A DNA stretch of 64,000 bases from assembly GCA_037389465.1 (NCBI GenBank), contig JAZARR010000087.1, forward strand, positions 1-64,000, written 5' to 3'. Position 1 is the first letter of the stretch. Every line of letters starts with the position of its first letter. Of this stretch, positions 1-64,000 are shown piece by piece. The DNA comes from Baylisascaris procyonis (taxonomy: Eukaryota > Nematoda > Chromadorea > Rhabditida > Ascarididae). Under the pieces are notes generated by a model. The model did not search any database. It was not told the origin of the DNA and worked only from the letters and a program-made list of their open reading frames with translations. A program made the translations under genes and the position numbers.

Positions 1-1592
1 GATAGTGCATCATTAGCAGCGGTTTCAATATCTCTTGCAGACTTAAAACGGCTAGTGTGCTGTCTCCTCGTATTCCGTAGTGAAATGATAGTTTCTTAAT
101 GAAAATTTTGAAGTAAATGCATACCTAGTCTTTCATGTCCTTTATCGCATTATGACCTCATCAGTGCTTTTAGCATCGTTATCACTATCGAATCACTGTA
201 CGAATATAGATCGGTTCAGCTGCAGTTCCATGTTTTAGATACGAGAGCAGAGTGCTTTCTTACTGTTCTCGTTCTCTTCCTGTGCTTACATCTTTGTTCG
301 CTAATTTATTTCCAGTTGAGTTTTATCATTTTTGGATATCTAATAAAATGTTGCTTATTGACTCGTACGTCGTGTTAATGGGCTGTTAGCTGCAGCGAAA
401 GTATTAATTGGCAATGTATTAGCGAAATCGAAAGGTGAGATGTTTAGAGATGGAGCTGCTGGAAGTGAGCAACGAGTTTCGAAGAGGGATTGTGGTCTAT
501 GCAAACCCGCTTTAAGAATACAGTGGTGGGATAGGAGCTGTGATATGTGAATGATCGGCATTACGCACTTCATTTGTAGTTGCTGAATCTTAAACGCTTT
601 TACCAGTTTGTTTATTCCCGTCGTTTAGTATGGGGATGTATGTTATCCACGGTTGACAAAGAGGACTAGAGGGGTTATCGGGCGGACAGATCCTTTGTGG
701 TCGTGGCTCTAGCTAGAAGCCCAACGTACAATTCGGCTAGCAGTTGTCGAACTGCGGCAGGGCTGAGGAAACAAGGTCGTTCTTGAACTTCGTGATTTAT
801 TGATAGGAATGTGGAAGGAGGGTTGCAATATGGGTTCATGTGAAAGGCACTGAGAATTAAATATGAGAGAGACTGGATTACGAGAGAGGTGTGGTCTTAT
901 TCTGATGAATAGTTCATTAGTCCAGGCGAAGGATGCGTGTTGCGGGGATGGAGTTGTTGCAGCGGTGTTAATGTTGTTATCAATATGTTTGTGTCAACCG
1001 GTCCTGACGAGCTTGCACCCATTTATTCTTTGGTCTCTATTGGTTGTCTTCATTAATGGACTGCAAGTACTTAAGTACTGAAAACTTCTCTTTTTGGTCG
1101 TGGTCGAGTCCAGCCCTTAGGAACCTCTGCGAACGGGATTATTAATGGGAAACTGTCAGTCGTGAGGCGTGCCGTTGTTGGGCTTGCCTATTTCCGTTGG
1201 CCATCTCGAATTGTCTTCAGGAGCTCATTGTTCCCTGTTGGCTTAAAAAGTAGTAGCCTAGAGTGCAATGATATTGTGGCCCAGAATGGATCATTGACAC
1301 TTGGAAGATTGCTCTGCGAGGAGATGATGATGATTTTTTGCCTTCAGATCTTGTTTCAAGCGTACTGAATATTGCGACACAAGTATCTTACGTTCGCTCG
1401 GCACGAGTTTAATTTGATCCCTTGTTTTATTATCATGTCTGATGAGGCCATAATAAATGAGTTGAGAGGGAATCCGTTGTTGCGGTTTGCTGAGAATAAA
1501 TAAGCATTTTTCGATGGCGGCTATGAGAGCAAGAATTCGAAAAAACGAAAGAACGAACCGTACTCAACAAAGTTCCTGCATTTGTAGCGCGA
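1..1592. other. Region upstream of NEMF, no gene recognised
   Basis: I see no conserved protein, RNA gene or repeat array here. The open frames are short (up to about 72 codons), overlap on both strands and resemble no family I know. The 3' part presumably holds the NEMF promoter and 5' leader, but no specific element can be pointed to. Confidence 0.5.
1581..1587 (+). promoter_or_regulatory. Possible spliced-leader (trans-splice) acceptor of NEMF
   Basis: A TTTGTAG stretch ends 5 nt before the NEMF start codon at 1593. In nematodes such a 3' splice site just upstream of the ATG is often the trans-splicing acceptor. This is an inference from position and sequence only. Seven bases can occur by chance, and no leader sequence can be seen. 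Confidence 0.3.
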
Positions 1593-4500
1593 ATGAAGAG
1601 CCGCTTCTCGACTCTAGACGTGTTTGCTGTGGTTCATGATCTCAGGGCATTGCAAGGATTGCGAGTGACAAACGTCTACGATGTCGACTCAAAGACGTAC
1701 CTCATTCGTTTGCATATGTAATCGTTTTCTTCATAAATTTCCCTTAAGACATTTTTTAAATGTTTTTAAAATTTGACCGATCGACCAGCTCAAACGTTTC
1801 ATTTGGGTCAACATCTTGCTCTCGTGGACCAGTCGTTGGCCAGCCCATCCGTTTTAACCATCGCCGCTGTCGTGTCTCACTAGTCGAGAAAAATGGGTTG
1901 CAAAAATGGAGTAGTTAAGGCAGGATGGTGATAATTGCAGTCTGTAGTTTATAGTGCTTTATAGTGTTTGCGGTGAATAGGTGCTAGCAGATGAATTGAA
2001 AATCTTCGTAACCATTGAATAACTTCGCGTTGTGCATATTTGAAGTAGTATTATGTGTAATTTGCATCATTCGTCGTATCACCTCGATGGAATAGGCAGA
2101 AGGCGGCAGATTATCCGAATGACCAACATTTGACAAATCAGAAATGATATAAAATACATACGTAGCGTTTTCATGCACTTTTGCAGACTCGCTTCTCAGG
2201 AAATGTTTCTATTGGGTAATATTAAAATGAGAGTCATAGAAGCTACAGTGACGGAACTTGTTGGATGCGACGTACGCTAAAGTTGACCCGCTTCAAAGCT
2301 TTATCGCTCCTAGATTCGGTGTACTTTGACAATCTCTATCGCTCCTAGGCTCGAAGCGCGGCAAGAATTTTTAGAATGCCTCAAAGCTTATGTCGTCCCT
2401 AACTCCGAGAGTACTGGCTGCGGTCTTTGGGGCATCCCGAAGCGAAATTTTGATCCTGCGTTATTAAGCAGCGTGGGGTGACATGTATGGAATTGACCAG
2501 CCAAATGTGAAAAGAACTATAGACGTTTAAACGTTCCGGAAAGTTTTTGTTCGTCTTGTATTGGGCGGATTCTGATTTTACTGGTGTTAAGTTAACAAAA
2601 AACAAGAGAACGAGTCTTTTATGGAAGAGTTGCACAGGCGGTGGGGTCGGTTAAAATTTGCATATTTAGCTTGCTGATCAGGTGGACCGTTTACAAAGTA
2701 TATATTGTGCTGGCTGTTGTGGCTTGCTTCTTCACTTGCTTCTTTGCAGACCGGACGAAAAATGTTTCATAATGATGGAATCGGGGATGCGTTTACATAA
2801 GACGAGCTTCGAATGGCCGAAAGCGCAGTTCCCCTCGTCGTTCAGTATGAAATTAAGGAAGCATATCAAACAGAAACGACTGGAGAAGGTCGAACAACTT
2901 GGAGTCGATAGGATCGTTGATCTGCAGTTTGGAGCAGACGATCGTGCTTCGCATGTTATCGTTGAACTATACGATCGTGGCAATATTCTGCTTACCGATC
3001 ACCAATATGTTATTCTAAATGTGCTCAGACCGCGTACTGATAAGGACACCGATGTACGCTTTTCGGTAAGAGAAACGTATCCGATAGGAAATGCAAGACA
3101 AGAGGCGCTGATGCCATCTAGAGAGAGGCTGATCGAAATACTAACAGCAACAAAGAAAGGAGAATCTCTGAGACGTGCACTTGCTCCACTCACGCAGTAT
3201 GGACCTGCACTTATCGAGCATTCTTTACGCTTAGCAGGTATTTGCAGTAATGCACAGGTACGTTTTGGAGTATGTAGACGATCATCTATGCAAAATTGAA
3301 CCACTGAAAACTTGTTTATCAGTGCTTTTTTAGTAGTTTTCCAATCTTAGAAATAAACAACATATTTGAATTTGGTAGTGGTGAAAGAAGAAAAAGAAAA
3401 ATCTGTGTTCGCAAGGAATTCGCAAAGAACGAAAATGAGGTGTGATATATGTCAGCCACAGTGGAACTTAATTTCACTTCCATTTGTGCTCATTTCGCTA
3501 CTTGATATTGTCCGAGTGTAAATTTCCTGCCACAGTAAGCCACATTTTCTATTAGGTTGTTTTGGTCAATTAAAGGAGAGGTTGCTCTTAATTTGTTTTA
3601 GGAAATGAGGGTGGCTTTTATATTTATGGTTTAAAATATTCTTACATTGATATTCACATTTTATGTTTCTACTCATGTTCAATGAGAAAAACCATCTTAG
3701 CGGTTGATCCGTTCACGCGTTTGATTTTATCATGAAACGAAACGGTGAAGGCAAATATGTGTTGGAATGTTTAAATTGAGCTTTTATTAATATGCCTAAT
3801 TTATATTCTAAATTTTTAGTATTCTTTAAGATGATATTTAAGGTCAATGGTTGATTTCACAACTATGAATGTAATTCTTCGGTGTATTTTATTACTAGTC
3901 GCATGTATTTCTTGCGTGGCTAAGTGATATGCACTTTCAATGTGAAATTGAGTTAGCTTTTTTAGCTTATAAATATATGGTTAGGCGATATGTTACGCGT
4001 ATTGAAACAATCGAATTTATATCAAGTTGTCGATTTATAGATTGGTGTGAACATTTCGAACAGCGAAGAAGATATTCAAAAATTATTGAATGCAGTGGAT
4101 ATAGCACAAATCGTTTTCGATGAATTGCGACAAAATCGTTCACATGGCTTCATCATTTATAAGCTCGATACGCGTGCTGATGGACTTTCATTCGAAAGCT
4201 ATCAGGTGATGGTTATTTACAACACTTCAAAAAATTATTAAACTCCTCTATTGGGATATATAAACGTCTATTACTATGACAATCGTGCATTTTCTCAATC
4301 GCTGTTCAATTTAATTACACACATTAAATGCAGTAGTGGTGGAATGTTAACATATGTTGACAGCAATTTATGTTTTTATGTTTACGTGGATGCATTAATA
4401 TTGCCGTAGCGACCTGAGGTTATATCCTAGCTATTGGGGGCTTATTATCGGTTTTTTAGCAGATTTGCAATTTTAATAAGTTTTTGTGCTGCTATGAGGT

Positions 4501-7500
4501 CATATTCGTGGTGCTGCAATTATCCAATGTCTTATTTATATTTTTGATGTGTTAGCATGAGAAATTGGTAGCGAAATGCGAAATTGCTCAGTCCAAAATT
4601 GACGGGCTTTTTAATTAGTATCGTTTTATCGGCATTGAATTGATTTCGGATTCCCTTTCTTTGATGGGCCGTCAAATGATATTTGCAAACCTTTTTATCT
4701 AAGATTTATAGAAGCATTGATTTATTTGAGAGTTTTACTGAATTCTTTGAAACGCGCCAAAAAGCAGTGCAGAAAATTCGTTCTGGCGGGGAACTGTGTT
4801 TCGCTGATTTTTTTTTTTCTGATAGAATTCCTGTTTTTTTAAGGAATTTCATCCGTATCGTTTCAAGCAGTTTGAATCGGAAAACTTGCGAGAGTTTGAT
4901 AGTTTTTCGGAATGTGTCGACGAATATTTCTCGAAAATCGAGTCACAGAAGGCCGATCAGAGAGCGTTGAATGCCGAACGCGAAGCATTAAAAAAGCTCG
5001 AAAATGTCAAACGAGATCAACAGGTTAGTATCGCTATATCGAACAGTTTATTTATCATCTATAGTGTCCTTAATAGTTTAATTGTATTCTTGCCATAGAG
5101 ATGTCCAGTTGAGAGAAAAGTGATAGACAGGGAGACCCAAGAAGCAGGAGAAGGGCCGTCTTTGAATGCATGAATGACAGAATTCTCACCACATTTTGGG
5201 CATATAAATCTAAATCGAATTCTGATTTTTGTTTGTGAATAATTGTCGATTTCAATGAAAAACTCATCGGCTCGAAATGTTTTAAATACGTTTTTACAAT
5301 AAAAGAAGGCACTCAGATTTCAGGTGTTGAAATATTAGACATTTTTTGTTTCTTTCTGTTCATCGATCCCAAAATGTTATGACTGAACCTATTATTAATG
5401 AGCGTTCTTTTGGCGGTGGTGTGCTTGTTTGTGGTAGCAGTCTTTATGTACTCGTATATTTATATAAATATGAATGTAAATGAATGATTAAGTAAATAAA
5501 CAAATAAAGGTTAAATCATTCGAATGAATATTGTATTGTTGATGTTGTACTTTTACTCACTGAAAAAATTTTGTTGTTAAGGAGCGTATTGAATCTTTGG
5601 AACTGGCTCAAGCTGAGAAAAGGCAAATGGCCGAGTTGATCGAATTGAACAGCGAGCTGGTTGATAAGGCTTTACTCATTATTCGTTCAGCAATCGCTAA
5701 TCAGGTTACTTCCTGCTTATTATACATTATCTTTCCTTTACAAGTTCCTTTTTTATTTTTGTTATTAGATTCCAGTTTTTTCAGTCTTCTCATCTTGTTC
5801 TTGGAAATGATCAATTTTTGATGATAAGGCTGGCACTTCTTATTTTTTCATGTTTTAAGCATCTTACTAAACCTCTCTCTTATAATTAAATAGTTAGCGG
5901 GAGTAGAACACGTTGATACTATTATGGTCAACGAGTTTGCCATGAAACAAAGTAGCGTAAACATGTTTCATTGATGAATGATATGTATTTGCAGTTGACT
6001 TGGGAGATAATCGAGGAGATGCGCATAAAAGCGAGTGAATCAGGCGATCCAATTGCTTCATCGATTGTTGGCTTGAATCTGAACTCGAACGAGATGATGC
6101 TTTCCCTTCGAGACCCATATCATGATGACTCACCCCCTAGAAAGGTATGACATAGGGGTCAGTTGGAACTATCAGCCCAAGCAGTGGCTTACTTGTAAAC
6201 TAAATGGATGATCTTTAGGTACCAATCGATATCGCTCTATCGGCCTATCAGAATTCACGGAAATTTCATTCGGAAAAGAAAGCGGCCGTTGATAAAAAGC
6301 AGAAAACAATTTCTTCATCGGCAAGGGCACTTAAATCGGCACAGCTAAAAGCAAAGGAAACGCTGGCTACGGTATAGTCGTTTTTTGTTCATGTTGTGTT
6401 ATCATTTCATAGGTGTCATCAACAAAAGGTTCTCGAAATCTCTGGTTCGTCCTTTACTTCTCTTTATTTGGAGCAAAGGCATCAATGTGGATGCGTTTAA
6501 ATTGGTTGTGGATTTTATATCATGGGATGATAAGCAGTATGGGTGAAGTAATGTTATTTTTCTGTATTAGAGGATGGATTTCGGGTCTTTCTCAGTGTCA
6601 ACTAACAGTGTTTTCTGTTTGTTTTCTCGCTCTCTGGCCTCCTAGAATGCGATATTAATCGATGGTCACATTGATGGAACCTATTTGCCGCTTGCCTTCC
6701 GCATCGTTCGTTGATTTTATCAATTTGTCTTCCACTTCAACACTAACATTAATTTATTTATCGACAAAATAGCTCCTGTTTTGTTGCGGTTACTTTAACC
6801 TGCTGGTTTTGATATGGATTTCAGTTATTAGTTGTAGAATCTGGTCGCTCAATGTATAAATGGTTGTAGTTAAATTTCGGTTTTCAATATGTAGTTTTTC
6901 GATTATCCGAGCTGCTACCGATTGAACATTAGAAATCTTCATTAATTAGTGGCTCGGATAAAGGGCCAGTGTGGTAAACGTCTACGTCCAGTCGTATCAA
7001 CATTTTGAAACTGGTTCGAGATCGGTTTTAGTAAAGTGGTTTGATTAGTCGGCGCGTTTTAATTGGCCTTTTGTGACATGTGAACATTTGAGGTTGTTAG
7101 AAAGGCTTCCATCTGAGTTTTTAATCATTGCGCAGCGCGGATCAAGCAGCTCAAAAATCTGGGTGTTTTGTTAGGCAGGTTGGATTTAACATCGTAAGTC
7201 ATGCTAGAATGCACTAGTCTGCTGAATTTGCTGTGTTACATGGTCACATCATAAGGCTGTCATTTATTGGATTTAGAATCCATTCTCTTCACTTAATTAT
7301 TTATTGAAGCTGAATGTTTTGAAGGTGCGTGCAAAAGCGGATGTTGTGAAATCTCGGCGACAAATGTGGTTCGAGAAATTTCTTTGGTTTGTTAGCTCTG
7401 AGAACTACCTCGTTATTGGAGGTCGAGACGCACAGCAGAATGAACTCCTCGTTAAAAGGTTTTGAAAATTTTTTCTTATTCATGAAAACGACTAAATGAA

Positions 7501-10500
7501 CTCATACATGGCGAAACTAAATGGATTCATACATGGTTTTTTAGATTTAACTTGCTTTTATCATCGATTGTCGTTTTAAAAAATATTTTTCCTCTTCTTT
7601 CATCATAGAACTCTTCTTTAAATTGTCTAATTATGACTGGACTACTGCCCAATTTGTAAAAGTGGTGTGGGCAAGTTTTCTTCTTTAAATTGTCTAATTA
7701 TGACTGGACTACTCAATAACGTAGTTCTTACCGCTTTTTACTTGTGATCATTGGAAGCAGTTTGGAGTAGAAATTTTCTATTCTTTGGCATAACGGTTAA
7801 ATTTTTTGAGGAAAATCGATTCGCCTTCATAAATTATTTGGTCGGGCCCACTTGAGCACACCATTTCGTAGGCGAGCTATAGTCTCTTGCGTGCCAGGAT
7901 CACTGATCTAAAATCTATTCTTCCAGGAGGACAGGGTCTCCCACATGCTAATTGTTGTTCGAGAATAGAATAAAAATCTGCTTTTGCAGTTATCGCTGTT
8001 AGTTTTGCGGTCAGGCTGGTTTGTCTGTTCGTAAGTTTTTGTCATTAGCGGATTTGATAGGTTTTAGTAGGCGTTTGTTTATCAGAGATAGGAGTTTGTT
8101 ATAGCGATGACTTGATTGTTTGTCCAACGCTTATTTGGGGAGTGATCATTTTGTAGTTGTTATGTTATAACACTTATATACTTAACACAATTAAGCATAT
8201 TGCAGATACCTAAGAACAGGAGACATCTACGTGCACGCAGATGTTAGGGGTGCTTCATCGGTGGTAATTCGGAACAAAGTAAACGGAGGGGAGATACCAC
8301 CGAAAACACTCAATGAGGCCGGTTCGATGGCCGTTTGCTATTCGTCAGCCTGGGAAGCGAAAGTGATTGCGGCTGCGTGGTGGGTGTATCACCATCAGGC
8401 ATGTTGCCCTTTCCTTCTCTGCCACTTTGTTGTTGTGAAAAATGTCGCAAGGATTGTTTGTTTAATAAGTCCAAGCTACATACTTTAGAGCAGAGCCATG
8501 TAGCAGTCTTACCTTCAAATTTCTTTGAGTAACAGTAATTTTTTTGAAATGTCATAATCAGAAGGTCTAATCACAGTACATATGATTTATATGCGATGAA
8601 ACAACCTATGAGGAAAAGTTTGATTACAGTTTTCTTGTTTTTCTCTTAAAACAGGTTCTTTTACAACTCTGTTACTTTCTTATTCAGCATTAATTGTTAC
8701 ATAAGAAAGTTTGCTGTACTGCATTAAGTATTTTATATACCTTGTTTATTTGCCGAATTATTCTTTTGAGCATGCGAGCATGAAGAGCAGTCATATGAAA
8801 GAGGTGCGCGGCGCTATTGATATGCGCATTTGCTTTGGCTTATGCCGCCTTTCACGACTGTTTTTGTGCGAGAAATGAAAGTGGCTTTGCGAAGCCTTGT
8901 ATGTTATTCTTAAAGAAGTGCATCGTTGGCTTATTTTTATGATGGGTCGCTTGCTTCCTCTTACCCTGTATTGTGCGTGAAATTTGGAACCATCCAATTC
9001 CCCTCCCCCTCTTCTTCCCTCACTTCGATCTCAAAGTTCTTGTCTCTAAGGCATACTCTAAGGCATCCATTTTCATGAGTACTTCGCTCCCCAGGTCGGG
9101 ACACGTATATTAGCTGTTGAATTATTAAAAGCTTTCTTCAATGTTCTGTTCAGTGAAAGATTGGAGAGAAGTTAGTTGAACAATGGGACATGGCAAGCGT
9201 TTTTCATTTCCGAACGTTATATTTATTCACAGGTCTCACGTGCGGCACCAACGGGTGAATATTTGACTCCAGGAAGCTTTATGATTCGTGGTAAGAAGAA
9301 TTTTCTACCATCATGTCAGCTGCAAATGGGATTTGGATTGATGTTTAAACTGGATGAGGACTCCGTGGAGAGACATCGAGGAGAGCGCAAAGTAGCCATC
9401 GCTTCGACTGTTGATAGTGAATCTTCCACGAACAGTCCAGACGGGCTGGAGGATGAGATTCAAGTGGGAATGAGCGAATCTGAAGAGGAAGGAGAAGAGG
9501 AAGAAAAAGAAGAAGGAGGAGAAGGAAAGACAAAACAGACCTCATCTGACAACGATGAACAATTTCCCGATGTTCAGGCAAATATTTTTCCTGCCCTTCG
9601 AAGTTGCTAAGACGATCATTTTATAGTTTCAGTCTATGTTTCATCTTTCCGGTCTTTCTTTTTGCGAAGTGTATTTTCATGTTTCTTATTAAGATATGCC
9701 GCGAATTGTTGCGCTATCGTTTATTTCCTAGCTACGTAGGACATCTTACGATATGTCGCATAAAGGCTGTAACGGCGATTATACCACTGCTGCCAACTTT
9801 GCAGTCGTTCCAAAGTTCCCTACAGTGTCGTGGCGCGTTCTTCCACCAGCTGGCGCACAAAAGTGTTAGAATCAACTAATCTATCCCACCATTACAAATA
9901 GAGCAGCGGCATAGGTTTTTTTTTGCGTATTGATTGATGAGTACAGTGTTTCAGTTGACAGCGTTAGTATGTGTTCATGCAACTATTCAAAACTGAAATC
10001 ACGAGTATCGATTTTGCGTGCGGCTGTAACGCGGAAACTTTACAATAATGTAGCAGTTACAAATGTTGTTTGCATTTATAGCTCTGTAGTGTGCACCGAT
10101 TTCGCCGGAGGCTTAATTATTTCATTAGGCAAATGTCGGGTAAATATGCTTGTTTGTAGGTTGTTCTGTTCTGTTTAGCTCGTAAATTATCGATGCAGTT
10201 ATGTGAGGGCTTGGGTTCAGGTTCCATTTACAATTAAACTTTTGATTATCGGTCTGATCCAAGCCATCTATTCGTGGACTGCATTTCTGCTTCCTCAAAG
10301 AAACTAAATATCCATTGCGTTGCCTGGGAACTTGTTGCGATCAGTGTGAGCACTTCTTGAAACAATAATCTTGTTGTCAACACTTAGCATTTGCTCTATA
10401 AACTCCAGCCGGCTCACTACTGAAATTTTATTTGTTGCAAAAGAAGTGCGTTTTTTGTTTGCAGGTAAGCCTAAGTGGCGTTGTAAATGTTGGTGGAAGT

Positions 10501-12732
10501 GCTGAAGGTGATGAAGAATATTCGATAATTCAAGTGGGACCAATGGTTGGGCCGATTCGAACGGAAAACGAGCGTGCTAGAGAAAAATATGTTGAAAATG
10601 TGCGGAAAAAGGAGGAAACTACGAGGAAAAAGAATCGCCCGTTAACAATAAGACAGAAGCATAAGGCACAGAAAATCAAGAAGAAGTATGCCGATCAAGA
10701 GGAGGATGAACGCATTATGAGAGCCGATTGGCTTGGATCGAGAGAGGTTGCGACCAAGGAATACCAAGGTTTGCACCTATTAGAGATGAAAGGCTAGAAA
10801 TTTCCGGAACCTTTCCCCAAGAAATTTTATTTCTCAAGCTGAATAATACAGGAAAATTGAACGTCGCTCGATAAACGTTACAGGTTTTTTCTTTGAAAAA
10901 AAAATCGACTTATTTGTTTTAAGATGAAGAAGGCGTTAAAGAAACATCAAGAAAGAATGGTACGAAAATCGCGGATGTATCAAGGCACAAAAGTACAACC
11001 GCAGATTTAGACCGAGGAGAACAAGGAAAAGAGGATCGGGGTATTGTGCGTTCAACAGCAAAAGTTTGTTTTTATATCAGTTATTTAATTTGATCTGAAT
11101 TTTATCTTGTGATTACTGGCGCTGTTCCACATTTGGTTGCTTCGTTTCTGAAAGATCCGCAGATAGTTTGTTATTGTGTCTTTAGCTCGCTGTTGTTGCC
11201 TTTCGAGGGTTTGAAATGAATTTTCGAATAGCAAGCATACCCCGACTAATATAGGAAAGCGACCTTATTAGTCAGCATCATACATTTATAGAATTTGCCG
11301 GATTAGTTCGTGCTCTTTTATAGGCCTCACCAAAATAACAAATATGTAGGTGAATGATATGAATGCACTCGACGAACAATTCTATGTCGGTTTTAAGATT
11401 TCCAAATAAAGCATTCCAAATTGTCGTTTGTTTTATGAAGCATTTTGAGAGTCGTAGAAATTTGGCGAATAATATTGTTTCTCACATTTAAAATGACCAC
11501 CGACTGAAAGTTTCTCATGCGCAGGCTGCATATCTAGGCGAAATGCCGTGGGATGGCAAGCAAAGATATTTCTTCAGTAATCGTGGCTTGGAGTCTCGCG
11601 TTGGCAATCAGCCTTTGGGTAAATGTTTTCATTGCTGTCTAAAGTTATTTGAGAAATCTGTTCGAAAACTGTGTCGGCCATCAGAAGGGAACCAAAGATT
11701 TATTTCCTTTGTTGTCATAAAAGTGAAGCATTTAGAGGTGAAATGAGATGAGTATCATTTAGGTGCAGGAAGAAGAGGAAGAGGTGGACGAAAGCGATTT
11801 GCGGAATATGGGGGAGGAAGAGACCAAAATGCTTGATTCGCTAACGTGGAGACCACTCCCTGGCGATGCTCTGTTATATGCTGTTGTTGTGGTGGCACCC
11901 TATCATACAATGCTGAATTTCAAATATAAGGTCAAACTGACCCCAGGAACCGGCAAGCGAGGAAAGGCAGCAAAAAATGCAGTCGCCCTCTTCCAGGTTT
12001 GAATTTTTTTAAATTTTGTTTTAAAAGATTCAGCTCAGATTATCGTTTTGCTTGAACTCAAATTTGAACTGTAAGCAGTTTTCAGCGAACCTTAGAAGGG
12101 GTATTGAATTGATTCCTTTACCCAAGATACCTGGATGGAGTTGTTCTTCGAAGATTTTTTGTCATTTTGAGCTCGCTTCTTTGCCGGAGAACATTCACCA
12201 CTGCAGCAGTTTGCTGTGGGACATCGTTTGAATACTTAGCGTTTGAAGTGAAGTCGAGATGTAAGAATTTTGCTAACGCCCTTTCATCTTAAAAGTGATC
12301 TGTCGCTGCTGGGATTTTTTTCTCGAATACTGGCCAAATATGTATCAACTCTTTGAAAATGACGAATCGAGTCGGTATTGAATAGTTAATAGATGAAAGC
12401 TTCGTCGCCATGCAGGGAGGATAAATTTTATAACAGATAGGTTGTTTCGAAACCATTTAGGATAGGGGTCATGGGAACTGTAAGTTTGCAAACCTGGTCG
12501 TTGGAAGAGTGGAGATTTGCTTATTGAGAGCAGAAAAAGATTCGTAAAAGTGTAATTGCTGATCCACCTCCGAGCGGGATAGGCGCGCTTGTAAAGAATG
12601 GACTTGCAGAGAGAAAAGAATGCTTCACCGGAAGAGAGAAATCTGTTACGTGTACTGGCCGTTGACGATCAAATCGCTCGCAATATCCCTGGCAAAGTGC
12701 GAGTCTCGGCACCCCATCTGAACAAGAAGTAA
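1593..12732 (+). CDS. NEMF: NEMF / Rqc2 / Caliban orthologue (NFACT family), multi-exon gene
   Basis: NEMF binds stalled 60S-peptidyl-tRNA complexes, recruits the Listerin ubiquitin ligase and directs C-terminal tailing of the stalled peptide. Exons read: 1593-1717, 2750-3257, 4041-4205, 4844-5023, 5582-5704, 5995-6144, 6219-6371, 7325-7458, 8206-8398, 9233-9577, 10465-10768, 10924-11063, 11763-11996, 12610-12732 (TAA). All phases agree and give about 959 codons, against 1076 in human. Exon 1 starts MKSRFSTLD, so the functional Asp9 is present; the LGVDRIVD motif gives Asp95-Arg96, equivalent to human D96-R97. The NFACT-N domain is exons 1-2, the coiled-coil arms exons 3-7, the NFACT-R domain ([38 protein letters not shown]) exons 8-10. 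An acidic, lysine-rich linker follows, then the NFACT-C domain ([15 protein letters not shown]). Introns after 8398 and 9577 appear to begin GC rather than GT. A further exon near 11525-11618 is possible but breaks frame, so I left it out. The end of exon 10 and exon 12 are the least certain parts. Confidence 0.95.
7614..7713. repeat. 33-bp direct duplication in a NEMF intron
   Basis: The same 33-bp stretch (beginning TTCTTTAAATTG, ending GGACTACT) occurs at 7614-7646 and 7681-7713, identical by eye and offset by 67 bp. It lies in the intron between exons 8 and 9. It looks like a local tandem duplication of about 67 bp whose other half has diverged. Confidence 0.85.
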
Positions 12733-14715
12733 TATGTAAATGTAGTACGGAATGTGCTAATGATAGAATACAGTTCAAGGCTTGGTGCGCCACAATTGTT
12801 ACGGAATCGACAGTAACGTGAGCTTGTGGAGATGAGAAGAGGGACAAGGAAGGGATGACATCTTTTTTTGGACCGTATATCCCTTTCTTCAGACCGTTGT
12901 TGGTCGGCAAGAAACGTTCCGCCAAGAAAAAACCTGATTTACGTGATATTTATCTGACAGTATGGTATTTCATCAGTCATACGAGGCCGATTTTCGTTCC
13001 GTGTGTCTGTCGAACTCAGTGAAGGATAAAGTGGTCAGCTTCTGAGCGGTGTTCATTGATGATCGCGGTCATTCTATATTGTGTAAGTATGGTACCAGTT
13101 TTTGTGTCCTCATAATTGCGTTGTTGCCATGTGAGCTAGAAATTTGCATGGAAGCGCCAAGGAAGGGTAAATTATATACTTTTTAATGTCATTAAATCGT
13201 TTTTCTGTCGTTTTCCAACAGTTGAAGTTGTTGCTATTCTTTCTGAAGCAGTGCCATCTATGTTTATTTCAGCAAAGTGGCTGTGTCTTACGTTTCGACA
13301 TCGTAAACCCTATTTCTGGATAATGCTGCATCCTGCACAATAATGCACTGCATCTTGTAAATAACGCGCTATATGTCGTACGGAATAGTACAGCATATTT
13401 ACCCGGGAACAAGATTAACTCTACTGCAAGCATACATCATGGAGGGTTTGGCAGATCGAAGTACGGCAACAATTTTATGTGGTGAACGCTATCCATTGCC
13501 GCTTGCCCAAAAAAGGAATTGAGCATGTGTCTCTGCCACGGAAGCGCGCAGCAACAGTCCACACTCTTTCGACCGGGACTATATCACAAAGAAGAACCTC
13601 GAGTCTCAGTCAGTGAAATATTTGCATCAACACATTCGAGTCCTAATACCTTTCCCATAACTTCCGAGACATGGCTGCAACAGTATTTGGCAATTTCCAT
13701 CACACTCGAAACTAGTTTGCCTACTGAGTGGTTGAAGATTGCACCATTGACCGCTATAGTAATTTGCGGGGCTCTAAAATTCACCAAACAATGTCGGTTT
13801 TCGGCATGTGGGATTCTGACGTTTTCAAGTGCACAACCTTGTGCATTTCAAGGAGGATAGCCGCCAGGAGCCATGCCCGCTAGCGGACGCTCACTGCCCG
13901 TTGTTGGAAGACAAAATGAAATTTTCGTTGCCACGTGCACACCTGTAAAACCGTCCACCACACTACTTGGGTTAACCGTGATTCACACTGATCGACTGCA
14001 AAACTATAAAATGGACATTTCGGTGTGTCTAAGTATCACTCACGTTCTTCACAAGTCTCTGAAACAAACCTGGCCGATGTGACACAATTCATCGCGTGCG
14101 CTGTCGGGCCCAGAGAGACGCACGGTGTGAGCTGCCACAGTTAAGCTGATGGGTTAACGTGGCATGCTTTCTGTTTTTAACATATGTATTCAAAGAAAGT
14201 TCTCTGTCCCTCCACTTCACACGGAGAACTGGGTTCTGAGTCGCGCCATAGCGACACTAATTTCTCAAGGTAGGACTAGAACAGGCGCCACCACAATCAC
14301 AGCATGATGTGCAAACGAGTGTTGATTCGACAACCCTCATACATAGCAATTGAACGACCAGTACGCTATAGGGTTTTCTGTTATATGATCAAGTGGTTAA
14401 CTTAGCCTTCCAAAGATGTCAAAAAGGAAAGAGAACATGCTAACATCCCAAAATTCAGATCACACTGAAACCGAAGCTGCATAGCCAACGCTACGGAATT
14501 GAACACCTCATTCACGTGTCCGAGACGAAAGTTCGCCTCACACAAGAAGTGCGCATCAAAAATCCAGCATTCTCCGCGGTCATACAAATGCTCAGGGGGA
14601 TAAAATTGTACCTCTGTAAAGAGGACGACGGGGCCTCCGTTGTTCCACGACCATTATGCGTCTACCACGAAGGCATATTACAAGCGCTATTCCGTGCGGT
14701 AATATATCCGAGGTG
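12733..14715. other. Intergenic region between NEMF and the tRNA array
   Basis: About 2 kb without a recognised gene. The longest open frames (minus 12521-12925, antisense to the last NEMF exon; plus 13519-13860) resemble no family I know. No canonical AATAAA is visible soon after the NEMF stop codon. The NEMF 3' UTR must lie at the left end. Confidence 0.5.
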
Positions 14716-14741
14716 TTACTAACCACTATACTGCTTGGCCC
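14716..14741 (-). pseudogene. Truncated tRNA-His at the left edge of the array
   Basis: Only the 5' third of a tRNA-His (acceptor 5' strand and D arm) is recognisable. It is followed rightwards by a normal spacer leading to the copy at 14867. Left of 14716 the similarity stops, which marks the array boundary. Confidence 0.75.
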
Positions 14742-16261
14742 ATTCGCTTCAGTGGCAAAGGAAGCCCGTGCAACAAACGCTCCATTCTCTGCACAATATG
14801 TGGGGGGATAGTTTCGTTCTCCATTGAACACGAACCGTCAAATTTTGACCCTGTTGCCGTGATTGGTGCCCAAGACAGGAATCGGACCTGTGTCGCCAGG
14901 GCCACAACGCGGAGTACTAACCACTATACTACTTGGGCCATTGGCTTCCCTGGGAAAGGAAGCCCGTGTCGAAAACGGCGTACACGACCGACTAACATAT
15001 GCGGTTGTGGCTTCCTTTTCCAATGAACACGAACCCTCAAATTTTGACCCGGTTGCCGTGATTGGTGCCCAAGGCAGGAATCGAACCTGTGTCGCCACGG
15101 CCACAACGTGGAGTTCTAGCCACTATACTACATGGGCCATTCGCTTTCGTGGGAAAGGAAGCCCGTGTCAAAAACGGCGTACACGACCGAGTAATATATG
15201 CGGGGGTGGTTTCCTTTTCCAACGAACACGAACCCTCAAATTTTGACCTGGTTGCAGTGACTGATGCCTAAGACAGGAATCGAACCTGTGTCGCCACGGC
15301 CACAACGTGGAGTACTAACCACTATACTACTTGGGCCATTCGCTTCCGTGGCAAAGGATGTCCGTGTCAGAAAAGGAGAACACGATCGATTAGTGTATGC
15401 GGAGGCTGGTTTCGTTTTCGAGTGCACACGAACCCTCAAATTTTGACCCGGTTGCCGTGATTTGTGCCAAAGACAGGAATCGAACCTGTGTCGCCACGGC
15501 CACAACGTGGAGTACTAAGCACTACACGACTTGGGCCGCACGCTTCCGTGGCAAAGGAAGCCCGTGTCAGAAAAGGCGAACACGATCGATTAGTGTATGC
15601 GGAGGCTGGTTTCGTTTTCGGGTGCACACGAACCCTCAAATTTTGACCCGGTTGCCGTGATTTGTGCCCAAGACAGGAATCGAACCAGGGTCGCCACGGC
15701 CACAACATGGAGTACTAACCACTATACTACTTGGGCCATTCGCTTCCGTGGCAAAGGAAGCCCGTGTCAGAAAAGGCGAACACGATCGATTAGTGTATGC
15801 GGAGGCTGGTTTCGTTTTCGGGTGCACACGAACCCTCAAATTTTGACCCGGTTGCCGTGATTTGTGCCCAAGACAGGAATCGAACCAGTGTCGCCACGGC
15901 CACAACATGGAGTACTAACCACTATACTACTTGGGCCATTCGCTTCCGTGGCAAAGGAAGCATGTGTCGAAAACGGCTTGCACGACCGGGTAATATATGC
16001 GCGGGTGGTTTCCTTTTCCAACGAACACGAACCCTCAAATTTTGACCTGGTTGCAGTGACTGACGCCCAAGACAGGAATCGAACCTGTGTCGCCACGGCC
16101 ACAACGTGGAGCACTAACCACTATACTACTTGGGCCATTCGCTTCCGTGGCAAAGGAAGCCTGTGTCGAAAACGGCGTTCACGACCGACTAATATATGCG
16201 GGTGTGGCTTCCTTTTCCAATGGACACGAACCTCAAATTTTAACCTGGTTGCAGTGACTGA

Positions 16262-16333
16262 TGCCCAAGACAGGAATCGAACCTGTGTCGCCACGGCCAC
16301 AACGTGGAGTACTAACCACTATACTACTTGGGC
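16262..16333 (-). tRNA. tRNA-His (GTG), exact consensus copy
   Basis: Matches the 72-nt consensus at every base. The 3' flank reads TCA instead of CCA. The first T4 run downstream is about 90 nt away. Confidence 0.9.
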
Positions 16334-16459
16334 CATTCGCTTTCGTGGGAAAGGAAGCCCGTGTCGAAAACGGCGTGTACGACCGACTAATATATGCGGG
16401 GGTGGCTTCCTTTTCCAATGAACACGAACCTCAAATTTTAACCTGGTTGCAGTGACTGA

Positions 16460-16531
16460 TGCCCAAGACATTAATCGAACCTGTGTCGCCACGGCCACAA
16501 GGTGGAGTACTAACCACTATACTACTGGGGC
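16460..16531 (-). pseudogene. tRNA-His variant class with broken B box (14 copies)
   Basis: On + the box reads ATTAATCGAACC instead of AGGAATCGAACC. This turns the last CC of the B box into AA and breaks two T-stem pairs. Members start at 16460, 20838, 22431, 23426, 24024, 24820, 26413, 27408, 28603, 29598, 30196, 30793, 32585 and 33580. TFIIIC binding and T-arm folding should both suffer, so these are probably silent. The copy at 16460 also has the C31-C39 mismatch. Confidence 0.8.
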
Positions 16532-16659
16532 CGCTCGCTTCTGTGGCAAAGGAAGCCCGTGTCAGAAAAGGCGAACACGATCGATTAGTGTATGCGGAGG
16601 CTGGTTTCGTTTTCGAGTGCACACGAACCCTAAAATTTTGACCCGGTTGCAGTGACTGA

Positions 16660-16731
16660 TGCCCAAGACAGGAATCGAACCTGTGTCGCCACGGCCACAA
16701 CGTGGAGTACTAACCACTATACTACTTGGGC
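16660..16731 (-). tRNA. tRNA-His (GTG), exact consensus copy
   Basis: Consensus at every base. The 3' flank is TCA. A T4 pol III terminator starts 25 nt downstream, so this copy could be a stand-alone gene. Confidence 0.92.
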
Positions 16732-17256
16732 CATTCGTTTCGTTGGAAAGGAAGCCCGTGTCGAAAACGGCGTACACGACCGACTAATATATGCGGTTGT
16801 GGCTTCCTTTTCCAATGAACACGAACCCTCAAATTTTGACCCGGTTTCCGTGATTGGTGCCAAAGACAGGAATCGAACCTGCGTCGCCACGGCCACAACG
16901 TGGAGTACTAACCACTATACTACTTGGGCCATTCGCTTCCGTGGGAAAGGAAGCCCGTGTCGAAAACGGCGTACACCCCCGACTAATATATGCGGTTGTG
17001 GCTTCCTTTTCCAACGAACACGAACCCTCAAATTTTGACCCGGTTGCCTTGATTGGTGCCCAAGACAGGAATCGAACCTGTGTCGCCACGGCCACAAGGT
17101 GGAGTACTAACCACTATACTACTTGGGCCGCTCGCTTCCGTGGCAAAGGAAGCCCGTGTCAGAAAAGGCGAACACGATCGATTAGTGTATGCGGAGGCTG
17201 GTTTCGTTTTCGAGTGCACACGAACCCTAAAATTTTGACCCGGTTGCAGTGACTGA

Positions 17257-17328
17257 TGCCCAAGACAGGAATCGAACCTGTGTCGCCACGGCCACAACGT
17301 GGAGTACTAACCACTATACTACTTGGGC
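17257..17328 (-). tRNA. tRNA-His (GTG), exact consensus copy
   Basis: Consensus at every base, TCA 3' flank, near T4 terminator. Its 5' flank is the shortened spacer variant (TTCGTTTCGTTGG on +). Confidence 0.92.
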
Positions 17329-17852
17329 CATTCGTTTCGTTGGAAAGGAAGCCCGTGTCGAAAATGGCGTATACGACCGACTAATATATGCGGGGGTGGC
17401 TTCCTTTTCCAATGAACACGAACCTCAAATTTTAACCTGGTTGCAGTGACTGATGCCCAAGACAGGAATCGAACCTGCGTCGCCACGGCCACAACGTGGA
17501 GTACTAACCACTATACTACTTGGGCCATTCGCTTCCGTGGGAAAGGAAGCCCGTGTCGAAAACGGCGTACACGACCGACTAATATATGCGGTTGTGGCTT
17601 CCTTTTCCAACGAACACGAACCCTCAAATTTTGACCCGGTTGCCGTGATTTTTGCCCAAGACAGGAATCGAACCTGTGTCGCTACGGCCACAAGGTGGAG
17701 TACTAACCACTATACTACTTGGGCCGCTCGCTTCCGTGGCAAAGGAAGCCCGTGTCAGAAAAGGCGAACACGATCGATTAGTGTATGCGGAGGCTGGTTT
17801 CGTTTTCGAGTGCACACGAACCCTAAAATTTTGACCCGGTTGCAGTGACTGA

Positions 17853-17924
17853 TGCCCAAGACAGGAATCGAACCTGTGTCGCCACGGCCACAACGTGGAG
17901 TACTAACCACTATACTACTTGGGC
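17853..17924 (-). tRNA. tRNA-His (GTG), exact consensus copy
   Basis: Consensus at every base, with TCA 3' flank and a T4 run about 25 nt downstream. Confidence 0.92.
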
Positions 17925-18051
17925 CATTCGCTTCCGTGGCAAAGGAAGCCCGTGTCGAAAACGGCGTACACGACCGACTAATATATGCGGGGGTGGCTCC
18001 CTTTTCCAATGAACACGAACCCTCAAATTTTGACCCGGTATCCGTGATTGG

Positions 18052-18123
18052 TGCCCAAGACAGGAATCGAACCTGTGTCGCCACGGCCACAACGTGGAGT
18101 ACTTATCACTATACTACATGGGC
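18052..18123 (-). pseudogene. tRNA-His variant class with altered D loop and acceptor (about 22 copies)
   Basis: The D loop reads AGTGATAA in place of AGTGGTTA, losing G19, and the acceptor 5' strand usually becomes GCCCATG, adding one mismatch. Members start at 18052, 18848, 19445, 20042, 21237, 21834, 25219, 25816, 28204, 32187, 36167, 37161, 39353, 39951, 40945, 42341, 42939, 43933, 45329, 45927, 46722 and 47122, with small differences among them. Loss of G19 should weaken both the A box and the tRNA elbow. Confidence 0.7.
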
Positions 18124-19245
18124 CTGTCGCTTCCGTGGCAAAGGAAGACCGTATCAAAAACGGCGTACACGACCGAGTAATATATGCGGGGGTGGTTTCC
18201 TTTTCCAACGAACACGAACCCTCAAATTTTGACCTGGTTGCAGTGACTGATGCCCAAGACAGGAATCGAACCTGTGTCGCCACGGCCACAACGTGGAGTA
18301 CTAACCGCTATACTACTTGGGCCATTCGCTTCCGTGGCAAAGGAAGCCCGTGTCGAAAACGGCGTATACGACCGACTAATATATGCGGGGGTGGCTTCCT
18401 TTTCCAATGAACACGAACCTCAAATTTTAACCTGGTTGCAGTGACTGATGCCCAAGACAGGAATCGAACCTGCGTCGCCACGGCCACAACGTGGAGTACT
18501 AACCACTATACTACTTGGGCCATTCGCTTCCGTGGGAAAGGAAGCCCGTGTCGAAAACGGCGTACACGACCGACTAATATATGCGGGGGTGGCTCCCTTT
18601 TCCAATGAACACGAACCCTCAAATTTTGACCCGGTTTCCGTGATTGGTGCCAAAGACAGGAATCGAACCTGTGTCGCCACGGCCACAACGTGGAGTGCTA
18701 ACCACTACACGACTTGGGCCGCTCGCTTCCGTGGCAAAGGAAGCCCGTGTCAGAAAAGGCGAACACGATCGATTAGTGTATGCGGAGGCTGGTTTCGTTT
18801 TCGGGTGCACACGAACCCTCAAATTTTGACCCGGTTCCCGTGATTTGTGCCCAAGACAGGAATCGAACCTGTGTTGCCACGGCCACAACGTGGAGTACTT
18901 ATCACTATACTACATGGGCCTGTCGCTTCCGTGGGAAAGGAAGCCCGTGTCGAAAACGGCGTACACGACCGACTAATATATGCGGTTGTGGCTTCCTTTT
19001 CCAACGAACACGAACCCTAAAATTTTGACCCGGTTGCAGTGACTGATGCCCAAGACAGGAATCGAACCTGTGTGGCCACGGCCACAACGTGGAGTACTAA
19101 CCACTATACTACTTGGGCCATTCGCTTTCGTTGGAAAGGAAGCCCATGTCGAAAACGGCGTGCACGAGCGACTAATATATGCTTTTGTGGCTTCCTTTTC
19201 CAATGAACACGAACCCTCAAATTTTGACCCGGTTGCCGTGATTGG

Positions 19246-19317
19246 TGCCCAAGACAGGAATCGAACCTGTGTCGCCACGGCCACAACGTGGAGTACTAAC
19301 CACTATACTACTTGGGC
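19246..19317 (-). tRNA. tRNA-His (GTG), exact consensus copy
   Basis: Consensus at every base, with G at -1 and an encoded CCA. No near T4: the first is about 91 nt downstream. It lies in the 597-bp duplicated block whose sister copy is at 19843. Confidence 0.9.
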
Positions 19318-19842
19318 CATTCGCTTCTGTGGGAAAGGAAGCCCGTGTCGAAAACGGCGTACACGACCGACTAATATATGCGGTTGTGGCTTCCTTTTCC
19401 AATGAACACGAACCCTCAAATTTTGACCCGGTTGCCGTGATTTGTGCCCAAGACAGGGATCGAACCTGTGTCGCCACGGCCACAACGTGGAGTACTTATC
19501 AATATACTACATGGGCCTGTCGCTTCCGTGGCAAAGGAAGCCCGTGTCGAAAACGGCGTACACGACCGACTAATATATGCGGTTGTGGCTTCCTTTTCCA
19601 ACGAACACGAACCCTAAAATTTTGACCCGGTTGCAGTGACTGATGCCCAAGACAGGAATCGAACCTGTGTGGCCACGGCCACAACGTGGAGTACTAACCA
19701 CTATACTACTTGGGCCATTCGCTTTCGTTGGAAAGGAAGCCCATGTCGAAAACGGCGTGCACGAGCGACTAATATATGCTTTTGTGGCTTCCTTTTCCAA
19801 TGAACACGAACCCTCAAATTTTGACCCGGTTGCCGTGATTGG

Positions 19843-19914
19843 TGCCCAAGACAGGAATCGAACCTGTGTCGCCACGGCCACAACGTGGAGTACTAACCAC
19901 TATACTACTTGGGC
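19843..19914 (-). tRNA. tRNA-His (GTG), exact consensus copy
   Basis: Sister of the 19246 copy in the three-unit duplication. Encoded CCA, no near T4. Confidence 0.9.
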
Positions 19915-20438
19915 CATTCGCTTCTGTGGGAAAGGAAGCCCGTGTCGAAAACGGCGTACACGACCGACTAATATATGCGGTTGTGGCTTCCTTTTCCAAT
20001 GAACACGAACCCTCAAATTTTGACCCGGTTGCCGTGATTTGTGCCCAAGACAGGGATCGAACCTGTGTCGCCACGGCCACAACGTGGAGTACTTATCAAT
20101 ATACTACATGGGCCTGTCGCTTCCGTGGCAAAGGAAGCCTGTGTCGAAAACGGCTTGCACGACCGAGTAATATATGCAGGGGTGGTTTCCTTTTCCAATG
20201 AACACGAACCTCAAATTTTAACCTGGTTGCAGTGACTGATGCCCAAGACAGGAATCGAACCTGCGTCGCCACGGCCACAACGTGGAGTACTAACCACTAC
20301 ACTACTTGGGCCATTCGCTTCCGTGGGAAAGGAAGCCCGTGTCGAAAACGGCGTACACCCCCGACTAATATATGCGGTTGTGGCTTCCTTTTCCAATGAA
20401 CACGAACCCTCAAATTTTGACCCGGTTGCCGTGATTGG

Positions 20439-20510
20439 TGCCCAAGACAGGAATCGAACCTGTGTCGCCACGGCCACAACGTGGAGTACTAACCACTATA
20501 CTACTTGGGC
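20439..20510 (-). tRNA. tRNA-His (GTG), exact consensus copy
   Basis: Exact copy with encoded CCA. Its higher-order counterpart is at 24421, 3982 bp away. Confidence 0.9.
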
Positions 20511-21634
20511 CATTCGCTTCCGTGGGAAAGGAAGCCCGTGTCGAAAACGGCGTACACGACCGACTAATATATGCGGTTGTGGCTTCCTTTTCCAATGAAC
20601 ACGAACCCTCAAATTTTGACCCGGTTGCCGTGATTTGTGCCCAAGACAGGGATCGAACCTGTGTCGCCACGGCCACAACGTGGAGTACTAACCACTATAC
20701 TACTTGGGCCGCTCGCTTCCGTGGCAAAGGAAGCCCGTGTCAGAAAAGGCGAACACGATCGATTAGTGTATGCGGAGGCTGGTTTCGTTTTCGAGTGCAC
20801 ACGAACCCTAAAATTTTGACCCGGTTGCAGTGACTGATGCCCAAGACATTAATCGAACCTGTGTCGCCACGGCCACAACGTGGAGTACTAACCACTATAC
20901 TACTTGGGCCATTCGCTTCCGTGGCAAAGGAAGCCCGTGTCGAAAACGGCGTACACGACCGACTAATATATGCGGGGGTGGCTCCCTTTTCCAATGAACA
21001 CGAACCCTCAAATTTTGACCCGGTTTCCGTGATTGGTGCCAAAGACAGGAATCGAACCTGTGTCGCCACGGCCACAACGTGGAGTACTAACCACTACACG
21101 ACTTGGGCCGCTCGCTTCCGTGGCAAAGGAAGCCCGTGTCAGAAAAGGCGAACACGATCGATTAGTGTATGCGGAGGCTGGTTTCGTTTTCGGGTGCACA
21201 CGAACCCTCAAATTTTGACCCGGTTCCCGTGATTTGTGCCCAAGACAGGAATCGAACCTGTGTCGCCACGGCCACAACGTGGAGTACTTATCACTATACT
21301 ACATGGGCCTGTCGCTTCCGTGGCAAAGGAAGACCGTATCAAAAACGGCGTACACGACCGAGTAATATATGCGGGGGTGGTTTCCTTTTCCAACGAACAC
21401 GAACCCTAAAATTTTGACCCGGTTGCAGTGACTGATGCCCAAGACAGGAATCGAACCTGTGTGGCCACGGCCACAACGTGGAGTACTAACCACTATACTA
21501 CTTGGGCCATTCGCTTTCGTTGGAAAGGAAGCCCGTGTCGAAAACGGCGTGCACGAGCGACTAATATATGCTTTTGTGGCTTCCTTTTCCAATGAACACG
21601 AACCCTCAAATTTTGACCCGGTTGCCGTGATTGG

Positions 21635-21706
21635 TGCCCAAGACAGGAATCGAACCTGTGTCGCCACGGCCACAACGTGGAGTACTAACCACTATACTAC
21701 TTGGGC
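21635..21706 (-). tRNA. tRNA-His (GTG), exact consensus copy
   Basis: Exact copy with encoded CCA; counterpart at 25617 (offset 3982 bp). Confidence 0.9.
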
Positions 21707-24420
21707 CATTCGCTTCTGTGGGAAAGGAAGCCCGTGTCGAAAACGGCGTACACGACCGACTAATATATGCGGTTGTGGCTTCCTTTTCCAATGAACACGA
21801 ACCCTCAAATTTTGACCCGGTTGCCGTGATTTGTGCCCAAGACAGGGATCGAACCTGTGTCGCCACGGCCACAACGTGGAGTACTTATCAATATACTACA
21901 TGGGCCTGTCGCTTCCGTGGCAAAGGAAGCCTGTGTCGAAAACGGCTTGCACGACCGAGTAATATATGCAGGGGTGGTTTCCTTTTCCAATGAACACGAA
22001 CCTCAAATTTTAACCTGGTTGCAGTGACTGATGCCCAAGACAGGAATCGAACCTGCGTCGCCACGGCCACAACGTGGAGTACTAACCACTATACTACTTG
22101 GGCCATTCGCTTCCGTGGGAAAGGAAGCCCGTGTCGAAAACGGCGTACACCCCCGACTAATATATGCGGTTGTGGCTTCCTTTTCCAATGAACACGAACC
22201 CTCAAATTTTGACCCGGTTGCCTTGATTGGTGCCCAAGACAGGAATCGAACCTGTGTCGCCACGGCCACAAGGTGGAGTACCAACCACTATACTACTTGG
22301 GCCGCTCGCTTCCGTGGCAAAGGAAGCCCGTGTCAGAAAAGGCGAACACGATCGATTAGTGTATGCGGAGGCTGGTTTCGTTTTCGAGTGCACACGAACC
22401 CTAAAATTTTGACCCGGTTGCAGTGACTGATGCCCAAGACATTAATCGAACCTGTGTCGCCACGGCCACAACGTGGAGTACTAACCACTATACTACTTGG
22501 GCCATTCGCTCTCGTGGGAAAGGAAGCCCGTGTCGAAAACGGCGTGCACGAGCGACTAATATATGCGGTTCTGGCTTCCTTTTCCAATGAACACGAACCC
22601 TCAAATTTTGACCCGGTTGCAGTGACTGATGCCCAAGACAGGAATCGAACCTGTGTCGCCACGGCCACAACGTGGAGTACTAACCACTATAGTACTTGGG
22701 CCATTCGCTTCCGTGGGAAAGGAAGCCCGTGTCGAAAACGGCGTACACGACCGACTAATATATGCGGTTGTGGCTTCCTTTTCCAACGAACACGAACCCT
22801 CAAATTTTGACCCGGTTGCCGTGATTGGTGCCCAAGACAGGAATCGAACCTGTGTCGCTACGGCCACAAGGTGGAGTACTAACCACTATACTACTTGGGC
22901 CATTCGCTTTCGTGGGAAAGGAAGCCCGTTTCGAAAACGGCGTATACGACCGACTAATATATGCGGGGGTGGCTTCCTTTTCCAATGAACACGAACCTCA
23001 AATTTTAACCTGGTTGCAGTGACTGATGCCCAAGACAGGAATCGAACCTGCGTCGCCACGGCCACAACGTGGAGTACTAACCACTATACTACTTGGGCCA
23101 TTCGCTTCCGTGGGAAAGGAAGCCCGTGTCGAAAACGGCGTACACGACCGACTAATATATGCGGTTGTGGCTTCCTTTTCCAACGAACACGAACCCTCAA
23201 ATTTTGACCCGGTTGCCGTGATTGGTGCCCAAGACAGGAATCGAACCTGTGTCGCTACGGCCACAAGGTGGAGTACTAACCACTATACTACTTGGGCCGC
23301 TCGCTTCCGTGGCAAAGGAAGCCCGTGTCAGAAAAGGCGAACACGATCGATTAGTGTATGCGGAGGCTGGTTTCGTTTTCGAGTGCACACGAACCCTAAA
23401 ATTTTGACCCGGTTGCAGTGACTGATGCCCAAGACATTAATCGAACCTGTGTCGCCACGGCCACAACGTGGAGTACTAACCACTATACTACTTGGGCCAT
23501 TCGCTTTCGTGGGAAAGGAAGCCCGTGTCGAAAACGGCGTGCACGAGCGACTAATATATGCGGGGGTGGCTTCCTTTTCCAATGAACACGAACCTCAAAT
23601 TTTAACCTGGTTGCAGTGACTGATGCCCAAGACAGGAATCGAACCTGTGTCGCCACGGCCACAAGGTGGAGTACTAACCACTATACTACTTGGGCCGCTC
23701 GCTTCTGTGGCAAAGGAAGCCCGTGTCAGAAAAGGCGAACACGATCGATTAGTGTATGCGGAGGCTGGTTTCGTTTTCGAGTGCACACGAACCCTAAAAT
23801 TTTGACCCGGTTGCAGTGACTGATGCCCAAGACAGGAATCGAACCTGTGTCGCCACGGCCACAAGGTGGAGTACTAACCACTACACTACTTGGGCCGCTC
23901 GCTTCTGTGGCAAAGGAAGCCCGTGTCAGAAAAGGCGAACACGATCGATTAGTGTATGCGGAGGCTGGTTTCGTTTTCGAGTGCACACGAACCCTAAAAT
24001 TTTGACCCGGTTGCAGTGACTGATGCCCAAGACATTAATCGAACCTGTGTCGCCACGGCCACAACGTGGAGTACTAACCACTATACTACTTGGGCCATTC
24101 GCTTTCGTGGCAAAGGAAGCCTGTGTCGAAAACGGCTTGCACGACCGAGTAATATATGCAGGGGTGGTTTCCTTTTCCAATGAACACGAACCTCAAATTT
24201 TAACCTGGTTGCAGTGACTGATGCCCAAGACAGGAATCGAACCTGCGTCGCCACGGCCACAACGTGGAGTACTAACCACTACACTACTTGGGCCATTCGC
24301 TTCCGTGGGAAAGGAAGCCCGTGTCGAAAACGGCGTACACCCCCGACTAATATATGCGGTTGTGGCTTCCTTTTCCAATGAACACGAACCCTCAAATTTT
24401 GACCCGGTTGCCGTGATTGG

Positions 24421-24492
24421 TGCCCAAGACAGGAATCGAACCTGTGTCGCCACGGCCACAACGTGGAGTACTAACCACTATACTACTTGGGC
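24421..24492 (-). tRNA. tRNA-His (GTG), exact consensus copy
   Basis: Exact copy with encoded CCA; counterpart of 20439. Confidence 0.9.
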
Positions 24493-25616
24493 CATTCGCT
24501 TCCGTGGGAAAGGAAGCCCGTGTCGAAAACGGCGTACACGACCGACTAATATATGCGGTTGTGGCTTCCTTTTCCAATGAACACGAACCCTCAAATTTTG
24601 ACCCGGTTGCCGTGATTTGTGCCCAAGACAGGGATCGAACCTGTGTCGCCACGGCCACAACGTGGAGTACTAACCACTATACTACTTGGGCCGCTCGCTT
24701 CCGTGGCAAAGGAAGCCCGTGTCAGAAAAGGCGAACACGATCGATTAGTGTATGCGGAGGCTGGTTTCGTTTTCGAGTGCACACGAACCCTAAAATTTTG
24801 ACCCGGTTGCAGTGACTGATGCCCAAGACATTAATCGAACCTGTGTCGCCACGGCCACAACGTGGAGTACTAACCACTATACTACTTGGGCCATTCGCTT
24901 CCGTGGCAAAGGAAGCCCGTGTCGAAAACGGCGTACACGACCGACTAATATATGCGGGGGTGGCTCCCTTTTCCAATGAACACGAACCCTCAAATTTTGA
25001 CCCGGTTTCCGTGATTGGTGCCAAAGACAGGAATCGAACCTGTGTCGCCACGGCCACAACGTGGAGTACTAACCACTACACGACTTGGGCCGCTCGCTTC
25101 CGTGGCAAAGGAAGCCCGTGTCAGAAAAGGCGAACACGATCGATTAGTGTATGCGGAGGCTGGTTTCGTTTTCGGGTGCACACGAACCCTCAAATTTTGA
25201 CCCGGTTCCCGTGATTTGTGCCCAAGACAGGAATCGAACCTGTGTCGCCACGGCCACAACGTGGAGTACTTATCACTATACTACATGGGCCTGTCGCTTC
25301 CGTGGCAAAGGAAGACCGTATCAAAAACGGCGTACACGACCGAGTAATATATGCGGGGGTGGTTTCCTTTTCCAACGAACACGAACCCTAAAATTTTGAC
25401 CCGGTTGCAGTGACTGATGCCCAAGACAGGAATCGAACCTGTGTGGCCACGGCCACAACGTGGAGTACTAACCACTATACTACTTGGGCCATTCGCTTTC
25501 GTTGGAAAGGAAGCCCGTGTCGAAAACGGCGTGCACGAGCGACTAATATATGCTTTTGTGGCTTCCTTTTCCAATGAACACGAACCCTCAAATTTTGACC
25601 CGGTTGCCGTGATTGG

Positions 25617-25688
25617 TGCCCAAGACAGGAATCGAACCTGTGTCGCCACGGCCACAACGTGGAGTACTAACCACTATACTACTTGGGC
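25617..25688 (-). tRNA. tRNA-His (GTG), exact consensus copy
   Basis: Exact copy with encoded CCA; counterpart of 21635. The related copy at 28005 has lost its acceptor stem. Confidence 0.9.
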
Positions 25689-28004
25689 CATTCGCTTCTG
25701 TGGGAAAGGAAGCCCGTGTCGAAAACGGCGTACACGACCGACTAATATATGCGGTTGTGGCTTCCTTTTCCAATGAACACGAACCCTCAAATTTTGACCC
25801 GGTTGCCGTGATTTGTGCCCAAGACAGGGATCGAACCTGTGTCGCCACGGCCACAACGTGGAGTACTTATCAATATACTACATGGGCCTGTCGCTTCCGT
25901 GGCAAAGGAAGCCTGTGTCGAAAACGGCTTGCACGACCGAGTAATATATGCAGGGGTGGTTTCCTTTTCCAATGAACACGAACCTCAAATTTTAACCTGG
26001 TTGCAGTGACTGATGCCCAAGACAGGAATCGAACCTGCGTCGCCACGGCCACAACGTGGAGTACTAACCACTATACTACTTGGGCCATTCGCTTCCGTGG
26101 GAAAGGAAGCCCGTGTCGAAAACGGCGTACACCCCCGACTAATATATGCGGTTGTGGCTTCCTTTTCCAATGAACACGAACCCTCAAATTTTGACCCGGT
26201 TGCCTTGATTGGTGCCCAAGACAGGAATCGAACCTGTGTCGCCACGGCCACAAGGTGGAGTACCAACCACTATACTACTTGGGCCGCTCGCTTCCGTGGC
26301 AAAGGAAGCCCGTGTCAGAAAAGGCGAACACGATCGATTAGTGTATGCGGAGGCTGGTTTCGTTTTCGAGTGCACACGAACCCTAAAATTTTGACCCGGT
26401 TGCAGTGACTGATGCCCAAGACATTAATCGAACCTGTGTCGCCACGGCCACAACGTGGAGTACTAACCACTATACTACTTGGGCCATTCGCTTTCGTGGG
26501 AAAGGAAGCCCGTGTCGAAAACGGCGTGCACGAGCGACTAATATATGCGGTTCTGGCTTCCTTTTCCAATGAACACGAACCCTCAAATTTTGACCCGGTT
26601 GCAGTGACTGATGCCCAAGACAGGAATCGAACCTGTGTCGCCACGGCCACGACGTGGAGTACTAACCACTATAGTACTTGGGCCATTCGCTTCCGTGGGA
26701 AAGGAAGCCCGTGTCGAAAACGGCGTACACGACCGACTAATATATGCGGTTGTGGCTTCCTTTTCCAACGAACACGAACCCTCAAATTTTGACCCGGTTG
26801 CCGTGATTGGTGCCCAAGACAGGAATCGAACCTGTGTCGCTACGGCCACAAGGTGGAGTACTAACCACTATACTACTTGGGCCATTCGCTTTCGTGGGAA
26901 AGGAAGCCCGTTTCGAAAACGGCGTATACGACCGACTAATATATGCGGGGGTGGCTTCCTTTTCCAATGAACACGAACCTCAAATTTTAACCTGGTTGCA
27001 GTGACTGATGCCCAAGACAGGAATCGAACCTGCGTCGCCACGGCCACAACGTGGAGTACTAACCACTATACTACTTGGGCCATTCGCTTCCGTGGGAAAG
27101 GAAGCCCGTGTCGAAAACGGCGTACACGACCGACTAATATATGCGGTTGTGGCTTCCTTTTCCAACGAACACGAACCCTCAAATTTTGACCCGGTTGCCG
27201 TGATTGGTGCCCAAGACAGGAATCGAACCTGTGTCGCTACGGCCACAAGGTGGAGTACTAACCACTATACTACTTGGGCCGCTCGCTTCCGTGGCAAAGG
27301 AAGCCCGTGTCAGAAAAGGCGAACACGATCGATTAGTGTATGCGGAGGCTGGTTTCGTTTTCGAGTGCACACGAACCCTAAAATTTTGACCCGGCTGCAG
27401 TGACTGATGCCCAAGACATTAATCGAACCTGTGTCGCCACGGCCACAACGTGGAGTATTAACCACTATACTACTTGGGCCATTCGCTTTCGTGGGAAAGG
27501 AAGCCCGTGTCGAAAACGGCGTGCACGAGCGACTAATATATGCGGGGGTGGCTTCCTTTTCCAATGAACACGAACCTCAAATTTTAACCTGGTTGCAGTG
27601 ACTGATGCCCAAGACAGGAATCGAACCTGTGTCGCCACGGCCACAAGGTGGAGTACTAACCACTATACTACTTGGGCCGCTCGCTTCTGTGGCAAAGGAA
27701 GCCCGTGTCAGAAAAGGCGAACACGATCGATTAGTGTATGCGGAGGCTGGTTTCGTTTTCGAGTGCACACGAACCCTAAAATTTTGACCCGGTTGCAGTG
27801 ACTGATGCCCAAGACAGGAATCGAACCTGTGTGGCCACGGCCACAACGTGGAGTACTAACCACTATACTACTTGGGCCATTCGCTTTCGTTGGAAAGGAA
27901 GCCCGTGTCGAAAACGGCGTGCACGAGCGACTAATATATGCTTTTGTGGCTTCCTTTTCCAATGAACACGAACCCTCAAATTTTGACCCGGTTGCCGTGA
28001 TTGG

Positions 28005-28076
28005 TGCCCAAGACAGGAATCGAACCTGTGTCGCCACGGCCACAACGTGGAGTACTAACCACTATACTACTTCTGC
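28005..28076 (-). pseudogene. tRNA-His copy with damaged acceptor stem
   Basis: Two adjacent changes near the 5' end (TTCTGCC on + instead of TTGGGCC) break two acceptor pairs. The body otherwise follows the consensus. Confidence 0.7.
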
Positions 28077-30991
28077 CATTCGCTTCTGTGGGAAAGGAAG
28101 CCCGTGTCGAAAACGGCGTACACGACCGACTAATATATGCGGTTGTGGCTTCCTTTTCCAATGAACACGAACCCTCAAATTTTGACCCGGTTGCCGTGAT
28201 TTGTGCCCAAGACAGGGATCGAACCTGTGTCGCCACGGCCACAACGTGGAGTACTTATCAATATACTACTTGGGCCATTCGCTTCCGTGGGAAAGGAAGC
28301 CCGTGTCGAAAACGGCGTACACCCCCGACTAATATATGCGGTTGTGGCTTCCTTTTCCAATGAACACGAACCCTCAAATTTTGACCCGGTTGCCTTGATT
28401 GGTGCCCAAGACAGGAATCGAACCTGTGTCGCCACGGCCACAAGGTGGAGTACCAACCACTATACTACTTGGGCCGCTCGCTTCCGTGGCAAAGGAAGCC
28501 CGTGTCAGAAAAGGCGAACACGATCGATTAGTGTATGCGGAGGCTGGTTTCGTTTTCGAGTGCACACGAACCCTAAAATTTTGACCCGGTTGCAGTGACT
28601 GATGCCCAAGACATTAATCGAACCTGTGTCGCCACGGCCACAACGTGGAGTACTAACCACTATACTACTTGGGCCATTCGCTCTCGTGGGAAAGGAAGCC
28701 CGTGTCGAAAACGGCGTGCACGAGCGACTAATATATGCGGTTCTGGCTTCCTTTTCCAATGAACACGAACCCTCAAATTTTGACCCGGTTGCAGTGACTG
28801 ATGCCCAAGACAGGAATCGAACCTGTGTCGCCACGGCCACAACGTGGAGTACTAACCACTATAGTACTTGGGCCATTCGCTTCCGTGGGAAAGGAAGCCC
28901 GTGTCGAAAACGGCGTACACGACCGACTAATATATGCGGTTGTGGCTTCCTTTTCCAACGAACACGAACCCTCAAATTTTGACCCGGTTGCCGTGATTGG
29001 TGCCCAAGACAGGAATCGAACCTGTGTCGCTACGGCCACAAGGTGGAGTACTAACCACTATACTACTTGGGCCATTCGCTTTCGTGGGAAAGGAAGCCCG
29101 TTTCGAAAACGGCGTATACGACCGACTAATATATGCGGGGGTGGCTTCCTTTTCCAATGAACACGAACCTCAAATTTTAACCTGGTTGCAGTGACTGATG
29201 CCCAAGACAGGAATCGAACCTGCGTCGCCACGGCCACAACGTGGAGTACTAACCACTATACTACTTGGGCCATTCGCTTCCGTGGGAAAGGAAGCCCGTG
29301 TCGAAAACGGCGTACACGACCGACTAATATATGCGGTTGTGGCTTCCTTTTCCAACGAACACGAACCCTCAAATTTTGACCCGGTTGCCGTGATTGGTGC
29401 CCAAGACAGGAATCGAACCTGTGTCGCTACGGCCACAAGGCGGAGTACTAACCACTATACTACTTGGGCCGCTCGCTTCCGTGGCAAAGGAAGCCCGTGT
29501 CAGAAAAGGCGAACACGATCGATTAGTGTATGCGGAGGCTGGTTTCGTTTTCGAGTGCACACGAACCCTAAAATTTTGACCCGGTTGCAGTGACTGATGC
29601 CCAAGACATTAATCGAACCTGTGTCGCCACGGCCACAACGTGGAGTACTAACCACTATACTACTTGGGCCATTCGCTTTCGTGGGAAAGGAAGCCCGTGT
29701 CGAAAACGGCGTGCACGAGCGACTAATATATGCGGGGGTGGCTTCCTTTTCCAATGAACACGAACCTCAAATTTTAACCTGGTTGCAGTGACTGATGCCC
29801 AAGACAGGAATCGAACCTGTGTCGCCACGGCCACAAGGTGGAGTACTAACCACTATACTACTTGGGCCGCTCGCTTCTGTGGCAAAGGAAGCCCGTGTCA
29901 GAAAAGGCGAACACGATCGATTAGTGTATGCGGAGGCTGGTTTCGTTTTCGAGTGCACACGAACCCTAAAATTTTGACCCGGTTGCAGTGACTGATGCCC
30001 AAGACAGGAATCGAACCTGTGTCGCCACGGCCACAAGGTGGAGTACTAACCACTACACTACTTGGGCCGCTCGCTTCTGTGGCAAAGGAAGCCCGTGTCA
30101 GAAAAGGCGAACACGATCGATTAGTGTATGCGGAGGCTGGTTTCGTTTTCGAGTGCACACGAACCCTAAAATTTTGACCCGGTTGCAGTGACTGATGCCC
30201 AAGACATTAATCGAACCTGTGTCGCCACGGCCACAACGTGGAGTACTAACCACTATACTACTTGGGCCTTTCGCTTTCGTGGCAAAGGAAGCCTGTGTCG
30301 AAAACGGCTTGCACGACCGAGTAATATATGCAGGGGTGGTTTCCTTTTCCAATGAACACGAACCTCAAATTTTAACCTGGTTGCAGTGACTGATGCCCAA
30401 GACAGGAATCGAACCTGCGTCGCCACGGCCACAACGTGGAGTACTAACCACTATACTACTTGGGCCATTCGCTTCCGTATGAAAGGAAGCCCGTGTCGAA
30501 AACGGCGTACACCCCCGAGTAATATATGCGGTTGTGGCTTCCTTTTCCAATGAACACGAACCCTCAAATTTTGACCCGGTTGCCTTGATTGGTGCCCAAG
30601 ACAGGAATCGAACCTGTGTCGCCACGGCCACAAGGTGGAGTACTAACCACTATACTACTTGGGCCGCTCGCTTCCGTGGCAAAGGAAGCCCGTGTCAGAA
30701 AAGGCGAACACGATCGATTAGTGTATGCGGAGGCTGGTTTCGTTTTCGAGTGCACACGAACCCTAAAATTTTGACCCGGTTGCAGTGACTGATGCCCAAG
30801 ACATTAATCGAACCTGTGTCGCCACGGCCACAACGTGGAGTACTAACCACTATACTACTTGGGCCATTCGCTTTCGTGGGAAAGGAAGCCCGTGTCGAAA
30901 ACGGCGTGCACGAGCGACTAATATATGCGGTTCTGGCTTCCTTTTCCAATGAACACGAACCCTCAAATTTTGACCCGGTTGCAGTGACTGA

Positions 30992-31063
30992 TGCCCAAGA
31001 CAGGAATCGAACCTGTGTCGCCACGGCCACAACGTGGAGTACTAACCACTATACTACTTGGGC
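30992..31063 (-). tRNA. tRNA-His (GTG), exact consensus copy
   Basis: Exact copy with TCA 3' flank. The related copies at 26612 and 28802 carry a change in the D stem (TATAGTAC on +). Confidence 0.9.
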
Positions 31064-31986
31064 CATTCGCTTCCGTGGGAAAGGAAGCCCGTGTCGAAAA
31101 CGGCGTACACGACCGACTAATATATGCGGTTGTGGCTTCCTTTTCCAACGAACACGAACCCTCAAATTTTGACCCGGTTGCCGTGATTGGTGCCCAAGAC
31201 AGGAATCGAACCTGTGTCGCTACGGCCACAAGGTGGAGTACTAACCACTATACTACTTGGGCCATTCGCTTTCGTGGGAAAGGAAGCCCGTTTCGAAAAC
31301 GGCGTATACGACCGACTAATATATGCGGGGGTGGCTTCCTTTTCCAATGAACACGAACCTCAAATTTTAACCTGGTTGCAGTGACTGATGCCCAAGACAG
31401 GAATCGAACCTGCGTCGCCACGGCCACAACGTGGAGTACTAACCACTATACTACTTGGGCCATTCGCTTCCGTGGGAAAGGAAGCCCGTGTCGAAAACGG
31501 CGTACACGACCGACTAATATATGCGGTTGTGGCTTCCTTTTCCAACGAACACGAACCCTCAAATTTTGACCCGGTTGCCGTGATTGGTGCCCAAGACAGG
31601 AATCGAACCTGTGTCGCTACGGCCACAAGGTGGAGTACTAACCACTATACTACTTGGGCCGCTCGCTTTCGTGGGAAAGGAAGCCCGTGTCAGAAAAGGA
31701 GAACACGATCGATTAGTGTGTGCGGAGGCTGGTTTCGTTTTCGAGTGCACACGAACCCTCAAATTTTGACCCGGTTGCCGTGATTTGTGCCCAAGACAGG
31801 GATCGAACCTGTGTCGCCACGGCCACAACGTGGAGTACTAACCACTATACTACTTGGGCCATTCGCTTTCGTGGGAAAGGAAGCCCGTGTCGAAAACGGC
31901 GTGCACGAGCGACTAATATATGCGGTTCTGGCTTCCTTTTCCAATGAACACGAACCCTCAAATTTTGACCCGGTTGCAGTGACTGA

Positions 31987-32058
31987 TGCCCAAGACAGGA
32001 ATCGAACCTGTGTCGCCACGGCCACAACGTGGAGTACTAACCACTATACTACTTGGGC
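31987..32058 (-). tRNA. tRNA-His (GTG), exact consensus copy
   Basis: Exact copy with TCA 3' flank. No T4 close downstream. Confidence 0.9.
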
Positions 32059-32783
32059 CATTCGCTTTCGTGGGAAAGGAAGCCCGTGTCAGAAAAGGAG
32101 AACACGATCGATTAGTGTGTGCGGAGGCTGGTTTCGTTTTCGAGTGCACACGAACCCTCAAATTTTGACCCGGTTGCCGTGATTTGTGCCCAAGACAGGG
32201 ATCGAACCTGTGTCGCCACGGCCACAACGTGTAGTACTTATCACTATACTACATGGGCCTGTCGCTTCCGTGGCAAAGGAAGCCTGTGTCGAAAACGGCT
32301 TGCACGACCGAGTAATATATGCAGGGGTGGTTTCCTTTTCCAATGAACACGAACCTCAAATTTTAGCCTGGTTGCAGTGACTGATGCCCAAGACAGGAAT
32401 CGAACCTGCGTCGCCACGGCCACAACGTGGAGTACTAACCACTATACTACTTGGGCCATTCGCTTCCGTGGCAAAGGAAGCCCGTGTCAGAAAAGGCGAA
32501 CACGATCGATTAGTGTATGCGGAGGCTGGTTTCGTTTTCGAGTGCACACGAACCCTAAAATTTTGACCCGGTTGCAGTGACTGATGCCCAAGACATTAAT
32601 CGAACCTGTGTCGCCACGGCCACAACGTGGAGTACTAACCACTATACTACTTGGGCCATTCGCTTTCGTGGGAAAGGAAGCCCGTGTCGAAAACGGCGTG
32701 CACGAGCGACTAATATATGCGGTTCTGGCTTCCTTTTCCAATGAACACGAACCCTCAAATTTTGACCCGGTTGCAGTGACTGA

Positions 32784-32855
32784 TGCCCAAGACAGGAATC
32801 GAACCTGTGTCGCCACGGCCACAACGTGGAGTACTAACCACTATACTACTTGGGC
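32784..32855 (-). tRNA. tRNA-His (GTG), exact consensus copy
   Basis: Exact copy with TCA 3' flank; counterpart of 30992 in a nine-unit (1792-bp) repeat. Confidence 0.9.
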
Positions 32856-33778
32856 CATTCGCTTCCGTGGGAAAGGAAGCCCGTGTCGAAAACGGCGTAC
32901 ACGACCGACTAATATATGCGGTTGTGGCTTCCTTTTCCAACGAACACGAACCCTCAAATTTTGACCCGGTTGCCGTGATTGGTGCCCAAGACAGGAATCG
33001 AACCTGTGTCGCTACGGCCACAAGGTGGAGTACTAACCACTATACTACTTGGGCCATTCGCTTTCGTGGGAAAGGAAGCCCGTTTCGAAAACGGCGTATA
33101 CGACCGACTAATATATGCGGGGGTGGCTTCCTTTTCCAATGAACACGAACCTCAAATTTTAACCTGGTTGCAGTGACTGATGCCCAAGACAGGAATCGAA
33201 CCTGCGTCGCCACGGCCACAACGTGGAGTACTAACCACTATACTACTTGGGCCATTCGCTTCCGTGGGAAAGGAAGCCCGTGTCGAAAACGGCGTACACG
33301 ACCGACTAATATATCCGGTTGTGGCTTCCTTTTCCAACGAACACGAACCCTCAAATTTTGACCCGGTTGCCGTGATTGGTGCCCAAGACAGGAATCGAAC
33401 CTGGGTCGCTACGGCCACGAGGTGGAGTACTAACCACTATACTACTTGGGCCGCTCGCTTCCGTGGCAAAGGAAGCCCGTGTCAGAAAAGGCGAACACGA
33501 TCGATTAGTGTATGCGGAGGCTGGTTTCGTTTTCGAGTGCACACGTACCCTAAAATTTTGACCCGGTTGCAGTGACTGATGCCCAAGACATTAATCGAAC
33601 CTGTGTCGCCACGGCCACAACGTGGAGTACTAACCACTATACTACTTGGGCCATTCGCTTTCGTGGGAAAGGAAGCCCGTGTCGAAAACGGCGTGCACGA
33701 GCGACTAATATATGCGGTTCTGGCTTCCTTTTCCAATGAACACGAACCCTCAAATTTTGACCCGGTTGCAGTGACTGA

Positions 33779-33850
33779 TGCCCAAGACAGGAATCGAACC
33801 TGTGTCGCCACGGCCACAACGTGGAGTACTAACCACTATACTACTTGGGC
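33779..33850 (-). tRNA. tRNA-His (GTG), exact consensus copy
   Basis: Exact copy with TCA 3' flank. No T4 close downstream. Confidence 0.9.
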
Positions 33851-34176
33851 CATTCGCTTTCGTGGGAAAGGAAGCCCGTGTCGAAAACGGCGTATACGAC
33901 CGACTAATATATGCGGGGGTGGCTTCCTTTTCCAATGAACACGAACCTCAAATTTTAACCTGGTTGCAGTGACTGATGCCCAAGACAGGAATCGAACCTG
34001 TGTCGCCACGGCCACAAGGTGGAGTACTAACCACTATACTACTTGGGCCGCTCGCTTCTGTGGCAAAGGAAGCCCGTGTCAGAAAAGGCGAACACGATCG
34101 ATTAGTGTATGCGGAGGCTGGTTTCGTTTTCGAGTGCACACGAACCCTAAAATTTTGACCCGGTTGCAGTGACTGA

Positions 34177-34248
34177 TGCCCAAGACAGGAATCGAACCTG
34201 TGTCGCCACGGCCACAACGTGGAGTACTAACCACTATACTACTTGGGC
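34177..34248 (-). tRNA. tRNA-His (GTG), exact consensus copy
   Basis: Exact copy with TCA flank and a near T4 terminator. Same shortened 5' spacer variant as 17257. Confidence 0.92.
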
Positions 34249-34572
34249 CATTCGTTTCGTTGGAAAGGAAGCCCGTGTCGAAAACGGCGTATACGACCGA
34301 CTAATATATGCGGGGGTGGCTTCCTTTTCCAATGAACACGAACCTCAAATTTTAACCTGGTTGCAGTGACTGATGACCAAGACAGGAATCGAACCTGTGT
34401 CGCCACGGCCACAAGGTGGAGTACTAACCACTATACTACTTGGGCCGCTCGCTTCTGTGGCAAAGGAAGCCCGTGTCAGAAAAGGCGAACACGATCGATT
34501 AGTGTATGCGGAGGCTGGTTTCGTTTTCGAGTGCACACGAACCCTAAAATTTGGCCCGGTTGCAGTGACTGA

Positions 34573-34644
34573 TGCCCAAGACAGGAATCGAACCTGTGTC
34601 GCCACGGCCACAACGTGGAGTACTAACCACTATACTACTTGGGC
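34573..34644 (-). tRNA. tRNA-His (GTG), exact consensus copy
   Basis: Exact copy with TCA 3' flank. A T4 run lies about 25 nt downstream despite a base change in the flank. Confidence 0.92.
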
Positions 34645-35169
34645 CATTCGCTTTCGTGGGAAAGGAAGCCCGTGTCGAAAACGGCGTGCACGAGCGACTA
34701 ATATATGCGGTTCTGGCTTCCTTTTCCAATGAACACGAACCCTCAAATTTTGACCCGGTTGCCGTGATTGGTGCCCAAGACAGGAATCGAACCTGTGTCG
34801 CCACGGCCACAACGTGGAGTTCTAGCCACTATACTACTTGGGCCATTCGCTTCCGTGGCAAAGGAAGCCCGTGTCGAAAACGGCGTATACGACCGACTAA
34901 TATATGCGGGGGTGGCTTCCTTTTCCAATGAACACGAACCTCAAATTTTAACCTGGTTGCAGTGACTGATGCCCAAGACAGGAATCGAACCTGCGTCGCC
35001 ACGGCCACAACGTGGAGTACTAACCACTATACTACTTGGGCCGCTCGCTTCCGTGGCAAAGGAAGCCCGTGTCAGAAAAGGCGAACACGATGGATTAGTG
35101 TATGCGGAGGCTGGTTTCGTTTTCGAGTGCACACGAACCCTAAAATTTTGACCCGGTTGCAGTGACTGA

Positions 35170-35241
35170 TGCCCAAGACAGGAATCGAACCTGTGTCGCC
35201 ACGGCCACAACGTGGAGTACTAACCACTATACTACTTGGGC
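35170..35241 (-). tRNA. tRNA-His (GTG), exact consensus copy
   Basis: Exact copy with TCA flank and near T4. Confidence 0.92.
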
Positions 35242-35767
35242 CATTCGCTTTCGTGGAAAAGGAAGCCCGTGTCAAAAACGGCGTACACGACCGACTAATA
35301 TATGCGGTTGTGGCTCCCTTTTCCAATGAACACGAACCCTCAAATTTTGACCCGGTTTCCCTGATTGGTGCCAAAGACAGGAATCGAACCTGTGTCGCCA
35401 CGGCCACAACGTGGAGTACTAAGCACTACACGACTTGGGCCGCACGCTTCCGTGGCAAAGGAAGCCCGTGTCAGAAAAGGCGAACACGATCGATTAGTGT
35501 ATGCGGAGGCTGGTTTCGTTTTCGGGTGCACACGAACCCTCAAATTTTGACCCGGTTGCCGTGATTTGTGCCCAAGACAGGGATCGAACCAGTGTCGCCA
35601 CGGCCACAACATGGAGTACTAACCACTATACTACTTGGGCCATTCGCTTCCGTGGGAAAGGAAGCCCGTGTCGAAAACGGCGTGCACGAGAGACTAATAT
35701 ATGCGGTTCTGGCTTCCTTTTCCAATGAACAGGAACCCTCAAATTTTGACCCGGTTGCCGTGATTGG

Positions 35768-35839
35768 TGCCCAAGACAGGAATCGAACCTGTGTCGCCAC
35801 GGCCACAACGTGGAGTACTAACCACTATACTACTTGGGC
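35768..35839 (-). tRNA. tRNA-His (GTG), exact consensus copy
   Basis: Exact copy with encoded CCA. Its 5' flank is the first spacer of the third type (with TGCATTATTATGCTGCGGG on +). Confidence 0.9.
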
Positions 35840-35966
35840 CATTCGCTTCCGTGGCAAAGATACCGTGTCAGGAATGCTGTATCCTCTGCATTATTATGCT
35901 GCGGGCGACAGGTTCTTTTTGCAATGAACACGAACCCACAGATTTTGAATTGTTTGCCGTGATTGG

Positions 35967-36038
35967 TGCCCAAGACAGGAATCGAACCTGTGTCGCCACG
36001 GCCACAACGTGGAGTACTAACCACTATACTACTTGGGC
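35967..36038 (-). tRNA. tRNA-His (GTG), exact consensus copy
   Basis: Exact copy with encoded CCA; its 3' flank runs into the third spacer type. Confidence 0.9.
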
Positions 36039-36562
36039 CGCTCGCTTCCGTGGCAAAGGAAGCCCGTGTCAGAAAAGGCGAACACGATCGATTAGTGTAT
36101 GCGGAGGCTGGTTTCGTTTTCGGGTGCACACGAACCCTCAAATTTTGACCCGGTTCCCGTGATTTGTGCCCAAGACAGGGATCGAACCTGTGTCGCCACG
36201 GCCACAACGTGGAGTACTTATCACTATACTACATGGGCCTGTCGCTTCCGTGGCAAAGGAAGCCCGTGTCGAAAACGGCGTGCACGACCGACTAATATAT
36301 GCGGTTGTGGTTCCTTTTCCAATGAACACGAACCCTCAAATTTTGACCCGGTTGCCGTGATTGGTGCCAAAGACAGGAATCGAACCTGTGTCGCCACGGC
36401 CACAACGTGGAGTACTAACCACTACACGACTTGGGCCATTCGCTTCCGTCGCAAAGGAAGCCCGTGTCGAAAGCGGCTTGCACGACCGAGTAAAATATGC
36501 AGGGGTGGTTTCCTGTTCCAATGAACACGAACCTCAAATTTTAACCTGGTTGCAGTGACTGA

Positions 36563-36634
36563 TGCCCAAGACAGGAATCGAACCTGCGTCGCCACGGCCG
36601 CAACGTGGAGTACTAGACACTATACTGCTTGGGC
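36563..36634 (-). pseudogene. His-type tRNA with anticodon GCG, copy 1 of 4
   Basis: The anticodon loop is TTGCGGC, so the anticodon is GCG (Arg CGC codon) on an otherwise tRNA-His body. The D loop reads AGTGTCTA, losing the GG pair. Acceptor and B box are intact. Confidence 0.75.
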
Positions 36635-38554
36635 CACTGGCTTCCCTGGCAAAGATACCGTGTCAGGAATGCTGTATCCCCTGCATTATTATGCTGCGGA
36701 CGCCCGGTTCTTTTTCCATTGAACACGAAACCTGAAATTTTGAACCGTTTGCAGTGACTGATGCCCAAGACAGGAATCGAACGTGTGTCGCCACGGCCAC
36801 AACGTGGAGTACTAACCACCATACTACTTGGGCCATTCGCTTCCGTGGCAAAGGAAGTCCGTGTCAGAAAAGGCGAACACGATCGATTAGTGTATGCGGA
36901 GGCTGGTTTCGTTTTCGAGTGCACACGAACCCTCAAATTTTCACCCGGTTGCCGTGATTTGTGCCCAAGACAGAAATCGAACCTGTGTCCCCACAGCCAC
37001 AACGTGGAGTACTAACCACTATACTACTTGGGCCATTCGCTTCCGTGGCAAAGGAAGCCCGTGTCAAAAACGGCGTACACGACCGATTAATATATGCGGG
37101 GGTGGTTTCCTTTTCCAACGAACACGAACCCTCAAATTTTGACCTGGTTGCAGTGACTGATGACCGAGACAGGAATCGAACCTGTGTCGCCACGGCCACA
37201 ACGTGGAGTGCTTATCACTATACTACTAGGGCCATTCGCTTCCGTGGCAAAGGAAGTCCGTGTCAGAAAAGGCGAACACGATCGATTAGTGTATGCGGAG
37301 GCTGGTTTCGTTTTCGAGTGCACACGAACCCTCAAATTTTGACCCGGTTGCCGTGATTGGTGTCCAAGACAGGAATCGAACCTGTGTCGCCACGGCCACA
37401 ACGTGGAGTACTAACCACTATACTACTTGGGCCATTCGTTTCCGTGGTAAAGGAAGCCCGTGTCGAAAACGGCGTACACGACCGAGTAATATATGCGGGG
37501 GTTTCTCCCTTTTCCAATGAACACGAACCCTCAAATTTTGACCCGGTTTCCGTGATTGGTGCCAAAGACAGGAATCGAACCTGTGTCGCCACGGCCACAA
37601 CGTGGAGTACTAACCACTACACGACTTGGGCCATTCGCTTCCGTGGGAAAGGAAGCCCGTGTCGAAAACGGCGTGCACGACCGACTAATATATGCGGTTG
37701 TGGCTTCCTTTTCCAATGAACACGAACCCTCAAATTTTGACCCGGTTGCCGTGATTGGTGCCCAAGACAGGAATCGAAACTGTGTCGCCACGGCCACAAC
37801 GTGGAGTACTAATCACTATACTACTTGGGCCATTCGCCTCCGTGGCAAAGGAAGCCCGTGTCGAAAACGGCGTACACGACCGACTAATATATGCGGTTGT
37901 GGCTTCCTTTTCCAATGAACACGAACCCTCAAATTTTGACCCGGTTGCCGTGATTGGTGCCCAAGACAGGAACCGAACCTGTGTCGCCACGGCCACAAGG
38001 TGGAGTACTAACCACTATACTACTTGGGCCATTCGCTTAGGTGGCATAGGAAGCCCGTGACGAAAACGGCGTACACGACCGACTAATATATGCGGGGTGG
38101 CTTCCTTTTCCAATGAACACGAACCCTCAAATTTTGACCCGGTTGCCGTGATTGGTGCCCAAGACAGGAATCGAACCTGTGTCGCCACCGCCACAACGTG
38201 GAGTACTAACCACTGCACGACTTGGGCCATTGGCTTCCGTGGCAAAGGAAGCCCGTGTCAGAAAAGGCGAACACGATCGATTAGTGTATGCGGAGGCTGG
38301 TTTCGTTTTCGAGTGCACACGAACCCTCAAATTTTGACCCGGTTGCCGTGATTTGTGCCCAAGACAGGGATCGAACCAGTGTCGCCACGGCCACAACATG
38401 GAGTACTAACCACTATACTACTTGGGCCATTCGCTTCCGTGGGAAAGGAAGCCCGTGTCGAAAACGGCGTGCACGAGAGACTAATATATGCGGTTCTGGC
38501 TTCCTTTTCCAATGAACAGGAACCCTCAAATTTTGACCCGGTTGCCGTGATTGG

Positions 38555-38626
38555 TGCCCAAGACAGGAATCGAACCTGTGTCGCCACGGCCACAACGTGG
38601 AGTACTAACCACTATACTACTTGGGC
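38555..38626 (-). tRNA. tRNA-His (GTG), exact consensus copy
   Basis: Exact copy with encoded CCA, apparently duplicated from 35768 together with its neighbours. Confidence 0.9.
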
Positions 38627-39750
38627 CATTCGCTTCCGTGGCAAAGATACCGTGTCAGGAATGCTGTATCCTCTGCATTATTATGCTGCGGGCGACAGGT
38701 TCTTTTTGCAATGAACACGAACCCACAGATTTTGAATTGTTTGCCGTGATTGGTGCCCAAGACAGGAACCGAACCTGTGTCGCCACGGCCACAAGGTGGA
38801 GTACTAACCACTATACTACTTGGGCCATTCGCTTAGGTGGCATAGGAAGCCCGTGACGAAAACGGCGTACACGACCGACTAATATATGCGGGGTGGCTTC
38901 CTTTTCCAATGAACACGAACCCTCAAATTTTGACCCGGTTGCCGTGATTGGTGCCCAAGACAGGAATCGAACCTGTGTCGCCACCGCCACAACGTGGAGT
39001 ACTAACCACTGCACGACTTGGGCCATTGGCTTCCGTGGCAAAGGAAGCCCGTGTCAGGAATGCTGTATCCCCTGCATTATTATGCTGCGGACGCCCGGTT
39101 CTTTTTCCATTGAACACGAAACCTGAAATTTTGAACCGGTTGCAGTGACTGGTGCCCAAGACAGGAATCGAACCTGTGTCGCCACGGCCACAAGGTGGAG
39201 TACTAACCACTATACTACTTGGGCCATTCGCTTCCGTGGCAAAGGAAGTCCGTGTCAGAAACGGCGAACACGATCGATTAGTGTATGCGGAGGCTGGTTT
39301 CGTTTTCGAGTGCACACGAACCCTCAAATTTTGACCCGGTTGCCGTGATTGGTGCCCAAGACAGAAATCGAAGCTGTGTCGCCACGGCCACAACGTGGAG
39401 TACTTATCACTATACTACATGGGCCTGTCGCTTCCGTGGCAAAGGAAACCCGTGTCAAAAACGGCGTACACGACCGAGTAATATATGCGGGGGTGGTTTC
39501 CTTTTCCAACGAACACGAACCCTCAAATTTTGACCTGGTTGCAGTGACTGATGCCCAAGACAGGAATCGAACCTGTGCCGCCACGGCCACAACGTGGAGT
39601 ACTAACCGCTATACTACTTGGGCCATTCCCTTCCGTGGCAAACGAAGCCCGCGTCGAAAACGGCGTGCACGAGCGACTAATATATGCTTTTGTGGCTTCC
39701 TTTTCCAATGAACACGAACCCTCAAATTTTGACCCGGTTGCCGTGATTGG

Positions 39751-39822
39751 TGCCCAAGACAGGAATCGAACCTGTGTCGCCACGGCCACAACGTGGAGTA
39801 CTAACCACTATACTACTTGGGC
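39751..39822 (-). tRNA. tRNA-His (GTG), exact consensus copy
   Basis: Exact copy with encoded CCA. Counterparts at 42739 and 45727 in the 2988-bp higher-order repeat. Confidence 0.9.
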
Positions 39823-40346
39823 CGCTCGCTTCCGTGGCAAAGGAAGCCCGTGTCAGAAAAGGCGAACACGATCGATTAGTGTATGCGGAGGCTGGTTTCG
39901 TTTTCGGGTGCACACGAACCCTCAAATTTTGACCCGGTTCCCGTGATTTGTGCCCAAGACAGGGATCGAACCTGTGTCGCCACGGCCACAACGTGGAGTA
40001 CTTATCACTATACTACATGGGCCTGTCGCTTCCGTGGCAAAGGAAGCCCGTGTCGAAAACGGCGTGCACGACCTACTAATATATGCGGTTGTGGTTCCTT
40101 TTCCAATGAACACGAACCCTCAAATTTTGACCCGGTTGCCGTGATTGGTGCCAAAGACAGGAATCGAACCTGTGTCGCCACGGCCACAACGTGGAGTACT
40201 AACCACTACACGACTTGGGCCATTCGCTTCCGTGGCAAAGGAAGCCCGTGTCGAAAGCGGCTTGCACGACCGAGTAAAATATGCAGGGGTGGTTTCCTGT
40301 TCCAATGAACACGAACCTCAAATTTTAACCTGGTTGCAGTGACTGA

Positions 40347-40418
40347 TGCCCAAGACAGGAATCGAACCTGCGTCGCCACGGCCGCAACGTGGAGTACTAG
40401 ACACTATACTGCTTGGGC
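40347..40418 (-). pseudogene. His-type tRNA with anticodon GCG, copy 2 of 4
   Basis: Same anticodon and D-loop changes as 36563; first unit of a 2988-bp higher-order repeat. Confidence 0.75.
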
Positions 40419-41542
40419 CACTGGCTTCCCTGGCAAAGATACCGTGTCAGGAATGCTGTATCCCCTGCATTATTATGCTGCGGACGCCCGGTTCTTTTTC
40501 CATTGAACACGAAACCTGAAATTTTGAACCGTTTGCAGTGACTGATGCCCAAGACAGGAATCGAACGTGTGTCGCCACGGCCACAACGTGGAGTACTAAC
40601 CACCATACTACTTGGGCCATTCGCTTCCGTGGCAAAGGAAGTCCGTGTCAGAAAAGGCGAACACGATCGATTAGTGTATGCGGAGGCTGGTTTCGTTTTC
40701 GAGTGCACACGAACCCTCAAATTTTCACCCGGTTGCCGTGATTTGTGCCCAAGACAGAAATCGAACCTGTGTCCCCACAGCCACAACGTGGAGTACTAAC
40801 CACTATACTACTTGGGCCATTCGCTTCCGTGGCAAAGGAAGCCCGTGTCAAAAACGGCGTACACGACCGATTAATATATGCGGGGGTGGTTTCCTTTTCC
40901 AACGAACACGAACCCTCAAATTTTGACCTGGTTGCAGTGACTGATGACCGAGACAGGAATCGAACCTGTGTCGCCACGGCCACAACGTGGAGTGCTTATC
41001 ACTATACTACTAGGGCCATTCGCTTCCGTGGCAAAGGAAGTCCGTGTCAGAAAAGGCGAACACGATCGATTAGTGTATGCGGAGGCTGGTTTCGTTTTCG
41101 AGTGCACACGAACCCTCAAATTTTGACCCGGTTGCCGTGATTGGTGTCCAAGACAGGAATCGAACCTGTGTCGCCACGGCCACAACGTGGAGTACTAACC
41201 ACTATACTACTTGGGCCATTCGTTTCCGTGGTAAAGGAAGCCCGTGTCGAAAACGGCGTACACGACCGAGTAATATATGCGGGGGTTTCTCCCTTTTCCA
41301 ATGAACACGAACCCTCAAATTTTGACCCGGTTTCCGTGATTGGTGCCAAAGACAGGAATCGAACCTGTGTCGCCACGGCCACAACGTGGAGTACTAACCA
41401 CTACACGACTTGGGCCATTCGCTTCTGTGGGAAAGGAAGCCCGTGTCGAAAACGGCGTGCACGACCGACTAATATATGCGGTTGTGGCTTCCTTTTCCAA
41501 TGAACACGAACCCTCAAATTTTGACCCGGTTGCCGTGATTGG

Positions 41543-41614
41543 TGCCCAAGACAGGAATCGAACCTGTGTCGCCACGGCCACAACGTGGAGTACTAACCAC
41601 TATACTACTTGGGC
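41543..41614 (-). tRNA. tRNA-His (GTG), exact consensus copy
   Basis: Exact copy with encoded CCA. The related copy at 37759 carries changes in the T stem and D loop; the one at 44531 is identical. Confidence 0.9.
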
Positions 41615-42738
41615 CATTCGCCTCCGTGGCAAAGGAAGCCCGTGTCGAAAACGGCGTACACGACCGACTAATATATGCGGTTGTGGCTTCCTTTTCCAAT
41701 GAACACGAACCCTCAAATTTTGACCCGGTTGCCGTGATTGGTGCCCAAGACAGGAACCGAACCTGTGTCGCCACGGCCACAAGGTGGAGTACTAACCACT
41801 ATACTACTTGGGCCATTCGCTTAGGTGGCATAGGAAGCCCGTGACGAAAACGGCGTACACGACCGACTAATATATGCGGGGTGGCTTCCTTTTCCAATGA
41901 ACACGAACCCTCAAATTTTGACCCGGTTGCCGTGATTGGTGCCCAAGACAGGAATCGAACCTGTGTCGCCACCGCCACAACGTGGAGTACTAACCACTGC
42001 ACGACTTGGGCCATTGGCTTCCGTGGCAAAGGAAGCCCGTGTCAGGAATGCTGTATCCCCTGCATTATTATGCTGCGGACGCCCGGTTCTTTTTCCATTG
42101 AACACGAAACCTGAAATTTTGAACCGGTTGCAGTGACTGGTGCCCAAGACAGGAATCGAACCTGTGTCGCCACGGCCACAAGGTGGAGTACTAACCACTA
42201 TACTACTTGGGCCATTCGCTTCCGTGGCAAAGGAAGTCCGTGTCAGAAACGGCGAACACGATCGATTAGTGTATGCGGAGGCTGGTTTCGTTTTCGAGTG
42301 CACACGAACCCTCAAATTTTGACCCGGTTGCCGTGATTGGTGCCCAAGACAGAAATCGAAGCTGTGTCGCCACGGCCACAACGTGGAGTACTTATCACTA
42401 TACTACATGGGCCTGTCGCTTCCGTGGCAAAGGAAACCCGTGTCAAAAACGGCGTACACGACCGAGTAATATATGCGGGGGTGGTTTCCTTTTCCAACGA
42501 ACACGAACCCTCAAATTTTGACCTGGTTGCAGTGACTGATGCCCAAGACAGGAATCGAACCTGTGCCGCCACGGCCACAACGTGGAGTACTAACCGCTAT
42601 ACTACTTGGGCCATTCCCTTCCGTGGCAAACGAAGCCCGCGTCGAAAACGGCGTGCACGAGCGACTAATATATGCTTTTGTGGCTTCCTTTTCCAATGAA
42701 CACGAACCCTCAAATTTTGACCCGGTTGCCGTGATTGG

Positions 42739-42810
42739 TGCCCAAGACAGGAATCGAACCTGTGTCGCCACGGCCACAACGTGGAGTACTAACCACTATA
42801 CTACTTGGGC
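42739..42810 (-). tRNA. tRNA-His (GTG), exact consensus copy
   Basis: Exact copy with encoded CCA, second member of the 39751/42739/45727 series. Confidence 0.9.
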
Positions 42811-43334
42811 CGCTCGCTTCCGTGGCAAAGGAAGCCCGTGTCAGAAAAGGCGAACACGATCGATTAGTGTATGCGGAGGCTGGTTTCGTTTTCGGGTGCA
42901 CACGAACCCTCAAATTTTGACCCGGTTCCCGTGATTTGTGCCCAAGACAGGGATCGAACCTGTGTCGCCACGGCCACAACGTGGAGTACTTATCACTATA
43001 CTACATGGGCCTGTCGCTTCCGTGGCAAAGGAAGCCCGTGTCGAAAACGGCGTGCACGACCTACTAATATATGCGGTTGTGGTTCCTTTTCCAATGAACA
43101 CGAACCCTCAAATTTTGACCCGGTTGCCGTGATTGGTGCCAAAGACAGGAATCGAACCTGTGTCGCCACGGCCACAACGTGGAGTACTAACCACTACACG
43201 ACTTGGGCCATTCGCTTCCGTGGCAAAGGAAGCCCGTGTCGAAAGCGGCTTGCACGACCGAGTAAAATATGCAGGGGTGGTTTCCTGTTCCAATGAACAC
43301 GAACCTCAAATTTTAACCTGGTTGCAGTGACTGA

Positions 43335-43406
43335 TGCCCAAGACAGGAATCGAACCTGCGTCGCCACGGCCGCAACGTGGAGTACTAGACACTATACTGC
43401 TTGGGC
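43335..43406 (-). pseudogene. His-type tRNA with anticodon GCG, copy 3 of 4
   Basis: Same changes; 2988 bp from copy 2. Confidence 0.75.
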
Positions 43407-44530
43407 CACTGGCTTCCCTGGCAAAGATACCGTGTCAGGAATGCTGTATCCCCTGCATTATTATGCTGCGGACGCCCGGTTCTTTTTCCATTGAACACGA
43501 AACCTGAAATTTTGAACCGTTTGCAGTGACTGATGCCCAAGACAGGAATCGAACGTGTGTCGCCACGGCCACAACGTGGAGTACTAACCACCATACTACT
43601 TGGGCCATTCGCTTCCGTGGCAAAGGAAGTCCGTGTCAGAAAAGGCGAACACGATCGATTAGTGTATGCGGAGGCTGGTTTCGTTTTCGAGTGCACACGA
43701 ACCCTCAAATTTTCACCCGGTTGCCGTGATTTGTGCCCAAGACAGAAATCGAACCTGTGTCCCCACAGCCACAACGTGGAGTACTAACCACTATACTACT
43801 TGGGCCATTCGCTTCCGTGGCAAAGGAAGCCCGTGTCAAAAACGGCGTACACGACCGATTAATATATGCGGGGGTGGTTTCCTTTTCCAACGAACACGAA
43901 CCCTCAAATTTTGACCTGGTTGCAGTGACTGATGACCGAGACAGGAATCGAACCTGTGTCGCCACGGCCACAACGTGGAGTGCTTATCACTATACTACTA
44001 GGGCCATTCGCTTCCGTGGCAAAGGAAGTCCGTGTCAGAAAAGGCGAACACGATCGATTAGTGTATGCGGAGGCTGGTTTCGTTTTCGAGTGCACACGAA
44101 CCCTCAAATTTTGACCCGGTTGCCGTGATTGGTGTCCAAGACAGGAATCGAACCTGTGTCGCCACGGCCACAACGTGGAGTACTAACCACTATACTACTT
44201 GGGCCATTCGTTTCCGTGGTAAAGGAAGCCCGTGTCGAAAACGGCGTACACGACCGAGTAATATATGCGGGGGTTTCTCCCTTTTCCAATGAACACGAAC
44301 CCTCAAATTTTGACCCGGTTTCCGTGATTGGTGCCAAAGACAGGAATCGAACCTGTGTCGCCACGGCCACAACGTGGAGTACTAACCACTACACGACTTG
44401 GGCCATTCGCTTCTGTGGGAAAGGAAGCCCGTGTCGAAAACGGCGTGCACGACCGACTAATATATGCGGTTGTGGCTTCCTTTTCCAATGAACACGAACC
44501 CTCAAATTTTGACCCGGTTGCCGTGATTGG

Positions 44531-44602
44531 TGCCCAAGACAGGAATCGAACCTGTGTCGCCACGGCCACAACGTGGAGTACTAACCACTATACTACTTGG
44601 GC
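44531..44602 (-). tRNA. tRNA-His (GTG), exact consensus copy
   Basis: Exact copy with encoded CCA, 2988 bp from its twin at 41543. Confidence 0.9.
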
Positions 44603-45726
44603 CATTCGCCTCCGTGGCAAAGGAAGCCCGTGTCGAAAACGGCGTACACGACCGACTAATATATGCGGTTGTGGCTTCCTTTTCCAATGAACACGAACCC
44701 TCAAATTTTGACCCGGTTGCCGTGATTGGTGCCCAAGACAGGAACCGAACCTGTGTCGCCACGGCCACAAGGTGGAGTACTAACCACTATACTACTTGGG
44801 CCATTCGCTTAGGTGGCATAGGAAGCCCGTGACGAAAACGGCGTACACGACCGACTAATATATGCGGGGTGGCTTCCTTTTCCAATGAACACGAACCCTC
44901 AAATTTTGACCCGGTTGCCGTGATTGGTGCCCAAGACAGGAATCGAACCTGTGTCGCCACCGCCACAACGTGGAGTACTAACCACTGCACGACTTGGGCC
45001 ATTGGCTTCCGTGGCAAAGGAAGCCCGTGTCAGGAATGCTGTATCCCCTGCATTATTATGCTGCGGACGCCCGGTTCTTTTTCCATTGAACACGAAACCT
45101 GAAATTTTGAACCGGTTGCAGTGACTGGTGCCCAAGACAGGAATCGAACCTGTGTCGCCACGGCCACAAGGTGGAGTACTAACCACTATACTACTTGGGC
45201 CATTCGCTTCCGTGGCAAAGGAAGTCCGTGTCAGAAACGGCGAACACGATCGATTAGTGTATGCGGAGGCTGGTTTCGTTTTCGAGTGCACACGAACCCT
45301 CAAATTTTGACCCGGTTGCCGTGATTGGTGCCCAAGACAGAAATCGAAGCTGTGTCGCCACGGCCACAACGTGGAGTACTTATCACTATACTACATGGGC
45401 CTGTCGCTTCCGTGGCAAAGGAAACCCGTGTCAAAAACGGCGTACACGACCGAGTAATATATGCGGGGGTGGTTTCCTTTTCCAACGAACACGAACCCTC
45501 AAATTTTGACCTGGTTGCAGTGACTGATGCCCAAGACAGGAATCGAACCTGTGCCGCCACGGCCACAACGTGGAGTACTAACCGCTATACTACTTGGGCC
45601 ATTCCCTTCCGTGGCAAACGAAGCCCGCGTCGAAAACGGCGTGCACGAGCGACTAATATATGCTTTTGTGGCTTCCTTTTCCAATGAACACGAACCCTCA
45701 AATTTTGACCCGGTTGCCGTGATTGG

Positions 45727-45798
45727 TGCCCAAGACAGGAATCGAACCTGTGTCGCCACGGCCACAACGTGGAGTACTAACCACTATACTACTTGGGC
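45727..45798 (-). tRNA. tRNA-His (GTG), exact consensus copy
   Basis: Exact copy with encoded CCA, third member of the 2988-bp series. Confidence 0.9.
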
Positions 45799-46322
45799 CG
45801 CTCGCTTCCGTGGCAAAGGAAGCCCGTGTCAGAAAAGGCGAACACGATCGATTAGTGTATGCGGAGGCTGGTTTCGTTTTCGGGTGCACACGAACCCTCA
45901 AATTTTGACCCGGTTCCCGTGATTTGTGCCCAAGACAGGGATCGAACCTGTGTCGCCACGGCCACAACGTGGAGTACTTATCACTATACTACATGGGCCT
46001 GTCGCTTCCGTGGCAAAGGAAGCCCGTGTCGAAAACGGCGTGCACGACCGACTAATATATGCGGTTGTGGTTCCTTTTCCAATGAACACGAACCCTCAAA
46101 TTTTGACCCGGTTGCCGTGATTGGTGCCAAAGACAGGAATCGAACCTGTGTCGCCACGGCCACAACGTGGAGTACTAACCACTACACGACTTGGGCCATT
46201 CGCTTCCGTGGCAAAGGAAGCCCGTGTCGAAAGCGGCTTGCACGACCGAGTAAAATATGCAGGGGTGGTTTCCTGTTCCAATGAACACGAACCTCAAATT
46301 TTAACCTGGTTGCAGTGACTGA

Positions 46323-46394
46323 TGCCCAAGACAGGAATCGAACCTGCGTCGCCACGGCCGCAACGTGGAGTACTAGACACTATACTGCTTGGGC
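46323..46394 (-). pseudogene. His-type tRNA with anticodon GCG, copy 4 of 4
   Basis: Same changes; 2988 bp from copy 3. The block right of it departs from the 15-unit pattern after two units. Confidence 0.75.
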
Positions 46395-49300
46395 CACTGG
46401 CTTCCCTGGCAAAGATACCGTGTCAGGAATGCTGTATCCCCTGCATTATTATGCTGCGGACGCCCGGTTCTTTTTCCATTGAACACGAAACCTGAAATTT
46501 TGAACCGTTTGCAGTGACTGATGCCCAAGACAGGAATCGAACGTGTGTCGCCACGGCCACAACGTGGAGTACTAACCACCATACTACTTGGGCCATTCGC
46601 TTCCGTGGCAAAGGAAGTCCGTGTCAGAAAAGGCGAACACGATCGATTAGTGTATGCGGAGGCTGGTTTCGTTTTCGAGTGCACACGAACCCTCAAATTT
46701 TCACCCGGTTGCCGTGATTTGTGCCCAAGACAGGGATCGAACCTGTGTCGCCACGGCCACAACGTGTAGTACTTATCACTATACTACTTGCGCCATTCGC
46801 TTCCGTGGCAAAGGAAGCCCGTGTCAGGAATGCTGTATCGTCTGCATTATTTTGCTGCGGGCGACAGGTTCTTTTTCCATTGAACACGAAACCTGAAATT
46901 TTGACCCGGTTGCCGTGATTGGTGCCCAAGACAGAAATCGAACCTGTGTCCCCACAGCCACAACGTGGAGTACTATCCACTATACTACTTGGGCCATTCG
47001 CTTCCGTGGCAAAGGAAGCCCGTGTCAAAAACGGCGTACACGACCGATTAATATATGCGGGGGTGGTTTCCTTTTCCAACGAACACGAACCCTCAAATTT
47101 TGACCTGGTTGCAGTGACTGATGACCAAGACAGGAATCGAACCTGTGTCGCCACGGCCACAACGTGGAGTGCTTATCACTATACTACTAGGGCCATTCGC
47201 TTCCGTGGCAAAGGAAGTCCGTGTCAGAAAAGGCGAACACGATCGATTAGTGTATGCGGAGGCTGGTTTCGTTTTCGAGTGCACACGAACCCTCAAATTT
47301 TGACCCGGTTGCCGTGATTGGTGTCCAAGACAGGAATCGAACCTGTGTCGCCACGGCCACAACGTGGAGTACTAACCACTATACTACTTGGGCCATTCGT
47401 TTCCGTGGTAAAGGAAGCCCGTGTCGAAAACGGCGTACACGACCGAGTAATATATGCGGGGGTTTCTCCCTTTTCCAATGAACGCGAACCCTCAAATTTT
47501 GACCCGGTTTCCGTGATTGGTGCCAAAGACAGGAATCGAACCTGTGTCGCCACGGCCACAACGTGGAGTACTAACCACTACACGACTTGGGCCATTCGCT
47601 TCCGTGGGAAAGGAAGCCCGTGTCGAAAACGGCGTGCACGACCGACTAATATATGCGGTTGTCGCTTCCTTTTCCAATGAACACGAACCCTCAAATTTTG
47701 ACCCGGTTGCCGTGATTGGTGCCCAAGACAGAAATCGAAGCTGTGTCGCCACAGCCACAACGTGGAGTACTAACCACTATACTAGTTGGGCCATTCGCTT
47801 CCGTGGCAAAGGAAGCCCGTCGAAAACGACGTACACGACCGACTAATATATGCGGTTGTGGCTTCCTTTTCCAATGAACACGAACCCTCAAATTTTGACC
47901 CGGTTGCCGTGATTTGTGCCCAAGACAGGGATCGAACCTGTGTCGCCACGGCCACAACGTGGAGTACTAACCACTATACTACTTGGGCCATTCGCTTCCG
48001 TGGCAAAGGAAGCCCGTGTCAGGAATGCTGTATCCCCTGCATTATTATGCTGCGGACGCCCGGTTCCTTTTCCATTGAACACGAAACCTGAAATTTTGAA
48101 CCGGTTGCAGTGACTGGTGCCCAAGACAGGAATCGAACCTGTGTCTCCACGGCCACAACGTGGAGTACTAACCACTATATTACTTGGGCCATTCGCTTCC
48201 GTGGCAAAGGAAGCCCGTGTCGAAAACGGCGTACACGACCGACTAATATATGCGGGGGTGGCTTCCTTTTCCAATGAACACGAACCCTCAAATTTTGACC
48301 TGGTTGCAGTGACTGATGCCCAAGACAGGAATCGAACCTGCGTCGCCACGGCCACAACGTGGAGTACTAACCACTACACGATTTGGGCCATTGGCTTCCG
48401 TGGCAAAGGAAGCCCGTGTCAGGAATGCTGTATCCCGTGCATTATTATGCTGCGGACGCGCGGTTCTTTTTCCATTGAACACGAAACCTGAAATTTTGAA
48501 CCGGTTGCACTGACTGGTGCCCAAGACAGGAATCGAACCTGTGTCTCCACGGCCACAGCGTGGAGTACTAACCACTATACTACTTGGGCCATTCGCTTCC
48601 GTGGCAAAGGAAGCCCGTGTCGAAAGCGGCGTACACGACCGACTAATATATGCGGGGGTTACTTCCTTTTCCAATGAACACGAACCTCAAATTTTGACCT
48701 GGTTGCAGTGACTGATGCCCAAGACAGGAATCGAACCTGTGTCGCCACGGCCACAACGTGGAGTACTAACCACTATACTTCTTGGGCCATTCGCTTCCGT
48801 GCAAAGGAAGCCCTATCGAAAACGGCGTACACGATGGACTAATATATGCCCGGGCTGGTTTCGTTTTCGAATGAACACGAACCCTCAAATTTTGACCCGG
48901 TTGCCGTGATTGGTGCCCAAGACAGGAATCGAACCTGCGTCGCCACGGCCACAACGTGGAGTACTAACCACTACACTACTTGGGCCATTCGCTTAAGTGG
49001 CAAAAAAGCCCATGTCAGAAACGGCAAACACGATCGACTAATATATGCGGGGGCTGGTTTCGTTTTCGAATGAACACGAACCCTCATGTTTTGACCTGGT
49101 TGGAGTGACTGATGCCCAAGACAGGAATCGAACCTGTGTCGCCACGGCCACAACGTGGAGTACTAATCACTATACTACTTGGGCATTCGCTTCCGTGCAA
49201 AGGAAGCCCTATCGAAAACGGCGTACACGATCGACTAATATATGCGGAGGCTGGTTTCGTTTTCGAATGCACACGAACCCTCAAATTTTGACCTGGTTGC

Positions 49301-49503
49301 AGTGACCGATGCCCAAGACAGGAATCGAACCTGTTTCACCACGGCCACAACGTGGAGTACTAACCACTATACTACTTGGGCGATCAGCTTCCCTGGCGAA
49401 GGAAGCCGGTGCAAAAAACGGTGTAGAGGAGAGCTGATATACGCGAGGTCTGCTTTCCTTTTGCAATGAACACGAACCCTCAAATTTTGATCTCGTTGCA
49501 GCG

Positions 49504-52500
49504 GAAAATTGCACAGAAATTCTTGAAGAAACTTTAAAATCCTGCCTCGCGGCTTCGCCGCTTCGACGGAATCTGGAATCGAGCTCAGCCTGGTACGTGA
49601 AAGGAAACCGCAGCATCGCTGCTCCACGAGTTCACCTAGTTCACGGAACATTCTAAAGAAAGATGTGAAAGAAACTTTGACCAAATTGCAGGTCGAGTTC
49701 GTTCATGAATGAAATTGGATTTTTAATTTTCCTTAAATTTCAAGAATACTGAAATTTCATAGTTAAAACTGAAATGCTGTATCTCTTTTGAGAATTATTG
49801 ATTTTTTCTAATTCTTTTTTTTCTACTCCTAGCATTTGTGACTCGCTGAGGTGAGCCACAAGTTGTAAAATGGAAGGGGGATAGTGAAATAAACCCCGTG
49901 AAGGTACCATTCCCACTGAACTGAAATTTCAGTCTAGAATAACTCGTGTTTGAATGTATCGATTTTTTTCAAACTTTCAAGACCTTTGGAGACTTTGTAT
50001 TTGAAGTGGATTTTAACCTTAATACTCAATTCTAGCTTACCTTTCCAAAGTCATCCGGTGGGAGGGGGCGGGTTTGGAGGGGCATTATAGGTCGAGAATG
50101 AGTCGGCGGATTTTCGCATACATGTACTCGTTCGATAGGCGGTCAAAAATTATTAACATAAATGGCGCGATTTACCCAATTAAGAGTAATTTCAATGTCT
50201 TGTGGTACTTGCAATATGCAATTGCCACTCTTAACTATGGGGCCTAAAATTGCGGGGCCGCTTTCTAGACACTCGATTATCGTTGGGAGTTGAAAACCAC
50301 TCCACTGAACTTGCAATGGCGAGTGGTACCCGAAAATATATCCCATGACCCATAATGGTACCCACCCGCCTACCCGAATCGTTCCACCAGAATTCCCAAA
50401 ATCACGATTTTGCCGTTTTCTGCGACTCGGTATCTCAGCACAGGTTCAAGCTACCACAGTAGGACTTTTGACGTTTGATGAGAACTCGGCGAGCTTACTT
50501 GAATGGAAGTTGAAAATTTCAAATTCCTTCAAAATTCATCGTGTTGTGGAACCCGCAAAATCGCGTTTTTCCGATGGTAAGGTTACCCCCTCAGGATATT
50601 GTTAGAAAAATTTTCTCGCTTCAATTTGATTCATCCTTATATCAAATGAAAGATCTTAATGAGTGAGTTTCGATGATATGAAAAGTTTTAAAATTTTTCC
50701 AAAATTTCAAACACTTGGAAGCCTTTAAAGTTGAGAAAAGTTGAAAATTATGTAAACTGCAAGTGAGTTGGAATTGCATCAATTTTTATCGGGTTTAGTT
50801 TATTGGATTCAGAATTAAGTTCTCTTCTAGATGGTACTAAAATTTTTCTGAAATTTTAAATGCTGAAATTTTTTTGAAATTTCATTTTTCTCTTAACGTA
50901 TTTTTTTGATTGTTTTTGCAAAATGTGCAGCTCCTCACAGCGATCACTGCTATATACTATTAGTAGTATTTTTTCAATTACTTGCTTACTTACAGCCCTT
51001 CAAAGTTTTAAATCTAAACTTTTTTATTAGCCATAATTTTTCTAAATTTTTTCTTCTATACATCTTAGATATCACCAACACACACGATTTGAGCAAAAAA
51101 TTGCTCACTTTTCGGATAGAATATCTTTTTGACTGTTTTAGTCTTCTGCTTAGCTCAATCTGATTGACAATAGATGCATATGAAAAGTTACAGCGAGAGG
51201 GTTAAAGCGACGCTTTCACCTTTTTGAAATTCCCACAATGAGCAGAGAAAAAGGAGTGTTTAAATTCTTTAAACTGAGTCCCTATTTATTTCGAACTAAG
51301 TGCAAGCAAATATTAGCGATCATTAGTTGCTTGCGGTTGTTCCGCATTATTGCATGTTATTGCATATTATTGTCATTATTGTGATTACTAACAATAATAT
51401 ACAATGATATAAGTAATATGCGATAATATCCAACAACATAGAATAATAGGCAATAATATGCGACAGTTTGCAATACTACACAATATTATACAATTCCGTG
51501 CGATAATATACGACAATATACAATAATGTAGAAAAGCATGCAATAATATGCGGTCATATGCAATAATACCCAGTAACATCGAATAATATAGAATTAGTAC
51601 AGTAATATGCAATAATTTACAATAATGTGCAGTATTGCGCAATAATATACAATGAACTGCAATAACACACAATAATATACAATAAAAATACAATAATAAA
51701 TAAAAATACAATAAAAAATAATATACAATAAAATGAGATAGAGAAATAGCGCCATCAAGGGAGCAATGAGAACTAATCGACATTTTGCTCTACCGACGCG
51801 AAGCATTTAGCCAGTGTCGAATTCCGGTTGTTACCGAATATGTTTGAGAAATGCCGATTAGTTGCCGGACTAAGATATGCGAAAAAAACTGAACTGCTGT
51901 TGCAACCGGAAGAGACAATCCATTCACTGAGAAACAGATGAAACCTTGGTCTCCAAACAAGATTTCTACTGAAAGGTGTTTGTGACAAATCATGTGAACC
52001 TTGTTTTGCTAATGTAGCCTCCTTGGCTTTATTCCAGCGGCAATTGCAAAATGGCTAAGGAATAGGTCCGACGTCGAGTTCGGTCCAGTCTCCCTTATAG
52101 AGAGTAACAGTTTGAACAACTGAATACCCAAAAGTTTCATTCCGTTCTTGCCCTCATCCAAGGTGCACTAATCCTCTTGACTTTTCAGCATAATCATGAA
52201 TTCAGTCTAAGGTATGACTGGATACTATGGAATACCTGTCTTCACCCAAGTGAACGACAGTATTTTCCTCCATTTCCTCAACAAATCCACCTTGTTCGAG
52301 AACATTTCTTTGCAGAGGTCGCCATCTGTGGAGGTCGTGGGTGTATTCGGGGAAGTAGTCTGGTGAAGATTTGTCGCAAAAATCCTCTCCTTGATCCCTT
52401 CTTCACTGGACACCTAAAAATCCCTAAAAATATTGCAAGAATCGCCCCTATGTATTATTTTCTCGTTTTCAATTGTTTTCAACGCATTTAGCAACTGTTG

Positions 52501-53125
52501 GGCTTGGCGCCTCACACGTCATATCTCGTAGTTGGATGGGGAGAGACAATTCCGATTTTCCTTGTTTTGAATGACCTGCACATAATGCATTCGTTTATTG
52601 AGTCCACAGTGGATCCACTGTTTCTTTTTTCGCAGTAACTCGCCACCTCGTAATCTGCAAATGGCAAATGGCTCATAATTTCCCACTGTCTTTAATTAAT
52701 CAAACATTTCGATTTTTACTGACTGCGAATTTTTTCCGCATCATCTGCAAAAATGATGAACAATGACATAAAAAGGCGAAGATATCGAAACTTTAGTGTT
52801 TAAAAAATCCCCTTTTAAAATTTTTTTGTGATGATGTTTTTGATAGTAACCAAAGATTATGACACGGCAATTAAATTATGACATTAAAAGGATGGTATTT
52901 TCCATCCTCTCATATTTTCTTCTCAAGACCTGTTCAGCTAGTTAGCAAGAACTGATCACTGCCCTCGTTTCACGATATCGTTACATTTGTTGAGTAATTC
53001 TGATCGATTCATCTATGACAAACAAATGGTGGTCGTGAGTGTACTGTAGAAGTCTTCTCATGAGAGCATTTTCTCATCCGTATCGTATCCCGTTGCATAT
53101 ATGCTCATAGATGAATGTATTACAG
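49504..53125. other. AT-rich region right of the array, no gene recognised
   Basis: Sequence similarity to the array stops in the spacer at about 49503. The region is rich in AAATTTCA-like words and short A/T runs. None of the open frames resembles a known protein, and I found no exon of SMC3 here although such exons would be expected upstream of 53126. Confidence 0.5.
51340..51735. repeat. Degenerate 10-bp minisatellite, partly inverted
   Basis: From about 51390 the sequence drifts through copies of a 10-mer close to AATAATATRC, about 30 copies. Left of about 51385 the same word appears in the opposite sense (GCATATTATTG), so the block is a loose palindrome that could fold back on itself. 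Confidence 0.8.
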
Positions 53126-53894
53126 ATGCGCAACCTTCATCCATTACCCTTGGATTCGAAAATATACGAAAACTATTCGCTGAAGGAGTTGGATGAGAAG
53201 CTCTCTGAAGCATTGCAACACTTACGCGAGTGTAAGGATGTTAATGAGGCAGCGGTTTATCAGTATGAAGAGGCGAACGCACAGTGGGAGGAACACAAGA
53301 GAAGTTTCGAGAATAAAGAGAAGTTTCGATCAGAATAGAGCCGATCTAAAGGCTGGCTTTTTTTACCGTCTCGCTTAGAAATATTGCTTGCGGATACCTC
53401 ATAGAGGATTGCATTTCTATTACTCAGTTGCTTAGTAGGATCGGAGAGGAAAATTACGTGGACGATAGCGTCCGGTGACATGGAAACGTTTGCAACAAGT
53501 TGCATACAAAAAGCTTTTCCAGTTCTTAAGCCATGTGTAAGAGTAAAATATGGCAGACTGTCGTGAACAAAACGAAGTTGATGGTCGTATGTAGACGACA
53601 GAAAAAGATAAAGAAGAGATCGACGGTTTATTAGAAAAGAGATCAAAAAAGTTAAGGTCACAATGCACGCGAAGTAAAACCAACAAGCTGCGCAGGCCTG
53701 TCAAAAATTCGGCAATATAAAAGCAATAAACGAAACAACGACAATCGAAGGCAAAAGCCTTGATTTAGGGCAGGTTAAGCGAATTGAGCGATATAGTACC
53801 GAATAAACGTGACACACCTTTAGAATATGGCACTTATTGTCAACTGTCTCGCGGCCTGATACAATGAAGCGCAATATAAGCACAAGAGAAACGA

Positions 53895-53925
53895 GGTGTC
53901 GGGCGACTGCTTTCGTGCCGACACC
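53895..53925. repeat. Perfect 8-bp inverted repeat with 15-nt loop
   Basis: GGTGTCGG at 53895-53902 pairs with CCGACACC at 53918-53925. This could be a transposon end hairpin, but no matching second end is seen. Confidence 0.7.
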
Positions 53926-54157
53926 CAGTTATCAATGTATCACCGTCTAACTCGTGCGGCTGACTCTATTCACCGCAGTTTCTTTTCTCCCGCGCTGGGG
54001 TTGATTCTTCGGGCTTGTGGCTACTCGACAACTCGAACAGTGAATGAACTATAATTGGTTTCAACAAAGGAACTGGCCTGTTTTGACGAGGGCTCGTCCG
54101 CTTGCGCCCTTTTCCTTCTTTTTGCGCTTGGCTACACCAACCTTCTGGTTGGTCCGT

Positions 54158-54227
54158 CCCAAGTTTGTTCACACGGTTCGGGAGACACCTTTCTGCTTGG
54201 CGATTCGCCCGACACCTCAAACTTGGG
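54158..54227. repeat. Perfect 10-bp inverted repeat with 50-nt loop
   Basis: CCCAAGTTTG at 54158-54167 pairs with CAAACTTGGG at 54218-54227. A smaller hairpin, CCAACC/GGTTGG, lies just to the left. Function unknown. Confidence 0.7.
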
Positions 54228-55573
54228 TAATGAAACCTTTAACGTACTTCGGAAACAACGTAAAAACGCGATATACTCGAAAGACGAATGCAAAACCATC
54301 ATAAAACATGATCTGAGTCAAATGCGATGATTCTGGTGATGAGCTAACGAAAAGGTACAAACAAATGACAAGGAGAAAGCAAAGAACGTCACAAACTATT
54401 GACGAGATCGCAGAACTTTGGGGCAATCAACAAGTAACCATGAGAATCAAGTTTAAATTCAGAAAAAACAATAAAGAAGAAAGTACTGACAATTAAAGCA
54501 AAGCCGCTACACTTACACGCTTATACACGACGCATTAGAAGACACGCGCTTACACACGACCGCAACGCAGCATTAGAAGACGCTATAGTCGCTACAGCCA
54601 GAGATCAACTTAGATCGTTCTTTGAGTTATTGCGTTGATACACAGTTTGATTTACTGTGTGCAGCAGCCCACTAACTCACTCGCGAATCTTCGCGACACA
54701 GAGGATAGACTAGAACAAAATTATGAATTTTGACGTATTTTGCGATGATAGTATTTGCATCTGCATCATTTCGGTGTTCGTATTTTAGTGCTAAATGGTG
54801 TTTTTATAATTTAATTTTGATGACCAGTAGGCTTATATTTCTGAAATATTTCGAAGAACGGAAGAATCATTTTTTCTCGAAGGTGTTTGTTTGTTGATTG
54901 GACGCAATGAGTTTCTTTTTTGAGATGTATGGGAAGCGGCTTTCAATTGTGATAGCTTTTCTTTGCTATTTTCGATGCTTTCTTTCTTGAGTTTTTCTTA
55001 GGTAATGTTGCTGGTTTTGGATAGTATTAAACGGAAAGTTGCTTATAATTTGTTATCGGCTAACGAAGGTGCTGTCTTTTTAGGCCATTGAAGATACGCT
55101 GAAGGTGTCGAATCAACGTAAATATGACGCCATTGAGCTGACATTCAGACAAGTATCGAAAGAGTTTCGCTCGGTGTTCCAAAAGCTGGTGCCTGGTGGA
55201 TGTGGCAGCATCGTCATGCGAATGAGTCGGGTAGGTCACCGCTTTATATGCATAATCTGTTAACAAGGCTCTCTTGAATCTTGCATTGTACTTGTGCCAC
55301 TTTTTATGGGTCTTCTCAATCCGGAGTTCCCAACCATGCAAATTCGAACAGAGGCAGCTTTCTTCTGCATGAAACTTGGGTGGTTCATTCCTCTATTGTA
55401 GAGGACGTTGAAGCCTAGATGCACATAGTATGCCGTAATCAGATTGATCTCATTCGGAGGTTTTTTCTACGGATTGGAGTGGATTTGCAATGTCTTATTT
55501 TCAGAGTGATTCAGAGCGTGGCGATCGACCCAATGCATATCCAGTCGAGGCGTTTGTCGGCGTTTCGGTGAAG

Positions 55574-56461
55574 GTGGGTTTTATACTTTCCGCTTCGATA
55601 TTCTCCTTCCCTCATCTTCCCAGATTTTTAGAGTCTGGAGTTTCCTACCTGCTCCCCCATGCTCCCCCCTCTTTCCCCGATCATTCGATTGAAAAGAAAT
55701 TAGTGCAACAATGTTGTGTAGCCTGAAGATGCGGGGATAACTTTAATGAGTGCATCATGGCGACGTGTACACTTACCTATATCTGTTTGGCACTAGTTTC
55801 GGCTTGTTGGTTACGGAGTTTGCATGATGATTTTTTTGATAAAGATGGTCTGCATCATTTGGGTCCATTAACGCCAGTCCCAGCTTAATTTCACTCGTCA
55901 TCATTGTTAATATTTATGGGTCGTATAAGATCTCCTAAATAATTTTCCTTCGCTTGAAAGGAAATTTTTTTGTTTAAGATCTCATTATACAAAGGTCCAT
56001 GGCACGAAAAAGCTGTTTAGAGATCTGTGACAAAGACAGCGCAATATATATTCATGCAAATCATCGCAATAGGCTAGCTGATTTCTTACGCTAGTGAGAA
56101 ATTATGTGACGCATCCTGTATTTCAAGCGATTCGAACTCTCATGCGAATCTCTTAAAAGGAATGTTTTTGTGTTCTTGCAAGTTCGTGTTTGCAATGCGC
56201 GTCATGACGGTGTTATGTTTGTGCACGTTAGTGTCTGTATATATCTGTGTTGGCGTTTCAATTGAGGAACCGCTAAAGCTAAAGTTGTGGCATTGATGGA
56301 TATGCCACTGGATGATTTCATATACCACACGTTCTTCCTTCAGGTCAGGAAGAGTTGTAAATATATAGAGACGTTTCATGTCCAGTCGGATTGTATTTGA
56401 CTCCGGTTGAGTCACAGCGAATGAAAAAGACGCAATCTTCCAGAGGGATCGGCACGGTATA
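55574..56461. other. Sequence between SMC3-like exon C and the BEL element
   Basis: Starts with a normal GT donor at 55574. The expected next SMC3 exon, with the LSGGQK signature and Walker B, is not found in any frame. No other gene is recognisable. Confidence 0.55.
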
Positions 56462-56719
56462 TGTCGCGTAAAGTGCGAAAGTCATAATAAAATTCCAGCG
56501 AAATAACTGAGAAGATTTCGCTGCAGATTTGATGGGAATGGAAACATAGAATCGCCACATTGCTGTGAGAAGATCGTATGTTTCCTCCCTTTGTTGTCAT
56601 TCCAGACAACTGTATTTAACTCGTCATCTCATGCCTTTGTCTTTGTCTTCCTTAGTGCGAAGCTATCCCCCGCTTAGCCCTCGCTGCCGCCGCATTTTAT
56701 TTTTGCCGCATTTGCGACA
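56462..56719 (+). repeat. 5' LTR of the BEL/Pao element
   Basis: Begins TGTCGCG at the point where similarity to 63829 starts, and ends ...GCGACA, 5 bp before the primer site. Length is about 258 bp. It contains AATAAA near its start. The right border is inferred from the CA end and the primer site, not from a second complete LTR. Confidence 0.85.
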
Positions 56720-56724
56720 AAATT

Positions 56725-56742
56725 TGGCGACCCAGGCAGGAT
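56725..56742 (+). other. Primer binding site, probably tRNA-Arg
   Basis: Starts TGGCGACCCAG, complementary to the 3' end ...CTGGGTCGCCA of animal tRNA-Arg species such as Arg-CCG. It does not match the tRNA-His of the neighbouring array, whose primer site would read TGGTGCCCAAG. The Arg assignment rests on about 11 bases. Confidence 0.65.
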
Positions 56743-56846
56743 CGACGGATTTATTTCCTCCGGATCCTGCAAATCTTCGATTTCTGCGCACTGCTTTCTG
56801 CGACTGATTCGCAACTTGCGGTTCTGCTGAATATATTTGCTGCACA

Positions 56847-58510
56847 ATGGCCCGTCGAATGAAAGCCTGGCTCGAGCCCATGATCCAAGAGCTAAAATCG
56901 ATCGTCGGACGGATCCCACCAACTGAGGAGGACATCGATATATTCCAGGAAAGTCCTTTTCAGATTACCGCTTTTATAAAACGTAGAGATTGCCTGCGAC
57001 ATTGCTTGAAAACTGTAACGCGCCTCATTTCGCAAATTGAAAGCAAGCACGAAAAGTGGGTTGAATTTTTGGAAACTCTAAGTGATCCGCGAGCGACAGA
57101 AGCAGAGACTAAGGCGTACGAAGATTACGTCACCTCGCCAAATAGCTTTCTCTATCTGTGCGAGCAAGCCAAAACCATTGCTGATCAACTAAACGCTAGA
57201 ATCTCTAACATCACTGACGTTCTGAAAACTTTACAGTCTTCGGCTTCGTCACGCACCGCGCTATTGACGCAAGAGTGTCCTCGAACTTACAAGCAATTTC
57301 TGCTGCTTCGCCTTCTGAACCACAAATAAGCAGCCACGTTGCTTTGCCTCAGATCCAACTCAGAAAATTTTCTGGAAATCCTAAAGAGTGTACTGGATTC
57401 TGGGAAACATTTAATTCTGCTGTCGGCCACTTGCCAAAAGTGCAGCGCTTAAATTACCTGCTTTCGCTACTTGAAGGCCCAGCAGCAACCGTTGCCCAGG
57501 GCTACACTATAACGGAAAGCAGCTTTGATTTGGTGGTAACTGCGCTAAAATGAAATTACGGAAATGCGGCCGTAATAACAGCCAGCTTACACACCGAGTT
57601 GCAAAATCTGCCCAGCGACAATGGGTCACAACTCGTGCCAACTGTACAGGCAGTCGAAAGAATACTAAGGCAGCTTGAGCAAGCAGGCGAAAATCTTGAC
57701 TCACCTTTGCTGGCATTTACAATTGAGCAGAAACTTTCGCAGCGAATAAAAAGACGAATCAGCGAATGTAAGGCTCTAGACCCAGAATGGAATGTAGGAA
57801 AATTACGAGCGAAACTTCAAGAATTAATGACAGCCGAGCTGTTATACATACAGTCCTATCAGCAAGCGCATCAAATAATACGCAGCATGCCGAAAGAGCC
57901 GCAAATCAAAACATCTTCGTTTTTCGCTGAGCAAAAACAAGAGGAAAAGCCGTCAAAGCCATGTGCGTTCTGCGGTGAATCACATTGGAATCGTAACTGC
58001 CCTTCGTACAACACAACAGAAAAAAGAATTCAGCGAGCGAATAAACTTCAGTTGTGCACAAGATGTTTGAAAAGGGGACATGCACTACAAAATTGCAGAG
58101 CAACGCATCACTGCTACTACTGCCGAAACTCTAATCAAAATTCACTCCTGTGCATACAGAGATGCAAATCGCAGGAAAAAGGGAAGAGTGGTAAAGACCA
58201 GCCCACTTCACCTGAAGAAGTGATTGGTGCAAATATGGCAGCTGGAAATAAAGCACTGCTGTTCTGTAAAGAGGTAGTGGTCTCCAACCCTTATAAAGCA
58301 AACTGTCGAACAAATGCTCTAATGTTTTTTGACTCGGGCAGTCAAAAGTGGTACATAGCAGCGCGCTTAGCGAATCGGCTGCGGCTGACCACAACACCAC
58401 AAAAGCTGAGCATAAGCACTTTTGGTGATAGTGCGCCGCAATTATTCAGTCAAATCGAACTTTTATTTCCTTTCAACTTCAGAACGGTACCTGCAAAGCT
58501 GTCAGAGTAA
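56847..58510 (+). pseudogene. Gag and protease region, broken
   Basis: The first frame (56847-57329) is a helical N-terminal Gag starting MARRMKAWLEP. The next, from about 57275, carries the DUF1759-type core (QLRKFSGNPKECTGFWETF) and is interrupted by TGA at 57551. Zinc knuckles follow near 57963-58140: one CX2CX3HX4C, one regular CX2CX4HX4C, and a third (CYYCRNSNQNSLLC) without its histidine. The aspartic protease motif FFDSGSQ is at about 58325-58345. The frame ends at 58510 and continues in another frame, so protease and RT are no longer joined. Confidence 0.88.
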
Positions 58511-59898
58511 GCACAATTAAGCGAATCACTAGCAACCTAGAAGTTGTCGGTGATAACATTGAAGCGAACTTTGGTGATCTGAAGCCATCAGAGCTGCCGC
58601 GAAAAATTCGCTCTCCAGACATTCTGATCGGTCATGACTATTTCAGTGACTTTATTCCACTTGCGGGAATCAAACGCCTAGGAAACGGCTACGAATTAAT
58701 TTCCACTAAAGTTGGCTATATTTTGTCGTCCAAACAGGCCGAAAAGAATGAAATAGCCCAGGCGGTGGTATGTACTGATGAACAAATGCCAGAAGACGCT
58801 CACGAAGAAATGGAATTTGCAAACGAGCATCCTTCCGACCAAATCGAGCAGATGTCCAACTACTGGAATTTGGAGTTACTTGGTATTCGAGATTCATCAA
58901 CCGAGCACGAAGACTAACAGGCAATGGACATGTTTAAGGGAACGGTGAAGAGAATCGATGGTCGCTATTCAGTGAGCCTCCCATTCAGAGACTCTGTTCC
59001 ATATATTCCACTGAATTTTGGCCTAGCATTTGGTCGATTACTTTCAACTTAGAAGCGCCTACAGAACGATCGCGAGCTTCTCGAAAAATATGACGCAATC
59101 TTCTCTCAGCAGAAGGACTGTGGAATCATCGAAGAAGTACTACCTAGAGAGGAACTAAAACCCGCTTCCAACGTTGTCCACTATCTGCCACATCAAGCAG
59201 TAATTAACCCCCATAAGACGACTACAAAGATTCGTGTAGTTTTCGACTGCTCTTCCAAATCGAGAGGTACTAAAAGCATCAACGAAGCAATTATGAGAGG
59301 ATCAGTTTTACCTTCGAATTTAGGCGGTATACTGCTTCGATTCCGCTCAATGCCTATCGCTATCACAGGAGATTTAGAGAAGGCGTTTCTACAAGTGGCT
59401 CTCAATAAACCAGACCGAGATGCGACTCGCTTTCTATGGTTGTCTGATATCAACTCACCGCCATCTCACAGCAACCTAAAGATCTTTCGCTTTGCGAGAG
59501 TCCCGTTTGGACTCAACGCAAGTCTCTTCCTCCTCGCAGCAACAATCAAAACGCACCTGGACTCGTACGATGACGTAGCGTTAGCTGAAGAAATTTGGAA
59601 GAACATTTATGTGGATAACGTGCTGATCAGTGCACGTACGACGGAGGAGGCTCTCGATAAGTTCGAACGCATGAAGAAACTATTCGAAGACGCACGAATG
59701 AACATTTGCGAATTTCTGAGCAACGATGCGACCTTCAATGAAACAATTCCAGAAAAGGATCGTCACGGAACAGCTAACACGAAAATACTAGGAGTGCGTT
59801 GGGATACTGTAGCAGACTATATTCAGTGGAAAGTAACTCCACCGAAGCAGCCAGTGATGACCAAACGGCAACTATTGTCCTATATCGCTGCTCAATAA
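58511..59898 (+). pseudogene. Protease C-terminus and reverse transcriptase, broken
   Basis: One frame with stops at 58915, 59050 and 59896. After the protease tail (ILIGHDYF) come RT motifs: KIRVVFDCSSKS, GDLEKAFLQVAL with the first catalytic Asp, RVPFGLNAS, and IYVDNVLIS at 59605-59631, where the usual YVDD box reads YVDN. The second of the paired aspartates is thus replaced by Asn. I believe this occurs in some Pao-clade elements, so it need not be a lesion. The enzyme copies the element's RNA into DNA. Confidence 0.9.
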
Positions 59899-60617
59899 GA
59901 TCCTACCGGTCATATTTCTCCACTATTCACTCCATTGAAAGTAATTCTACAAGACCTATGGAGAAAGAATCAGAAGTGGGACGAGAGATTACCGAAAATA
60001 TAACCGAGCAGATTAATAGCATATGCGGCGAATGGAGTGACCGCACAATTAAAGTACCGCGATTCGTCATAAAAGGCTAAACTGCACGGCAACTTCATTG
60101 TTTCACGGATGCATCGAAGACAGCGTACGCTTCAGCCGTTTACATTCGAACAGAAACGAACTCAGAAGTTGAATGTCATCTGCTAATATGCAAGACTCGA
60201 CTTGCCCCATTCAAAGGATCCACCATTCCGCGTCTGGAACTTATGGGAGTTCTTATTGGAACGAGGCTGCTTGAATACACATCACAACAGCTGCAGTTGG
60301 AAGACGTCGACAAATATATTTGGACCGACAGTCAGTGTACTTTACAACGAATTCGCTCCAATGACGCGCATCAGAAAGATCGATTCGTAGAAAATCGGCT
60401 GAGAGAAATTCGGAAAACGGGTGCCATATTTGGATACATTCCTTCAGATTCCAATCCGGCCGATATTCCTACGAGGGGTAGTGACATCAGCGATCTGATC
60501 AATAACAAATTATGGTGGCACGGACCACATTGGCTTCTCCATTCTAGTGACCACTGGCCACAATTGGTAACTAACAAGGCTGGCTCAAAAGACGATGCCA
60601 CCCAGAAGACTTGGTGA
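59899..60617 (+). pseudogene. RT connection and RNase H region, broken
   Basis: Starts in the RT frame (DPTGHISPLFTPLK, LQDLWRKNQKWDERL), then shifts frame near 59990. Stops at 60001 (old frame) and 60078 (new frame). RNase H acidic residues are seen in CFTDASKTAYAS, PRLELMGVLIG and IWTDSQCTL, followed by the Pao-typical NPADIPTRG and WWHGPHWL. The frame ends at 60617 and overlaps the integrase frame. Confidence 0.88.
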
Positions 60618-61932
60618 CAGAAATAACAACGACGATGCGCACACACTGCAGACCTGTGAAATACACGATCGTTCATCGACTATTATCAACGTCACGCGTT
60701 TCAGCAAATGGTCCCGTCTACTGCGAACGACAGCATGGGCATTGCGAGCAGTAGCCTGCTGCAGAGGAAAATGTCCTGAAAAGGGACCGCTAAAGGGCAT
60801 CGAAATATCTCGAGCTGAAGAACTACTGGTGAAGCAAGCTCAAAGAGAGGACAATTGTCTGCAGGAGAGAGAAAAGTGGAACGCTCATCTCGACAATGAT
60901 GACTTGTGGAAGTGCGAAGGTAGAATGAAATATGCTTCATCACCACTGTTGATCTATTTGCCTGCAGACAACCGCATAACTCAGTTGCTTATTTTGCACA
61001 TCCATGAGGAACTTTTGCATGCTGGAATCTCTTCAGTTCTCGCGAAGATGCGTGAGGCATACTGGATCCCTCGTGGTCCTCAGGCCACAAAACGAGCTCT
61101 AAATAATTGTTTTCATTGTCGACGATGGAAGTCGAAGCCCTTTCAAATGCCCCGAATGCCACCTTATCCACCGGAACGAGTATCGAAGCATCCTCCTTTC
61201 GAAAACACAGGTGTCGATTATATAGGACCGTTCACGGTACGTTCCGATGAAAAGGATGGCACAAAACGATGGATTTGTCTGTTTACTTGTTTCTCGACTA
61301 GAGCAGTACATCTCGAAGTCCCATCTGACCTATCCGGGCCAGGTTTCATTCAGTGTTTGCATCGCTTTGTCTCGAGAAGAGGACTCCCTAAGAGAATGCT
61401 GTCGGACAACGGCACACAGTTCGTCTGGGCTCGATCTGTACTAACCACTGCATCTAAAGTGCACCAAATGGACAACGAAATTCTCGACTACTGCGCTGCA
61501 CACAATATTCAGTGGTCATTCATTACTCCACTCGCGCCATGGCAAGGCGGCATCTATGAGAGAATGGTCGGTCTCGTGAAAAGCAGTATGAAGAAGACAA
61601 TTGGACGCAAAATGCTGACGCAAGAAGAGCTTCAAACGCTGACAACAGATATTGAAGCAGTGGCAAATTGCCGTCCAATTACCCCCCTATCATCGGAGAA
61701 TACGATAGTTCTACGACCAATCGACTTTCTGCTGCCACACGGTAATTCTTCACCAGGAATATTCAGAAGCCTGGAAAATGATGTGCAAGATCCAACATAC
61801 CGTGACCCTAACGACATTCGTGGAAAACTTTTGAAATACTGGGAGGAAACGACAGCAAAACTCGATAACTTTTGGACGATATGGCGAGAAGAATACCTCA
61901 TGATGTTGAGGGAACGGTACCAAACATCATAA
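60595..61932 (+). CDS. Integrase domain of the BEL/Pao element (longest open frame)
   Basis: 445 codons without a stop, the best-preserved part of the element. The H2C2 zinc-binding region includes [10 protein letters not shown] and NCFHCRRW. The DDE core is visible as [17 protein letters not shown] and [13 protein letters not shown]. Integrase inserts the DNA copy into the host genome. It lies in a different frame from RNase H upstream and the DUF5641-type tail downstream, so it is only a piece of the original polyprotein and its ATG is not a natural start. Confidence 0.92.
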
Positions 61933-62284
61933 ACAACCATTCAGCACTGAAAAGAGATGTCCTGAGGTTAACGAAATAGTGCTGCTGAACGAGTCACCAT
62001 ATCCTCGAGGCACCTGGGCGCTCGGAATTATCGAAGCTCTACATCCCGAACCGTCGAAAGTGAGAACAGCAACCATTCGTCTTTCAAACGGCAAAAAGGT
62101 GCAAAGAACAATCAATAATCTCTTCCCACTCGAAATTCGAGCCAAAGAAGATGCAACAATAACAACGGCAGCAACAGCAATTTCCACGACTGTTATCCGA
62201 GACATATCCGTAAACCGGTCAAAAAACGAAAGCACCTCCTACCCTTTTACCTACTGCCCTGCCTCCTTATCTCGGGGCTACTAA
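61933..62284 (+). pseudogene. Pol C-terminal DUF5641-type tail
   Basis: After a frame change the sequence reads VNEIVLLNESPYPRGTW, then ends NNLFPLEI. The layout resembles the DUF5641 domain (PRG-W, R-NKLYPLE) found at the end of Pao integrases. A low-complexity Thr/Ala stretch follows up to the stop at 62284. Confidence 0.75.
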
Positions 62285-63810
62285 CTTCAGTCGTCGGGAG
62301 CGCCGCAACCAGCGGAACTCAGGGTATACACCCATCAATTCCAAAAATTCAGAACTGTACAGTAGAACGGTTCACCCATCTTCTTACGACGACAAGAATA
62401 AGCGTTTTCGAAAGAAAACCGAAACGAGTGGAAGCTATTAGCTGTTTCCAGATCACTCATCAGATCTGCACCCGAGCGTTTTTCCGACTCAGTATGCACG
62501 AAACCATTGAAGAACCAGTTATATCGGCCATCACAGCTCAAGCATGTGAAGAGATGAGGAGTACCAAATGCTTTGGCGGGCTTCAACTCGAAAAGATTGG
62601 TGCGAAAAGGTGGAAGAGCTCTCAACCGTCAGCCGCTTCTTATGCCATCTTCGGCGAAAGATGTACTGCTACTGTGAATTACGAGTTGGATGAAGGCCAC
62701 GTATTGACTGCTGATGATATGCATATCGATTCTTGTCTGGCAGACGTCACGGCTTGCGCAATGCTTCCACTGGAAAATGCATGGCTGAAGGTCGAATTAT
62801 CCTATGGGATAGAAAAGTGCTCGTTGAACAGTGTGCATGGCATCGAGTGGGCACATATCTTGCGCAGGTCACAGAGAAGAGGGTCGTCGTTGACAAACTT
62901 CATGCTTCATTCATTCCACTCGACGTATTTGATGAAAGCTGGACACAAGCGGAACAGTGTCAACTTCAGTCGTTAGCACCCATGCAAAATGGCATACTCA
63001 TTACGTTCGATGACTGGAAACAGCAAGATGACATCGATTGGTACCGAAAGGCAAGAGTTCACGCACCCAATATATCTTCCGTTGAACTCGGATCAAGATT
63101 CGATCGAGAGAACGCGAAATTTCAATACGCCTCTGATAAGTGGCTACACCAGTTCAAACTGCACCTGAACAAGGAGAAACAATTTCCTCATTCTTATTCG
63201 AAGCATCAGTCGAAGTGACCCATCAATGGCAGCTAAACTGTTGCTTCACAGGAATGACGTGTCGGCTGTACGAGAAGGCGACAAACTAATTGTGTTTCCT
63301 CATAATGGAATTATTGAAAGCAGCGACGAAGAAGCCCACGGTAGGCGAATTGAGAACGACCTCGTGTTCTGGTCCAGCACCCTTCAAGATACATCAATAA
63401 AGCAAGCTCAAGCGCAGATCGATCTGCTCAAATCGCCAAGTGCTCGTTGGGGCTTAAGAGCAAAACCGTCAATGTTCTCGGATAGCAGCACAGCTCTCTC
63501 GGACTTCGGGAGCGAAATTGAAACGCTTGCAGAAGAAGCCAACAACAATGTTCAACGCATCTTTGATGCTTTCCAGTACTGGGAAATTTTACTCATCGTT
63601 ATTGCAGTCATCGCAGTATCTGTAATAATTACTTTTGCAGCGATCAAATGTATGGCCGTAGTGAAGAAACTTCGCAAGAAAGGCGAGACACCCCATCCGA
63701 CAGTTATTTTCATCAAGGAAAACATCGAGGAACCGACAACGACAGAAAACCTTCAGCAACAAGCAACACGTCGATCGGATGCGTTTCGAACCAGTCGTCG
63801 TCGGGCGTAA
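62180..63810 (+). pseudogene. Envelope-like membrane protein region, in three frames
   Basis: A reading frame overlapping the pol end has a basic start (KKRKH) and a Leu-rich stretch (62225-62290) like a signal peptide. Next come a cysteine-containing ectodomain (62428-62760), a frame change near 62760, and a second change near 63218. The last segment (63226-63810) has one strong transmembrane helix at about 63583-63651 and a short Lys/Arg-rich tail. This is the layout of a type I fusion glycoprotein, as in env-bearing nematode BEL elements. I cannot assign it to a particular viral glycoprotein family. The breaks make it non-functional as it stands. Confidence 0.7.
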
Positions 63811-63828
63811 GGATCGTCGCCTCGGAAG

Positions 63829-64000
63829 TGTCGCGTAGAGTGCAAAAGTCATAATAAAATTCCAGCGAAATAACTGAGAAGATTTCGCTGGAGATTTGAT
63901 GGGAATGGAAACATAGAATCGCCACATTGCTGTGAGAAGATTCTATGTTTCCTCCCTTGTTGTCATTCCAGACAACTGTATTTAACTCGTCATCTGTTGC
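63829..64000 (+). repeat. 3' LTR, first 172 bp, truncated by window end
   Basis: Starts TGTCGCG and follows the 5' LTR base for base, with about 7 substitutions and one single-base gap. The purine tract expected just before it is poor (only GGAAG). Confidence 0.9.

What the first reader, a model, noticed from the sequence alone, without database searches (positions are those of the whole stretch)
14716..49503. A 174-copy tandem array of tRNA-His genes
One tRNA gene per 199 bp for nearly 35 kb, all on one strand and of one isotype. Animal genomes usually hold on the order of ten to twenty dispersed tRNA-His genes. Large single-isotype tRNA arrays are known in a few organisms, but I know of no described tRNA-His array of this kind. 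At least 25 copies are exact, with perfect A and B boxes, so a large functional dose is possible.
Basis: partly seen in the sequence, partly recalled or inferred. Interest (0 to 1): 0.95.

Follow-up and report, generated by a model that had tools for sequence, protein, structure and literature searches.

The report
Giant tRNA-histidine gene array in nematode
A roundworm genome carries about 174 head-to-tail copies of one transfer-RNA gene; this is real, resembles tRNA arrays already seen in another roundworm and in amoebae, and the same genome holds at least five more such arrays for other tRNAs.

Summary
174 tRNA-like units, all on the minus strand, sit every 197-201 bp; 170 of 174 carry GTG and 25 are exact copies of a tRNA-His found at four other places in the genome. 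Two overlapping contigs carry the array, with 174 and an inferred 170 units and hybrid units at both length changes. So it is unlikely to be an artefact and changes by unequal exchange. SL1 matches mark the host as a nematode.

Most units are not demonstrably working genes: 58 of 174 keep cloverleaf pairing plus key motifs; 26 of 174 have a near TTTT terminator. Rare mutations are as dense in tRNA as in spacer, yet the three main spacer types, differing at 18-30 of 127 sites, share one tRNA consensus. I read it as a tRNA-gene satellite whose tRNA was held constant by selection or conversion.

It is not the first of its kind: Nippostrongylus has tRNA-Trp (about 150 x 200 bp) and tRNA-Ser arrays, and Entamoeba has single-gene His(GTG) arrays. 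New here: the same genome holds at least five further tRNA arrays (Asn twice, Leu, Arg, intron-bearing Leu-like) with unrelated spacers.

The parts
14717..49490 (-). Tandem array, 199-bp unit = 72-nt tRNA-His + about 127-bp spacer, 174 tRNA copies
14867..14938 (-). Leftmost full tRNA copy (69 of 72 bases canonical); a partial unit lies to its left
16262..16333 (-). First of 25 copies identical to the dispersed tRNA-His genes (others start at 16660, 17257, 17853, 19246, 19843, 20439, 21635, 24421, 25617, 30992, 31987, 32784, 33779, 34177, 34573, 35170, 35768, 35967, 38555, 39751, 41543, 42739, 44531, 45727)
49310..49381 (-). Rightmost full tRNA copy (70 of 72)
36167..47393 (-). Region with a 15-unit (2,988 bp) higher-order repeat; GCG-anticodon copies at 36563, 40347, 43335, 46323 mark it (approximate edges)
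20439..26484 (-). Clearest part of a 20-unit (3,982 bp) higher-order repeat: 11 consecutive units (24421-26484) identical to those 20 units away (20439-22502)
46125..46793 (-). Four units that correspond to one hybrid unit in contig C212 (loss of 3)
48914..49184 (-). Two units that correspond to one hybrid unit in contig C212 (loss of 1)
2682..3299 (+). Left flank: ORF with NFACT_N domain; a host gene (NEMF/Rqc2-like is my recalled label)
56847..63810 (+). Right flank: separate retrotransposon ORFs (DUF1759, DUF1758, RVT_1, Integrase_H2C2, and rve below its cut-off; three further ORFs without Pfam match); Bel/Pao-like is a recalled label; not part of the array

Best explanation
This is a tRNA-gene satellite in a nematode. 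One genuine tRNA-His gene, with about 127 bp of neighbouring DNA, was duplicated head to tail and then expanded by unequal exchange into about 174 units with nested higher-order repeats. The tRNA sequence was held constant, by purifying selection and/or conversion, while spacer types diverged. Rare (recent) mutations now hit tRNA and spacer alike, so single copies are largely redundant. A minority of intact copies probably still makes tRNA-His, adding to the dispersed genes; the bulk is spare or decaying. Shown: structure, copy numbers, two length forms with hybrid units, divergence patterns, sister arrays for other tRNAs in the genome. Inferred: how it first arose, selection versus conversion, residual transcription.
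For: Canonical sequence equals 4 dispersed copies exactly; the 3 fetched carry TTTT 7, 18 and 22 nt downstream. Fifteen- and 20-unit higher-order repeats with runs of up to 21 and 11 identical units. C212 is 4 units shorter than C87 in two places; at each, one unit matches one C87 neighbour in its first part and another in the rest, the switch lying inside the tRNA (between bases 19-47 and 28-58). A spacer 27-mer with up to 3 mismatches occurs 114 + 114 times genome-wide; C87 holds all 114 of one strand (113 in the window, 1 in a relic), and of the other 114 I can place 27 directly in fetched C212/C211 pieces and 86 by assuming that the unread C212 middle equals C87, leaving 1. Divergence from consensus 3.0% in tRNA, 10.3% in spacer (98 distinct units). 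The three main spacer clusters differ at 18-30 of 127 sites, tRNA consensus at 0 of 72. Singletons per site 0.403 tRNA, 0.409 spacer; variants in at least 20 of 98 units: 0 in tRNA, 23 in spacer. Five more tRNA arrays with unrelated spacers; in the pieces read, tRNA is less diverged than spacer in 4 of 4 arrays measured.
Against: No expression data. The frequency contrast weakens when linked spacer variants are merged: Fisher p 0.12, 0.020 or 0.0025 depending on the linkage cut-off. Mutation types break pairs as chance predicts, 30 against 29.7 expected, and distinct copies hold 63 mispairs against 66.1 +/- 5.3, so no present-day structural selection is seen. Closest pairs show no tRNA depletion (share 0.38-0.52 against 0.36). 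Small spacer clusters of 1-2 units differ from the canonical tRNA at 1-3 sites. Selection and conversion were not separated.
Confidence: 0.62

Rival explanations
1. Dosage array: the array is kept because it supplies large amounts of tRNA-His, for example in oocytes or early embryos, as arrayed tRNA genes do in Xenopus.
For: 25 exact and 58 structurally complete copies; tRNA constant across the main spacer types; other isotypes arrayed too; [quoted passage not shown]
Against: Mutations are not filtered by structure; 107 of 174 copies carry at least one mispair; near TTTT in only 26 of 174; 25 exact is about Poisson.
Confidence: 0.2
2. Chromatin element: arrayed A/B boxes bind TFIIIC and act as boundary, anchoring or replication elements regardless of tRNA output.
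For: B box GGTTCGANNCC in 142 of 174 copies; unit lengths of 193-230 bp in all six arrays found, near a nucleosome repeat length (recalled comparison); a human tRNA tandem repeat is proposed as a boundary (PMC4041453, abstract and passages).
Against: The whole tRNA, not just its boxes, is constant between the main spacer types; the common period is partly forced by my search range of 186-216 bp.
Confidence: 0.13
3. Assembly artefact or misassembled repeat.
For: The three contigs C87, C211 and C212 overlap at about 99.9% identity, so assembly redundancy exists here. No reads could be examined.
Against: Units are heterogeneous (98 distinct of 174), ordered, anchored in flanks, and their exact copies reappear in the same order in C212 with local unit differences.
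Confidence: 0.03

Closest known systems
tRNA VeCTRs of Nippostrongylus brasiliensis (PMC5765664; abstract and passages seen)
   Same: Nematode; single-isotype head-to-tail tRNA arrays; about 150 copies of an approximately 200-bp unit (tRNA-Trp) and 90 copies of a tRNA-Ser unit with 80-bp spacer; spacers reported as unique to the species.
   Different: Isotype His here (plus Asn, Leu, Arg elsewhere in the genome); the passages seen name no His, Asn, Leu or Arg array. Whether the window is from that species is unknown.
Entamoeba tRNA gene arrays, including single-gene unit [H-GTG] (PMC2652664; abstract and passages seen)
   Same: A tandem array whose unit holds a single tRNA-His(GTG) gene.
   Different: E. 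histolytica arranges almost all tRNA genes in arrays, often several genes per unit, with short tandem repeats between genes, and the authors saw no clear evidence of pseudogene copies; here dispersed copies exist and 149 of 174 array copies are altered.
Human 1q23.3 tRNA variable tandem repeat (PMC4041453; abstract and passages seen)
   Same: Tandem tRNA repeat with copy-number variation.
   Different: 7.3-kb unit with five mixed tRNA genes and a CTCF site, 9-43 copies.
Xenopus oocyte-specific arrayed tRNA genes (PMC11500080; passages seen)
   Same: Tandemly arrayed tRNA genes in an animal.
   Different: Active at zygotic genome activation there; no expression data here.

Membership tests
Nematode tRNA VeCTR (as in N. 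brasiliensis) | Host is a nematode | tested here: met
   SL1 22-mer (typed from recall): 333 + 648 exact matches, reversed-pattern control 0 + 0; species not identified
Nematode tRNA VeCTR (as in N. brasiliensis) | Long single-isotype head-to-tail tRNA repeat, unit near 200 bp, about 100 copies or more | tested here: met
   174 copies, 197-201 bp
Nematode tRNA VeCTR (as in N. brasiliensis) | Spacer without relatives elsewhere | tested here: inconclusive
   Within this genome the spacer 27-mer is placed at this locus for 227 of 228 matches, 86 of them by assumption about unread C212 sequence; no hit among the six array spacers at E<0.01 in 15 of 15 pairs. Other species were not searched
Satellite DNA | Higher-order repeats and length polymorphism | tested here: met
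   15- and 20-unit repeats; 174 versus an inferred 170 units with hybrid units
Working tRNA-His gene | Cloverleaf, GTG anticodon, A73, U33, B box | tested here: met
   58 of 174 copies; 25 exact; not met by the other 116
Working tRNA-His gene | Pol III terminator soon after the gene | tested here: not met
   TTTT within 30 nt in 26 of 174 (6 of the 25 exact copies); 131 of 174 have it at 31-127 nt, 17 not before the next unit
Working tRNA-His gene | Transcribed, processed, charged | not testable with these tools
   no RNA data held
Entamoeba-type tRNA array genome | Nearly all tRNA genes arrayed | tested here: inconclusive
   Six arrays found; four exact tRNA-His copies are dispersed; the Rfam tRNA scan of the genome did not complete
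tRNA-derived SINE | Dispersed copies of head plus body | tested here: not met
   The body (spacer) was not found dispersed: one match of 228 remains unplaced

The most novel reading that the evidence does not exclude
This nematode has independently turned several tRNA genes (His, Asn twice, Leu, Arg, an intron-bearing Leu) into single-isotype tandem arrays with units near 200 bp, an animal counterpart of the Entamoeba arrangement, in which arrays act as dedicated tRNA sources for some life stage and chromatin periodicity sets the unit length.
Probability: 0.2. Interest if true: 0.85.

Novelty: new member of a known kind. Interest (0 to 1): 0.6.

Why it matters
It shows that the tRNA arrays reported from one nematode are not limited to Trp and Ser, and that one genome can hold six of them with unrelated spacers. 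That makes testable whether tRNA genes repeatedly seed satellites, whether such arrays are transcribed, and why units lie near 200 bp. It also warns that raw tRNA gene counts from long-read nematode genomes can be inflated by altered copies.

Tried and rejected
Rejected: SINE (spacer not found dispersed). Rejected: a conserved spacer RNA hairpin; it folds little better than shuffles (z -1.49, 17 of 200 shuffles as good). Rejected: exactness as proof of selection (25 seen, 20.5 expected). Rejected: compensatory evolution: changes on both sides of a pair in 8 copies of three kinds, of which only one kind, in 1 copy, restores a standard pair. Discarded: the first pairing run used a structure shifted by one base; redone; its singleton counts do not depend on the structure. 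Failed: tRNA-Trp test with recalled 39-mer and 29-mer cores, no match at all, so uninformative. Failed: a script stopped with an error at the intron array after printing the Leu and Arg results; the rest redone. B-box pairs 155-185 bp apart: 248 + 309 matches, control 0 + 4; in the capped list 3 rows belong to the Leu array and the others look, by their printed letters, like one dispersed satellite family; the single piece of it fetched is no tRNA by ARAGORN and Rfam. Periods under 155 and over 216 bp were not searched. SL1-bearing loci L031 and L032 gave no Rfam match.
Full report
OBSERVATION. The window holds a tandem array at 14717-49490 with a 199-bp period and 174.7 copies. ARAGORN finds 174 tRNA genes, all on the minus strand: 169 His, 4 Arg(GCG), 1 Thr(TGT). 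Rfam gives 174 matches above the gathering score; the rows listed are RF00005, best 69.8 bits, canonical copies 67.3 bits, 24 lower ones not shown. My own alignment finds 174 copies, none worse than 66 of 72 bases, 25 exact, at spacings of 197-201 bp.

WHERE. The genome (G000, 272.8 Mb, 293 contigs) is a nematode: the 22-nt SL1 sequence (typed from recall) matches exactly 333 + 648 times, reversed control 0 + 0. The species is not known to me. The window is part of contig C87 (116.6 kb). C87, C212 and C211 overlap at about 99.9% identity. The exact 72-mer occurs 54 times: 25 in C87, 25 in C212 in the same order, and four dispersed (two in C212, one each in C228 and C246). C212 carries the same array. 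I read its first 22 units (the last one cut) and its last 17. Two places are shorter than C87, by one and by three units. At each, a single C212 unit agrees with one C87 unit up to base 47 or 58 and with another from base 19 or 28 on (one further difference in the first case), so the exchange lies within the tRNA; one more unit differs by a single-base gap. Hence 174 against an inferred 170; the unread middle of C212 was compared only through exact-copy positions. This fits two haplotypes differing by unequal exchange and makes an artefact unlikely.

DISPERSED COPIES VERSUS ARRAY. Three of the four dispersed copies were fetched, 10 kb each; each piece holds one tRNA gene, called His, with TTTT 7, 18 and 22 nt downstream (counted on the sequences printed). 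In the array, TTTT lies within 30 nt in 26 of 174 units, at 31-127 nt in 131, and not before the next unit in 17. Base -1 is G in 172 of 174 and base 73 is A in 173 of 174.

COPY QUALITY. GTG anticodon 170, perfect A box 107, perfect B box 125, B-box consensus 142, all 21 pairs 67, at most one mispair 135 of 174; 58 meet anticodon, A73, U33, pairing and B box together.

EVOLUTION. Higher-order repeats of 15 and 20 units are plain. Over 98 distinct units, tRNA diverges 3.0% and spacer 10.3% from consensus. Singletons are equally dense in tRNA and spacer, 0.403 and 0.409 per site. Variants in at least 20 of 98 units number 0 in tRNA and 23 in spacer (Fisher against rare classes p = 5.6e-5); merging linked variants weakens this to p = 0.12, 0.020 or 0.0025 by cut-off. 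The three main spacer clusters (113, 48 and 12 units) differ at 18-30 of 127 sites and not at all in tRNA consensus; finer clusters of one or two units differ at 1-3 of 72. Against present selection: substitutions break pairs as often as chance predicts (30 against 29.7) and near-identical pairs show no tRNA depletion. The simplest reading is past selection or conversion on the tRNA with little selection on each copy now.

SISTER ARRAYS. Pairs of B boxes 186-216 bp apart (the box chosen so as to skip the His array) occur 367 + 311 times against 16 + 5 for the reversed pattern; a narrower form gives 126 + 103 against 16 + 5. Fetched pieces prove five further arrays. (a) tRNA-Asn in C48: listed pairs run from 441.1 to 477.7 kb with a gap at 448.7-457.3 kb; 441.0-446.0 kb was read and holds 22 ARAGORN genes. 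(b) A second tRNA-Asn array in C48: listed pairs from 709.1 to 735.4 kb, where the list ends; 727.0-731.0 kb was read, 13 genes. (c) tRNA-Leu(AAG mostly) at C94:28.3-45.2 kb, 199-bp unit, both ends read. (d) tRNA-Arg(TCT) at C186:2835.8-2841.4 kb, 212-bp unit, both ends read. (e) An intron-bearing Leu-like tRNA at C191 from 451.2 kb, 208-209-bp unit, upper end not read (11 Rfam matches of 117-118 nt, none by ARAGORN; anticodons CAA/TAA read by eye). The six spacers (consensus, or one unit for the intron array) show no blastn hit to each other at E<0.01 in 15 of 15 pairs. In the pieces read, tRNA diverges less than spacer in 4 of 4 arrays measured: 0.040/0.086 and 0.069/0.173 (Asn), 0.018/0.092 (Leu) and 0.010/0.034 (Arg); the intron array was not measured.

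LITERATURE. N. [quoted passage not shown] Entamoeba's His(GTG) gene forms a one-gene array unit in all four columns of the table row shown (PMC2652664, passages). The listings of searches showed me no nematode tRNA-His array; the library holds open-licence papers only. In the review 'Nematode chromosomes' a term search finds no word beginning with tRNA (PMC9071541).

VERDICT. A real tRNA-His satellite, a new member of a known kind; the more interesting result is that at least six such arrays, for four amino acids (the Leu label of the intron array being by eye), share this genome. Function is not shown.

Noticed in passing
G000:C48:441.1-477.7 kb (L034) and C48:709.1-735.4+ kb (L035): Two tRNA-Asn(GTT) tandem arrays on opposite strands with unrelated spacers (about 194 and 229 bp units); only 5 kb and 4 kb of them were read.
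   Followed up: partly
G000:C94:28.3-45.2 kb (L036, L039): tRNA-Leu(AAG) array, 199-bp unit, same period as the His array but unrelated spacer; first TTTT at 52 nt in 14 of 14 copies read.
   Followed up: partly
G000:C186:2835.8-2841.4 kb (L037, L041, L042): tRNA-Arg(TCT) array, 212-bp unit, TTTT 13-14 nt after the gene in 11 of 11 copies measured.
   Followed up: partly
G000:C191:451.2-453.4+ kb (L038): Array of an intron-bearing Leu-like tRNA; two quite different introns sit in near-identical exons, suggesting the mature tRNA is what is conserved.
   Followed up: partly
C87:71427-71898 (L009:7427-7898): Three diverged units (57-65 of 72 bases) with a related spacer, 22 kb from the array on the same strand; also in C211 and C212. 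Probably a relic array.
   Followed up: partly
C82:5451001-5451400 (L043); similar listed letters in C6, C8, C32, C74, C88, C151: Dispersed satellite of roughly 162-175 bp carrying a B-box-like GGTTCGACCCC after a small hairpin; the piece fetched is not called as tRNA. Possibly an old tRNA-derived satellite.
   Followed up: partly
G000, e.g. C78:125-165 kb, C89:532-552 kb: Exact SL1 22-mers recur every about 6.57 kb in several contigs and every about 1.11 kb in C89. One 3-kb piece at such a 6.57-kb site (L032) and one at a lone site (L031) gave no Rfam match.
   Followed up: no
C87, C211 end, C212 start: Three contigs overlap at about 99.9% identity, with 3.7 kb present in C212 and absent from C87, so the assembly keeps more than one haplotype here.
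   Followed up: partly
window 36563, 40347, 43335, 46323: Four higher-order-repeat copies carry a GCG (Arg) anticodon in a His-type tRNA; a mutant anticodon amplified with its block.
   Followed up: no
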